Below, one piece after another: positions 1-40,106 of a DNA stretch of 40,106 bases. The position numbers and the translations under genes are program-made. The DNA lies in IMG/VR virus record IMGVR_UViG_3300037258_000108, positions 1 to 40,106 of that record. One strand, 5' to 3'. The notes beneath the pieces were generated by a model. That model ran no database searches and was not told the origin of the DNA. It saw only the letters and a program-made list of their open reading frames with translations. This DNA is from a virus. Numbering within the stretch: position 1 is the first letter of the stretch; every line of letters starts with the position of its first letter.

Positions 1-127
1 ATTAACGTGTATAAGCAGCTTTCTTGAGTCTGTCAATTCTATTATGATTGAATGTCAAGCTTTTTGCTAGCTGATTATAATCCGTTTCTGCTGCCGTTGT
101 ATGTACTATGATCTTGTCAATCAATGC
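1..127. repeat. Terminal direct repeat, left copy (circular closure)
   Basis: These 127 bases are identical to 39980-40106. The length equals a common maximum assembler k-mer, so this most likely marks a circular contig opened inside the 3' end of the large terminase gene rather than a biological terminal repeat. The unit genome is then about 39,979 bp. A P22-type headful packager has circularly permuted ends, which would give such a closed assembly. Confidence 0.93.
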
Positions 128-1543
128 GAATTTAATCGCATCCGAACAAGTATCTGCAATATCATCCCATCTATGTGTTTCATTGGCAGTGATTTTAGAC
201 ATATGATCTATACACATCTTCACATGTCGAGCGCCTGTAGTAAATGATAATCTACGTTCCGCTACATAAGGCTGTGCTTCTAGGAAGCGCTTGGTCTTGC
301 TACCTTGTTCTCGGGTTCTTGGAATGTCCCGTAGCTGAACCGCCCGTATATCATCAATCAAACTCAGCAATGTCCCGCCCGTGGACTTCTTCTCAATGGC
401 AATCAACTTCGGGGGTGATGGATGGCGCATACACTCTGCCCAAAAGTCTAGGAAAGTATCTTTCAAGTCCTTTGGTTCTATGCGAGTCTCCAGACAGTCA
501 AGCCAGTGAAGACCATATTCTCCAGTCTTCCTTCCGTAACTTTCTATCTCGTACACTCCCCAAAAGCTGAAGACCGTCGCGTCATTGTATGACTTGCTCG
601 TCTCGGCGGTATCAGCCGTGATGAAGCTGGCAATGATTTTTGGCTCTTCATCCAATAATACAAACCATTCTGGACGAAATACAGCTCCTCCTGCTGGGAT
701 GGGGTCTTGCTGGAATTGAGAGGCGAATACATAAGGGTCACGCTCCTGTTTAATCTTGAGCATCTCTAAGGGATGTGCTTCAGGGTACATCGCATTTCCT
801 GCTTCATCCAAGCTCTTGAGAATTACTCGTTGCCAGTGATATCCGTCCTTGCCTTCAATGAGGTAAGCGGCGAGATCGTCTTCATGCAAGCGCTGCCCGA
901 TGAATATGAATGGGACGTTAACGCCTCGGGCGCGCTGCTGTATCGTTTCTCTGTAATTTTCAATAACTGAGAGCCGAATCGTGTCGCTATGGACCTCGTC
1001 TGGTTTGTGAGCGTCATCGATAATGACAGCTCCTGAAAATCTATCGAGTCCTGGCAGTCCCGCATCTTGTCCAGTAATAGCTCCACCTGAACCAAAAGCT
1101 GCGACAGCTCCACCAGCAGTGGTTTGAAAGTACTCTCTTGCTTTGCTGTCATGTCTAATTTCCACGTCAAATAAGTATTTGTAATGAGGTAACTGGATGA
1201 TGCGCTTAATAGTCTCAGTATGCTTCGCAGCCAGCACCTTCGAGTATGAGATATAAAGAAACCTAGAGTCTGGATAAGTTGCCAGTGTCCACGCTACCCA
1301 GCAAGCAAGGAGTGTTGACTTCCCACTACCAGGTGCTACGTTAATCATCAGACGTTGGTCTGGTATCTCAAGACGAGCAGCCGATGAAAGTGCGCGACAC
1401 ACAGTAATGTGATGGGACTCACGCCCCATAGGATTGCTGACAATGAACTCACGCCCAGTTAATAGTGGATAAAAGAACTGGGTGAAGCGCAGCAAACTGC
1501 CACGCAATTCACTACTGAGCTTCTGTTTGTCTAAGTCAATCAT
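2..1543 (-). CDS. terL: Terminase large subunit (packaging ATPase/nuclease)
   Basis: This 513-aa protein is the motor that pumps phage DNA into the prohead and cuts the concatemer. Seen: a Walker A loop PGSGKST at about residues 71-77, a Walker B stretch VIIDDAH at about 173-179, and a C-terminal nuclease-like half starting near FITADTAE with further acidic residues. Length and motif order fit the Terminase_6 type large subunits. It starts at ATG 1543, overlapping the TGA of the 54-aa gene upstream as ATGA, and stops at the very edge of the window. Across the circular junction the next gene is the portal, the usual terL-portal order. The ATPase assignment is firm; the nuclease half is inferred from family architecture. 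Confidence 0.95.
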   Translation of the reverse strand: MIDLDKQKLSSELRGSLLRFTQFFYPLLTGREFIVSNPMGRESHHITVCRALSSAARLEIPDQRLMINVAPGSGKSTLLACWVAWTLATYPDSRFLYISYSKVLAAKHTETIKRIIQLPHYKYLFDVEIRHDSKAREYFQTTAGGAVAAFGSGGAITGQDAGLPGLDRFSGAVIIDDAHKPDEVHSDTIRLSVIENYRETIQQRARGVNVPFIFIGQRLHEDDLAAYLIEGKDGYHWQRVILKSLDEAGNAMYPEAHPLEMLKIKQERDPYVFASQFQQDPIPAGGAVFRPEWFVLLDEEPKIIASFITADTAETSKSYNDATVFSFWGVYEIESYGRKTGEYGLHWLDCLETRIEPKDLKDTFLDFWAECMRHPSPPKLIAIEKKSTGGTLLSLIDDIRAVQLRDIPRTREQGSKTKRFLEAQPYVAERRLSFTTGARHVKMCIDHMSKITANETHRWDDIADTCSDAIKFALIDKIIVHTTAAETDYNQLAKSLTFNHNRIDRLKKAAYTR

Positions 1544-1704
1544 AGCAAGAAATCATCCAGTGGTTCAGTGCTCGATATCACCGCTCGTTCAGTGATGGGA
1601 TCGTACAACTCCCATATCCCATCCTCTCGCTGTCTATGAATCAAATCCTTCTTGCGTTCAGGGTTCTCGCAAAAGTCAGCCCAATAATAATTAACTCGTT
1701 CCAT
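1540..1704 (-). CDS. Small hypothetical protein upstream of terL (54 aa)
   Basis: This ORF starts MERVNYYWADF and ends DDFLL. Its stop overlaps the terL start in an ATGA tetramer, and it fills the gap between the 49-aa membrane gene and terL exactly, which argues that it is real and translationally coupled to terL. It is charged, with no membrane segment and no motif I recognise. A packaging-accessory role is only suggested by position. Confidence 0.65.
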   Translation of the reverse strand: MERVNYYWADFCENPERKKDLIHRQREDGIWELYDPITERAVISSTEPLDDFLL

Positions 1705-1706
1705 AG

Positions 1707-1856
1707 TCACCAGAATTTAGCCACAAAGTGAACAATAATCCAGATGATTGCTATCTGGGGCAAGAATGTAATAACCATGATGGTTAATAGGGCGCTAAAC
1801 CCACCAACACCTTGAGCTATCGACCTAATCCATCTCTTCACTTCGTTCAAACTCAT
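1707..1856 (-). CDS. Small membrane protein (49 aa)
   Basis: Read directly: ATG at 1856 (MSLNEVKRWIRS) followed by a hydrophobic segment of about 30 residues (GGFSALLTIMVITFLPQ, then IAIIWIIVHFV) and a short KFW tail. One long or two tightly packed membrane helices with a basic N-terminus are predicted. A GGAG lies about 9 nt upstream of the ATG. It overlaps the end of the 76-aa gene and ends just before the 54-aa gene. Phage proteins of this size and topology can be holins or superinfection-exclusion proteins, but it is far from the endolysin, so I leave the function open. Confidence 0.6.
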   Translation of the reverse strand: MSLNEVKRWIRSIAQGVGGFSALLTIMVITFLPQIAIIWIIVHFVAKFW

Positions 1857-2055
1857 TCAAGTCTTCTCCATGCTTTAAGATGTTTCGCAATACATCAAGG
1901 ATGTTGTTGTAACCATCAATCTCACCTTTCCACCTGGCTATTTGGAAGCGGCTACATTCCTCCATGCGGTCTAACAACATGTCAGCAGCGTCTTGCTTCT
2001 CTTGCCAAATATATGCGCGTAACTCTTCAAATGTTCTAATGCTATTACCGTACAT
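1825..2055 (-). CDS. Hypothetical protein (76 aa), helical
   Basis: The chosen ATG at 2055 overlaps the TGA of the upstream gene as TGATG, with a GAGGAGGAT Shine-Dalgarno stretch before it; a TTG one codon earlier is less likely. The protein (MYGNSIRTFEELRAYIW...) is rich in E, R and L and is probably helical, with a short coiled coil. No known domain is recognised. It lies in the late leftward unit between the tRNA cluster and terL. Confidence 0.7.
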   Translation of the reverse strand: MYGNSIRTFEELRAYIWQEKQDAADMLLDRMEECSRFQIARWKGEIDGYNNILDVLRNILKHGEDLNEFERSEEMD

Positions 2056-2240
2056 CAATAATCCTCCTCATACGGGTTATAAGGATTCCAGTTCTTGAGT
2101 CTATCACGTAATTCATTAGGAAGTTTATTGATGGCATCATCGTGGGCTTGTCTGATGAGGCGTCTTGTATTCGCTTTGCCCATCTTGATTTGGGCATCTT
2201 GTTTCTTGCGTTCTTCTGTGACTAATTCTTCTTCATCCAT
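2055..2240 (-). CDS. Hypothetical protein (61 aa), charged
   Basis: The longer reading frame back to 2279 would run into tRNA-Asn, so the ATG at 2240 (MDEEELVTEERKKQ) is preferred; an AGGTG lies about 5 nt before it. The product is highly charged, with an acidic N-terminus and an NPYNPYEEDY C-terminus, and no domain that I recognise. It is the first protein gene after the tRNAs and is coupled by TGATG to the next gene. Confidence 0.65.
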   Translation of the reverse strand: MDEEELVTEERKKQDAQIKMGKANTRRLIRQAHDDAINKLPNELRDRLKNWNPYNPYEEDY

Positions 2241-2268
2241 TGAAGCACCTACTTTGTTTCGTCCTATT

Positions 2269-2343
2269 TGGCTCCCCAAGATGGGATCGAACCACCGACC
2301 AACAGATTAACAGTCTGCTGCTCTACCGCTGAGCTATTGGGGA
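2269..2343 (-). tRNA. tRNA-Asn (GTT)
   Basis: On the minus strand a full cloverleaf can be drawn: acceptor TCCCCAA paired with TTGGGGA, D-arm GCTC...GAGC, anticodon stem GCAGA/TCTGT with loop CTGTTAA (anticodon GTT), and a T-arm with TTCGATC. The 3' CCA is encoded (2269-2271). It is the last of three tandem tRNA genes in the late leftward transcript. Confidence 0.95.
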
Positions 2344-2351
2344 ATATTAAG

Positions 2352-2429
2352 TGGTCAGGGCGGAAGGATTTGAACCTTCGACCTCTGGTTTCCAAAACCA
2401 GCACGCTAACCAGACTGCGCTACGCCCTG
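2352..2429 (-). tRNA. tRNA-Pro (TGG)
   Basis: On the minus strand, acceptor CAGGGCG pairs with CGCCCTG and the discriminator A is followed by an encoded CCA (2352-2354). The anticodon stem CTGGT/ACCAG encloses TTTGGAA, giving anticodon TGG. The T-arm contains TTCAAAT. It lies 8 nt from tRNA-Asn and 5 nt from tRNA-Gln. Confidence 0.95.
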
Positions 2430-2434
2430 TTATA

Positions 2435-2510
2435 TGGCAGGGGCTACACGATTCGAACGTGTGACAACCAGGATCAAAACCTGATGCTCTACCAACTGAG
2501 CTAAGCCCCA
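2435..2510 (-). tRNA. tRNA-Gln (TTG)
   Basis: On the minus strand the anticodon arm TCAGG/CCTGG encloses TTTTGAT, giving anticodon TTG. The D-arm GCTCAGTTGGTAGAGC and T-loop TTCGAAT are standard, and CCA is encoded (2435-2437) after discriminator G, the base expected for tRNA-Gln. The first acceptor pair is a T-T mismatch; glutamine tRNAs normally have a weak 1-72 pair, so this may be tolerated. Confidence 0.93.
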
Positions 2511-2516
2511 ATAAAA

Positions 2517-2738
2517 CTATTTCGGGGGCTGCGGCTGCTGGTCATCGGGAAGGACAATATCAATAAGTCCATTAAGTATCTGCACATCTTGCACAACCTT
2601 ATCAAGATTGCGGGCTACATTGTTGAATGTTGCAGACACGCTTGGATGGTCTGTAGCTACAGCATGACAAGCACCATCAATGTACATAACGATGTGTTGT
2701 AAGTTAGCTAGCATCTCTTTACTGAATTTTAATTCCAT
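2517..2738 (-). CDS. Hypothetical protein (73 aa)
   Basis: Starts at ATG 2738, just after the small-terminase stop, with AAGGGA about 8 nt upstream. The predicted helical protein (MELKFSKEMLANLQHIV...) ends in a proline/glutamine tail, DDQQPQPPK. No domain is recognised. Its place between terS and the tRNA cluster suggests a minor packaging or host-interaction role, but nothing in the sequence defines it. Confidence 0.7.
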   Translation of the reverse strand: MELKFSKEMLANLQHIVMYIDGACHAVATDHPSVSATFNNVARNLDKVVQDVQILNGLIDIVLPDDQQPQPPK

Positions 2739-2739
2739 C

Positions 2740-3219
2740 TTAATATTCCCTTAAGTTTTCTTTATCTAGTCTGTCTTTCACTTCTTGTAATTCTTGCTTC
2801 ACTCTTTCATTATCCGCTTGCAAGTCATCAAATTTCTTGTCACCGTATATCCTAGGAGCTAGACGCGAAGCTGTCCACTTCCTGCCGTTTGCAATGGCAA
2901 CAGCTCGCGCAACCGCTCCCGTATCGATTCGTTCATTGCCTTTATCATCGTAATAAACGTGACGTTCTTGCAACACTTCATCAATCGATTCAGCCAATAA
3001 CTCAGACTGGAAGCGCTTTGACTCTAAATACTTTGAGGAAAACTCTGGATATTTGAAGCGCCACTGAAGGATTGTGTCCACGTGTGGCATGTCATCATAC
3101 ATCTCGCAAAGCTTCGTTGTTCCCTCAATGTGAGTGGCTACACGTTCGCATATCAATGCGGCTAATTCTTCACTATAAATTGTCGGTCGTCCACCAGGAT
3201 GTTTCTCTTTCGTGGCCAT
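2740..3219 (-). CDS. terS: Terminase small subunit
   Basis: A 159-aa protein expected to recognise the packaging start and recruit TerL. Seen: N-terminal GGRPTIYSEELAALI, the usual opening of many helix-turn-helix small terminases, then a DNA-binding-like helical region (VDTILQWRFKYPEF), a basic stretch (GRKWTASRLAPRIYGDKK), and a C-terminal coiled coil (ERVKQELQEVKDRLD). The ATG at 3219 follows GAGGT; the TTG at 3231 is a poorer start. It opens the packaging part of the late leftward unit, and the pac site may lie within or near it, as in P22. Confidence 0.85.
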   Translation of the reverse strand: MATKEKHPGGRPTIYSEELAALICERVATHIEGTTKLCEMYDDMPHVDTILQWRFKYPEFSSKYLESKRFQSELLAESIDEVLQERHVYYDDKGNERIDTGAVARAVAIANGRKWTASRLAPRIYGDKKFDDLQADNERVKQELQEVKDRLDKENLREY

Positions 3220-3227
3220 TTTAGACC

Positions 3228-3476
3228 TCAAGCTATCTTATCAAATTCGGATTCAAATACTTTCACAGCTTCTTCACGAGTGCATTCGCTCGCTGACATA
3301 ATATTCTCAATGGCTTCTTTGTAAGCCTTGGAACGTCTGTTTATCTTCGCAGGTTCAGGCTCTTTAGCAACTGGCTCTTTATCTTCCCACGCTTGCCCAT
3401 CGTTGCAATCACAATCACGATACACCATCCCGTTACCCATGATTGTTCCAGAACCTTGGCACTTAAGACATCTCAT
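3228..3476 (-). CDS. Small zinc-finger-like protein (82 aa)
   Basis: The N-terminus carries CLKCQGSG and, after about a dozen residues, CDC, resembling one DnaJ-type zinc-binding repeat (CxxCxGxG). A lysine/glutamate-rich linker and a helical C-terminal segment follow. Its end abuts terS. The zinc site is inferred from cysteine spacing; the biological role is unknown. Confidence 0.7.
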   Translation of the reverse strand: MRCLKCQGSGTIMGNGMVYRDCDCNDGQAWEDKEPVAKEPEPAKINRRSKAYKEAIENIMSASECTREEAVKVFESEFDKIA

Positions 3477-3573
3477 ACTTATCCTTTAACTCGTTAATGA
3501 ATTCCCTTATTTTCGCTAAGTATGCCTTCACAGCGTTCATGTCGTCAACGTTCACCCTTTCCCTGTGTTCCAT
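3463..3573 (-). CDS. Possible first gene of the late leftward unit (36 aa)
   Basis: The frame is open back to a TTG at 3654, but that codon would lie upstream of the start point predicted from the -10 at 3662-3657 and has no ribosome-binding site. ATG 3573 (MEHRERVNVDD) is preceded by GGGGAT about 6 nt upstream and is chosen here. The product is a short helical, charged peptide ending KDKYEMS. It overlaps the next gene slightly. No function is recognised. Confidence 0.5.
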   Translation of the reverse strand: MEHRERVNVDDMNAVKAYLAKIREFINELKDKYEMS

Positions 3574-3656
3574 AGTTATCCCCAAAATCTGTGAATAAGT
3601 CTGTGTAAAAGCATCAATAGCCCTTATGTTATCTGGTTTATCGACTGTGTACAATA

Positions 3657-3662
3657 TTTATA
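3657..3662 (-). promoter_or_regulatory. Candidate leftward late promoter -10 (TATAAA)
   Basis: On the minus strand TATAAA reads 3662 to 3657, with a weak -35 (ATACCA, 3 of 6) 17 nt upstream. It would start a transcript near 3650 through terS, the tRNAs, terL and, across the circle, portal and the other late genes. The weak -35 would fit a promoter that needs activation. It overlaps the outer 21-bp operator at 3661-3681. Confidence 0.4.
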
Positions 3663-3703
3663 TGCTAAAGTGTTTGACATGGTATGCTAAATCACTTATC
3701 ATA
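3661..3703. promoter_or_regulatory. Two tandem copies of the 21-bp operator
   Basis: Copy 1 (3661-3681) is TATGCTAA, 5 nt, TTGACATG: perfect left half, degenerate right half overlapping the -35. Copy 2 (3683-3703) is TATGCTAA, 5 nt, TTATCATA: 15 of 16 half-site bases match the consensus TATGCTAA-N5-TTAGCATA. The copies are 22 bp apart, two helical turns, so bound proteins would lie on one DNA face. They cover the -35 to -10 of the rightward promoter. Confidence 0.7.
3674..3702 (+). promoter_or_regulatory. Strong sigma70-type rightward promoter
   Basis: TTGACA (3674-3679), a 17-nt spacer and TATCAT (3697-3702): consensus -35 and 5 of 6 at -10. It faces the run of small genes from 3734 to 5623, including csrA. 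The spacer and -10 are covered by the second operator, so it should be repressible. Confidence 0.8.
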
Positions 3704-3733
3704 CTTTCATCGAGTTAATAAATGGAGTTCAAA

Positions 3734-3946
3734 ATGAAAGAATTAACACTGTATGACATCATGGGTAGCGATCACTATGTAGTGGCTGATGTTGAAAAGG
3801 ATGGTCAGATAAGAACGATGGTCATTGATGAGAATGATGACGTGGTTTACAACGAAAGTAGCCATAAATTTGCGTGGGAATCGTTGGTATCGTTCGCTAG
3901 AATGGTTATCAGTCAGGACGAGCAAATACAGAAGGAGTTATTTTAA
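3734..3946 (+). CDS. Hypothetical protein (70 aa), first gene of the csrA unit
   Basis: ATG 3734 is preferred to the in-frame ATG at 3722 because TGGAG lies 7 nt upstream of it. The product starts MKELTLYDIMGSDHYVV and is acidic (VIDENDDVVYNE), probably a small alpha/beta fold. It is the first gene after the strong operator-controlled promoter, so it should be expressed early and highly, as is typical of host-takeover peptides. No family is recognised. Confidence 0.7.
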   Translation: MKELTLYDIMGSDHYVVADVEKDGQIRTMVIDENDDVVYNESSHKFAWESLVSFARMVISQDEQIQKELF

Positions 3947-4257
3947 TGACTTGCGATTGTTGTTACTGCAAAACAAAAAATACCTCAGATAATCCTGAGT
4001 ATATCAGGGGTATTAAATTTGCATCTCAATGGGTTGAAGACGAATGGGATAGATTGAAAGAAGGCGTCGACCGTTGGAGAAAGCAGCAAAAGGAAGGCAA
4101 AATAACAGATAGGATTTACAGAAGCCGAGTAGAGCATTTAGAGAATCAAATGAGATTTTTAGGTGAATGGCATGACGTTTTAGCAAAAGAAGGCAATAAA
4201 TCACTAAATCTCATAAAGGACATCGACCATAAAGAATATTTATATGGAGAATACTGA
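3946..4257 (+). CDS. Hypothetical cysteine-rich small protein (103 aa)
   Basis: Overlaps the previous stop by one base (TAATG). The N-terminus MTCDCCYCKTK has four cysteines in nine residues, a possible metal site. The rest is charged and helical (WVEDEWDRLKEGVDRWRKQQK), probably a coiled coil. No known domain. After it, 4258-4314 holds only two very short frames before the next clear ribosome-binding site. Confidence 0.7.
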   Translation: MTCDCCYCKTKNTSDNPEYIRGIKFASQWVEDEWDRLKEGVDRWRKQQKEGKITDRIYRSRVEHLENQMRFLGEWHDVLAKEGNKSLNLIKDIDHKEYLYGEY

Positions 4258-4314
4258 TGGCAGTAATGGAGAAGTTAAAGAATCATGAATAATTTAACGA
4301 AGGAGGAAAAATAG

Positions 4315-4626
4315 ATGGAAGAATGTGTCAGATGCAAAGAAGTCGATGAAGATAGACGAACCCTTTGGATGAGTTGCTTCTATGCGATGGATGAATTAAA
4401 TGTGCCATTCGAGAAAGAAATAATTAACGACCCACGAATGCAAGCGTTCACCCTCCGAGTCTGTAAAGATTGCAGGTCTAGTTGGATGAAAGCCATTCAA
4501 GACTGGTTTAACGGGGTACAACCCATACCTCCTTCTTGTGGCTCAGGTATTTTCATCCGAGAATATGGTTCAGTGAAAGAAGTTACCAGGGAAGAATTTG
4601 ACAAATTACGGTGCTCAAATGAGTAA
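4315..4626 (+). CDS. Hypothetical zinc-binding-type protein (103 aa)
   Basis: AAGGAGG lies 9 nt upstream. Two CxxC pairs (CVRC near residue 4 and CKDC near residue 51) flank a helical segment (MSCFYAMDELNVPF), which suggests one zinc ribbon assembled from both ends. It resembles small phage proteins of unknown role that I have seen annotated only as hypothetical. It overlaps the next gene by 8 nt. Confidence 0.72.
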   Translation: MEECVRCKEVDEDRRTLWMSCFYAMDELNVPFEKEIINDPRMQAFTLRVCKDCRSSWMKAIQDWFNGVQPIPPSCGSGIFIREYGSVKEVTREEFDKLRCSNE

Positions 4627-4879
4627 CGAAGAAGTGAAAGCTGCGGCTATACGTCAATCGATGGACACAATAGACATGTATCGTGGGTTAATGGATGCCC
4701 TAGAGAAAGATTTAAACAATGCTGAAGATGAAGCCATTCAACAAGCAGCAGCATTAGCGATAAGAACATTCCATTTATTCATCACTCAACAAGAGGGGTA
4801 TAATTCATGGAATCAGGCTCTTCGTAATCTCGTTACAAAAGAGCTAATGAGTTGTCATAACATAACGGAAGTTCACTAA
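4619..4879 (+). CDS. Hypothetical helical protein (86 aa)
   Basis: The ATG at 4619 overlaps the upstream stop and is preferred to the TTG at 4598. The product (MSNEEVKAAAIRQSMDTIDMYRG...) is almost entirely helical and alanine/glutamine rich, with no membrane segment and no motif. It is probably translationally coupled to the zinc protein before it. Confidence 0.68.
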   Translation: MSNEEVKAAAIRQSMDTIDMYRGLMDALEKDLNNAEDEAIQQAAALAIRTFHLFITQQEGYNSWNQALRNLVTKELMSCHNITEVH

Positions 4880-4889
4880 GGGGAAATCT

Positions 4890-5156
4890 ATGATCACGAT
4901 GTATAAATATCAATTCGAGTTTGCTAAAGAAGTTACCATCGAAATGCCAGACGGTCCAACAATGCTAAGTGTTCAGTTACAAAATGGCGTTCCTTCTATG
5001 TGGGCAATGGTCAATACAGACAATGCGCCAAAGTCATATAAACTTGCATGCTATTGGACTGGTGAAGAAATTACGAATGCCGATCAACTACGGTTCATAG
5101 GTACTGTCCAGGCAGCTGACAATCTAGTATGGCATATCTTTGAACAATACATTTAG
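4890..5156 (+). CDS. Conserved phage protein, DUF7352-like (88 aa)
   Basis: AGGGG lies 7 nt before the ATG. The pattern MYKYQFEF...IEMPDGPTMLSVQLQNGVPSMWAMVNTD...RFIGTVQ...VWHIFE matches, from memory, a widespread small phage family annotated DUF7352. The family is common in tailed phages of Gram-negative bacteria; its function is unknown. The family number needs a profile search; the likeness of the conserved MPxGxxxLSVQxQNG core is clear. Confidence 0.75.
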   Translation: MITMYKYQFEFAKEVTIEMPDGPTMLSVQLQNGVPSMWAMVNTDNAPKSYKLACYWTGEEITNADQLRFIGTVQAADNLVWHIFEQYI

Positions 5157-5162
5157 GGGCTA

Positions 5163-5273
5163 ATGATGGAACGTAAAGAATTTATAAAGGAATTGATAAG
5201 AAGCGCTTGTGGCATGGCGTGTATAGCAGGAATCCTATACATGATGTTTGCTATAGATTACATGCTACACTAA
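5163..5273 (+). CDS. Very small single-span membrane protein (36 aa)
   Basis: Starts ATGATG after an AGGGG site. The product is MMERKEFIKELIRSACG followed by a hydrophobic span (MACIAGILYMMFAIDYML). A basic N-terminus and one helix predict insertion in the inner membrane. It fits the 5157-5304 gap exactly between the DUF7352-like gene and csrA. Function unknown; a small regulator or toxin-like peptide is possible but not supported. Confidence 0.6.
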   Translation: MMERKEFIKELIRSACGMACIAGILYMMFAIDYMLH

Positions 5274-5304
5274 TTTAACGACACTTTAAAAAAGGAATTC
5301 AATC

Positions 5305-5499
5305 ATGCTGATTCTGTCACGCAGACCAGGCGAGTCCATTATTATCAACAACAACATCAAGATTACATTTCTTGGTAATCAGCGCTTTAATCAAGGTCGA
5401 CTAGGGATTGAAGCGCCCTCTGACATCTCCATCCACAGAGAAGAAATCCAAGAGAAAATAAATAGAGCAAAAGAGGAAGGCATCCATGAACACGACTGA
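5305..5499 (+). CDS. csrA: CsrA-family translational regulator
   Basis: A 64-aa protein of full CsrA/RsmA length. It begins MLILSRRPGESI, keeps the central RLGIEAP and the SIHREEI segment with Arg45, equivalent to the RNA-contacting Arg44 of E. coli CsrA, and L4 and R6 in the first strand. CsrA dimers bind GGA motifs in mRNA leaders and usually block ribosome access. A one-residue insertion (NQRFNQGR) lies in the beta3-beta4 region. AAGGA lies upstream of the ATG. Its unit is driven by the strong operator-controlled promoter, so it is probably made early and acts on host or phage mRNAs. Family assignment is secure; the targets are unknown. Confidence 0.93.
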   Translation: MLILSRRPGESIIINNNIKITFLGNQRFNQGRLGIEAPSDISIHREEIQEKINRAKEEGIHEHD

Positions 5500-5623
5500 A
5501 GAAAAGCAGAAAGTATTCATGTATGCGAAATGCTGCTGTCAAACGCCGTTTATCGTAAAGCTCGCAGCATTCATATACGTCATGGAGTTCTTTTCAAAAT
5601 CACTCCATCACCTCTTTTCATGA
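5486..5623 (+). CDS. Small cysteine-rich hydrophobic protein overlapping csrA (45 aa)
   Basis: ATG 5486 lies inside csrA (14-nt overlap, other frame) with AGGAAGG 6 nt upstream, inside the csrA coding sequence. The product is MNTTEEKQKVFMYAK, then CCCQ, then a hydrophobic run (PFIVKLAAFIYVMEFF). It is probably translationally coupled to csrA. The hydrophobic run is short for a membrane span. Function unknown. Confidence 0.55.
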   Translation: MNTTEEKQKVFMYAKCCCQTPFIVKLAAFIYVMEFFSKSLHHLFS

Positions 5624-5629
5624 GCGCCT

Positions 5630-5772
5630 GTTTGTATCTATTCGACTCCACGATCGATACAAACTTGTGTAGTAAGTTGCGTCCCCAGTAATTTGGCTGG
5701 GGATGCCGTATTCTTGATTCGCGATTCGCGAACAGCGAACAAGTACAAATCAAGTATAAAACAAGTATAAAT
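5630..5772. other. Structured intergenic block: two hairpins, a palindrome and three 11-bp repeats
   Basis: Between the ends of two convergent units lie, in order: an inverted repeat GTTTGTATC/GATACAAAC (5630-5664); a strong hairpin of about 10 bp with core TCCCCAG/CTGGGGA (5679-5706); a perfect 15-bp palindrome TTCGCGATTCGCGAA (5718-5732); and three tandem 11-bp repeats CAAGTAYAAAW (5740-5772). No T-run follows either hairpin, so simple intrinsic termination is not obvious. Confidence 0.75.
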
Positions 5773-5777
5773 TATAC

Positions 5778-6056
5778 CTATTCACCAGGATAGATAGACG
5801 GATTCTCATACTGGTTAATAAGGTCAGCGCAGTACGCATATCCTGCCACATCCACCATTGAGTCCCGCTTGTAGTTATTCATGTTTCTAACCACTTTCAG
5901 CAATATCATGAGATGCGCTACATCACTTGGCTTTATATCAACGCCTAAGTAAGCACCCCATAGCTGACCAATCTTCGTAAAGCAAGCATGTTTATCGCCA
6001 TACTCTTGTTGCCTTGGTCCATCCACTGTTTTCTGCGCATCTTCCAAAATATTCAT
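5778..6056 (-). CDS. DUF6378-like phage protein (92 aa)
   Basis: The pattern RQQEYGDKHACFTKIGQLWGAYLGV, followed by IKPSDVAHLMILLKVVRN and RDSMVDVAGYAYCADLI, is that of a common small phage family that I recall as DUF6378 (function unknown, all-helical). It resembles MazG-like helical nucleotide hydrolases in its E...D...D layout, but I cannot claim activity. It is the last gene of the leftward early unit and overlaps the gene upstream by ATGA. Confidence 0.8.
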   Translation of the reverse strand: MNILEDAQKTVDGPRQQEYGDKHACFTKIGQLWGAYLGVDIKPSDVAHLMILLKVVRNMNNYKRDSMVDVAGYAYCADLINQYENPSIYPGE

Positions 6057-6262
6057 TTATTCCCAACCATATCTTCACAACCACCTTCTTTCCACAGTTT
6101 AACGTGCAAATCAAGCGATTCTAGGGGCACATCTCCGTTCATCATATCTACCTTATCCTCTGGAGACAAAAGTCGCGTAGAAATCAAATTTGGGCTTACC
6201 CCGTATTTGATACCCAATTTAAACAAAATCGACTTACATTCTTTCTCAGTCAACTTACTCAT
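6053..6262 (-). CDS. Hypothetical protein after the replication initiator (69 aa)
   Basis: The product begins MSKLTEKECKSILFKLGIKYG and has no recognised motif. It overlaps the initiator gene by 8 nt and the next gene by ATGA, so it is translationally coupled on both sides. In lambda the gene after O encodes the helicase loader P. This protein is far too short to be P-like, so a replication role is positional guesswork. Confidence 0.7.
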   Translation of the reverse strand: MSKLTEKECKSILFKLGIKYGVSPNLISTRLLSPEDKVDMMNGDVPLESLDLHVKLWKEGGCEDMVGNK

Positions 6263-7148
6263 CAGTCATTCTCACCGCTGGATTATAATTCGGCTTGAGC
6301 GAAGATAGTAAGCCAGCTAGATGTGATTTAGCAACCTCACGATTCGCAGCCTCCTTAGTCACATCCCTAAATGCCTGCGCTTCTTCCTCATATCGCTTCC
6401 TTTTCTCTCTCTGCTGCGCTTCCTCCTCTTCTCGGATGGACTGCACTGTTACCCCCTTGTAGCCATTTGGAATGCGCCAAGCCCCCTCAGAATGCTTTTT
6501 AATGGCTATATTGATGGCTTTCAATGGCTCGTATTTGGTGGTGGTCATCACAAAGAACAAAATCTGTTGAACAATGTCGTTGGGAAGTTCCTCCAATCCT
6601 TTTGACGAAGCTCTGTCTCGAATCACCACACAAATCTCTTCAGGGGTTTTTTCAGTTAACAAAAAAGAAGAAATAATAACAGGGTCCTTATAATTATTTT
6701 TAGGTTCCTCTTTTAGGTTCCTATTATTAGGTTCAGTGTCCCAATTTTGGGACTGCTTAGGTGTCCCAATTTTGGGACTGCTACCAGTCCCGTTTTTGGG
6801 ACTGCTTATTTTCGAAGCAGTACCGTTTTTGGGACTGCTCTGTGGATAACTTTTACTGGGTTTTTTTGGATCAACCTGAATATAGTTTAATCGCATGATA
6901 GGGACAGATTTTGTACGACCCATAAAGTCGCCAGTATAAGAAAGGATATTTTTGTCAATTAGGGATTGCCGGATTTTGAGTATGGTTTTCCGGTCCATGA
7001 GGGTGTCTGTCATTAAGCGTTTTATGCTAGGCCAGCACTCGCCTTTTTCGCCGCATCTGTCGGCTATTGATAAAAGCAGTAGTTTTTCGGTTGTCGTCAC
7101 TTCTTTTTTGGTAAGAGTCCATACCCACTTTGTTGCGTCTACACTCAT
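6255..7148 (-). CDS. Replication initiator, lambda O/HTH_36-like
   Basis: A 297-aa protein. The N-terminal ~100 residues (KWVWTLTKKEVTTTEKLLLLSIADRCGEKGECWPSIKRLM...) form a winged-helix domain of the type found in phage and plasmid initiators. Residues about 105-138 are a low-complexity run (SSPKNGT, SSPKIGT, SQNWDT) encoded by DNA iterons. A helical C-terminal half with an EEEEAQQREKRKRYEEE coiled coil follows. In lambda O the same plan holds: N-terminal iteron binding, an origin inside the gene, and a C-terminal half for partner contacts. ATG 7148 with AAGGA upstream is preferred to the TTG at 7151. A 21-bp operator lies 96 bp upstream. Confidence 0.85.
   Translation of the reverse strand: MSVDATKWVWTLTKKEVTTTEKLLLLSIADRCGEKGECWPSIKRLMTDTLMDRKTILKIRQSLIDKNILSYTGDFMGRTKSVPIMRLNYIQVDPKKPSKSYPQSSPKNGTASKISSPKNGTGSSPKIGTPKQSQNWDTEPNNRNLKEEPKNNYKDPVIISSFLLTEKTPEEICVVIRDRASSKGLEELPNDIVQQILFFVMTTTKYEPLKAINIAIKKHSEGAWRIPNGYKGVTVQSIREEEEAQQREKRKRYEEEAQAFRDVTKEAANREVAKSHLAGLLSSLKPNYNPAVRMTDE
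6641..6849. other. Putative replication origin inside the initiator gene
   Basis: Four palindromic iterons of the form GTCCC-N6-GGGAC occupy 6738-6753, 6763-6778, 6787-6802 and 6820-6835 (one base differs in the last), each followed by TGCT. A perfect DnaA box (TGTGGATAA, i.e. TTATCCACA on the minus strand) follows at 6841-6849. On the other side, 6641-6735 is AT-rich and holds three TAGGTTC repeats (6701, 6714, 6728), spaced 13-14 bp, like unwinding-element repeats. Iterons plus an AT-rich flank inside the initiator gene is the lambda ori plan. Confidence 0.8.
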
Positions 7149-7226
7149 CAATAAACATCCTTATAGTTATTTGAAGCGAGAATGAGCCTGCCGAATACAA
7201 TGACATAAAAAAATGCTTTTGAAAAT

Positions 7227-7264
7227 TTGACATGTTAGATATGTATGCTAAACTTCTAAGCATA
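7227..7264 (+). promoter_or_regulatory. Operator and candidate rightward antisense promoter upstream of the initiator
   Basis: The operator 7244-7264 is TATGCTAA, 5 nt, TAAGCATA (15 of 16 half-site bases match). On the plus strand TTGACA (7227-7232) lies 16 nt before TAAACT (7249-7254), the same spacer and -10 as the leftward early promoter at 10513-10486. This promoter would read away from the initiator, antisense to the gene at 7380-7577, much as the OOP promoter lies between cII and O in lambda. No convincing leftward promoter is visible here. Confidence 0.55.
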
Positions 7265-7290
7265 TTTCGCCTACTCTCTTTAGGTTGAAA

Positions 7291-7344
7291 TAGCCAACGG
7301 GCAACGCCCATGGCCTAATAGATGCTGATTACATCATTTAGGCC
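7291..7344. other. Two overlapping, mutually exclusive hairpins
   Basis: Hairpin 1 (7291-7317) stacks TAGCCA, GGGC, loop AAC, GCCC and TGGCCTA. Hairpin 2 (7312-7344) pairs GGCCTAATAGATG with CATCATTTAGGCC around a 7-nt loop with one internal mismatch. They share 7312-7317, so only one can form at a time. No U-tract follows in either direction. They lie between the 65-aa gene and the initiator, in a 231-nt stretch without a credible gene. Confidence 0.6.
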
Positions 7345-7379
7345 AATCACTTTAGCTTATAAATCAAGGAATTACCATA

Positions 7380-7577
7380 TTACAAATGTTCTATTTTGTC
7401 ATAAAGATGATAATTTCCTGACTGGAATTGCTTTTTAGATAACTTTCTTTCGCAATTTTCGCAGTAGTAAGCGTGGATGAACCCAAAAAACGTCTTCAGC
7501 TCTCTCCAATGATGACATAAATTATATTCTTTGCCATTAGGCTTATCTGCTACGCATTCGTAAATGAGATCCTTCAT
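7380..7577 (-). CDS. Small zinc-finger-like protein (65 aa)
   Basis: ATG 7577 (MKDLIYECVADKPNGK) with AAGGA upstream is preferred to the upstream codon at 7625. C8, then CHHW, then CENC gives a possible C/H zinc site. No family recognised. It is the last gene before the initiator control region in the leftward early unit. Confidence 0.65.
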   Translation of the reverse strand: MKDLIYECVADKPNGKEYNLCHHWRELKTFFGFIHAYYCENCERKLSKKQFQSGNYHLYDKIEHL

Positions 7578-7627
7578 CACAATCCTTATTGTTAATGTCT
7601 TTATAAACCATGTTGAAGTTGACATCC

Positions 7628-8059
7628 TTAGACATCAACTTCATCTTTTGAGTGTACGGGACAGCAGTTCGACCTCTTGAGATACTCCTTGTATGAGAAT
7701 CCACTTAAGAACTTTTTAGCTTCTTCAGCGGGTTCAAAAGCAAGTAACGCGCTAAGTTTCTCAAACTGGTACTCTATCTTTTTGTTAAGCTCATTTTCGA
7801 AGTGAACTTCTTCAGGAGTCTTTAGAGGCTTGATGTAGCCTATTTCATCGATACCGACCATGTGTCCTTGCATTGCACAAATGAACGCCTGATAGCATCG
7901 TAAACCAAGCTCAGCGTCAGCGAATTTCAGCTCGCCTATTCCGCCTACTTGAACCGCACATTTATCGCGTGATAGTTGAAAGTGATGAATCTCATTGGTA
8001 TCAAATGCCGCCTTCCATACAATCCCTGCCCCATCCTTTAATTCAAATTCAATCCACAT
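7628..8059 (-). CDS. Hypothetical protein (143 aa)
   Basis: ATG 8059 (MWIEFELKDGAGIVWK) has GGAG 10 nt upstream and overlaps the previous gene by 11 nt; it is a better start than 8149. The N-terminal half looks like a small beta sheet domain (FDTNEIHHFQLSRDKCAVQVGG) followed by ADAELGLRCYQAFICAMQ. The second half is helical and ends in CCPVHSKDEVDV. The CYQAF segment and its setting resemble part of the 101-aa protein at 12235-12540, so the two may share a domain. Function unknown. Confidence 0.7.
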   Translation of the reverse strand: MWIEFELKDGAGIVWKAAFDTNEIHHFQLSRDKCAVQVGGIGELKFADAELGLRCYQAFICAMQGHMVGIDEIGYIKPLKTPEEVHFENELNKKIEYQFEKLSALLAFEPAEEAKKFLSGFSYKEYLKRSNCCPVHSKDEVDV

Positions 8060-8228
8060 CTTTAATATTCTCCATAACGTTAACTTTTGTTTGCAGAAAA
8101 GCGCATAAAATACCTGCTCTAAATCCTCTCCGATAGTCTTTGTTCTCATCGGTATTTATTTCTTCGTTGAATAACTTCCAGGCTATATCTACATCGTCAT
8201 TTAAATAATCTAATATATGTTTTTTCAT
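8049..8228 (-). CDS. Hypothetical protein after rtcB (59 aa)
   Basis: Three ATGs stand in a row at the rtcB stop. The third (8228) has AAGGG at proper spacing and is chosen. The product, MKKHILDYLNDDVDIAWKLFNEE..., is acidic and helical, with a GFRAGILCAFLQTKV segment. It is coupled to rtcB by overlap, so the two may be made together. No known domain. Confidence 0.65.
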   Translation of the reverse strand: MKKHILDYLNDDVDIAWKLFNEEINTDENKDYRRGFRAGILCAFLQTKVNVMENIKDVD

Positions 8229-8230
8229 CA

Positions 8231-9442
8231 TCATCCCTTAATGCAAAGTATTTGTTTCAATGTATGAACAATCTCAACCAAGTCGCTTTGAGCCGCCATT
8301 ACCGCATCGATATTCTTATATGCCGAAGGGGTTTCATCAAGCGTTGATTCCCCACTGTTACATTCAACGCCAGCTAATGCTCTAGCATGGTCATCTAAGT
8401 TTACTATCGCTTTCGCTCTTGTACGTGACATGACACGACCTGCTCCATGACTACAGCTATTAAAGCTCTCAGGATTGCCCAAGCCACGCACGATAAATGA
8501 TTTTGCACCCATAGAGCCTGGGATAATACCTAACTGGTCTTTACGAGCTGATACAGCGCCTTTGCGTGTGATCCAAACGTTCTCACCGAAGTGATGTTCT
8601 TTCTGAACGTAGTTGTGATGGCAGTTTACTGAAAACGTGTCACACACTATGTCACGTGATAAGACTTGTGACACAACTCGAATTAGTGTACGCATCATCG
8701 CGCATCGATTCTCTTCAGCAAAATCTTGCGCCCACTGGACAGCATCACAATAGTCTTGGAAGAATTGGCTGCCTTCAGGAAGATATGCGAGGTCTTTGTC
8801 AGGCAGATGAATGAAGTATTTCTCCATGTCTTTCTTAGCCAGTTCAATGAAGTGTGAGCCTATAGCATTCCCAACACCACGCGAGCCACTATGAAGCATA
8901 AACCAAACGTCATTGTTTTCATCAAGACATATCTCAATAAAATGGTTTCCACCCCCAAGGGTTCCAAGATGGTTAACGTTGTTAGTATTCTTGAATCGTG
9001 GGTACTTTGCAGTTATTTCTTCAAAGTCTTTATTTAAGTGACTATTCCAGCGATTTAAAATGTCTTCTGGTATCAATCCCGCTTTCCATTGGCCAATCTT
9101 TGTAGCAGGATTGCTTCCGACAGGGATAGCCGCTTCAATTGAAAAACGCAAAGATGTTAATGAATCAGGCAAGTCACTGGCTTTCAAGTTAGTCTTGTAG
9201 GCCATCATGCCACAACCCAAATCAACACCAACAGCAGCCGGAATAATTGCTTTCTTTGTCGCTATTACACTTCCAATAGTGGAACCCTTACCCGCATGAA
9301 CATCGGGCATGACGGCAACGTGTTTGTAGATGAATGGCATTGTAGCCAGTTTCTCTACTTGCTTTTGCGCTTCTTCTTCAAACAGTACGCCATCAACCCA
9401 TGCTTTAATTAGGCTCGCACCATCCGTATTTATTATCTTCAT
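8231..9442 (-). CDS. rtcB: RNA-splicing ligase RtcB (3'-phosphate/5'-OH RNA ligase)
   Basis: A 403-aa protein, the length of bacterial RtcB. It joins RNA 2',3'-cyclic phosphate or 3'-phosphate ends to 5'-OH ends with GTP and Mn2+. All signature blocks are visible: MPDVHAGKGSTIG (45-57), GVDLGCGM with metal-ligand Cys77, NHLGTLGGGNHFIE (157-170), HSGSRGVG (184-191), NCHHNY (273-278), and NSCSHGAGR with the guanylylated His332. It should be active. It sits in the early leftward unit, and the phage also carries four tRNAs, which suggests repair of tRNAs cut by host anticodon nucleases. No archease or rtcA gene is adjacent. Confidence 0.96.
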   Translation of the reverse strand: MKIINTDGASLIKAWVDGVLFEEEAQKQVEKLATMPFIYKHVAVMPDVHAGKGSTIGSVIATKKAIIPAAVGVDLGCGMMAYKTNLKASDLPDSLTSLRFSIEAAIPVGSNPATKIGQWKAGLIPEDILNRWNSHLNKDFEEITAKYPRFKNTNNVNHLGTLGGGNHFIEICLDENNDVWFMLHSGSRGVGNAIGSHFIELAKKDMEKYFIHLPDKDLAYLPEGSQFFQDYCDAVQWAQDFAEENRCAMMRTLIRVVSQVLSRDIVCDTFSVNCHHNYVQKEHHFGENVWITRKGAVSARKDQLGIIPGSMGAKSFIVRGLGNPESFNSCSHGAGRVMSRTRAKAIVNLDDHARALAGVECNSGESTLDETPSAYKNIDAVMAAQSDLVEIVHTLKQILCIKG

Positions 9443-9611
9443 TTTCGTTCATCCCACATTTTCTGCAGTGTGTCATTATGAACGAGCCTTTGACCCATTC
9501 ATGATGTTCTCTGCCGATTAACTCAAAAGTAGTTGGATCCATTCCGCATTTCTCACAGAGGCGTTTCCACTTAAACCACTCAACCCATTTCTTAATTAAA
9601 GGTGTAATCAT
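9405..9611 (-). CDS. Zinc-ribbon-like small protein (68 aa)
   Basis: ATG 9611 overlaps the stop of the 26-aa lipoprotein candidate as ATGA and is preferred to ATG 9656, which has no clear ribosome-binding site. CEKCG and CRKCG pairs about 30 residues apart make a likely zinc ribbon; the N-terminus (MITPLIKKWVEWFKWKRL) is amphipathic and basic. It overlaps the rtcB start by 38 nt. Function unknown. Confidence 0.65.
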   Translation of the reverse strand: MITPLIKKWVEWFKWKRLCEKCGMDPTTFELIGREHHEWVKGSFIMTHCRKCGMNENEDNKYGWCEPN

Positions 9612-9688
9612 ATATGCGGTCCACAGTAAGTCTGTGTACATGCGGCCAATAAGCATATGGCAATCGCCACCAAAAGAATCCTATTCAT
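9608..9688 (-). CDS. Candidate 26-aa lipoprotein
   Basis: ATG 9688 with AAGGA about 7 nt upstream encodes MNRILLVAIAICLLAACTQT and a few more residues (YCGPHI). The basic start, hydrophobic core and LLAAC lipobox are a textbook lipoprotein signal; the mature peptide would be only about 10 residues from the lipidated Cys17. Its start overlaps the upstream gene and its stop overlaps the next start as ATGA. Small phage lipoproteins include Rz1-type spanins and receptor-blocking proteins such as T5 Llp. It is early and far from the lysozyme, so exclusion is a mild preference. Confidence 0.55.
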   Translation of the reverse strand: MNRILLVAIAICLLAACTQTYCGPHI

Positions 9689-9878
9689 CAGCGTTCCTTA
9701 TTAACAATTTAGCTTTAAAAACATCTCGAATTTCTTCTGAAACTTTCTGTATAAAATCATCATCCACTGTGCTCCCCTTGCGCCACCGCAAAGAGTCAGC
9801 AATGATGTCTTTAATTGAGAAGCCATTCACGACTATCTCGCAGGTTTTAGGTCCTTCTGGTCCTTTTTCATCAGTCAT
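9681..9878 (-). CDS. Hypothetical protein (65 aa)
   Basis: ATG 9878 overlaps the upstream stop in an ATGA. The product (MTDEKGPEGPKTCEIVVNGFSIKDIIADSLRWRKG...) looks like a small alpha/beta protein; it is acidic, with no motif I can name. It belongs to the chain of overlapping small genes after the Cro-like gene. Confidence 0.7.
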   Translation of the reverse strand: MTDEKGPEGPKTCEIVVNGFSIKDIIADSLRWRKGSTVDDDFIQKVSEEIRDVFKAKLLIRNADE

Positions 9879-10084
9879 TTGTTACCCTCCTTTTTATGCC
9901 ATAGAAATTCGGTTGCTTTATGTATGAAATCACCGTTCATGAAGTCATACAATAAATCTATACCATGTGCGCCGTTCTCCTCTAGACCAGGACCACCGAT
10001 TTGCATCTGTTTCTTAAGTCTCGCAATGAATAAGGTTAGCTCTGTAGCCTTCTTCACATATTGATATTTGTCCTGGTTGTTCAT
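9875..10084 (-). CDS. Hypothetical protein (69 aa)
   Basis: ATG 10084 overlaps the upstream stop (ATGA). The sequence MNNQDKYQYVKKATELTLFIARLKKQ... has a pattern seen in small phage proteins with two helices and a conserved GIDLLYDFMNGDF-like middle. No assigned function. It is part of the early leftward unit. Confidence 0.7.
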   Translation of the reverse strand: MNNQDKYQYVKKATELTLFIARLKKQMQIGGPGLEENGAHGIDLLYDFMNGDFIHKATEFLWHKKEGNK

Positions 10085-10278
10085 TTACCTATTTCCTCCC
10101 GTAAACATATAAGGCATTCGGCCATAACGCGAAATGCCCTGACACTCATTGCTGGGTCATGATTAGCGATATCAAGCAATTGCTCCAGCCGACTAAAGGC
10201 GCGATTTAAAGCCTTCCCTTCATGCTGTTGCTTAAACCGCCTCAGCTCCTCCAGTTCCCTCATTTCGCTCTCTGTCAT
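10081..10278 (-). CDS. Hypothetical helical protein (65 aa)
   Basis: ATG 10278 (MTESEMRELEELRRFKQQ) follows AGAGGA by 5 nt and overlaps the end of the Cro-like gene by 47 nt; the TTG at 10293 is a worse start. The product is a charged helical protein, probably a coiled coil, of unknown role. Confidence 0.65.
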   Translation of the reverse strand: MTESEMRELEELRRFKQQHEGKALNRAFSRLEQLLDIANHDPAMSVRAFRVMAECLICLREEIGK

Positions 10279-10468
10279 CGAATCCTCTGTCAATATGATT
10301 TAAATCCGCTTTCAATAACCCTTTCGATAACCGCTCTAATTTAATCTGGGTTTTGATGGGAATGAACCCCTGTTTTTCCCAGTTTAAATAGTTGGAGTGG
10401 TGCATTTTTGTTTTCTTATTGAATTGGTAACAGTTACCAAAATACTGCCTAACTTCGTCTATAGTCAT
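10232..10468 (-). CDS. Cro-like helix-turn-helix regulator (78 aa)
   Basis: The layout DEVRQYFGN...KKTKMHHSNYLNWEKQGFIPIKTQIKLERLSKGLLKADL matches the Cro/YdaS type, in which a short HTH is followed by a W-x-(0-3)-G-x-IP turn and an ALRLEKLT-like helix ending in LK. It is therefore a DNA-binding protein, probably dimeric. It is the first gene of the leftward early unit, directly beside the divergent promoters and the operator at 10501-10521, so it is the best candidate to bind the 21-bp operator. GGGGG precedes the ATG. No partner CI-size repressor is visible. Confidence 0.8.
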   Translation of the reverse strand: MTIDEVRQYFGNCYQFNKKTKMHHSNYLNWEKQGFIPIKTQIKLERLSKGLLKADLNHIDRGFDDRERNEGTGGAEAV

Positions 10469-10485
10469 TGTTTGCCCCCGAATGT

Positions 10486-10525
10486 AGTTTACTCTATTGA
10501 CAGGCTAAGTCAATTAGCATATCAT
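10486..10525. promoter_or_regulatory. Divergent early promoters sharing one 21-bp operator
   Basis: Rightward: TTGACA (10497-10502), 17 nt, TATCAT (10520-10525), facing the recombination genes. Leftward on the minus strand: TTGACT (10513-10508), 16 nt, TAAACT (10491-10486), facing the Cro-like gene. The operator 10501-10521 is CAGGCTAA, 5 nt, TTAGCATA: perfect right half, 6 of 8 in the left half. It covers the rightward -35, spacer and part of the -10, and the leftward -35, so one bound dimer could control both. Confidence 0.8.
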
Positions 10526-10574
10526 TCTTTTACGGCATTCTCGCCGCAGTACATAAACTAAAGAGGATAGGAAA

Positions 10575-10973
10575 ATGGACCCACGTGAACAGATGGTTGA
10601 ATATGCAAAGACGTTAAATACAATTAACTATGAGATTGCCGAGCTAGCGCGCATTAAAGAAGAGTTGGAAGCCCGCTTATGCGCGCTACTAGAGCATGGT
10701 GATGATGGTAGTAAAACCTATGTATGTGATAAGTACAAGGTCACTGTCACCACTGGATATAATTATACATTGAATAAAGAAGAATATATGACAATTGGTA
10801 GTCATCTACCACAATGTTTCAATCCTGTTCGTCAAAAAATATCTTTCGAATTGGATAAGACAATAATAAAAGATGCTGAAAAATATGGTTCTGTTGATGA
10901 TTTAAATCTACTTGCTCAGATTATCAGTAAGAAGCCCAAGAAGTTACACGTGAAAATAGGGGCAGCAGTATGA
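10575..10973 (+). CDS. Hypothetical protein, first gene of the recombination unit (132 aa)
   Basis: AGAGGATAGG precedes the ATG. Residues about 10-45 are a helical coiled coil (INYEIAELARIKEELEARLCALL), followed by a beta-rich part (KTYVCDKYKVTVTTGYNYTLNKEEY) and a C-terminal helix. An N-terminal coiled coil plus its place before the Sak4-like gene recalls phage proteins that accompany recombinases (Gam-like nuclease inhibitors), but I cannot assign it. It overlaps the next gene as ATGA. Confidence 0.7.
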   Translation: MDPREQMVEYAKTLNTINYEIAELARIKEELEARLCALLEHGDDGSKTYVCDKYKVTVTTGYNYTLNKEEYMTIGSHLPQCFNPVRQKISFELDKTIIKDAEKYGSVDDLNLLAQIISKKPKKLHVKIGAAV

Positions 10974-11647
10974 GCAATTCAATCTTAATTCTAGGTGAGT
11001 CTGGTTGTGGAAAATCAACCAGCATTCGCACATTGCCACCAAAAGAAACCATGATTATAAATGTCATTGGCAAGCCTCTTCCATTCAGAGGAGCAAAGAC
11101 GCAATACACGAAGATTACTGAATCAGGTGGAAATTACTATTCTAGCGATAACCCTGCGTCTATTATCAAGCTGATTAATGGCATCAATGAGAAACGTCTG
11201 GATATCAAATACTTGGTGATTGATGACTTCGGTTACACCATAACAAATAGTTTCATGAGAAAAGCGTCACAACGTGGTTACGACAAATACAATGACATTG
11301 GTCGTGAGGCTTTTGACATTCTTGAAGTCATCGGTACACTACGTGAAGACTTGTATATCTTTGTCATGATGCACACTGAGATTGATAATCAAGGTCGCTA
11401 TAAGCCAAAGACTGTTGGCAAGATGATTGATCAATATATCTGTATCGAAGGTAAGTTTACTTATGTGTTTCACGCATTGGTCAGTGAGGGCAAGTATGAA
11501 TTTCTCACTAACAATGATGGTCAACACATGGCAAAGACGCCAATGGGAATGTTTGACAAGCTATTTATTGAGAATGACTTGTTATACATCGTGAATAAAA
11601 TGAAAGAGTATGAAAGCAGCGAAACATCAACGGAGGAAACAGAATGA
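10970..11647 (+). CDS. Sak4-like RecA-fold ATPase (single-strand annealing recombinase)
   Basis: A 225-aa protein with Walker A GESGCGKST (residues 9-17) and Walker B YLVIDDFG (about 82-89), then REAFDILEVIGTLREDLYIFVMMHTEI, in which MHTE fits the sensor strand. This is the AAA_24/Sak4 layout. Sak4 proteins are stripped-down RecA-like recombinases that work with a phage SSB encoded beside them, and the next gene here is such an SSB-like gene. It joins its neighbours through ATGA overlaps at both ends, so stoichiometric synthesis is likely. Function: homologous annealing and recombination during phage replication. Confidence 0.83.
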   Translation: MSNSILILGESGCGKSTSIRTLPPKETMIINVIGKPLPFRGAKTQYTKITESGGNYYSSDNPASIIKLINGINEKRLDIKYLVIDDFGYTITNSFMRKASQRGYDKYNDIGREAFDILEVIGTLREDLYIFVMMHTEIDNQGRYKPKTVGKMIDQYICIEGKFTYVFHALVSEGKYEFLTNNDGQHMAKTPMGMFDKLFIENDLLYIVNKMKEYESSETSTEETE

Positions 11648-12219
11648 GCTTTTGGGAAAGTGAATTAGGAGCACTGACAGGAAGTGCTGAGGATGCGTTT
11701 ACTAAATCCTTCGGGCTAATCCCCGATGGAACGACTGCTTTAGCCAGAATTGTGGAATTTAAGAACGATACTTTTAATGGCGAGCGAACCTATAAAATTG
11801 ATTGGTTGCTGTTGGAAGGTGACTTCAAAGGCCAGCATACATTCCAGAAAATTAAGGCGTTTGATAAAGATCCAAAAGCGCGTCATAAAGCCCTGAATAT
11901 TTTGGTGCTGTTATTTAAGATGTTTGGCGTTGCAAAACCAGATAGTGGTTTACCACCATCAGATGATGAGTTGCGAGTATTTATTAACAAAAGTGCTGGC
12001 ATCAAAATCATGGAAACCAAACCAAATGACGAAGGCAAAATATATAATTTCGTTGGCGAAATACATCCAGCTGAAGGGTTTAAATCAGTCACGGGAGAGC
12101 ATCGTATTGTAAGCTCTCGCACTGTTACTCATAGCAAGGACGAGCCATTAGAAAGTGCGTTGACACGGCAGCGCAGACATCAGCAGGAACAAAAACTTGA
12201 TGATGATATTCCGTGGTAA
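11644..12219 (+). CDS. Single-stranded DNA-binding protein, DUF669-like
   Basis: A 191-aa protein. The N-terminal 130 residues look like an OB-type beta domain (TTALARIVEFKNDTFNGERTYKIDWLLLEGDFKGQHTFQKI), then a flexible charged region, and a C-terminal DDDIPW (186-191), almost the DDDIPF tip of bacterial SSB. That tip recruits repair and replication proteins. The gene directly follows the Sak4-like gene and precedes nuclease and helicase genes. The SSB role is inferred from fold pattern, tip and context; there is no clear overall likeness to bacterial SSB. Confidence 0.78.
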   Translation: MSFWESELGALTGSAEDAFTKSFGLIPDGTTALARIVEFKNDTFNGERTYKIDWLLLEGDFKGQHTFQKIKAFDKDPKARHKALNILVLLFKMFGVAKPDSGLPPSDDELRVFINKSAGIKIMETKPNDEGKIYNFVGEIHPAEGFKSVTGEHRIVSSRTVTHSKDEPLESALTRQRRHQQEQKLDDDIPW

Positions 12220-12234
12220 AAAGGAGATAAAAAA

Positions 12235-12540
12235 ATGAGTACAAATCATAGATTAGTCGAAGTTAAAAATATCAAAGTGGTTCATAACGAAGATACTGCA
12301 AAAGAATATGTCCACTATTTTACTGTATTAAGTAATCTCGAAATTGTCATCATGGACGAGAATACAGACGAAGATGAAACAAAATTCTTTGTTCGATTCT
12401 CTTTGCGTCACATGTCAGCTAAAAGTGCCCAGTTCGATACACATGAAGAAGCCTTAGCATGTTATCAGGCATTCATGGAAGTGATGAAAAGCGATGATGG
12501 TAGTTTCCATTCTATCGATTTAAAAAGTTTCGTGAGATAA
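12235..12540 (+). CDS. Hypothetical protein (101 aa)
   Basis: AAGGAG precedes the ATG. A small, probably beta-rich, acidic protein (VKNIKVVHNEDTAKEYVHYF...) with THEEALACYQAFMEVMK near the C-terminus. The CYQAF segment also occurs in the 143-aa protein at 7628-8059. An intrinsic terminator follows immediately, so this gene closes the abundant part of the operon. Function unknown. Confidence 0.72.
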   Translation: MSTNHRLVEVKNIKVVHNEDTAKEYVHYFTVLSNLEIVIMDENTDEDETKFFVRFSLRHMSAKSAQFDTHEEALACYQAFMEVMKSDDGSFHSIDLKSFVR

Positions 12541-12545
12541 ATAGG

Positions 12546-12565
12546 TGCCCTTCGGGGCATTTTTT
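12546..12565 (+). terminator. Intrinsic terminator inside the recombination unit
   Basis: TGCCC, tetraloop TTCG, GGGCA, then six T. A short but GC-rich stem with a very stable UUCG loop and a direct U-run makes a good rho-independent terminator on the plus strand. The nuclease and helicase genes lie after it, so they depend on read-through or antitermination. Confidence 0.85.
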
Positions 12566-12580
12566 ACTTAAGGGGATTAG

Positions 12581-13246
12581 ATGACCACAGGGATATTAAC
12601 TCGGTTAATCGATACAGCAATCATGGGTGGTAATGTTGCCGATCAAGAAAACAGAGACTATATCGGGGCTAGTTCCATTGGTAATCCATGCGAACGCTCT
12701 ATCTGGTATAGATACAACAAAGCTGCTGCCGAACCATTTTCAAAGAAGCAATTGCGAACCTTTGCGATAGGCAAACGATTAGAAGGTTTGGTGCTTGATT
12801 GTCTTGAACAAGCAGGTGTCAATCTGGCTAGAACATGGTATGATTTAGCAGATAAAGAAATTGCTGAATTCCAAGGCCATGTGGATGCAATATGGTTGCT
12901 TGATGATGGTTCTCCAAGAGCTATTATTGAAGTGAAAACAGCTCGTGATTCCAGCTTTAAAATATTCGCTAATCGAGGTTTAAAGTATTGGTATCCGATT
13001 TACTATGCTCAGATACAGGCATATATGGGTATGTCTGGAATTCATGAAGCATATGTCATTGCGTTGAACAAAGATACGAGCGAATTGCATGATGAGCTTG
13101 TCTTATTCGATGCGATGTACTATGAAGATTTGAAGCGCAAAGCGCAGCGAATCATTGATGCTGATGAAGCGCCAGGAAAGATAAATAGCAGCCCTATGTA
13201 TTTCGTATGTAGAGGATGCAATTTTAAGGGAATATGTCATTCATAG
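12581..13246 (+). CDS. Cas4/RecB-like PD-(D/E)XK nuclease with an Fe-S cluster motif
   Basis: A 221-aa protein. Seen: Cys37 in GNPCERSIWYRY, Glu68, GHVD (99-102) and EVKT with Glu117 and Lys119, forming the D...ExK active site, then C210xxC213xxxxxC219 at the end. One early and three late cysteines are the Cas4/AddB iron-sulfur signature. Such enzymes resect DNA ends to give ssDNA for annealing, which fits the Sak4-SSB pair upstream and the helicase just downstream, whose ATG directly follows this stop. AAGGGG lies before the ATG. It follows the internal terminator. Confidence 0.87.
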   Translation: MTTGILTRLIDTAIMGGNVADQENRDYIGASSIGNPCERSIWYRYNKAAAEPFSKKQLRTFAIGKRLEGLVLDCLEQAGVNLARTWYDLADKEIAEFQGHVDAIWLLDDGSPRAIIEVKTARDSSFKIFANRGLKYWYPIYYAQIQAYMGMSGIHEAYVIALNKDTSELHDELVLFDAMYYEDLKRKAQRIIDADEAPGKINSSPMYFVCRGCNFKGICHS

Positions 13247-14971
13247 ATGAATGTTGCAAAAGAACTAAGGCCATATCAAAAAGAATGCCTTATGACGCTA
13301 CGAAAGCGTCTAAAAGAGACCACAAATCCGCTATTGGTCAATGCTAGTGTAGGTGCTGGCAAGAGCTTAGTAATAGCGTCGCTTTTGCACGTCATCGAAA
13401 AGGCAGATTGGCGAGCGTTATGCCTCACCATGAACTCGACTCTCATCCAACAAAATGCTGAGACCTACAATATCCAAGGTGGTAATGCTGGCATATTTTG
13501 CTCTGGATTAAAAGAGAAGAACGTCACAGCAAATGTGATATTTGGAAGTCCTCACTCAGTTGTCAAAGGTATTAAACTCGGTAAGAAGATTAAAGACATT
13601 AAGTTCAATTTGATCGTTATCGACGAGGCTCACAATATAAACCATCATGACAATGGCTCTATGTACATGCGCATATTGAATCATTATGGAATGATGGCGC
13701 AGTCAGAGCAATATGCCTTTCGGGTTGTGGGACTTACTGGAACACCATACAGAGGTAAATCGATATCCATCGTTGGACCTGATGAATATTTCAAAGAGGA
13801 AGTCTGTTCCATCAGCACTAAATGGCTTATTGATAATCAATTTCTAGTCCCTCCCATTTTTGGACGAACGCAATTGCCCTCCTTCGACATGTCACGCATT
13901 CGTGTCGATAATATGGGGAAATTTAAACATAAAGATTTACAAGAAGCAGTTGATAAAAACGAGCGTTTAACTGGTTTAATCATGAAAGAATTGATTGAAA
14001 CAGTTGAGGCTGGACGACAGGGCGCATTCATTTTCGCTTCCACTTTAAAACATGCTGCGGAGTGTATGCGCTCTTTGCCGCCTGACCAGTCTGCTTGTAT
14101 AACCGGAGACACACCCCATGAAGAACGTAAAGCAATTCTTAAAGATGCCAGAGAAGGGATTATTAAATATTTGGTCAATGTCGCGACATTGCTTGTTGGC
14201 GTTGATGTGCCTAACTTTGATGTTTGCGCCTGGTTGCGCCCGACTGAGTCACTTACGTTATATACACAAGGAATCGGTCGAGTCCTCAGACTCTCACCAG
14301 GAAAAGTATCCGCCCTTGTACTCGACTACGCTGGAAATGTAGAGAGACATGGTGATGTTGATGATCCAATCATCAATGAAGCAATCCAGCCGACAGAGGA
14401 AGAAGAAGCAGAGTATGACGTTGAATGTCATTGCTGTGGCACAATGAATAAAGAGACCGCCAGACGGTGTATTGGTGTTAGCAATAGGAAACGCTGCGAG
14501 CATTTCTTTATCTTCAAGCCGTGTCCTTACTGCCAGACAGAAAATGACATCACTGCGCGCCTCTGTAGGCACTGTAAGAAAGAGCTAATCAATCCCAATG
14601 ATAAGTTACATGATCAATCCAATCTCTTGACCTTGGACGTTTTAGAGGCCATGTATTGGATAAGTCCACAGGGTAATACATCGAACCCGATTATCCATGT
14701 GAAATATAAGACGGCCAAAGCGCATATATTCGAAACCTACTTCACAGGTTCAGATAAAGCGAAGAATGTATTTTATGGAAGATTTATCAAGCAGCACATT
14801 CCAGATGCTCATAATTATTGGCCGTATATGCAAAATATTCATAAGATGAAAGAAATGCTTGAGGGTGAAATTAGAACGCCTGTGAAGATAACTTGCAAGA
14901 GGGACAAATGGGACAGACTGTTTATCACGCGCAAGATTTTCAATACTGAAGATTGTAAAACCACTGTATAG
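13247..14971 (+). CDS. SF2 DEAH-box helicase with C-terminal zinc ribbons
   Basis: A 574-aa protein. Motif I ASVGAGKS (33-40), motif II DEAH (126-129), motif III LTGTPYRG, motif V NVATLLVGVDVP, and motif VI QGIGRVLR place it in the RecG/RadD/UvsW-like SF2 group. After about residue 385 come cysteine pairs (CHCC, CPYC, CRHC) that form two or more zinc ribbons, then a unique C-terminal domain. Its likely role is branch migration or unwinding of recombination intermediates with the Cas4-like nuclease before it. Its end overlaps the convergent VRR-NUC gene by 32 bp, with no terminator visible between. Confidence 0.9.
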   Translation: MNVAKELRPYQKECLMTLRKRLKETTNPLLVNASVGAGKSLVIASLLHVIEKADWRALCLTMNSTLIQQNAETYNIQGGNAGIFCSGLKEKNVTANVIFGSPHSVVKGIKLGKKIKDIKFNLIVIDEAHNINHHDNGSMYMRILNHYGMMAQSEQYAFRVVGLTGTPYRGKSISIVGPDEYFKEEVCSISTKWLIDNQFLVPPIFGRTQLPSFDMSRIRVDNMGKFKHKDLQEAVDKNERLTGLIMKELIETVEAGRQGAFIFASTLKHAAECMRSLPPDQSACITGDTPHEERKAILKDAREGIIKYLVNVATLLVGVDVPNFDVCAWLRPTESLTLYTQGIGRVLRLSPGKVSALVLDYAGNVERHGDVDDPIINEAIQPTEEEEAEYDVECHCCGTMNKETARRCIGVSNRKRCEHFFIFKPCPYCQTENDITARLCRHCKKELINPNDKLHDQSNLLTLDVLEAMYWISPQGNTSNPIIHVKYKTAKAHIFETYFTGSDKAKNVFYGRFIKQHIPDAHNYWPYMQNIHKMKEMLEGEIRTPVKITCKRDKWDRLFITRKIFNTEDCKTTV

Positions 14972-15317
14972 TTTCTTTGGCTTCTTCATACCCATAGGTA
15001 ATGAAACCAGCATAACCAAGTTTTATCATGTCATCGATAAATTGTATTTGCTCTTTAGTTGGCTTGCCTTTTTCTGCCTTTAGTTCTAACCACAATCCTT
15101 TATAAACCTCTTGTTGAGGATTTTCCTTTAGGGTGCTTCCTGCTGGGAAGAATAAATCAGATACGCCTTTACGAAAGCCCATGCGATCACATATTTGACG
15201 CCATGCGATAGTGGATTTTTGCTCTGCCATATTTGCTTGGAATTTGATGGTAGGATGTTTGCAACGCAACCAATCCACAATGTTGTATTGAATAATTCGT
15301 TCTGGGTGATTGCTCAC
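14940..15317 (-). CDS. VRR-NUC domain nuclease
   Basis: A 125-aa protein. Pattern: N-terminal helix ERIIQYNIVDWL, then KGVSDLFFPAG with Asp54, then LWLELKAEKGKPTKEQ with Glu78 and Lys80, then AGFITYGYEEAKETI. This is the complete VRR-NUC core (a PD-(D/E)XK subfamily proposed to cut Holliday or branched DNA). Start codon GTG at 15317, overlapping the endolysin stop as GTGA. It would resolve branched DNA before packaging. Although it lies downstream of the lysis genes, its function belongs with the recombination module on the other strand. Confidence 0.9.
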   Translation of the reverse strand: MSNHPERIIQYNIVDWLRCKHPTIKFQANMAEQKSTIAWRQICDRMGFRKGVSDLFFPAGSTLKENPQQEVYKGLWLELKAEKGKPTKEQIQFIDDMIKLGYAGFITYGYEEAKETIQWFYNLQY

Positions 15318-15766
15318 TGATAACTTCCTGTTGTCATACGATACACCATGTCCTTAACACGCGTTGGTCCGACATCCGATGCCCATTTGCTATCAACCAT
15401 TTCAGCAGCCGCTTGCTTGTAGTCAAATACTTTCAAGGCAGCAATCATCTTCTGAAAAGTTAATAATCGAGGAACACCCATATTGAAGGCTAATTCCAGA
15501 ATAACACCACGTCTTACTTCATCTTGGATGTTATACCACGCGCATGATGCTAGCTCTTTGCGCTTGCTGATAATGTCATTGTTCAATAGGTAGCGACATT
15601 CGTCATCGGAAAGACCGCCATTTAAGCGATGGTCGATGAGTCGTCCGCAGCCTATCGTCCAGTAACCTTTAGAGTCCTGATAGGCATAAGGGATGATGTC
15701 TTCATGTTCGATAATTTGCTGGATAAGCTTTTGCTCATTCAGTGTCGATGAGTCCATCGTCTTCAT
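15314..15766 (-). CDS. Endolysin, T4-type lysozyme (GH24)
   Basis: Muramidase that cuts peptidoglycan at lysis. The catalytic triad is spaced exactly as in T4 lysozyme (E, D +9, T +15): Glu in IIEHEDIIPYAY, Asp in YQDSKGYW, Thr in WTIGCGR. Downstream, LELAFNMGVPRLLTFQKM is also family-typical. The frame is open to 15877, but that start would swallow the upstream membrane gene. ATG 15766 (or 15757) gives about 150 residues, the usual length. It has no signal or anchor segment, so export needs a holin. The exact start is uncertain. Confidence 0.9.
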   Translation of the reverse strand: MKTMDSSTLNEQKLIQQIIEHEDIIPYAYQDSKGYWTIGCGRLIDHRLNGGLSDDECRYLLNNDIISKRKELASCAWYNIQDEVRRGVILELAFNMGVPRLLTFQKMIAALKVFDYKQAAAEMVDSKWASDVGPTRVKDMVYRMTTGSYQ

Positions 15767-15935
15767 CGTCTCCATGTTCATCTTCATGATCTTGTGGTGA
15801 ATCAGGGATAATAACTGTTTCCACCTGCTGAACCACTTGGGACTGCTTTTTAGCTGGTTTTTCATCACTAAATGCAAATAACATTGCTACCAGTGCGAGT
15901 ATTCCCAATAACGATAGACCAATTTTTCTCAACAT
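15735..15935 (-). CDS. Candidate holin/lysis membrane protein (66 aa)
   Basis: MLRKIG followed by a hydrophobic span (LSLLGILALVAMLFAF), then a hydrophilic tail that becomes strongly acidic (DHEDEHGDDEDDG). One N-terminal membrane segment with the tail probably in the periplasm. There is no cysteine, so it is not a lipoprotein. It directly precedes and overlaps the lysozyme gene, the place of a holin. A one-span holin or an inner-membrane spanin subunit are both possible; the acidic tail is unusual for either. It is the first gene after the late terminator. Confidence 0.55.
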   Translation of the reverse strand: MLRKIGLSLLGILALVAMLFAFSDEKPAKKQSQVVQQVETVIIPDSPQDHEDEHGDDEDDGLIDTE

Positions 15936-15950
15936 GTCAAATCCTTTGAT

Positions 15951-15980
15951 AAAAAAATGCGCCCAAAACGGAAAGGGCGC
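15951..15980 (-). terminator. Intrinsic terminator of the late leftward unit
   Basis: On the minus strand GCGCCC and GGGCGC form a 6-bp all-GC stem around a 10-nt loop, followed after one A by seven U (15957-15951). It lies after the 82-aa gene and before the lysis genes, so lysis genes need read-through, antitermination or their own promoter. Confidence 0.88.
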
Positions 15981-16033
15981 ACGTTAGAGCTGAAGGAAAG
16001 GAGTGGGAACCTTCCCTTCCATGATAGCTGTAA

Positions 16034-16282
16034 TTAGGCTTCAGGTACATCCTTCTTAGCAGCTTCTTCTTGCTCTTTTGCTTCTTTGTCTGCTTTCTCT
16101 TTTTCTTTGGCTTGCTCTTCCATCAACATTTGTTGCGCCATCATTACAGCACCTTCTAGCGCATTATGATTGGCCAATTGTTGTTTTAATGCTTGGTCAG
16201 CTTTAGTGTAAGCAACTTGACTGTCATCCAGCTGTTTACGTAATCCCTGTACCTTAGCTTCTAAATCTTGAATCGTTAGCAT
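16034..16282 (-). CDS. Coiled-coil small protein (82 aa)
   Basis: MLTIQDLEAKVQGLRKQLDDSQVAY starts a helical protein with heptads throughout, ending in a lysine/glutamate-rich tail (EKEKADKEAKEQEEAAKKDVPEA). It is the last gene before the late terminator. Short coiled-coil proteins at this place may be fibre chaperones or minor structural parts; there is no direct evidence. Confidence 0.72.
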   Translation of the reverse strand: MLTIQDLEAKVQGLRKQLDDSQVAYTKADQALKQQLANHNALEGAVMMAQQMLMEEQAKEKEKADKEAKEQEEAAKKDVPEA

Positions 16283-16332
16283 TTCATTGTCTCCATAGAA
16301 TAAATAGCCAACAGGCTACGCTGTATATCATA

Positions 16333-16533
16333 TCAGCTTTCTTTATTTTCCTCATCAGCTTCGTGCGCTAAAAAGGTCTGTACTTCTTCTGTCATCTTGC
16401 CATTGATATAGGCAATAATGGCATCTGACAACTTAGATAACTGACTAACCAACATGGCTTGTATTTCAGGTTCATGCTTAATGATTTCTTTTTCAATGAA
16501 TGCAATTACCGCACTCGCTACGACGTCGATCAT
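16333..16533 (-). CDS. Small helical protein, paralogue of the 60-aa gene at 36066 (66 aa)
   Basis: VVASAVIAFIEKEIIKHEPEIQAMLVSQL, then DAIIAYINGKM, aligns by eye with the protein at 36066-36248 (VSGVVITMLEKELAAQTPEVEAYVLQLL, then DLVAYVEKKV): same length, same EKE, PE and AY(I/V) positions. The N-terminus is hydrophobic, then an amphipathic helix; a peripheral membrane or virion role is possible. Two copies of one small family in one late operon are unusual. Confidence 0.7.
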   Translation of the reverse strand: MIDVVASAVIAFIEKEIIKHEPEIQAMLVSQLSKLSDAIIAYINGKMTEEVQTFLAHEADEENKES

Positions 16534-16542
16534 GATAGCCCC

Positions 16543-17517
16543 CTAGTTAGTAGTTACTGTACAACCCCTTCCTACCAATGTAGCCTTTGCAGCCAATCCT
16601 GTAGCTGAAGGTGTTGAGTTTGTGCCTCCGCTAAGGTTCACTGTAAAGTTATTATAAGATGTTGTCCCACCTGTCCCATCGAGTGCCGCCAATGAAACCA
16701 AAATACCATCAACACTTGCCTGATTTAATTTACCGCCTGTCATAGTTACGTTTCCTCCAACTGCTTTTAAGGTCGAGCCAAAAGAAAAAGTCGTCATATT
16801 AGCTATGGAAGAGAAAGCTAACTGATTCCCTATTGATACAATAGCTGGAAGACTTAACGAAGTAACCGAGTTAAGTGCTGCGTTTGTAGCTCCGATAATG
16901 TATTGAAGGCTCGATAAATCTATGGATGTTGCAGATGTAGCAGCCAAAGACCATCCGCCTCCAATATAAACCAAGTTAGTTAATGTGACAGAAGTCGCAC
17001 CGTTAACAGATGGCCCAAAATTTCCATTAACTGCTATGAGAGAAGCTAAAGACAATGATGTTAATGAATTTGCTGTAAATGAAATCCCACCACCCACATA
17101 CTTTAATGCGGACATTGATAACGTTGTAAGAGCTGCATAAGTTCCACCAAAATCGCTTGAGAACTGAATCAAACTGCTTGCGGTTAGACTGGTTATGGTT
17201 GGAATGGTTCCGGTAAATGCGTTATTCACTTGCGTAATAGAGCCAAAATCAATCGCTGTTGCATAAGGCATAGCCGTACCAACACCGTTTGCCGCACTAC
17301 TATTGTATCTAGCAAGTAACACAGGCGTATAGACGTTAGCAGCTAATGAAGCGGCTTCCCAAACTGTAAATAAACAGCCAGGGAATACACCCGTAACTGA
17401 CGCACTAGGATTGGCTGGAATTAAAGCAAGACCACCAACCGTATTTGCAGCATTTGCCAAAGCAGTTCTTACACCACTACTCATAGGGGTTTGAACCTGA
17501 TTAGTTGTGCCAGTCAT
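16543..17517 (-). CDS. Repeat-rich fibre/adhesin protein, paralogue 3 (324 aa)
   Basis: Third of three tandem paralogues. A conserved N-terminus (MTGTTNQVQTP, then SGVRTAL) is followed by about eight repeats of 20-25 residues of the type L-TSLSLASLIAVNGNFG and VTLTNLVYIGGGWS, with regular leucines, small residues and glycines. This suggests a leucine-rich or beta-solenoid fold. A nearly invariant C-terminus (LNQASVDGILVSLAALDG...GRGCTVTTN) closes it. Likely a surface-exposed tail component or receptor-binding protein. The variable middle against fixed ends suggests recombinational diversification. Nine bases separate it from paralogue 2. Confidence 0.8.
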   Translation of the reverse strand: MTGTTNQVQTPMSSGVRTALANAANTVGGLALIPANPSASVTGVFPGCLFTVWEAASLAANVYTPVLLARYNSSAANGVGTAMPYATAIDFGSITQVNNAFTGTIPTITSLTASSLIQFSSDFGGTYAALTTLSMSALKYVGGGISFTANSLTSLSLASLIAVNGNFGPSVNGATSVTLTNLVYIGGGWSLAATSATSIDLSSLQYIIGATNAALNSVTSLSLPAIVSIGNQLAFSSIANMTTFSFGSTLKAVGGNVTMTGGKLNQASVDGILVSLAALDGTGGTTSYNNFTVNLSGGTNSTPSATGLAAKATLVGRGCTVTTN

Positions 17518-17526
17518 ATTATCCCC

Positions 17527-18504
17527 TTAGTTTGTTGTCACAGTGCAACCACGGCCAACCAATGTGGCCTTAGCAGCTAAGCCAGTAGCGCTTGGTGTTG
17601 AGCTAGTCCCACCAGATAAATTCACGGTTAAGTTGCTCCATGCTGTGGTTCCATTTGTTCCGTCCAGCGCAGCTAAGCTAACTAGAATTCCATCTACTGA
17701 CGCCTGATTTAAGGCTGCATTTTGAATAAGAACGTTATTGCCTATTTGTTTAAGCGTAGAGCCAAAAGAGAATGTAACCAAGCTAACTGTAGTCAAAGAA
17801 ACCGCCTGTAGTATTCTAACAATGGCTGGTAAGTTCAATGTGGTAAGCGCTGCAAATGTTCCATTAAAAAGACCACCAACATATTGCAAACTACTATAAT
17901 CAATGGAAGTCACTAATGGGCATATACCACCACAGTTTAAACCGCAATAAATAAGATTAGGCGCTGAAATTGATGTAATAACGCTCATAACAGGCCCAAA
18001 ACTATTACCTACATATTGCAATTGAGGTAATGATAAGGCTCCTGGTAATGTGGCTGCGGCTACTGAAAAATTGCCACCTGTATATTGAAGCAATGGCAAT
18101 GTAAGCGTAGTTAAAGCGACCATTGTAGCCGAAAAATCAGTGTTAATCTGAACTAGACTATTTGCCACAAAGCTTGTCAGAGTAGCTATAGTCCCTGTTA
18201 TGCCGTTATTAATTTGCTGAATAGTACCTAGATTTAATGTTGTTAGTGTAGGCAATGCCTGTCCACTTCCATTCCCAGCAGCATTATCATAATTCGCTAC
18301 CACCAAAGGTGTTGTATATCCATTCGGGGATATAATTGCATTTTGCCACACCGTGAATAATGGCCCATATAAAGTTCCTGTATAAGAAATACCTGGGTTT
18401 GCTGGTAAGCTAGATATGCCTCCCGCTACTCCTGGATTAAGGGCTAATGCGGTTGGGACGCCTGAACCAAAGGGCGTTTGAACTTGATTGGTAGTGCCTG
18501 TCAT
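17527..18504 (-). CDS. Repeat-rich fibre/adhesin protein, paralogue 2 (325 aa)
   Basis: Middle of the triplet. Opens MTGTTNQVQTPFGSGVPTAL and ends with the same NQASVDGILVSLAALDG...RGCTVTTN block as its neighbours. The middle repeats (LTTLTLPLLQYTGGNF, LSLPQLQYVGNSFG, ISAPNLIYCGLNCGG) keep the periodicity but differ in sequence, and this copy alone has several cysteines (YCGLNCGGICP) there. A role in binding host surface structures is inferred. Confidence 0.8.
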   Translation of the reverse strand: MTGTTNQVQTPFGSGVPTALALNPGVAGGISSLPANPGISYTGTLYGPLFTVWQNAIISPNGYTTPLVVANYDNAAGNGSGQALPTLTTLNLGTIQQINNGITGTIATLTSFVANSLVQINTDFSATMVALTTLTLPLLQYTGGNFSVAAATLPGALSLPQLQYVGNSFGPVMSVITSISAPNLIYCGLNCGGICPLVTSIDYSSLQYVGGLFNGTFAALTTLNLPAIVRILQAVSLTTVSLVTFSFGSTLKQIGNNVLIQNAALNQASVDGILVSLAALDGTNGTTAWSNLTVNLSGGTSSTPSATGLAAKATLVGRGCTVTTN

Positions 18505-18513
18505 AATGACCCC

Positions 18514-19485
18514 TTAGTTAGTAGTGACTGTACAGCCTCGACCTTGAAGCGTAGTCTTTGCTGCTAGACCAGTAGCGCTCGGAGCAGAACTTGTGCCACC
18601 ACTCACATTAACCGTGAAGCCGCTATATGCAGTTGTGCCATTTGTACCATCAAGGGCAGCAAGACTCACTAGAATTCCATCTACACTAGCCTGATTCAAC
18701 TTCGCACCTGTAATGGTGAAGTTGCCACCAACAGCTTTTAATGTAGACCCCATTGAGAATGTGACAAGGTTTGCTGCGGTAGCGGCAATCGTCGTTCCTA
18801 CTTTAACAAGTGCTGGGAAGTTTAATGTTGCCAAAGTCGCAGCAGTAAATGCTATGTTCACTCCAACATATTGCAGTCCTGAAAAATCAACACTGGTCAC
18901 AGCAGAAAAGTTAGGGGCTAAAGCACCACCAATGTAACTCAACAATGGCATTGACAACGTTGTTGTTCCAGTTGAAGTCGCACCCCAATTCGCATTAACC
19001 GCTATCAAAGCTGGCAATGAGAATGTCGGTAAAGTATTAAAGACGCAGTTCATGACGCCGCCAATGTAGGCTAGCGATGGCATCGTTAAGGTAGTTAGTG
19101 AGGCTGCTGTTAAGTTAAAGTCACTGCTTATCTGGATTAGACTATTTGCGACAAGGCTAGTTATGAGTAGCGTTCCAGTCAGCATATTATTTAGGACTTG
19201 AATGCCACCTAAATTTAAAGCCGTGACTGCTGGCAACCCATCACCCCCGCCATTTGGGGCAACGTTATTATATTGGCCAAATGTCAATGGCGTAGTATAA
19301 GAGCCACCAGCAATATTTGCTCCTTGCCATACTGAAAACAATGTCCCATACGGAGAGCCAGTAACTGTAATATTTGGATTTGCAGGGATTTCAGATATTC
19401 CCCCAGCAGCACCAGCGGCCAATCCAAGAGCGGTTGTAACGCCGCTCCCAAAAGGTGTCTGGATCTGATTCGTAGTACCAGTCAT
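18514..19485 (-). CDS. Repeat-rich fibre/adhesin protein, paralogue 1 (323 aa)
   Basis: First of the triplet after the long fibre gene. Same N- and C-terminal blocks (MTGTTNQIQTPFGSGVTTAL; GAKLNQASVDGILVSLAAL). Repeats such as LTTLTMPSLAYIGGVM, TFSLPALIAVNANWG, TTLSMPLLSYIGGAL and VDFSGLQYVGVN define about 22-residue coils. Together with paralogues 2 and 3 it forms a tandem array with 9-nt spacers, probably from gene duplication. The three could assemble as homo- or heterotrimers or serve as alternative receptor binders. Confidence 0.8.
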   Translation of the reverse strand: MTGTTNQIQTPFGSGVTTALGLAAGAAGGISEIPANPNITVTGSPYGTLFSVWQGANIAGGSYTTPLTFGQYNNVAPNGGGDGLPAVTALNLGGIQVLNNMLTGTLLITSLVANSLIQISSDFNLTAASLTTLTMPSLAYIGGVMNCVFNTLPTFSLPALIAVNANWGATSTGTTTLSMPLLSYIGGALAPNFSAVTSVDFSGLQYVGVNIAFTAATLATLNFPALVKVGTTIAATAANLVTFSMGSTLKAVGGNFTITGAKLNQASVDGILVSLAALDGTNGTTAYSGFTVNVSGGTSSAPSATGLAAKTTLQGRGCTVTTN

Positions 19486-19495
19486 GGTTATCCCC

Positions 19496-21706
19496 TTATG
19501 CTAATACGAAGCCAGATGATAATGTCCAATCCACAGACCAAGTATTTGAAGCCACATAAACCAATTGAATAGAGTCTGTTCCAGCAGCACTGGTTGCGGT
19601 TCCCGCAGAAGAACTTGAAACAGAACCATCATTGATAACCTGGCTAGTATTGGCTTGGATGATGAATGGAGCAGAACTTGCGCCCTTGACCTTAATCGTG
19701 TCACCAATTGTAGAAGAACCACTGGCTGGCAATGTAACAGTTGTCGCAGCTGCGTTATTCAACAGGTAAGCATTTCCGGCCACTGCTGCTTGTGAAGTTC
19801 CTGAGACAGAGTTGTAAGTGAAACCAACTGAACCAGAAACTAAAGCAATAGTTCCGCTTGTATCTGGAAGTGTCCAAGTACGCTGCGCACTTAAGGAAGC
19901 ATTCTTAATAAAACCATTAAAATTGCCAGCACTATTAGCAGCGCTTAAGATTAATGAACCAAGTCCAGCTGAAGGAGATAATGAACCTATATAGTTTGCA
20001 GCAGTATTTCCAGTGAAGATACCGCCCAACACCCCTGAAATACTGTTGAACACCACATCGCTCGTTGTGCCAATAGGTTGTGGTGTAGTTAAAGTAATCG
20101 CGGTTCCTGTTACTGGACTTCCGCTTGTTCCATTTACTAAAACCTCATTCGCTGTACCTTGAATACTTACAACAGAACTGCCTGCCAACGCAACTGTGCC
20201 AGATGCGTCAGGCATACTCCAGGTTCTTGCCGCAGTCGTTGAAACGTTAGTTAATACGTTTGCAAAGTTACCAGCATTGTCAAGACATTGGATACCGAAT
20301 AAACCTTTTGCGGCTGTCGTAGAGTTAGCTACTAAAGCATTTCCTGCAAGAGCCGTTATATTTCCTGCGCTTGCTACAAGAGCGGTTGCTGTCAATTGAT
20401 AGTTTATTGAAACGCCAGTCCCTGATTTGGTCATCAAGAAATTAGCAGTTGACGCACCAACATCAGGAATTGTTACAACTTGTGATTGACCCAAGCTTGC
20501 AGCATTACTGATGGATGTACCATTGCTATTCGCGCCATCTATTGTTAGTAATTCGAGATAGCCTTTTCCAGATGTTGGAGAGTAGCCAGTGAATTCACCT
20601 GCTGCTCCACCTGTTGGGCTTCCGCTTGAAAAACCACCGTTTGATACACGAAGCGATCCATTTGTAATCGTTTGCAATCCAGCAAGAGATGCAGACAATA
20701 AAAATGTGGCTGTGCTGGCACCAACATCAGGGATGGTTAAAGTTGTGCTTTGTCCATATGATGCGTTAGTTACAATAATGTCATAGCCACTAGCATTGTT
20801 TGCAGCTAAGAATTGGAATGTACCCCGCGCAGCAGTTGGAGAGTACATTGCGAAATTACCAGCTATACCACCCGCAGCAGAACCAGATCCTAGGAATCCA
20901 AGGGGAGCAGTAATATTTCCAGCCGTACTTGTGATTAGGCCAGACGCAGTAACAGTTGCAAGACCCGCCAAGTTATCTGACGCATCTACAGTCATTGCCG
21001 TAGTTTGAACCCAGTTTGTTCCATCAGAACGTAACATATGGTTCAAAGTACCAGAGCCACTTGGGAATGTAGCAGTGGTCCATGTTGGCAATACACCAGC
21101 ACCATTAGATTGCAATAATTGTCCAGAAGTTCCAGCGGTGACTTGCTGTAAGTTGCCAGTCGCAGTTGTACCACCAGCTAATAAGGTATATGTGGTTAAT
21201 GTAGCTAAGCCTGTACCGCCATGACCAACATTTAATGTGCCACCAAGTGAAACAGTATGGCTCGCACCAGCAAATGTTAGTCCAGTAGACGCACCAGAAA
21301 TCGTTAAGATTCCAGATAAAGGTGTCGCACTTCCAGAGTCACCATCAATAGTAGTAATCGCACCACTCGCAGAAACAGCTTGCCATGACGGAGGCGCACC
21401 GCTATTTGCAGTCAATACAAAGCCTGGGGTGCCGCTATTTGCAAGCCAGGAAGGCACGCCAGCGTTGCTTGTGATCAAGACGCCATTGTTGGCGCCAGTC
21501 AACGCCGATATTTTATTGCCACTCGTCGCATAGTAACCAATTTGATTAGCACTACCGCTAGCAACAATCTGCGCATTAAAGTTAGCAAAGGTCATCGCAG
21601 CATCATTACCAGCGCCATATGGCGATTGACCGAAGTACATCAAATCGGTAGACGCATTCGTTGTGATGGGATTCGCTACATATATTTGTTCAATATTTTG
21701 TGACAT
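19496..21706 (-). CDS. Long tail fibre protein with about four internal repeats (736 aa)
   Basis: Threonine-, serine-, glycine- and alanine-rich with little charge, as in trimeric phage fibres. The N-terminus MSQNIEQIYVANPITTNASTD resembles attachment segments of tail fibres. From about residue 255 a roughly 90-residue unit recurs four times, each with a (Y/L)SPT...G.L/F core and closing in a (T/S)(I/L/M)PD.(G/S)(A/G)(S/T) motif: LTIPDVGAST, VTIPDVGAST, WSMPDASGT, WTLPDTSGT. The C-terminal 100 residues (TVTLPASGSSTIGDTIKV...) form a distinct beta domain. Probably the main receptor-binding fibre; it lies directly upstream of the paralogue triplet. Confidence 0.85.
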   Translation of the reverse strand: MSQNIEQIYVANPITTNASTDLMYFGQSPYGAGNDAAMTFANFNAQIVASGSANQIGYYATSGNKISALTGANNGVLITSNAGVPSWLANSGTPGFVLTANSGAPPSWQAVSASGAITTIDGDSGSATPLSGILTISGASTGLTFAGASHTVSLGGTLNVGHGGTGLATLTTYTLLAGGTTATGNLQQVTAGTSGQLLQSNGAGVLPTWTTATFPSGSGTLNHMLRSDGTNWVQTTAMTVDASDNLAGLATVTASGLITSTAGNITAPLGFLGSGSAAGGIAGNFAMYSPTAARGTFQFLAANNASGYDIIVTNASYGQSTTLTIPDVGASTATFLLSASLAGLQTITNGSLRVSNGGFSSGSPTGGAAGEFTGYSPTSGKGYLELLTIDGANSNGTSISNAASLGQSQVVTIPDVGASTANFLMTKSGTGVSINYQLTATALVASAGNITALAGNALVANSTTAAKGLFGIQCLDNAGNFANVLTNVSTTAARTWSMPDASGTVALAGSSVVSIQGTANEVLVNGTSGSPVTGTAITLTTPQPIGTTSDVVFNSISGVLGGIFTGNTAANYIGSLSPSAGLGSLILSAANSAGNFNGFIKNASLSAQRTWTLPDTSGTIALVSGSVGFTYNSVSGTSQAAVAGNAYLLNNAAATTVTLPASGSSTIGDTIKVKGASSAPFIIQANTSQVINDGSVSSSSAGTATSAAGTDSIQLVYVASNTWSVDWTLSSGFVLA

Positions 21707-21715
21707 GAGTTTCTC

Positions 21716-21898
21716 CTAGAGCAAGTCCATGTTCTGCCCGTTCAACAACATGAATGGCAAATTGGTTAATAAATTAAAATAGCCTTCTGGTGGAGGGGGA
21801 TTGATTCCAGATTCCTCTCTGTCGACCAGAGTAAAAACGCTGTCTGTCCCCAGCCCATAATTAACATCAAAATAGAAGGTATCTAAATTCGTAGGCAT
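21716..21898 (-). CDS. Small virion-associated protein (60 aa)
   Basis: ATG 21898 overlaps the upstream stop as TAATG and is preferred to the codon at 21919. The protein (MPTNLDTFYFDVNYGLG...) ends LPFMLLNGQNMDLL. Nearly the same motif (PFALLN, then FTLLNGQNFNLLG) is found in the gp10-like hub protein at 28174-29841, so the segment may be a shared docking peptide. Function otherwise unknown. Confidence 0.7.
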   Translation of the reverse strand: MPTNLDTFYFDVNYGLGTDSVFTLVDREESGINPPPPEGYFNLLTNLPFMLLNGQNMDLL

Positions 21899-22254
21899 TA
21901 TGGATAACTCACTGGCCACATCACAACGCTAACGTCAGCAGCAGTTTGCGCTGTAATCATGCTAATATTCGTGCCCGCTTGTAAAGTAATGGAAGCAGGA
22001 TTCAATTCACTAGTGGTAGTAGCTAGAGTGTTGCCAACGGGGATAGCCGCAGTAGCTCCACTCACATCAACCCACACATCGTTAGGAAAGTATCTAAAAG
22101 ACACCACCCACGTCTGATGGCTACTTGGAACGGTGATGCTAGTAGCATTCCCGTCAGTCAATGTAGCTGACCATTTAACAGTAGACGGAGCTGGCGCATA
22201 GGCATTATATCCTTGTACGTCACGTCCGAATGTAAGACTTGGTATGTTAGCCAT
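21898..22254 (-). CDS. Putative virion protein (118 aa)
   Basis: Beta-rich, threonine/serine/valine-rich (TVKWSATLTDGNATSITVPSSHQTWVVSF), low in charge, with the look of a small immunoglobulin-like or fibre-knob domain. It lies between the 676-aa fibre and the 60-aa protein and is coupled to the latter. No family recognised; a structural role is inferred from composition and place. Confidence 0.7.
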   Translation of the reverse strand: MANIPSLTFGRDVQGYNAYAPAPSTVKWSATLTDGNATSITVPSSHQTWVVSFRYFPNDVWVDVSGATAAIPVGNTLATTTSELNPASITLQAGTNISMITAQTAADVSVVMWPVSYP

Positions 22255-22263
22255 AATGCCCTC

Positions 22264-24294
22264 TTAGAGTTTCATAAATATGTTATAGAATGCGCTTGGT
22301 TGAGTGACGTTAAACGCAACTCCAGCTGGTGTATTGTTAGAAATCGTAGTTTGTAACGTGTAAGGATTTCGTCCACCAGAGCTACCACCACTACCAACAA
22401 TAACGTTTGTCAAAGACCCGCTCGCCGTGTTAAATCCAACTACTGAAGTAGCAGCAGCATGAGTATGAGACCCGACTTCAGATGATAGCTGCGCATGCGC
22501 GTATTCACCTGTCAACGTGCCATTAACTGCCATTATGACAGTCTGTGTGCCTGAACCAGTGTCAGTAAATGCAACAGTCGTACCCGCCATAGCATTGGCA
22601 TAAGTCGTTGACACATTGAAAGTCGTAGAGCTGAAATTGCCATTAGCTGTAACGAAATAAATCGTGTTGGCTACTAATCCTGTTGGCAATGCGCCACCAG
22701 TATTTAGGAAGGTGACAGGCATTCCCTGGAATACATTAACAGGGTTTGCAGTCGTAACCACAATCCCAGAACCACTACTGGCAGTAAATGTAGTTGAATA
22801 CTTCTTGGTCATAGCAGAGATTGGAACGGTTCCCATCACTACACGACCTGTCATTTCAGTCAACGCAAGTTGTTTTAAAGCATTCCAGTCAGCATAAGAA
22901 GAAGCACCAAATGTAGTTGGAGCACCTGTAGCATCATAGATTTGAACTAACTCAGTGCTATTCACAACAATATTTGAGAAAGCATTCCATAACAGATTGT
23001 AAAGCGCCCAACCATCATTGCCTTGATAAGCAATGGTTAAGTTGGTTGGAGCAACCACTGTTGTCGAACCTGTATTCGGATGAGCCAGTGTTCCACCGCT
23101 CATTGGAACCCATCCGAATGGATAAAAGGTGTTAATGCTAGTCTTGACATCCCCAGTTCGAGCACTCGCAACGACTGAATCGATTTGGTCGTAAGTCGAG
23201 AAGGAATTCGTTGGGACGTCAGAAAGCAATTCACTCAAATAAATAGATGGCAATGTGAAATTCAAATTACATATACCATTGCTTGAGCCAGTTGGTAATG
23301 CGATTTGTAAATAGTAGGCATCATCATTACCACCCGTGCCATCACTACCTAACGTTAAACCTGTAGTACCTGGGAAGGTCAAGCCTTCCAAAGTAAATTT
23401 AGTCCAATCAGCACCGAATGTAATGTTGCCCAAGAACAAGGGAGCTGGAGACGATACACCTGTTCCACAAAACTGATACATGTAGACAGCAATTGTCGCA
23501 TTTCCAGATATTGATTGTCCTTGAATCGTGAAGCTGAATGTTTCACCCACCAACGTTGCTAAATGCAAGGATACGGGGAACTGGTAAACTTTTAATGTAG
23601 AACCAGAAGTATCTGCCGTACAAGTATGATTGATATAAAATTCTGGACCTATGTCGCCTGTAAGGATTGGCGTCGAGGTCTTAGGGAATGTATTAAAGGT
23701 GATAGTTTCCGTGGCTGAGCCATTGACGTTCTTAATGTAATTGAAGTCAGGCATGCTAAAACCATCATGCTGATCGGGACATAACGTCTGATAATACACC
23801 GTACCTGAATTGTTATATTGCACCGTCCAAGTGTTATTCAATGTTCCAGCATTCACACTACCTATGTTTCGCCAGAATCGATTGTTGATTACATAGTTTT
23901 CAAGCGTCGCAATTGTCGCAGGACCAGACCCACCCCCAGTAATGAAGGGAAAGTTTGACCGAGTAAATTGCAAAGTACCTAAATCATCATATGCCGTTAC
24001 AAAGTAAGGCTGGGAAATGTTGGAATCAGTTTCGCTATATGGATAGTAGAACAGAATAATATCATTGCCATTCACATCAGTAGGCGTTCCCGCACCACTT
24101 AATGTCATTGGATTTGGAGCAGCAATATATGTATAGTTACCAGGAGTACCGCTTTGATAATAGACGTTCTTCAGCGTAACCATATCAGGCTGATAGAATG
24201 TAACCACGCCCTGGGTCAGCGGCTCCCCTTCTTTGTCGACGAAAGGAAGTTGCAGAACCGCAGCTGAGATCAGTTTTGATGTGACGATTGCCAT
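22264..24294 (-). CDS. Tail fibre/collar-type tail protein (676 aa)
   Basis: The N-terminus (LQLPFVDKEGEPLTQGVVTFYQPD, then FVTAYDDLGTLQF) resembles phage baseplate or fibre attachment domains that bind the tail hub. The middle is a carbohydrate-binding-like beta sandwich region (NNTWTVQYNNSGTVYY). Residues after about 395 (FYPFGWVPMSGGTL) resemble a tail-collar domain, and GSHTHAA near the C-terminus gives the HxH metal site of T4 gp12-type fibre tips. Likely the fibre or tip that touches the host first. Preceded by a 92-nt gap after the 43-aa gene. Confidence 0.8.
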   Translation of the reverse strand: MAIVTSKLISAAVLQLPFVDKEGEPLTQGVVTFYQPDMVTLKNVYYQSGTPGNYTYIAAPNPMTLSGAGTPTDVNGNDIILFYYPYSETDSNISQPYFVTAYDDLGTLQFTRSNFPFITGGGSGPATIATLENYVINNRFWRNIGSVNAGTLNNTWTVQYNNSGTVYYQTLCPDQHDGFSMPDFNYIKNVNGSATETITFNTFPKTSTPILTGDIGPEFYINHTCTADTSGSTLKVYQFPVSLHLATLVGETFSFTIQGQSISGNATIAVYMYQFCGTGVSSPAPLFLGNITFGADWTKFTLEGLTFPGTTGLTLGSDGTGGNDDAYYLQIALPTGSSNGICNLNFTLPSIYLSELLSDVPTNSFSTYDQIDSVVASARTGDVKTSINTFYPFGWVPMSGGTLAHPNTGSTTVVAPTNLTIAYQGNDGWALYNLLWNAFSNIVVNSTELVQIYDATGAPTTFGASSYADWNALKQLALTEMTGRVVMGTVPISAMTKKYSTTFTASSGSGIVVTTANPVNVFQGMPVTFLNTGGALPTGLVANTIYFVTANGNFSSTTFNVSTTYANAMAGTTVAFTDTGSGTQTVIMAVNGTLTGEYAHAQLSSEVGSHTHAAATSVVGFNTASGSLTNVIVGSGGSSGGRNPYTLQTTISNNTPAGVAFNVTQPSAFYNIFMKL

Positions 24295-24386
24295 CCCATG
24301 CCCTCGAAGTATTTTTAACCTTTATTCTACATGAGGGATGATATAAATAACACTACAGAAATTAAGACAACCGAAAAGTCAAGTAA

Positions 24387-24518
24387 TTATAAATTGTCTA
24401 TCCTGCGCTGATATTCAGCCCACTTGTAGTCAGATTTTAGTCTTGCTTTGGCGACCGATCGTTTATAAATAAAATAACCGACACCAAAGATTAAAATGTC
24501 CCCGATTCCTATAAACAT
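24387..24518 (-). CDS. Small membrane protein under the 21-bp operator (43 aa)
   Basis: ATG 24518 opens MFIGIGDILIFGVGYFIYKR, a single membrane span with a basic inner flank, then SVAKARLKSDYKWAEYQRRI. It lies alone in a 286-nt gap between an ejection gene and a fibre gene. The operator 24516-24536 overlaps the start codon, so its expression may be set by the same regulator as the early genes, unlike the late genes around it. The positive-inside rule puts the basic tail in the cytoplasm. Possible exclusion or lysis-timing peptide; function unknown. Confidence 0.6.
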   Translation of the reverse strand: MFIGIGDILIFGVGYFIYKRSVAKARLKSDYKWAEYQRRIDNL

Positions 24519-24536
24519 GCTAACTCACTTATCATA
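24516..24536. promoter_or_regulatory. 21-bp operator copy inside the late region
   Basis: CATGCTAA, 5 nt, TTATCATA: 14 of 16 half-site bases match the consensus, and 4 of the 5 spacer bases equal those of the 3683-3703 copy (CTCAC against ATCAC). A further half site TTAGCATG lies at 24554-24561. On the minus strand TATGAT (24536-24531) could be a -10 for the 43-aa gene; I see no good -35. Confidence 0.6.
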
Positions 24537-24580
24537 GATAAAATGGCAGTTTATTAGCATGCGGGACAAAAAGCAACCAT

Positions 24581-26194
24581 TTATTTGCGTCTAACTCCAT
24601 TTTTCAATGTGAGCAGGCTCGCAAGTAACGGCGCATCCTTCTTCCAATCCCTTCCTAACGCAGTTTCTAGAGCTAAGATTCCACCACCAGTGGCCAACGT
24701 TCCAATAGAACCTTTGATTGCTCCTGATGTGGATAGCTTCTTGTCTCTGGCGTTTAGCGCTTTCTTTTGAAGAGCAGGTATCTTGTTCTTCTGAATATGT
24801 TCAACCTTCTGTTGCTCTTTAATAATCTTCGCTATCTTAGAGTTCATGTCCTTATAAGGCGCAACTATTTCACCTGCCTTCGCTAATTCTCCAGGCTTTG
24901 AAGCATATTTCTGGCCAACGATGAGCCGTTGAAGTTCTGGGCTATCTTTGACAATCATCTTCAATGTTTCATTTCCTGGTGTTGTTCCATGTAAAACCTT
25001 CAACATGTTCTTAGAGGTTTGACCATGTTTCAACATCTCTTGATACATAGGGTTCTTATATAAGGGTGCAATTTTAGTCGCATAATCCTTGTCAATCGCC
25101 TTCAACTTATCTAAGTACTTAGTGCCAACTTGTTCGCTGATAAGTTTTCTCATGCGTTTTTCAAGCGCATCTAATTCATCGCCCTTCTTAATCCAGTCTT
25201 CACGAGCTTTGGGGCTAATGTTTTCACCCGTAGCATAAGCATGCTTATAGGCTTGACCTTTCTGGTGCTTGATTTCCCGATAAGAAGTCAACGCATCGGC
25301 GCCTCCTACTCTCTTTTTAGAGTCAGCAGCAGTCAAAACCTTCAATAAATTCTCGCGTTCTTCACCGCTAACTCCTTTGCCAAGTTTAGACAATGTTTTC
25401 TGGATAGCCTTCATGTCTGGAGACGATTCTATCATCAGATTTTCTTTCGCCATTTCAGCGCTTAACTTGTCATACTGAGAACCCACTTTTCTACGAAGAC
25501 CATTTTCGCCTTCGATGTGCTTCATGAATTCTTGTGCCGCACGAGTGCCATGCTCTTGGCCTTGGCCTAAGAACTGGGCATGCTCAGCCTGCTTCTTTTC
25601 TACCTGCTGAACAGTTTTGTTAAGCGTCTTCTCATGCTGAACGGCAGACTTTAAGCCAGGTATTTTGCGCAACAAGCTCAATTCACCAGGACCAGCTAGC
25701 ATTTCTGGCGCACCTTGAAGCAATACGTCACCAGGTTGCTGGCCTTCTACGCCCACAGCTTCAGGGTAGTTAAATTCCTTAGGCAATATTTCCTCTGGCA
25801 ATCTAAAAGAAGGAGATTCCTTAGAAGCCAATTGTTTCTTGACTAAATAATCTCTCAATTCGCCAGGCTTGCTTAATATGCTGTGGCCAAATTCACCCAG
25901 ACCACCCAGTAGGTTTTCACCTGCTCGTGCTGGTTGATTTATAATCTGACTGCCCGCACCTTTTGCTTCTCCTGGGAGTGCGGCGAGTGCGCCAGGTATT
26001 CCCTTGAGGAAATCGCCACCTTTCTGCAATATGTCCTGACCAACGCCAGCCCATCCTGTAGTTTCTTGTGGTTGTTCTTCACCACCGATATCACCCCAAT
26101 CAATCTCACGACCAGCAGATTTTTTGGCTTTCTTCGGTGCCGCTTTCTGTGATGGAACTAAACCGCCCCAATCAATCTCGCGCTTCGATCTCAT
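24581..26194 (-). CDS. Putative DNA-ejection (internal virion) protein (537 aa)
   Basis: Long, mostly helical, lysine/glutamate-rich. The N-terminus holds a repeated motif, REIDWGGL at the start and REIDWGDI about 25 residues later. Then comes a glycine/alanine-rich part (GIPGALAALPGEAKGAG), long coiled-coil helices (EKTLNKTVQQVEKKQAEH), and a C-terminal hydrophobic stretch (GSIGTLATGGGILALETAL). Size, place after the hub and neighbours match the third P22-type ejection protein (gp16-like). It starts within the ATGA of the gene before. Role: forms the conduit for DNA across the envelope; inferred from context. Confidence 0.72.
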   Translation of the reverse strand: MRSKREIDWGGLVPSQKAAPKKAKKSAGREIDWGDIGGEEQPQETTGWAGVGQDILQKGGDFLKGIPGALAALPGEAKGAGSQIINQPARAGENLLGGLGEFGHSILSKPGELRDYLVKKQLASKESPSFRLPEEILPKEFNYPEAVGVEGQQPGDVLLQGAPEMLAGPGELSLLRKIPGLKSAVQHEKTLNKTVQQVEKKQAEHAQFLGQGQEHGTRAAQEFMKHIEGENGLRRKVGSQYDKLSAEMAKENLMIESSPDMKAIQKTLSKLGKGVSGEERENLLKVLTAADSKKRVGGADALTSYREIKHQKGQAYKHAYATGENISPKAREDWIKKGDELDALEKRMRKLISEQVGTKYLDKLKAIDKDYATKIAPLYKNPMYQEMLKHGQTSKNMLKVLHGTTPGNETLKMIVKDSPELQRLIVGQKYASKPGELAKAGEIVAPYKDMNSKIAKIIKEQQKVEHIQKNKIPALQKKALNARDKKLSTSGAIKGSIGTLATGGGILALETALGRDWKKDAPLLASLLTLKNGVRRK

Positions 26195-27012
26195 CTGATA
26201 CCTGCCGCTTTTAATAGACTTGGAATATGTACTTTACCAGGATGCTGAGAAAGATAATTAAATATCACTGTCTCAGGGACATCTTTGTGAAGCTTCTCTT
26301 TAATCTGCGCTGACAACTCAGAGGCCAGCTGAATCTCTTCTTGTTCGCCGCCGCGTTCATCGGGCGTTGGTTCTGGCATAGATGGCTGCTTGTTAACGAA
26401 CAAAGGCTGAATACGTTTTGCATAAGACTCATCACTTTCGCCAGGCATCTGACTAACAATCGCATTTGCCTTGTCAGCAGGATAGCCACGCATCATTAAC
26501 TTCTGGGCAGCTAGTTTCTTAGCTTGTTCAAAAGCCGCGTTCTCACCCGCTGCCTGATTGCCACCTAATGCTTTGGAGATTGCATTCTCACCAATGAACT
26601 TTTCAATGGCTCCAGCAATGTTTGACTTAGCCACCTTACCTTGAGCACCAGGTGCTTGTGTTGCTTTGCTGCCTTGCGTCAATTGCTGATAGATGTCTTC
26701 ATCACTTGCATATCCTGGAGGAGACTCATCTTGTCCCTGTTGTCCCCCTTGTCCCTGACCGCCCAAATAACCGCCAATACGTTGCGCAATCATCTTCTGG
26801 ATTTGTGGGTTAAAACCTTGGAATTGTGGACTAGACGCCAATGCCGCTAATGGTCCTATCTCTTTAGCAAAGATGCCAGCTTCTTTTTCACGTGGTAAAT
26901 AACTAAGATTGACACCTTTCCCAAAAGTCTCCATCGCTCTTGATATAAGAGCATTCATAGGATTAGCCTCTTCTGGGCTTAGCTTTCTTGCTTGAGAAAA
27001 TGTAAATGCCAT
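26191..27012 (-). CDS. Putative DNA-ejection protein (273 aa)
   Basis: The frame is open to 27141, but ATG 27012 (MAFTFSQARKLSPEEANPM) follows AAGGTAG and starts just after the previous stop, so it is chosen. Helical, with a glutamine/glycine-rich middle (GGYLGGQGQGGQQGQDE) and a C-terminal helical domain (SAQIKEKLHKDVPETVIFNYL). Second of three internal-virion-type proteins in series. Probable gp20-like ejection protein by order; no sequence motif confirms it. Confidence 0.68.
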   Translation of the reverse strand: MAFTFSQARKLSPEEANPMNALISRAMETFGKGVNLSYLPREKEAGIFAKEIGPLAALASSPQFQGFNPQIQKMIAQRIGGYLGGQGQGGQQGQDESPPGYASDEDIYQQLTQGSKATQAPGAQGKVAKSNIAGAIEKFIGENAISKALGGNQAAGENAAFEQAKKLAAQKLMMRGYPADKANAIVSQMPGESDESYAKRIQPLFVNKQPSMPEPTPDERGGEQEEIQLASELSAQIKEKLHKDVPETVIFNYLSQHPGKVHIPSLLKAAGIR

Positions 27013-27022
27013 GATATCTACC

Positions 27023-27661
27023 TTATAAAAATGCTGCCAACATGCCAGCGCCGCCCAGGATATTACCCCAAGGATTAGAAGAATTCTTCGACGCTTGACC
27101 CTCATAAGCATAATTAGCTTTCTGAGCCAATGCCTGAGCAATCATATCTGCCTGAGATTGGCCAGCAGCCTGCCCTTGATTCGCCATGCCTTGTGAGCCT
27201 GTTAAGCCTTGTCCGTATAATCCAGTTGCTTGTTGTAACCAATCGTTATAATCCTTGCTTGCAAGACCGCTGGCAATGCCCATGTTCTCTTGTTCATGTT
27301 GTGGGCTTCCTGCCATACCGCCAGCAGCAGCCGCATTCCCAGAGCCTTTAAGAGCTTGTTGCAATGCAAATTGAAAGCCTGGTGACTGCTTATAATTTGC
27401 CCCAATCTCATTTAGCTTACCACCTGGATCATTTAGAAGGCTACCATATTGCTCAGACAACCCTGGCAATTGGTTCTTACCAGCCTGGAAAAACGGGTCA
27501 AAATATTGATTCGTTTGACCTGGGATTTGGTCAATATACTTATTAGCAGCGTCAGCAGGATTCTTCCCGCCACCGAATAAGCCACCGATTCCAGCACCTA
27601 AGGCACCAGCTCCGGCACCCCTGCCAAACATTTGCTGTAATTGTTGTTGTGTAAGAGCCAT
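27023..27661 (-). CDS. Putative DNA-ejection protein, gp7-like (212 aa)
   Basis: Starts MALTQQQLQQMFGRG with a glycine/alanine-rich N-terminus (GAGAGALGAGIGGLFGGG) that could insert in membranes, then a helical glutamine-rich body (YIDQIPGQTNQYFDPFFQAG, LLNDPGGKLNEIGANYKQSPGF) and a hydrophobic C-terminus (GGAGMLAAFL). This composition is typical of phage DNA-transfer proteins next to the hub gene. AAGGA lies before the ATG. Confidence 0.72.
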   Translation of the reverse strand: MALTQQQLQQMFGRGAGAGALGAGIGGLFGGGKNPADAANKYIDQIPGQTNQYFDPFFQAGKNQLPGLSEQYGSLLNDPGGKLNEIGANYKQSPGFQFALQQALKGSGNAAAAGGMAGSPQHEQENMGIASGLASKDYNDWLQQATGLYGQGLTGSQGMANQGQAAGQSQADMIAQALAQKANYAYEGQASKNSSNPWGNILGGAGMLAAFL

Positions 27662-27670
27662 AATCGTTCC

Positions 27671-28171
27671 TTAGAGTGCTGTCCAGGTAGCCGGATTTCC
27701 TGCCGTTGTACAGGCATAAAGTACATGCCCTACAGTGTCTAAACATAACCAGTTTAATACGCCAGATACATGCGTGTTCGGGTTCCCTGGGTAGGTCAAC
27801 ATCACGGCTAATGGAACCCACTTCGCCAGTGTCACATTGCCGCTGTTATCTTTGGATATGACAAACTGATTGGTAATCTGTGTCGTACTATCATAAACAG
27901 TTTGCCCACTGATATCAGGAAGCGCAAGTGTCAATGTGGTATATGGTCCACCAATATATCCAGCATATAAATTCTGAATCGTTAACATATTATCCGCTGT
28001 TAAAGGTGGAAATAATATGCCCTCGTTCTTAAAATTCTGCTGAAGAGCCTGGAAGAGCGCACTCAATCCAAGCTCCCACAAAGCCATCAAATTGCCATCT
28101 TTATCTACGGCTGGATTTTCCCGAGGCATGTCGGGAAAAATCGACTGCTTAATAAGTTGTTCATTTGCCAT
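27671..28171 (-). CDS. Putative tail/hub-associated protein (166 aa)
   Basis: Residues about 10-50 are helical (MALWELGLSALFQALQQNFKN), the rest is beta-rich and polar (YAGYIGGPYTTLTLALPDISGQ...). The tail end (NWLCLDTVGHVLYACTTAG) resembles adhesin-like ends of small fibre proteins. In P22 the needle gp26 follows gp10; this gene follows the gp10-like gene and could be its functional counterpart, but it has no long coiled coil. Function uncertain. Confidence 0.6.
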   Translation of the reverse strand: MANEQLIKQSIFPDMPRENPAVDKDGNLMALWELGLSALFQALQQNFKNEGILFPPLTADNMLTIQNLYAGYIGGPYTTLTLALPDISGQTVYDSTTQITNQFVISKDNSGNVTLAKWVPLAVMLTYPGNPNTHVSGVLNWLCLDTVGHVLYACTTAGNPATWTAL

Positions 28172-28173
28172 TG

Positions 28174-29841
28174 TTATGTCCTTATATTACAAATGCCATC
28201 CGTAGCAACGAATCGACCAATGCCCTGGAACCTAAATTGAGCAACGCAGTCATTCACAAGACCACCCTGCCACCACATTAAACGATTACGTCTGTAACCA
28301 ATCGCTGGTAATTCATAAGCCCATTCAGCACCAAATGCCTGACCGCCATCATAGGAAACTGATAGAAATACCTTTGGTGTCACATCAAATAATGGCTGCT
28401 CAGTTCCCAATAAATTGAAGTTCTGGCCATTCAGTAACGTGAACTGCTGGGTATTTAACAACGCAAATGGCGAAGGCACAGAGCTACCATATTGCTGAAA
28501 GTAATTTGTCTCGCCTGATTCAATCGTGAAACCAAAGTCATTGGCGATAAAATATTCCTGGGATGGCAAGCGAATGTTTCGACAAGTTCTAATCCGAGGA
28601 ATGATGTATGTCTTCACGGTTGACGATGTATTTGACTCCACATCTTGATAAGTAGTAAACGCTGTGTCAAAGGCAAATAGGTTGCCATTGTTCTTTGTCA
28701 CAAAGTAATACTGGTTATCAATGAATGAAATCTCAGCGGCAATAAAGTAATTGAGATTCTGATCGCTCGCGTGATAGAACTTTTCGGTGTTAAAGTCATA
28801 GAACAAAGACAAGTTATCACTATAGAAATTGATGTGATAGAACAAATGACCATCTTGTCTATACAAGAATCCCTGAGCATCATGAGGGTGCTGAAGTTCT
28901 GAGAATAGAAAATCAATACCGTCTGTCGTAATCTTCTTAGGCATTCCCCCGTCACTATACATAATGATAGGACCTGACTTCTCATTTTGAGCAAGCCACA
29001 CCACAATTTCGTCCATGTACGCTACGGTAGCGGGAGACACGCAACCGTAGTCAATGTTGAACTGATTATTACGCTGGTAGGGGAATAACTGAGCGCCTGT
29101 ATCAAACCAGGCTTCGGTTACAATCGAACCCATCACAAGAATCATATTACCCTTGGATGGGAAACGAACAACCGCTTGTACGTTGTCAGGCTTCGTTGAA
29201 AGCAAGCCAACATTCTGAGCGATGTCAGGCCAAGCTGTCGCACCCGTAGGAGTGCCATCATCCGTATAGCCTTGGTTGCTTAATGACAAACGCCATGTGT
29301 TATTTGCTGGGGGCGAATAGGTATTATCCTGAGAAGCCGCGCAAATGAAATAAGTGTCGTGGAACGTAATATAGCCAGGTGTGAAATTAAGATTCGGCAC
29401 AATCTGGACTGTTCCGCTGACGGTTGTATCATAAATGTAGAGGTGCGTATTGTCTGAAATCAATATCTGAGGCTTGTTGTTTTCAGTGATATAAACAACG
29501 CCTGAGTTTGTTTCCAGCCGACCAATATCAAATATCTGATCGAACAAAGGCTCGTCAGTCACTTGGTTATAACTAATCTTCACCAAGAACACCTTGTTAT
29601 CGATAACAATAACAAGCATGCCTAGCTTCGTACTGGTAAATAATCCACGACCTATTTTGCCATTGCCGAGTTGTGCTGAAGGAACAATAATCTTGTAACC
29701 AGCATAAGGAACGAGCCAGTTATCACTCACAAACATGTTGTAAGTCTTCTCGATGCTTATCTTAGGATAACGACCAAACGTACTCGACCCAGCGATGTTA
29801 ATCGGCATGGGTTGAGAGTTACCGCTGCGAACAACTGGCAT
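28174..29841 (-). CDS. Packaged-DNA stabilisation/tail hub protein, P22 gp10-like
   Basis: A 555-aa beta-rich protein. It opens PINIAGSSTFGRYPKISIEKTYNMFVSD and runs through repeated beta-propeller-like strands (VVYITENNKPQILISDNTHLYIYD) to a C-terminal GAEWAYELPAIGYRRNRLMWWQGG. These are the hallmarks of the P22 gp10 family, which plugs the portal and binds tailspikes. It carries the FTLLNGQNFNLLG motif shared with the 60-aa protein. Overlaps the adaptor gene by one base (TAATG). Somewhat longer than P22 gp10. Confidence 0.85.
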   Translation of the reverse strand: MPVVRSGNSQPMPINIAGSSTFGRYPKISIEKTYNMFVSDNWLVPYAGYKIIVPSAQLGNGKIGRGLFTSTKLGMLVIVIDNKVFLVKISYNQVTDEPLFDQIFDIGRLETNSGVVYITENNKPQILISDNTHLYIYDTTVSGTVQIVPNLNFTPGYITFHDTYFICAASQDNTYSPPANNTWRLSLSNQGYTDDGTPTGATAWPDIAQNVGLLSTKPDNVQAVVRFPSKGNMILVMGSIVTEAWFDTGAQLFPYQRNNQFNIDYGCVSPATVAYMDEIVVWLAQNEKSGPIIMYSDGGMPKKITTDGIDFLFSELQHPHDAQGFLYRQDGHLFYHINFYSDNLSLFYDFNTEKFYHASDQNLNYFIAAEISFIDNQYYFVTKNNGNLFAFDTAFTTYQDVESNTSSTVKTYIIPRIRTCRNIRLPSQEYFIANDFGFTIESGETNYFQQYGSSVPSPFALLNTQQFTLLNGQNFNLLGTEQPLFDVTPKVFLSVSYDGGQAFGAEWAYELPAIGYRRNRLMWWQGGLVNDCVAQFRFQGIGRFVATDGICNIRT

Positions 29842-30596
29842 TATGAAGGTCTCCAGCCATGTCCAATATTTACGTCACCGTAGTTAAATCCAGTCAGACC
29901 ATTAGAGCTTAGGATAGTCATCTTCTTCAGTGAAAGGTCTGGTGGCTCGATATACATCAGCTTTCTTTCATAGGACTTCAGAATCTTGGCTGAGTCAGGA
30001 TTAAACCCAACGCCATATTCAGAGCACATATAGTTAGCTAAGGCATAACGTAGATACTCGATGTATGAAGTATCATAGCCTTGGTTAGCCGTTGTCGGGA
30101 ACGTATAAGGAACGGTCTCACTAACGTTTGTTAAGTCTGTGTCTAGGCTGACATCCACCAAGAATATCTTAACCATCATTTTCAATGGGTAGGCCGATTC
30201 CGGTTTGAAGTAGAACGCAATTGTTCCGCCGCCTTGACCACGGTTGAAGTTCCAGCTGAATGGCAGTGAAGATATATTATCAACACGCGCAGACGCATAG
30301 TAATTTCTACGTGAAACATATTCAGTTGGATAGCGTACTACATCTATATTGAAAGTAGCGGACTCGACCAAAGCCACATAAGGCAGGTAGTAGAATTCCT
30401 GATTAGGAACCATCGGCATTTCAATGTAGGTGTAATAAGGCAACAGGTCTAATTCAATCTGCTTAAAGTTCAGCAAATCATTCAGCATTTGTAGCCCATC
30501 ATTCATCTGGTCCCCTGTTGGGAACTGTAAATTCCGAGCCACAATGCCTGAAAGAAACCAGGAGCGCGTTATTAACTGACGTGCTGTGTAAGCCAT
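29841..30596 (-). CDS. Head-to-tail adaptor, P22 gp4-like
   Basis: 251 aa. AYTARQLITRSWFLSGIVAR and MNDGLQMLNDLLNFKQIELDLLPYYTY match the helical start of gp4-type tail accessory factors. A central beta insert follows (RGQGGGTIAFYFKPESAYPLKM), then YDTSYIEYLRYALANYMCSEYGV. It binds below the portal ring and above the gp10-like hub. Larger than P22 gp4 but in the right place between coat and hub. Confidence 0.82.
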   Translation of the reverse strand: MAYTARQLITRSWFLSGIVARNLQFPTGDQMNDGLQMLNDLLNFKQIELDLLPYYTYIEMPMVPNQEFYYLPYVALVESATFNIDVVRYPTEYVSRRNYYASARVDNISSLPFSWNFNRGQGGGTIAFYFKPESAYPLKMMVKIFLVDVSLDTDLTNVSETVPYTFPTTANQGYDTSYIEYLRYALANYMCSEYGVGFNPDSAKILKSYERKLMYIEPPDLSLKKMTILSSNGLTGFNYGDVNIGHGWRPS

Positions 30597-30614
30597 AACC
30601 CACCCCCTTCTAGA

Positions 30615-31472
30615 TTAAACCAACGCAGGATATGCGCTATTAGAAACACCTGCCCACTCGATTACAGACACGCTCACAGCATCAGAACTTGTGCTAACTA
30701 AGTAGTCAATTTCTGGTTTAGATGAGCCAACGCCAGCAATCATTTGTAGGTATTGACTTTGAGCAATGCCCGCTGTCGCACCAACAATAGTTGGAAGGTT
30801 TCCAGTAGCACTAGAACCTGTAGGTCTGAACTGAACAACATCCCCTGCCGCAGCTGGTGTGAAAGTTACTAATAGAGTAACGATTACGTTTGGAAGAGTA
30901 GTTGTAGGAACAGCACCATTTGCAGTTAAGTCAATTGCGGTAAATGTGGTCGCATTACCACCAGACAATACAGAAATCGCTGGTACGTTGAAGTACGTTA
31001 GCAATCCTGCGATGTTCTGAGGTTTGTGAGTTGCATAAACCCAATGGCTTGAACCGTCAGTTTCCCAGAAGCCAATTAGACGATAAGAATCGTAGCCAGC
31101 TGGCAAGGTTGGTCCTAAGTTACTTGTTAAGCTAATCACCGCAGCAGTGTTGTTGTAATTGCGAGAATCGCCAATTAAGTACACAGCATATTGAGTGGAA
31201 GCTGCTATCGTGCCGTAGTCCAAACCGTTAACACCATTGACTGCTGAGTTAATCAACAAGCCAGGTTGGTAGTTCAGGTATTGCTGGGCAGGATTATCAA
31301 TACCGAAGTAGTTCTGTAAACCTACGACCATATCGATGCTGTTAGAAGAGTCACGCGCAGCACCAGGAGCAACAGCCATTACAGTGGTAGAAGCCGCTGA
31401 TAATTGCAAACCCTGGATGTATAAATGCGGTAACGCATAAATCGTTTCATTTTGTATTGATACACTAGCCAT
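30615..31472 (-). CDS. Putative head decoration/fibre protein (285 aa)
   Basis: Low in charge and rich in T, A, S and V. N-terminus MASVSIQNETIYALPHLYIQGLQLSAAS..., then several beta segments (YAVYLIGDSRNYNNTAAVISL, DSYRLIGFWETDGSSHWVY). The layout recalls phage head-fibre or minor structural proteins that display a C-terminal beta domain. It directly follows the coat gene after a stable hairpin, so it may be made in high amounts. No family assigned. Confidence 0.65.
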   Translation of the reverse strand: MASVSIQNETIYALPHLYIQGLQLSAASTTVMAVAPGAARDSSNSIDMVVGLQNYFGIDNPAQQYLNYQPGLLINSAVNGVNGLDYGTIAASTQYAVYLIGDSRNYNNTAAVISLTSNLGPTLPAGYDSYRLIGFWETDGSSHWVYATHKPQNIAGLLTYFNVPAISVLSGGNATTFTAIDLTANGAVPTTTLPNVIVTLLVTFTPAAAGDVVQFRPTGSSATGNLPTIVGATAGIAQSQYLQMIAGVGSSKPEIDYLVSTSSDAVSVSVIEWAGVSNSAYPALV

Positions 31473-31499
31473 TTTTATTTCCTCATCAATGTGGACGAT

Positions 31500-31517
31500 G
31501 AAGGGCTTTCGCCCTTC
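31500..31517 (-). other. GAAA-loop hairpin between coat and decoration genes
   Basis: On the minus strand GAAGGGC, loop GAAA, GCCCTTC: a perfect 7-bp stem with a GNRA tetraloop, 7 nt after the coat stop. No U-run follows, so it is more likely an mRNA stabiliser or processing barrier, or a leaky terminator, that sets the ratio of coat to downstream products. Confidence 0.7.
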
Positions 31518-31523
31518 TCCGAA

Positions 31524-32840
31524 TTAACCTTGTGACAACGGAATAATGAATCGCATACTGTATTCAGGAACGATTACGGAACCGTGGGTTTCGTCATAAA
31601 TCATACCTGTCTGGTTTTGACCGAACAGAGAACCGTAGGTCAAACGTAAAGAACATCCAGTATCTTCGTCATATTCATTCGCAGTGTCGTATGGTGATTG
31701 TTCAGGCAATTGAGGCATTGCTAAATAGAATGCTTCGCCGCCTAAAATACCGCCGCAACGATGTGAAGGCAGACCGCTCATTTGCATACCAGCAGCAATT
31801 GGGTTGTTCAAGTTCTGGTTCTGACCGCCAGCCCAGTTAAGAGCAGGAGTGATAGAAATTGTAACAACACCACTTGCATTGGAAGCAGCATCAGCAGTAG
31901 CACGCACTTGTACAGGGTTAGCACTTGGGAAGTGACCAATGAACGTCAAATAACGCATATTGGGCTGACCAGAAACCCCGTCGTTGAACTGGAATAAGTC
32001 ACCAGAGAACACAGCTTGAGAGTCGCTTGTACCTGCGCCGCTCAATGTGATTGAAGTGACGTTTTGGCCAGTTGGGTCGTTAGTAGATACAACAGTCAAA
32101 GTACTACCATTCACACCGACGTTACCGGAAGTATGGATAGGCATTAAGTTAGACTGGTAGTATTTAACTAATGGCGTACCGAAATCACCAATTTCCCATG
32201 ACATTGCGATGTCATCGTTTCGATGAGGAACAAATTGGTTTAAGCCGTTACCGACGATCGCAGGGACCACAGTATCAGGCAAGTAAACCTTAATTCCTTC
32301 AGCTACAGCACCATAGTTCTTGAAGAACATGATTGCTTGAGCCAATTGTTGGTAAGAAGTCAACGCTGTAGAACCATTACCGAAATAACGGTATGGACCA
32401 GAGAAAGTATTCAAAGTACCGTCGATTTGACTGCGTACAGAACTATCCCAGTTCTTAGCAATGTTACCTTCAACTACAGTAGCCAATTCAGCGATGAATG
32501 ACTTACCGAAAACACGCATGTAATCTTCTTCGCCTTTTTCTAAGTTGAAGATGCGTTGTTGTGAAGTAACAGCAAATGAGCTGTTGTTTGCCTGATCGCA
32601 CGCCAATGTCTGAACACGTTGAACAGCAGGTTGGAACGCTGCAACAAGTCCAGCAACAGTAGTTGCACGTGGTGGCAAGTCAAAAGTAACGACAGAACCC
32701 AAGTTAGCTTGGATGTTGTCGAAGTCTTTGAAACGAGTATTAGCTGTACTGATGTGACAGCATAAGTTCTGCAACAGAGCCAAACCCGAACGTTGATAGG
32801 TCTGGACCTGTTGTAAAATATTTGTTGGAAACACGGCCAT
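31524..32840 (-). CDS. Major capsid protein, P22 coat-like
   Basis: 438 aa, close to the 430 of P22 coat. The N-terminal part (TRFKDFDNIQANLGSVVTFDLPPRATTVAGL), the helical core (NLEKGEEDYMRVFGKSFIAELATVVEGNIAKNWD), a VYLPDTVVPAIVGNG strand set, and an inserted beta domain (TLTVVSTNDPTGQNVTSITLSGAGTSDSQAVFSGD) together fit the HK97 fold with a P22-type inserted I-domain. It follows the scaffold gene, as in P22. The most abundant virion protein. Confidence 0.9.
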   Translation of the reverse strand: MAVFPTNILQQVQTYQRSGLALLQNLCCHISTANTRFKDFDNIQANLGSVVTFDLPPRATTVAGLVAAFQPAVQRVQTLACDQANNSSFAVTSQQRIFNLEKGEEDYMRVFGKSFIAELATVVEGNIAKNWDSSVRSQIDGTLNTFSGPYRYFGNGSTALTSYQQLAQAIMFFKNYGAVAEGIKVYLPDTVVPAIVGNGLNQFVPHRNDDIAMSWEIGDFGTPLVKYYQSNLMPIHTSGNVGVNGSTLTVVSTNDPTGQNVTSITLSGAGTSDSQAVFSGDLFQFNDGVSGQPNMRYLTFIGHFPSANPVQVRATADAASNASGVVTISITPALNWAGGQNQNLNNPIAAGMQMSGLPSHRCGGILGGEAFYLAMPQLPEQSPYDTANEYDEDTGCSLRLTYGSLFGQNQTGMIYDETHGSVIVPEYSMRFIIPLSQG

Positions 32841-32886
32841 TTTGGCTACTCCTAACTATTGTTTAATAGGTCGGATAGCAAGTAGG

Positions 32887-33606
32887 TTATGCTTTGTACT
32901 TAGCCTTTAAATCACGCATAGACATAGCATTCCTTCCTGAATCCGTTCCGACGTTAGAAGGGCGCTGTTGACTTAATGGTGCATTAGGGGTTCTTCGGCT
33001 ACTGGCAGCTTCATTGTTTTTAATGGAATCAGCTAGACGTTTCAGGTCAAAAAGCGCTTCTTGTGGAAACTCTCTCGCTGCAATTTCTAACTGCGCCATC
33101 TTGGCACGGTTTTTACCCAATTCGTACAATACGTCGTGAGGGTTATCTACCATCTCGGCCAACATATGTACCGTGTTCGGAAAGCGTGACAAATCAAGGT
33201 TGCCTGTAACTTTTTCAAAGTCCTCGTACTTCTCTTTACCAGCTTCAATTTTATCGTAAAAGTTCTTCACGATTCGCTGAGCATTTTCAGTTTCGGTTCT
33301 CGTCTGCCATTCAGATCGCTCTTGGTCTCGAATTCGTTGGGCTTCTTCAGCTGCCATCTGCCGGAAACGCTCTTCACTCATATTGTGTTGAGGCGCTTGC
33401 TGCTGTTGACTCTGCTGCTGTGGAGACTCCATTGAACGCTTGTACTGTTCAACCGCTCGACTCGCCGCATCTTGTTTCGCACGACCTACAATCTCATTAA
33501 CTTCCGATTGCCGTAACATCTTCTCACTAGGAGTTGACTGCTCTGGCGCACTGCTTACTGGTGCTGATCCTGTATCTGCACTTTGACCTATTACATCATC
33601 CATCAA
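32887..33606 (-). CDS. Scaffolding protein
   Basis: 239 aa, highly charged and mostly helical: glutamine-rich middle (SPQQQSQQQQAPQHNMSEE), long E/R/K helix (RFRQMAAEEAQRIRDQERSEWQTRTE), and a basic C-terminal tail (NAMSMRDLKAKYKA), as in P22 scaffold, whose C-terminal helix-turn-helix binds coat. Placed just before the coat gene in transcription order. It would leave the prohead before or during packaging. AGAGGACG is the likely ribosome-binding site. Confidence 0.85.
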   Translation of the reverse strand: MMDDVIGQSADTGSAPVSSAPEQSTPSEKMLRQSEVNEIVGRAKQDAASRAVEQYKRSMESPQQQSQQQQAPQHNMSEERFRQMAAEEAQRIRDQERSEWQTRTETENAQRIVKNFYDKIEAGKEKYEDFEKVTGNLDLSRFPNTVHMLAEMVDNPHDVLYELGKNRAKMAQLEIAAREFPQEALFDLKRLADSIKNNEAASSRRTPNAPLSQQRPSNVGTDSGRNAMSMRDLKAKYKA

Positions 33607-33621
33607 TTACGTCCTCTGCTA

Positions 33622-33747
33622 TTAACCCCGCAACGGTTCATACCTCAGTTTCGAATGAGTATCGGGCTGTTTCCCCGCCACGGTAATTGGGTGCCTCACG
33701 TAACGCATGAGTCTCGACGCGGTTAGCTCTTCATGAACACCTCGCAT
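33622..33747 (-). CDS. GC-rich leader: possible 41-aa peptide or structured RNA before scaffold
   Basis: ATG 33747 opens a 41-aa frame starting MRGVHEELTASRLMRY and ending LRYEPLRG, closed by TAA-TAG 15 nt before the scaffold gene. A second frame (RVETHALREAPNYRGGE..., ending YSFETEV) is open over most of it but has no ATG. By my count GC is 53%, visibly above the genes around it. On the RNA level GTTCAT/ATGAAC can close a multi-branch fold holding CTCA/TGAG hairpins (twice) and CGGG/CCCG. TATAAA lies 8 nt before the ATG, but there is no clear Shine-Dalgarno. Coding or RNA element: undecided. Confidence 0.45.
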   Translation of the reverse strand: MRGVHEELTASRLMRYVRHPITVAGKQPDTHSKLRYEPLRG

Positions 33748-33776
33748 AGCTTGAATTTATAGTTAGCCTTGATTTA

Positions 33777-33805
33777 TTGCAAAATTTATGCCTGTTCCGT
33801 ACAAT
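33777..33805 (+). promoter_or_regulatory. Rightward promoter of the HTH/tRNA-Tyr cassette
   Basis: TTGCAA (33777-33782), 17-nt spacer, TACAAT (33800-33805): 4 of 6 and 5 of 6 matches to sigma70 boxes. It lies 46 nt before the HTH gene start on the plus strand, opposite to the late genes, and gives the cassette its own expression. Confidence 0.65.
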
Positions 33806-33850
33806 GGAGTATGAAAAAAGTATCAAAGTACGAAATTGACAGGGATAATC

Positions 33851-34051
33851 ATGATCGAAATGATGGGTGAACAATATTTAACCGAGAAAGAGGCTGCTGC
33901 TCGCTATAGTTATTCTCAGTCATGGTTCATGAGAGCACGCGTTCAAGGCTTTGGTCCTCGATATATTCAGCTCCGTGACCATGGGAGGGTACTTTATCCC
34001 CTTGAAGACACGGACAAATGGTTTAAAGACAAAATGAAAGAGAAGGAGTGA
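33851..34051 (+). CDS. Excisionase/AlpA-like HTH protein (66 aa)
   Basis: ATG 33851 follows AGGGA; the TTG at 33836 is less likely. EQYLTEKEAAARYSYSQSWFMRAR, then FGPRYIQLRDHGRVLYPLEDTDKWFKDK, is the HTH_17/MerR-like winged helix pattern of excisionases and AlpA activators (LTxxEAAxxLxxSxxxxxRxR, then VRYxxxDLxxW). It binds DNA. As there is no integrase, a transcription-factor role is more likely than excision. It may control its own cassette or the scaffold leader that diverges from it. Confidence 0.75.
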   Translation: MIEMMGEQYLTEKEAAARYSYSQSWFMRARVQGFGPRYIQLRDHGRVLYPLEDTDKWFKDKMKEKE

Positions 34052-34058
34052 ATTGAGA

Positions 34059-34286
34059 ATGGAAGAAAAACCAGAAAACCGTCCATTGATAGTGGAAGCT
34101 GTTGCAAAAGAATTTGCGGAACATGGCGCACTAATTCATTCACTCCACATGATTGACATGGGAAGACGTCTAATGCAAATGATGGCTCGACATGGCGCGA
34201 CATTGGAAGAGGTGATCGAAGGCATCACCTATGGGTCTGCTGAGCAGGTCATGCAAGGACGCTTTGATTTCGGAGTAAGACAGTAA
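34059..34286 (+). CDS. Hypothetical helical protein (75 aa)
   Basis: AAGGAG lies before ATG 34059 (MEEKPENRPLIVEAV); a TTG at 34053 is also possible. The protein is helical, methionine-rich (MIDMGRRLMQMMARHGATLEEVIEGITYG), with no known domain. It lies between the HTH gene and tRNA-Tyr and is probably co-transcribed with both. Confidence 0.65.
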   Translation: MEEKPENRPLIVEAVAKEFAEHGALIHSLHMIDMGRRLMQMMARHGATLEEVIEGITYGSAEQVMQGRFDFGVRQ

Positions 34287-34289
34287 CAC

Positions 34290-34375
34290 GGAGAGGTGGT
34301 ACGAGTGGTTGATGTCGGCAGACTGTAAATCTGCTCCCAAAAGGCGCGGTGGTTCGAATCCACCCCTCTCCACCA
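34290..34375 (+). tRNA. tRNA-Tyr (GTA)
   Basis: Acceptor GGAGAGG/CCTCTCC, anticodon stem GCAGA/TCTGC with loop CTGTAAA (anticodon GTA), a long variable arm as expected for a class II tRNA-Tyr, T-arm GGTGG/CCACC with TTCGAAT, and encoded ACCA (34372-34375). It is on the plus strand, apart from the other three tRNAs, within the HTH cassette. Confidence 0.95.
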
Positions 34376-34387
34376 ATTAGGATAATC

Positions 34388-34606
34388 ATGATTAAGAGCC
34401 TCGTAGGTTCCAAAAAGGAACATGTGGAGACAGACCGCGGGTTTGTCCTCGACATGTATGGACTGATAAAAGTCAATAATGAGCTAATCAATCGCTTGAT
34501 GATTGAGATACATTATCTGAATAATGAGGTTCTTGAACAGGGTCGTATCTTAAGAGATTTGCTAGGCGATAGGTATAAACCTGGTAAACAGTTACATGAG
34601 ATATAA
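34388..34606 (+). CDS. Hypothetical protein after tRNA-Tyr (72 aa)
   Basis: The longer frame starts inside the tRNA, so ATG 34388 (MIKSLVGSKKEHVETDRG) with AGGAT upstream is used. The C-terminal half is a leucine/isoleucine-rich helix (VNNELINRLMIEIHYLNNEVLEQGRIL) that could form a coiled coil. Last gene of the rightward cassette. Function unknown. Confidence 0.65.
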   Translation: MIKSLVGSKKEHVETDRGFVLDMYGLIKVNNELINRLMIEIHYLNNEVLEQGRILRDLLGDRYKPGKQLHEI

Positions 34607-34668
34607 GGGCCGCGATTTGAGCATGCCGGAACAGAGGCTTGCGGCCTTATCTACCAATTATCTACCAA
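34605..34668. other. Hairpin and 11-bp tandem repeat between convergent genes
   Basis: GGCCGC (34608-34613) pairs with GCGGCC (34641-34646), extended by AA/TT pairs, around a loop of about 27 nt. Then TTATCTACCAA occurs twice in tandem (34647-34657 and 34658-34668). It could end both the rightward cassette and, from the other side, follow the 40-aa gene; there is no U-tract. Confidence 0.55.
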
Positions 34669-34669
34669 T

Positions 34670-34792
34670 TCAAACCAAATTAGTAGATGACTTATTCTTT
34701 TTAGAGTCGCGCCATGATTTATGAAGCCTATATGTTTCTATTGGCCACCTAATCCAGCGCAACAATTTTTCTGTCCTACTTGCCTTTCTCAT
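34670..34792 (-). CDS. Small basic protein (40 aa)
   Basis: ATG 34792 overlaps the stop of the 275-aa gene (TAATG). The product, MRKASRTEKLLRWIRWPIET followed by YRLHKSWRDSKKNK, has many lysines and arginines and four tryptophans. It is probably nucleic-acid- or membrane-binding. The strong coupling supports translation; function unknown. Confidence 0.6.
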   Translation of the reverse strand: MRKASRTEKLLRWIRWPIETYRLHKSWRDSKKNKSSTNLV

Positions 34793-35619
34793 TACAGTAC
34801 TGAGTAACCAATCAAAATAGTTCCGTTCAATGCTGTAGCAGCTGTGTTGTTGTAAATGGTCAATGTAGCTGTACCAGTTCCAGGAACACAAGTGAACGTA
34901 ATATTTTGAGTGGTGTTGGTTCCACCTTGAATGCAGAAGGTAAATACCGATGTTGCTGAAATCTTGGTATTTGTCCAAGTGATAGCATAAGTACCACCAC
35001 CAGCAGTTGTTAATGAAGAGGTTGTAATAACCCCAGCATTACCACTTGCAGTTACCGCATTAGATGCTTCAGTGCCGTTTGCTTTGGCTAATATGATTTG
35101 ACCAGAGCCAGACATGGTATTGACAGCAGTCGTTTGCATAACAGCTGTAGCTACAATTCCCGCATCTTGTACTGTACCAGAAGTATCAGCAAAACTTGCT
35201 AAGTGGCCAACAGTTGGAGCTGCGGACAACATAACAACATTGGTCTTAGCAGCATTAGATGGTAAGTAACCAGCATCTTTAATCTGGCCAGCTGTACCAT
35301 TGAACACAGCAAAGTCACCGCTAACAACTGGAAGCAATACGTTACCTGGATCAACCCACTGAACTAAAGTAATTGTTCCATTGGCACCATTAATTGTTAC
35401 CGTGAATACACCGTACGTACCAGCTCCAGTTTGCTGGTTAACAGAATACAAGCATTGGATAACATCGCCTCGGCCAATTGGAGTAACTTCCAAAGAAGGC
35501 TGATTAAGATATCCCGCAGCAGTAATTGTCGCCAAGTTATCGGTAGTGGTCATGTACTTGAAGTTAGGGTTCACGCCTGGAGTGCCCGCTAATTGAATTG
35601 GCGGTTGAATTATGCCCAT
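34792..35619 (-). CDS. Putative virion structural protein (275 aa)
   Basis: Threonine/alanine/glycine-rich with few charges, opening MGIIQPPIQLAGTPGVNPNFKYMTTTDNLATITAAGYLNQ. Several beta segments follow (GVFTVTINGANGTITLVQWVDPGNVLLPVVSGDFAVFNG). The C-terminal domain (ITFTCVPGTGTATLTIYNNTAATALNGTIL) looks like an all-beta trimerising head. This composition fits head or tail fibres. It lies on the late strand next to the tiny basic genes; no family is recognised. Confidence 0.68.
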   Translation of the reverse strand: MGIIQPPIQLAGTPGVNPNFKYMTTTDNLATITAAGYLNQPSLEVTPIGRGDVIQCLYSVNQQTGAGTYGVFTVTINGANGTITLVQWVDPGNVLLPVVSGDFAVFNGTAGQIKDAGYLPSNAAKTNVVMLSAAPTVGHLASFADTSGTVQDAGIVATAVMQTTAVNTMSGSGQIILAKANGTEASNAVTASGNAGVITTSSLTTAGGGTYAITWTNTKISATSVFTFCIQGGTNTTQNITFTCVPGTGTATLTIYNNTAATALNGTILIGYSVL

Positions 35620-35629
35620 TATATGCCCC

Positions 35630-35839
35630 TTATGCTTTACGTGGAGTTAAAGAAGCATCAGAGCGTTTGAATCCCTTTTGAGATACGCCTTTGCCCCAGC
35701 CGCCAGCCATGCTACCTTTATGTCCTTCAACGTCCGCTTTCATTTTTTCGCTTTTACGTTGAATTACTCGGCTGATTCCTTCTTGATGATTATCGTGGAC
35801 CTTGCGGTTATCAATCATCCCTTCTTTGCATTTGTACAT
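35630..35839 (-). CDS. Small basic protein (69 aa)
   Basis: ATG 35839 (MYKCKEGMIDNRKVHDNHQEG) follows AAAGGTG; the GTG at 35848 is also in frame. Rich in K, R, H and G with a glycine-rich middle (GSMAGGWGKGVSQKGF). It is one of a run of tiny lysine-rich late proteins between portal and scaffold, which may bind DNA or act as minor capsid proteins. No family recognised. Confidence 0.65.
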   Translation of the reverse strand: MYKCKEGMIDNRKVHDNHQEGISRVIQRKSEKMKADVEGHKGSMAGGWGKGVSQKGFKRSDASLTPRKA

Positions 35840-35881
35840 AGTAGTCACCTTTCGAAAAGTTACATAAATGTTAATCCTTTC

Positions 35882-36064
35882 TTATTTCTTCCGCAATCCT
35901 TTCAAAGTCTTTGCCAGCGCAACTTCTTTTCTAATAGTAGGAGACTTACTTTTAGCAGCTTTGGCCATTTTCTTTGCCGGAATTTTTTTGCCTTCTGGGA
36001 CACCAAGTTCACGATGTAACTTACCAGGATGTTTGATTGCTTTTGCGATCCACTTCTCGGCCAT
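35882..36064 (-). CDS. Small lysine-rich protein (60 aa)
   Basis: MAEKWIAKAIKHPGKLHREL, then GVPEGKKIPAKKMAKAAKSK, is a pattern I have seen in small proteins of podovirus head regions (WIxxAIKxPGxLxxxLGVPxGxxIPxxKL). Strongly basic, helical. Probably a minor virion or DNA-binding protein; function unestablished. Two bases separate it from the next gene in its operon. Confidence 0.7.
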   Translation of the reverse strand: MAEKWIAKAIKHPGKLHRELGVPEGKKIPAKKMAKAAKSKSPTIRKEVALAKTLKGLRKK

Positions 36065-36065
36065 T

Positions 36066-36248
36066 TTAACTTGCTCCGTTCACAGGTTGTGCTGGCTGTG
36101 CGGCTGGATTCACTTTTTTTTCCACATACGCAACTAAATCGGTAGCAACGCGGCCTAGCAATTGGAGAACATAGGCTTCAACTTCAGGAGTTTGGGCGGC
36201 TAGTTCTTTCTCTAACATCGTAATGACAACACCAGATACAAAGCTCAT
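36066..36248 (-). CDS. Small helical protein, paralogue of the gene at 16333 (60 aa)
   Basis: VSGVVITMLEKELAAQTPEVEAYVLQLL followed by DLVAYVEKKV parallels the 66-aa protein at 16333-16533 in length and in EKE, PE and AY spacing. N-terminal hydrophobic, C-terminal proline-rich (NPAAQPAQPVNGAS). Membrane contact or oligomer formation is possible. One copy lies near the head genes, the other near the fibre genes. Confidence 0.68.
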   Translation of the reverse strand: MSFVSGVVITMLEKELAAQTPEVEAYVLQLLGRVATDLVAYVEKKVNPAAQPAQPVNGAS

Positions 36249-36250
36249 GA

Positions 36251-36487
36251 TTATTTTCCTTCTTTATTAACACCACGTGGGTTAGGGCTTCCAGTCTTTG
36301 GACGAGTCGATTTAACTGTAGGTCCAGTTATTCGAGCTTTCGTCTCTTTGCGTCGAGTCTTGTTTGTGTCTTTCGCAACAGGCTTAACACTTTTAGCAAC
36401 AGATTTAAATGCCTTCTTGGCATCCTTCTCTTCGCGTCGGTTGTATGGAGACTTATCAGTCCCGCTACTCTTTTCTGTCTGCTTCAT
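36251..36487 (-). CDS. Small very basic protein (78 aa)
   Basis: MKQTEKSSGTDKSPYNRREE, then repeated K/R clusters (KDAKKAFKSVAKSVKPVAKD, RRKETKARITG, KSTRPKTGS). Histone-tail-like composition, probably disordered. It overlaps the 46-aa gene by 23 nt. A DNA-binding or condensation role is suggested only by charge. Confidence 0.65.
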   Translation of the reverse strand: MKQTEKSSGTDKSPYNRREEKDAKKAFKSVAKSVKPVAKDTNKTRRKETKARITGPTVKSTRPKTGSPNPRGVNKEGK

Positions 36488-36605
36488 TTTGTTTTGCCTC
36501 CTGGTTCAGCATCCAAGTCTCGACTCGCAAAAGTCTCTCATGGAGCATTTGCATACCTTTCAGAATCTCTTCATTTACGTCAACTTCCTTTATGTCTTCA
36601 CTCAT
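36465..36605 (-). CDS. Small acidic coiled-coil protein (46 aa)
   Basis: ATG 36605 opens MSEDIKEVDVNEEILKGMQM and continues as LHERLLRVETWMLNQEAKQN. Amphipathic, acidic, helical; an opposite charge partner to its basic neighbours. It overlaps the gene before it by ATGA (36602-36605) and the one after it. Function unknown. Confidence 0.6.
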   Translation of the reverse strand: MSEDIKEVDVNEEILKGMQMLHERLLRVETWMLNQEAKQNEADRKE

Positions 36606-36721
36606 TTCATGCAATCCTTTTTAACCATTTTCTTAACCAGCTTCTTATCCGCTCTAACGTCGTCATGCTTCATCACCTTCTTTTTCTTCTGGGTCATGCC
36701 GCCCTTTGGTTTGTCTTTCAT
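36602..36721 (-). CDS. Small lysine-rich protein (39 aa)
   Basis: ATG 36721 with AAGGA 9 nt upstream: MKDKPKGGMTQKKKKVMKHD, then DVRADKKLVKKMVKKDCMK. 14 of 39 residues are lysine. It overlaps the 58-aa gene in another frame by 59 nt; the better ribosome-binding site favours this one. Unknown role. Confidence 0.6.
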   Translation of the reverse strand: MKDKPKGGMTQKKKKVMKHDDVRADKKLVKKMVKKDCMK

Positions 36722-36839
36722 TTTTATTTTCCTTATATGTCGACCAAATCTTATCCAGTGTATCGCGAAGAAGACCGCTCGCCAATATGGTCAAAGGCTG
36801 GCTCTCTTCTTCAGGTGCCCATCCACGGCCTAACCTCAT
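36663..36839 (-). CDS. Possible small protein (58 aa), overlaps neighbours
   Basis: ATG 36839 overlaps the stop of the 48-aa gene (ATGA) and opens MRLGRGWAPEEESQPLTILA, then SGLLRDTLDKIWSTYKENKN. The ATGA overlap favours it, but its last third shares DNA with the 39-aa gene. Both may be real. No known domain. Confidence 0.5.
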   Translation of the reverse strand: MRLGRGWAPEEESQPLTILASGLLRDTLDKIWSTYKENKNERQTKGRHDPEEKEGDEA

Positions 36840-36982
36840 TTCTTTTTCTTGCGCTTCTTCTCGCCAGATTCAGAATAAGCAATCGCAACGGCTTGTTTCT
36901 GGGGCTTGCCAGCAGCCATTTCGGTTTTTATGTTGTCCTTAAACCCTTTGCTTCCAGGCTTCGCGCCTTTCTTAAGTGGCAT
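36836..36982 (-). CDS. Small conserved-type basic protein (48 aa)
   Basis: MPLKKGAKPGSKGFKDNIKT, then EMAAGKPQKQAVAIAYSESG and a K/R tail. The MPLKKG...NI.TE..AGKP.KQAVAIA pattern is that of many tiny phage proteins found near head genes. AAGGGG lies before ATG 36982. Function unknown in all cases I recall. Confidence 0.72.
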   Translation of the reverse strand: MPLKKGAKPGSKGFKDNIKTEMAAGKPQKQAVAIAYSESGEKKRKKKK

Positions 36983-37068
36983 TCTAATCCCCTTCTCTCA
37001 AACCGTTTACGTTGACGACGACCACCAAACAGCATGTCAAGCATGCGTTGCCGGGCCTTCTTGCTCAT
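36928..37068 (-). CDS. Possible small arginine-rich protein (46 aa)
   Basis: ATG 37068 (also 37077) overlaps the end of the DnaB-N-like gene: MSKKARQRMLDMLFGGRRQR, then KRFERRGLEC. The first 29 residues fill the gap before the 48-aa gene, then the frame overlaps it by 55 nt. The ribosome-binding site is weak. Listed because the gap is otherwise empty. Confidence 0.3.
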   Translation of the reverse strand: MSKKARQRMLDMLFGGRRQRKRFERRGLECHLRKARSLEAKGLRTT

Positions 37069-37660
37069 GAACCCCATCACAATCCCCACACATAAATAGC
37101 TCGTCATGGTAACGTACCATAGCGAGATTCAATTCAGTAATAACACCGAGAATATATTCTTCAGTATGTGCAAATGCGCGAAACTCAGCAGCTACTTCTT
37201 CAAGAAATAACGCCATGTGCTCACGTCGATCGTCATGCTCTACTCTATCTCGAACATGTTCAATTTGAGCAATTGTGTTTTCGGCAATTTCAATCAACTG
37301 ACGTTGTACTGACTTCTCACGAACGATGTCAGCATAAGCATTTAAGTTAGCAGTAGATGCGCAGTCAGCAACTAATTCATAGATTGCTTTATGACTGTTT
37401 GCATATACATCAATAATCATAGGAGGGTCGAAGCGCCCATGCTGTTTATAGACAACATTCATTAACTCGAAGACATCCCTATGGAACACCAATGAGAAGT
37501 CAGCGGCGCATACCTTCTTTGAGATAGCTTCGAACTGATCGCTATCAAGTAACAATCCACCAAGCAATGCTGCTTCAGCTTCAACTGATTGCGGCAGCTT
37601 GCGAAGTTTAATTAACTCAAAACTAACTTTTGCATCCTTACCATTTTCCAACTTACTCAT
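37037..37660 (-). CDS. Free-standing DnaB N-terminal domain protein (207 aa)
   Basis: Residues about 20-125 (LPQSVEAEAALLGGLLLDSDQFEAI..., FSLVFHRDVFELMNVVYKQHGRFDP, LVADCASTANLNAYADIVREKSVQRQLIEIA) match the N-terminal domain of the replicative helicase DnaB: S-EAE-ALLGGL, F....HR..F, ANL.AYA.IVRE.S..RQLI. There is no Walker motif and no RecA-type ATPase domain. Residues 130-207 are a different helical tail with CGDC near the end. In DnaB this domain forms the collar that binds DnaG primase and loader. Alone it could bait host primase or loader, or help load host DnaB. It lies among late genes after the portal. Confidence 0.82.
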   Translation of the reverse strand: MSKLENGKDAKVSFELIKLRKLPQSVEAEAALLGGLLLDSDQFEAISKKVCAADFSLVFHRDVFELMNVVYKQHGRFDPPMIIDVYANSHKAIYELVADCASTANLNAYADIVREKSVQRQLIEIAENTIAQIEHVRDRVEHDDRREHMALFLEEVAAEFRAFAHTEEYILGVITELNLAMVRYHDELFMCGDCDGVHEQEGPATHA

Positions 37661-37839
37661 TATTTACCATCCTTTTTGTCCCATACTTTACGATACATAT
37701 CAGATCGCTCTTCCGATCTAGCTCCATCTAAATGTCGACGCACTTGATGCTCAAGTTGTCTGTCATCCAGCTTGTAAGTCTTCTTTAACTCCTTGAATGT
37801 GGCTTGATGCAAATCATTCCACGTTACTTTCCCGCTCAT
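37660..37839 (-). CDS. Small protein after portal (59 aa), with an adapter-like 13-mer
   Basis: ATG 37839 overlaps the portal stop (ATGA), and its stop overlaps the next start (TAATG). Product MSGKVTWNDLHQATFKELKK, then a helical, charged chain (LDDRQLEHQVRRHLDGARSEER...). The tight couplings support a real gene. Bases 37707-37719 equal the 13-base common end of Illumina adapters; the frame stays open through it, so it may be chance. Function unknown. Confidence 0.65.
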   Translation of the reverse strand: MSGKVTWNDLHQATFKELKKTYKLDDRQLEHQVRRHLDGARSEERSDMYRKVWDKKDGK

Positions 37840-39956
37840 GCCCTAGCTCCTGTTTGTTGTTCTCGATGTTTATGTTGATGCCTTAAATCCAATGCTTCTT
37901 TCAGATGTCGATGAGCCATATCATGATGCTTCATGTCTCTGTCGGCATTATGAACCATGCGCTCAGTCTGTGCTTTAATGACCTGAACCGAGGCTTGCTG
38001 CTCACTAATTATCTTATCAGCTGCAATCTTCTCACGTTCAACGGCAATTTTCTCCATATCAACCACATGCTGCGCTTTATCCTTCTCAGCTTGTTGCTGG
38101 AGTTTCTGCGTCTCAACTTTCAGCTTGACCATGGCAGGATTGTTTTGCATTTCCATTTCCTGCATTTGCATCGCTTTCTGCTTCATCTCTTCTTGTTCTT
38201 TTTGCCATCCATCAACCATGGATTTAAGCTGCTCTATACCACGTCCTTCCATGTTGTCTAAGACGAAGTTCAAGCCTTTGCTTGCAATGAACTCGGAGAA
38301 TTGAGGAGACATACCCATCATCTCTTTGACCATCATGATGGTACGAGACTTCTGAACCTGGAAGCTAGCGCCTGCTTTGACCACTACATTCAATGCGTTG
38401 GTATCAAAGTCAAACGGCATGCCGTCGTCGGTGTTAATCTTCACGAACTCGCGTTTACCCTCTTCATCCAATATCGGTATTGTTCTTGGAGTAATATAAT
38501 ACTTAGGTAATAGGTCAACATAAATTTCCGCAGCCCTTTGTAGTCCTTGCATAAATCCAACCACGTATGGCATAGCCGCCGAGTTAGATTGTGTAGCACC
38601 TTCCACAATAGCAACACCAGAAAGCTGGTTATTGTTAATTCCAAGGCTAGCATCATAGGACCCCAATATCTGTTCAATAAGAGAGTCTGTACCTGAAAAC
38701 GCTTGTGCAATCTCTGGAGGCGCAGGGACTTTATTAACCTCTCGAATCGGGTTACTGATTGGTAATTCTGGATTTGATTCATGGACTGAGTTGAAGACAT
38801 ATACGTTCGCTGTTTGAGGATTTTTATATGCTTCAAGCAAATCTTCTTCTTTCGGCATTGCTTCCTTAGCTACCATCAACTTCGCTTGCGTCGAGTTCTC
38901 AATCTCATTTGCCAACGCGATACCCGCATAGTTCTTCAGTCGTTGAGCGCCCTTCGCATTATAAACGTAGGGTCTACATACCTGACGAATGTTGCCATTC
39001 TTTGGCGTCTTAACCATAACGCTTGAGCCATCCACAAATACAAGTGGCAGCATCGTATAATCTGTTTGTTCATACTCAAGCACCTGATTGTCAATGACCC
39101 TGTAACGGTCAATTCTGTCAATCATGGTTTTCCTTGGCTTACCAATCTGAGCAGGTGGGACAGTAATGTCATCCCATTCGTCTACTAACTTACGATAGGA
39201 TTCCAAGGTCATTACTTTGCCCGCTGGGTCTTTGTCATCACGCACCTGAACAATCGTCTGCTCGCGTCTTACCTTTTCATAGTAATCAGCAACCAGAATG
39301 ATAGAAGAGTTGTCATTGATGTAAGACCAGTTGAAACCAGCAAAGTCGCGCTTGAAACTGAGTGAAGCAGTCGAGACATCGGGGAACTCTTCCTCGAAGT
39401 CTTCCTTGCTCTTAGGAAATAGTTGAGCACACCAACCACCGTCGCCCTTATGAGGCAACCGAGCGAGCTTATCAAAAACACTCAGTGTGGGTTCTGCTCG
39501 TTCAAATTTGATAACCTGGTCCATTGACATAGAGTTTGCATAGTCAGTGAAGACCTTAATAACTGAGAAGCCACCAGCTAGCAAATCTTTGTAGACTTGG
39601 TATCGCGTATGTTCATTGCCGATATCTAAGAGGACGTGACGTAAATGCTGCTCTACTACCTTCATGGTCAGCCAGTCAGCCTTCGCCTCATCGTCTGCCG
39701 TAACAGAGATATCTGGCTCTTGCTTACTGAATTCACCAAGCAAACGACTCACTCTTGATTCAAGGGTGTTAAATTCAAGTTGAGGTCTGTTGATGGTTTG
39801 TAGTAAAGTTACCTCATCGTCAGTGAGATTTGATTCAAATACGAATCGAACGAATTCATTGAAACGGTCATAGTTCTCTTTAAAGTAATCATGCGCGTTT
39901 CGAACACGATTCTTTATCTTAGGTAAGCGGTCTTGATATCTTTGTGCTACTTGCAT
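37836..39956 (-). CDS. Portal protein, P22-like
   Basis: 706 aa (P22 portal 725). N-terminal YQDRLPKIKNRVRNAHDYFKENYDRFNEFVRFVF, then INRPQLEFNTLESRVSRLLGEFSKQEPDISV, the clip/stem region, and a very long C-terminal helical part (QKAMQMQEMEMQN..., KLKVETQKLQQQAEKDKAQHVVDMEKI..., HRHLKEALDLRHQHKHREQ), i.e. the barrel found only in P22-type portals. A dodecamer at the capsid vertex is the DNA gate and headful sensor. It is the first gene after terL across the circle junction. Confidence 0.93.
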   Translation of the reverse strand: MQVAQRYQDRLPKIKNRVRNAHDYFKENYDRFNEFVRFVFESNLTDDEVTLLQTINRPQLEFNTLESRVSRLLGEFSKQEPDISVTADDEAKADWLTMKVVEQHLRHVLLDIGNEHTRYQVYKDLLAGGFSVIKVFTDYANSMSMDQVIKFERAEPTLSVFDKLARLPHKGDGGWCAQLFPKSKEDFEEEFPDVSTASLSFKRDFAGFNWSYINDNSSIILVADYYEKVRREQTIVQVRDDKDPAGKVMTLESYRKLVDEWDDITVPPAQIGKPRKTMIDRIDRYRVIDNQVLEYEQTDYTMLPLVFVDGSSVMVKTPKNGNIRQVCRPYVYNAKGAQRLKNYAGIALANEIENSTQAKLMVAKEAMPKEEDLLEAYKNPQTANVYVFNSVHESNPELPISNPIREVNKVPAPPEIAQAFSGTDSLIEQILGSYDASLGINNNQLSGVAIVEGATQSNSAAMPYVVGFMQGLQRAAEIYVDLLPKYYITPRTIPILDEEGKREFVKINTDDGMPFDFDTNALNVVVKAGASFQVQKSRTIMMVKEMMGMSPQFSEFIASKGLNFVLDNMEGRGIEQLKSMVDGWQKEQEEMKQKAMQMQEMEMQNNPAMVKLKVETQKLQQQAEKDKAQHVVDMEKIAVEREKIAADKIISEQQASVQVIKAQTERMVHNADRDMKHHDMAHRHLKEALDLRHQHKHREQQTGARA

Positions 39957-39979
39957 AACATGGGGTCCGTTACAAAGTT

Positions 39980-40106
39980 ATTAACGTGTATAAGCAGCTT
40001 TCTTGAGTCTGTCAATTCTATTATGATTGAATGTCAAGCTTTTTGCTAGCTGATTATAATCCGTTTCTGCTGCCGTTGTATGTACTATGATCTTGTCAAT
40101 CAATGC
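39980..40106. repeat. terL: Terminal direct repeat, right copy (again the 3' end of terL)
   Basis: Identical to 1-127. It holds the terL stop (39981-39983, minus strand) and the last 41 codons plus one base of terL. Not a second gene: it should be removed when the genome is circularised. Confidence 0.93.

Follow-up and report, generated by a model that had tools for sequence, protein, structure and literature searches.

A repeated palindrome over phage promoters as the probable operator of the phage's own Cro-like protein

Which protein, if any, reads a 21-bp palindrome that recurs at several separate places in one phage genome, and to what effect? The DNA analyzed here, a viral stretch of 40,106 nucleotides (the window), carries five such palindromes, at 3661, 3683, 7244, 10501 and 24516, which match the half-site consensus at 13, 15, 15, 14 and 14 of 16 bases, respectively; on re-check, these coordinates and counts from the original prediction were correct (Table 1). 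A consensus scan allowing up to three mismatches returned seven matches in the window, compared to a mean of 0.23 and a maximum of two across 100 shuffled sequences. The two additional matches, each with three mismatches, fall within a coding ORF (4920) and over a conserved hairpin of a leader RNA (7339). Similarly, a TATGMTAA scan (gap 4 or 5, up to two mismatches) found four occurrences in the window, versus 0.13 expected. The sites had been assigned to four control points; they hold as sites, but 3661 and 3683 make up a single tandem pair, and 10501 belongs to two divergent promoters.

Table 1. Features of the proposed operator set and its surroundings in the window.
Feature	Coordinates	Strand	Description
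Upstream operator of tandem pair	3661..3681	+	TATGCTAA-AGTGT-TTGACATG; three mismatches; rank 4 with relatives' matrix
Downstream operator of tandem pair	3683..3703	+	Rank 1 with relatives' matrices, spacing 5
Operator beside replication-initiator leader	7244..7264	+	TATGCTAA-ACTTC-TAAGCATA; rank 3 with relatives' matrix
Operator in cro/recombination-operon divergent region	10501..10521	+	CAGGCTAA-GTCAA-TTAGCATA; rank 5 with relatives' matrix
Late-region operator	24516..24536	+	CATGCTAA-CTCAC-TTATCATA; rank 2 with relatives' matrices, spacing 5
Weaker candidate operator	16312..16332		CAGGCTACGCTGTATATCATA; between ORFs ending 16282 and 16333
Conserved structured leader RNA	7262..7353	-	Three hairpins by eye, two in computed consensus; adjoins the 7244 operator
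Cro-like protein, 78 aa, likely binder	10232..10468	-	Recognition helix at about residues 22-29 (MHHSNYLN)
Early promoter-like sequence	3674..3702	+	TTGACA-N17-TATCAT; rightward small-gene operon from 3722, including csrA
Promoter-like sequence	7227..7254	+	TTGACA-N16-TAAACT; directed away from initiator gene, antisense to initiator leader
Promoter-like sequence	10497..10525	+	TTGACA-N17-TATCAT; rightward operon 10575-14971
Promoter-like sequence for cro	10486..10513	-	TTGACT-N16-TAAACT (9/12); -35 inside operator 10501..10521
43-aa ORF	24387..24518	-	Start codon inside the 24516 operator; hydrophobic N-terminus by eye only

Sigma-70-like promoters are overlapped by four of the five window sites, the exception being 24516, in agreement with the predicted coincidence with promoter boxes at three of four loci. 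Within the tandem pair, the right arm of the upstream site doubles as the early promoter's -35 box, and the downstream site sits between -35 and -10, with its right arm including the -10 box TATCAT. This early promoter layout recurs in the related phages G001 (with TTGACG), G002, G006 and G018. Across ten records, 23 of the 26 listed sites overlap a promoter-like pair scoring at least 10/12, as compared to 6% of random intergenic positions and 2% of random positions. The copy at 24516 is the least understood of the set. It had been described as covering the start of an orphan membrane protein gene; the start codon does lie within it, and the product has the N-terminal hydrophobicity noted in Table 1 and no Pfam match. 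This copy may put a small late-region gene under the same control.

When a matrix was built from the relatives' sites alone, the five window sites occupied ranks 1 to 5 among window positions at 5-base spacing, a ranking that is partly circular because the relatives' sites were themselves partly sought with window-like patterns. With a first, smaller matrix of this kind, 7244 and 10501 were absent from the best eight matches, and the best spacing-4 match (32197, in coding sequence) scored above 3661. The weaker candidate at 16312 ranked fourth with that matrix and sixth with the later one, at spacing 5 only.

Searching related phages at equivalent places, as the original prediction had proposed, recovered the operator in the early/late divergent region (G001, G002, G006/G007 and G018; G006 is contained within G007), at the cro promoter (G001, G002, G018, G016, G021 and G022), and beside the replication leader in one distant relative, G016 (2512-2531), there with that phage's own half-site. 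Tandem-pair geometry is repeated in G002 at 3550/3571 and was seen in G006/G007 on visual inspection. In the relative whose Cro is 72% identical, the operator stands at the promoter of cro and at the early promoter, with none at the places corresponding to 7244 and 24516. The two outcomes that the original prediction had named as refuting it were not seen: shuffled sequence did not yield the motif at a comparable rate, and this relative does not lack it at those two promoters. G001 had no sites at those two equivalents, and its operator count was not above chance (1 versus 0.57 expected). G009 and G023 encode a Cro-like protein with no operator recognized, including at the cro promoter; G004, an 8.8 kb fragment with no Cro match, has the early promoter without an operator. 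Single matches of the operator kind occur in G015 (a 5-kb fragment with no Cro match) and at G016 10222. L055 and L057 appear to duplicate the G020 phage, and L068 and L069 to duplicate G023, each being treated as one with its counterpart. Comparison among relatives supports the proposal that one shared regulator would act at these sites.

The protein nominated as the likely binder, encoded beside the 10501 site, models as an N15/P22-type, all-helical Cro with a helix-turn-helix. Its predicted structure comprises four helices and no strand, with pLDDT values of 89-93 for the first five ten-residue blocks and 84 for the sixth. In a fold ranking of this model, N15 Cro (Z 8.0), P22 Cro (Z 7.1) and Xfaso 1 Cro (Z 6.9) came before a next row at 4.9, and the best Foldseek hit had an E value of 0.015 and a probability of 1.00. 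Profile searches matched the protein to P22 Cro (1rzs; E 7e-5), to phrog_409 (E 1.2e-7) and to Pfam PF14549 (P22_Cro) at E 7e-4 and 19.7 bits, below the curated cut-off of 30.2; the Pfam family was matched at E ≤0.01 by eight of ten alignment members, the window protein among them. Among named phages, seven records matched, all weakly (best E 0.2, ~30% identity). The N15, P22 and Xfaso 1 proteins (PDB 6on0/2hin, 1rzs and 3bd1) resemble the window protein in predicted fold and helix-turn-helix, and likewise have a palindromic operator over promoters next to the cro gene, as at 10501-10521, which overlaps the cro -35 box. The AlpA-like helix-turn-helix protein put forward as a second candidate was not supported, with no PF05930 match in the window at E values up to 10; the relative G008 has two matches to this family.

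Half-sites differ between phages, reading TATGCTAA in the window and TATGATAA, TATGTSAC or TATRTCAA elsewhere, and they change together with the recognition helix of the Cro-like protein, better than with other parts of the protein. Over eight records (G009 and G023 being left out), operator distance correlated with recognition-helix distance (r 0.74, permutation p 0.0008), and the partial correlation after accounting for the rest of the protein was 0.73 (p 0.0006). When 51 eight-residue windows were ranked, those starting at residues 20-23 were the top four, whether all sites or just the cro-proximal ones were used. At half-site position 5, C occurs in 9 of 16 half-sites paired with an HHS helix versus none of 12 paired with an xHA helix. 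Together with the relatives' sites, this co-variation supports the Cro-like protein as the likely binder, as judged from sequence comparison. Hall et al. 2005 and Hall et al. 2011 reportedly found that Cro recognition-helix residues correlate with half-site bases at lambdoid OR sites. These studies are cited in PMC4997575, PMC4488713 and PMC12670291. In both settings helix residues and half-site bases change jointly; the earlier correlation concerns lambdoid OR sites, whereas the present one concerns uncultivated phages with a multi-promoter set and no CI partner found.

At many sites the right arm falls on a -35 or -10 box, raising the question of whether promoter hexamers could by themselves give the appearance of palindromes, with TTGACAT and TATCATA arms lying on the two boxes. 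We regard this as highly improbable: the left arm TATGCTAA at 3683 lies in the spacer, where a promoter element is not expected, the register relative to the -35 box differs by 5 bp between 3683 and 10501, 24516 has no promoter-like pair of at least 10/12, and the window holds 16 such pairs, far above the number of operator sites. At 7244, the palindrome abuts the leader hairpins (the leader RNA matched no Rfam family at gathering score) and might be a fourth hairpin of that RNA rather than a DNA operator; same-place stretches in G016 and G001 are likewise self-complementary, that of G001 (TGTG...CACA) being unlike the G001 operator. This reading is unlikely, however, given that the copy fits the operator consensus at 15/16, beyond mere symmetry, that the G016 leader-site arm TATGTGTA is identical to one arm of the G016 cro-promoter site, and that RNAalifold leaves the 7244 columns unpaired.

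The sites could also be real operators for something other than the Cro-like protein, either a regulator from the host or a different phage protein. The window encodes further DNA-binding proteins (an initiator with HTH_36 and the terminase small subunit), and the assignment of the Cro-like protein to the sites is putative. We nonetheless consider this distinctly unlikely, as half-site changes track the recognition helix of the Cro-like protein more closely than the remainder of that protein, G008 (a 37-kb relative of unknown completeness) has neither a Cro match nor an operator match at up to two mismatches, and the AlpA family was not found in the window.

We favor, as the likely explanation, that a Cro-type repressor encoded by the phage itself uses the palindrome, set over promoters, as its operator and thereby lowers early transcription. 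An all-helical N15/P22-type Cro dimer would bind 20-21 bp sites (half-site TATGCTAA in the window) over promoter elements. This would lower transcription from the cro promoter and its divergent recombination/replication counterpart, from the promoter of the early small genes, with room for two dimers 22 bp apart, and from the antisense-pointing promoter beside the replication-initiator leader. In lambda, the small oop promoter opposes the replication-gene transcript, and the OR and OL operators lie near replication and cro genes. The window shares both traits; unlike at oop, its opposed promoter carries a Cro-type operator, and the antisense RNA there is putative.

Neither tyrosine integrase (PF00589) nor serine recombinase (PF00239) was found in any of nine records, three of them circular, and the two repressor families covered, HTH_3 (PF01381) and S24 (PF00717), were likewise found in none of the nine at E values up to 0.001. 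With neither a CI-type repressor nor an integrase found, Cro likely serves to time early transcription during lytic growth and not as a lysogeny switch. Each phage probably directs its gene programme through a single repressor, without the usual lysogeny genes sought. P22 is temperate and has a prophage repressor. The same is stated for N15 and phiKO2 in PMC4997575, in contrast to the window phage, which yielded neither an integrase nor a CI/S24/HTH_3 protein. PMC4997575 also reports that phiKO2 Cro binds only OR3, whereas the window operator is repeated at three or four separate places.

Megablast of bases 1-20000 against named phages gave two short matches, at tRNA genes; TerL matched 1499 records, every one of them at <60% identity, and coat proteins of Vibrio and Shewanella phages share 22-25% identity with the product of 31524-32840. 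In a search for the host, neither TerL nor the G001 Cro brought up a relative among genome contigs. The exact consensus occurs in nine stretches of other viral contigs, which look like chance matches because their best candidate for a Cro-like gene (E 0.11) is unconvincing and they have no homologue of a window protein at E 1e-5. In the literature, covered as titles and abstract starts and thinly for subscription journals, we found no description of this operator or of a CI-less Cro set.

More tentatively, an uncultivated phage group might be run by Cro alone, with one operator over early, replication-antisense and late places timing the whole cycle, or allowing a carrier state, without CI; its specificity would then drift by paired helix/operator changes between sister phages, giving a natural series of orthogonal repressors and operators. 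Cro is familiar as one half of the switch between lysis and lysogeny, and a Cro-only phage group would show its role where there is nothing to switch. The eight natural helix/half-site pairs would offer a direct test of Cro-DNA recognition rules and could supply small repressors that may be independent of one another.

The 21-bp palindromes at positions 3661, 3683, 7244, 10501 and 24516 of the window are probably operators of the phage's own Cro-type repressor, which would turn down early promoters. All five are present as originally predicted, and a scan of the window allowing up to three mismatches returned seven matches against a mean of 0.23 expected. The three proposed overlaps with TTGACA-type promoters were also confirmed; 24516, the fourth control point, lacks promoter overlap. 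Sites 3661 and 3683 stand in tandem: the right arm of 3661 supplies a -35 box followed by TG (TTGACATG), and that of 3683 contains the -10 box TATCAT. In the divergent region of cro and the rightward recombination operon, most of 10501 falls between the -35 and -10 boxes of the rightward promoter, and the -35 box for leftward cro transcription is inside it. The next matrix match after these five, at 16312-16332 between two late-region ORFs, could be a further operator.

Relatives were found with TerL, Cro, the 3722 gene (first of the rightward early operon) and the 10081 gene as queries, and 23 records (G001-G023) were fetched besides the window. The same motif, sought at equal places, was found at the early/late region, the cro promoter and, in G016, the initiator leader (Table). 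Match counts alone were modest (G001, one versus 0.57 expected; G002, two versus 0.2; G018, three versus 0.47, one of them, 535, inside a gene; G007, G015 and G016, one apiece); the argument in relatives was built on position. Across ten records, 23 of 26 sites overlapped a promoter-like pair of at least 10/12; the figure was 2% for randomly drawn positions and 6% when these were intergenic. Two matrices, both partly circular because TATGCTAA or TATGATAA patterns had been used to find several relatives' sites, were applied to the window: that from 11 relatives' sites (window excluded) ranked 3683, 24516, 7244, 3661 and 10501 as the top five at spacing 5, with scores that chance would reach 0.005 to 0.125 times in a simulated 40 kb, and an earlier 7-site matrix placed 3683, 24516 and 3661 at the top at spacing 5, 7244 and 10501 outside the best eight, and its best spacing-4 match (32197, coding) above 3661. 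No operator was found in the early/late divergent region of G004 or recognised in G009 and G023, which encode Cro-like proteins. G008 (37 kb, perhaps incomplete) yielded neither a Cro with the two-row model nor an operator at up to two mismatches, and several matches with three. G020 (L085/L086) carries two Cro-like genes, at 17037-17219 and 23970-24143.

Upstream of the replication initiator, 7262-7353 (-) encodes a structured leader RNA common to G001, G002 and G016, which matched no Rfam family. Hairpin 2 changes from GGGC/GCCC to GCGC/GCGC; double changes occur in at least one of four sequences at 6 of 14 predicted pairs, and some pairs are broken in others. Operator 2512 of G016 directly follows the same conserved hairpins as 7244; none was found at the initiator leader of G001 or G002. 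In G007 the late-region site, 4635, sits immediately beyond a 295-aa ORF, itself next after the 26191 homologue, within a TTGACA-N17-TAATAT promoter reading into a 30-aa hydrophobic ORF. This 295-aa ORF occupies the place of window gene 24581-26194 and has no BLAST match to it, so 4635 may be likened to 24516 by position alone. The late-gene block (homologues of 28174 to 26191) is inverted relative to the window in G007 and G018, and no late-region operator was seen at up to two mismatches in G001 or G018.

Coordinates of features, and half-site/recognition-helix pairs, in the window and related virus records
Feature	Record	Position	Detail
RtcB RNA ligase	window	8231-9442 (-)	E 1e-125; early region
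CsrA	window	5305-5499 (+)	E 2e-20; early region
tRNA genes (three)	window	2269-2510	
Operator, early/late divergent region	G001	9267	
Operators, early/late divergent region	G002	3550, 3571	
Operator, early/late divergent region	G006/G007	15752	same stretch at 20913
Operator, early/late divergent region	G018	11404	
Operator before 3722 homologue	G018	12689	
Operator before 3722 homologue	G016	7705	
Operator, cro promoter	G001	1413	
Operators, cro promoter	G002	10084, 10130	
Operator, cro promoter	G018	18619	
Operator, cro promoter	G016	1083	
Operator, cro promoter	G021	17293	
Operator, cro promoter	G022	3600	
Operator	G020	16627	before gene preceding cro
Operator	G020	17230	just after cro
Additional sites overlapping promoter-like pairs	G021 and G022	11677, 12629; 33190	
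Inverted late-gene block	G007 (L042)	86-6165	
Inverted late-gene block	G018 (L083)	31170-38242	
Half-site/helix	window		TATGCTAA; MHHSNYLN
Half-site/helix	G018		TATGATAA, C at position 5 in 2/6; MHHSCYLN
Half-site/helix	G001, G002		TATGATAT and TATGATAA; MEHANYLN and MSHASYLN
Half-site/helix	G016		TATGTSAC; FAHTNFSN
Half-site/helix	G021, G022		TATRTCAA-like; MSPNTLTN and MSAATLGN
Half-site/helix	G020		TATAACAA/TATGTCAA; MSASTFRN

The 78-aa Cro-like protein (10232-10468, -) matched Pfam P22_Cro below threshold; of the 10 proteins in its alignment, 8 reach that Pfam family at E ≤0.01, and a profile of the Cro-like protein matches P22 Cro at E 7e-5. Its structure was modelled (mean pLDDT 79; residues 1-50 near 90, residues 63-78 below 50), and the nearest structures were N15, P22 and Xfaso 1 Cro (Z 8.0 to 6.9, next 4.9), where a Z near 8 alone can mean merely a common arrangement; the best Foldseek E was only 0.015. 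Half-sites vary from phage to phage (Table). In eight of the ten Cro-bearing records of the alignment, leaving out G009 and G023, operator distance rose with that of the recognition helix (r 0.74 at a permutation p of 0.0008; partial r 0.73 at p 0.0006); this is a small sample of related records, with sites picked by the analyst. Of 51 windows of eight residues, the four that begin at residues 20-23 ranked highest for all sites (0.64-0.78) and again for cro-proximal sites alone (0.41-0.50). This co-variation and the predicted N15/P22-type fold support the protein as the likely binder. Sites, promoter overlap, equivalent places in relatives and co-variation are directly supported.

The window record (40,106 bases) has a 127-base end repeat and is therefore likely complete, as a circle of 39,979 bp, encoding a terminase, portal, replication initiator, RtcB, DnaB-N protein and CsrA; a search of the phage collection gave no close relative. 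ARAGORN calls a tRNA-Tyr at 34290-34375 (+), which falls below the gathering score of the Rfam tRNA model. A 22-base repeat (GTGTCCCAATTTTGGGACTGCT) occurs four times within the initiator gene (6736-6839); its copies are 77-100% alike and resemble lambda O iterons. Just upstream of the likely leftward late operon start, 3576-3598 (+) holds an inverted pair of DnaA-box-like sequences, TTATCCCCA...TGTGAATAA; a pattern matching it is present in 11 of the 24 records.

A lysogeny switch built on such operators is unlikely, since a search of nine records (window, G001, G002, G006-G009, G016 and G018) for tyrosine integrase, serine recombinase, HTH_3 and S24 domains gave none; end repeats mark three of the nine (window, G001 and G018) as circular. 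A repressor of another family may still be encoded. N15/P22-type Cro proteins and their operators are already known, and Hall et al. reportedly described correlations of Cro with half-sites in 2005 and 2011. Cro of phiKO2 is reported to bind one operator only (PMC4997575), whereas here Cro-type operators stand at several unlinked promoters and a CI partner was not found. A literature search found no description of such a set. A Cro dimer would cover the -35, spacer or -10 region and block RNA polymerase, so that the Cro-like protein would limit its own synthesis and the early operons would be turned down as it accumulates.

Follow-up and report, generated by a model that had tools for sequence, protein, structure and literature searches.

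A probable replication origin nested in a phage initiator gene

Among the closest described systems is phage lambda, whose origin lies centrally in the initiator gene, as does the putative origin of the window, the whole stretch of 40,106 nucleotides analysed here (IMG/VR virus record IMGVR_UViG_3300037258_000108). Lambda and the O origins of Stx phages display four palindromic iterons, whose arms are TCCC/GGGA and whose centre is A-rich, placed in several reading frames like those of the window; the lambda iterons occupy frames 0, 2, 2 and 1, so that multi-frame reading is a lambda solution, and are followed by 50 bp with a GC content of 28%. The two systems nevertheless differ in several respects, including (i) iteron length, 18-19 bp in lambda and 16 bp with a 6-bp gap here; (ii) the GAAYCTANNA 12-13-mers, absent from lambda and present in the family of the window; (iii) the initiator, which belongs to HTH_36 here and to PF04492 in lambda; and (iv) a consensus DnaA box beside the iterons and the lack of a P gene in the window record, unlike lambda. 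The contrast that the preliminary description drew with lambda over the built-in box is correct as far as a consensus sequence is concerned, none occurring in lambda 38000-40600, but goes too far in other respects: in lambda DnaA footprints two box-like sites downstream of pO (PMC3985674), and stimulates pR (PMC7466680), working through transcription (PMC3985674, PMC7466680).

Other replicons combine comparable elements. The P1 oriL, located within repL, resembles the putative origin of the window in its in-gene position, its AT-rich region and its DnaA boxes, of which it has two, yet mutating its boxes has no significant effect (PMC9948254). Iteron plasmids (P1 oriR, RK2, pSC101) and the 13-mers of oriC provide the precedent for initiator sites, a DnaA box and AT-rich repeats of ~13 bp, as found here (PMC5043065), and Rep proteins recognise specific sequences in single-stranded AT-rich DNA (PMC4081077).

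Among named phages, Edwardsiella phage GF-2, E. coli phage phiV10 and Acinetobacter phages encode HTH_36 'primosomal protein I / O-like' proteins of the same family, in operons of the cI-cro-cII-O-P style. Most of these genes contain palindromic iterons in the linker, and several are followed by a P or DnaB-like helicase gene; they contain no DnaA box, and GF-2 and phiV10 show ATCCC half-sites, unlike the window. In the phiV10 gene (L293), inspection by eye reveals at ~nt 400-450 a tandem 12-bp repeat, AACCAGTCATAT, directly after the iterons, at the place that GAAYCTANNA occupies in other family members.

Judged from its sequence features, the 150 bp at 6701-6849 very probably constitute a replication origin nested in the linker-coding DNA of the initiator and built on the lambda O/ori plan. 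As the preliminary description had proposed, both position and order match this plan, with an N-terminal DNA-binding domain, iterons in linker DNA and an AT-rich segment 3' of them. To the lambda arrangement, studied chiefly in lambdoid coliphages, the analysis adds a demonstration across a whole family, the half-site pattern and the 12-13-mer, and it carries this arrangement over to the HTH_36 initiators of Pseudomonadota.

Architecture of the locus and the initiator

The coordinates of the features are collected in Table 1.

Table 1. Features of the putative origin and associated genes in the window
Feature	Position	Strand	Remarks
Putative initiator gene	6255..7151	-	N-terminal winged helix, disordered linker, helical C-terminus; ORF call
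D51-R52-K53-T54 codons, recognition helix start	6987..6998	-	numbering from ATG 7148
DnaA box TTATCCACA	6841..6849	-	gene strand; 5 bp upstream (gene sense) of first iteron
Iteron 1 GTCCCaaaaacGGTAC	6820..6835	-	one mismatch (GTACC)
Iteron 2 GTCCCaaaaacGGGAC	6787..6802	-	perfect GTCCC-N6-GGGAC
Iteron 3 GTCCCaaaattGGGAC	6763..6778	-	perfect; frame 1, encodes SPKIGT
Iteron 4 GTCCCaaaattGGGAC	6738..6753	-	perfect; frame 2, encodes SQNWD
GAACCTA direct repeat 1	6728..6734	-	starts 3 bp past iteron 4
GAACCTA direct repeat 2	6714..6720	-	other reading frame
GAACCTA direct repeat 3	6701..6707	-	TAGGTTC match
AT-rich putative unwinding region	6638..6737	.	GC 26% then 34% per 50 bp
Stand-alone DnaB N-terminal-domain protein	37037..37660	-	207 aa, no helicase domain; PF00772 E=6.8e-18

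The initiator comprises 298 aa counted from TTG 7151, with an alternative ATG at 7148. It matches PF13730 HTH_36 (E=2.4e-11) as well as phrog_6643 (3.7e-26) and the O-like phrog_678 (1e-11), its PHROG matches being phage replication initiators, several of them named O-like. As regards a possible homology to lambda O, phrog_678, 391 and 345 are common to both proteins, whereas the initiator remains below the curated cut-off of PF04492 (Phage_rep_O), the Pfam family of lambda O. The AlphaFold2 model displays a confident winged helix (pLDDT >90 across aa 1-90), a disordered linker that takes in the iterons and the repeats (pLDDT <50 for the greater part of aa 96-163), and a helical C-terminus. 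A sequence search of the PDB disclosed no lambda O-like structure, and Foldseek with the model returned weak winged-helix matches only (best E 3.5e-3), including entries titled initiator or Rep (4pt7, 4pta, 5kbj); the predicted viral structures that match the model are phage HTH/replication proteins.

The tandem palindromic iterons lie inside the initiator coding sequence, between the DNA-binding domain and the C-terminus, and the AT-rich region follows directly 3' of them, as in lambda-type origins. The four iterons are spaced by 25, 24 and 33 bp, and the whole window contains five GTCCC-N6-GGGAC sites with at most one mismatch against 0.30 expected, a number reached by no shuffle. The preliminary description had located the block at 6641-6849, which is right as to place, the features themselves spanning 6701-6849; its four GTCCC-N6-GGGAC iterons are likewise all there, with the positions and spacing it gave, although just three are perfect and one is mismatched. 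Its AT-rich flank with three TAGGTTC repeats was found where it had been reported, and its assignment of these features to the coding DNA of a low-complexity linker agrees with the disorder that AlphaFold2 predicts.

Iterons across the family

With the single protein as query, neither viral nor genome contigs yielded a close relative, and a ten-homolog profile was required. Two tandem GTCCC-N6-GGGAC sites were found by scanning in 73 viral contigs, ~20 of which, besides the window, have a gene with the winged helix of the initiator, and the profile search, blind to palindromes, added 129 loci. The dereplicated set comprises 80 genes, 65 of them, the window included, picked irrespective of palindromes.

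Leaving the window aside, the 64 unbiased homologs show a sharp maximum of palindromes with arms of 5 bp where the gap is 6 bp (97 versus 24 in synonymous shuffles); other gap lengths are also raised, ~two-fold, as the whole-gene shuffle permits, linker codons being biased. Iterons exceed all 40 synonymous shuffles in 59 of the 80 genes, and in 48 of the 65 unbiased ones. Relatives that keep the protein linker and lose the palindromes would have spoken against an origin; instead, the palindromes are kept in these 59 of 80 homologs.

The DnaA box

Taken alone, the box in the window is weak, TTATNCACA occurring twice against 2.4 expected, and it becomes convincing because of the relatives only. 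Seven strict DnaA boxes, belonging to six genes, lie in the 150 bp that precede the 51 arrays, versus 0.1 expected; one of the seven, at -123, is probably there by chance. None occurs within or 3' of these arrays, and distant flanks are at chance level. A scan of the collection for a box plus two iterons, in both orientations, retrieved seven contigs, all with O-like genes and all with TTATCCACA, whereas a scrambled-box control gave no matches. The consensus box thus adjoins the array above chance, as in a DnaA-assisted iteron origin.

In several lineages the box starts 12-14 bp before the first iteron, or slightly further upstream. Across relatives it is read in two sense frames and in reverse, encoding YPQ in the window, LST in others and VDN in reverse; the tree, whose resolution is poor, implies a minimum of 5-8 gains or losses of the box, and it is absent from 45 of the 51 arrays. 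This recurrence in a minority, with changes of frame and orientation, indicates DNA selected in some phages and not a feature of the family. The box adjoining the iterons, as first described, is therefore confirmed in place and by its recurrence, with the qualification that it is optional and missing in most relatives.

The origin could well be real and of the O type with the box taking no part in initiation, as a leftover or a site for transcription only, a reading of considerable plausibility that falls somewhat short of an even chance. It is favoured by the many arrays that do without a box, by the dispensable boxes of P1 oriL (PMC9948254) and by lambda, in which DnaA acts via stimulation of transcription (PMC7466680). 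It fits poorly with the placement near the first iteron in several lineages, in two sense frames and in reverse orientation, with the constant TTATCCACA form of the scan matches, with the repeated changes on the tree and with L204, where box and iteron are duplicated as a unit (L204:1878-1939; TTATCCACA-ACCA-GTCCC twice). The best reading of these patterns is that DnaA would serve as an optional helper at a lambda-plan origin, and the optional box offers a natural experiment on how a phage origin comes to depend on the initiator of its host.

Iteron half-sites and recognition-helix residues

The iteron arms read GTNCC in most genes, whereas some clades carry ATCCC, AACCC, TACCC, GTGCC, GTGGG or GTCGG; in these clade-specific half-sites both arms are altered together. 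With half-site classes assigned by hand, residue 53 follows the inner bases, with K accompanying CC in 63 genes, E accompanying GG in four and H accompanying GG in two (three exceptions); L115, where H is paired with GTGCC, is an exception. Residue 52 follows the outer base, R being found with G in 59 genes and other residues with other bases in 11, the sole exception being a gene whose sites are mixed. A predictive scan for arrays of GTCGG sites retrieved three O-like genes, two of them near-identical, with E in all; the corresponding GTGGG scan found no O-like gene with two perfect copies, so that K53H together with GG is seen in L088 and L089 alone. On the tree the association comprises one or two supported pairs and the sign test is not significant. 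Two residues of the recognition helix, R52 and K53, thus appear to track the iteron half-site, in a pattern that is strong and, with few independent changes on the tree, statistically weak.

Such co-variation indicates binding only, and a winged-helix protein that binds palindromes within its own gene could repress it; the palindromes might accordingly be autoregulatory operators rather than parts of an origin. We consider this very improbable, as the sites lie mid-gene, at ~300 bp from its start, and form tandem arrays that have a fixed region of AT-rich directional repeats 3' of them, and the corresponding layout in lambda is a proven origin (PMC5043065, PMC7466680).

Directional repeats and reading frames

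TAGGTTC, at 6701, 6714 and 6728, corresponds to GAACCTA on the gene strand and is weak by window counts alone (7 versus 3.8 expected). In the 80 bp 3' of the 51 arrays, GAAYCT occurs in 97 copies versus 20 in synonymous shuffles (maximum 28), and none is found in reverse orientation. The copies are 12-13 bp apart, the first standing 3 bp past the last iteron in 30 genes, and in 26 genes they occupy two frames, giving E[SP] or NL. Of the 65 unbiased genes, 51 possess a spaced pair versus 3.7 expected, and such pairs also occur in genes with differing half-sites or undetectable iterons. The repeat, with the wider consensus GAAYCTANNA, is on this evidence a second family-wide directional element, which the preliminary description had not recognised as conserved.

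The repeats coincide with a dip in GC content, 26% in the 50 bp following the array compared with 43% for the window, and a family mean change of -0.089 +/- 0.009 over the first 50 bp 3' of arrays; GAAYCTANNA is therefore read as a candidate unwinding element. Its role may be likened to that of the 13-mers of oriC and iteron plasmids (PMC5043065, PMC4081077). Being kept despite differing iterons, the 12-13-mer points to a common opening step, involving single-strand recognition or a host factor, that has no counterpart in lambda. Together, the half-site and recognition-helix correspondence, the 3-bp junction and the 12-13-bp directional repeats supply sequence rules by which origins can be found in uncultured phages.

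Relatives use up to three frames for their iterons, with two or three in many genes. In the window, iterons 3 and 4 agree at 22 of 22 bp and, the two copies being set 25 bp apart, this segment is translated once as SSPKIGT and once as QSQNWD. A peptide-level explanation, in which the repeats would belong to the low-complexity linker as a protein and be conserved for the sake of its amino acids, is hardly credible and was rejected on the frame and synonymous-shuffle tests: SPKNGT-like peptides do recur in many homologs, but one DNA read in two or three frames gives the unrelated SPKNGT, SQNWD and VPKTGP, the 12-13-mers likewise give E[SP] or NL, and synonymous shuffling destroys the signal. The iterons are, by these comparisons, DNA-level signals kept whatever amino acids they encode, and the linker peptide would be a by-product of the DNA, flexible, sequence-free and readable in any frame. 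Neither the GAAYCTANNA repeat nor the SPKNGT linker was found described in searches of open-licence papers.

Proposed mechanism

The analysis demonstrates that iterons, repeats and box are conserved as DNA, that they keep a common order and spacing, and that the half-site co-varies with the recognition helix; from these patterns we infer how binding, melting, initiation, DnaA binding and helicase supply may proceed. Dimers of the N-terminal winged helix of the initiator would bind the four iterons and form an O-some-like complex, the strain of which would then be passed to the AT-rich region starting 3 bp away. There, the GAAYCTANNA repeats, 12-13 bp apart, would act as the unwinding element, probably because, once single-stranded, they present specific sequences to which the initiator or some host factor could bind, and the high-affinity DnaA box just outside the array would let host DnaA join. 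The GC skew, which follows gene direction and is uninformative, shows no extremum at 6.7 kb.

Helicase supply and neighbouring genes

No match to DnaB_C, lambda P (PF06992) or DnaC/IstB was found in the record, which is possibly incomplete, and the helicase loader P that stands beside O in lambda-type loci is accordingly missing from it. Recruitment of the host helicase by DnaA in such a phage is plausible, if speculative. Among the 80 homologs, 25 have a gene of a DnaB-like helicase cluster downstream, usually immediately, some members of this cluster being short or fused to primase; other homologs carry lambda P, and P or DnaB is the next gene in many relatives. DnaB_C or P accompanies one of nine box carriers and nine of 19 others, several contigs being partial, so that these counts do no more than lean towards an association of the box with phages devoid of a helicase or P.

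A wider proposal, which we put forward tentatively and regard as less likely than not, is that these loci represent an undescribed large class of in-gene phage origins, combining (i) an optional DnaA box, (ii) clade-specific iterons co-evolving with two recognition-helix residues and (iii) a family-wide directional GAAYCTANNA 12-13-mer unwinding element, and that in phages which, like this one, have no helicase or P of their own the box replaces the loader, DnaA and host DnaB being brought through it to the initiator of the phage.

The record also encodes a Sak4-like/SSB/nuclease/DEAD-helicase block. The 207-aa DnaB-N protein, a possible partner of the initiator, sits in the structural-gene block and could poach or inhibit host replication proteins. 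Elsewhere in the window, the phage encodes a CsrA-like regulator (5305-5496, + strand; PF02599 1.5e-20, phrog_9500), an RtcB-like RNA ligase of 403 aa (8231-9442, - strand; by eye from the translation) and three tandem paralogs of ~323 aa (16543-19485, - strand), which have the N-terminus MTGTTNQ(V/I)QTP in common and are possibly tail or adhesion proteins.
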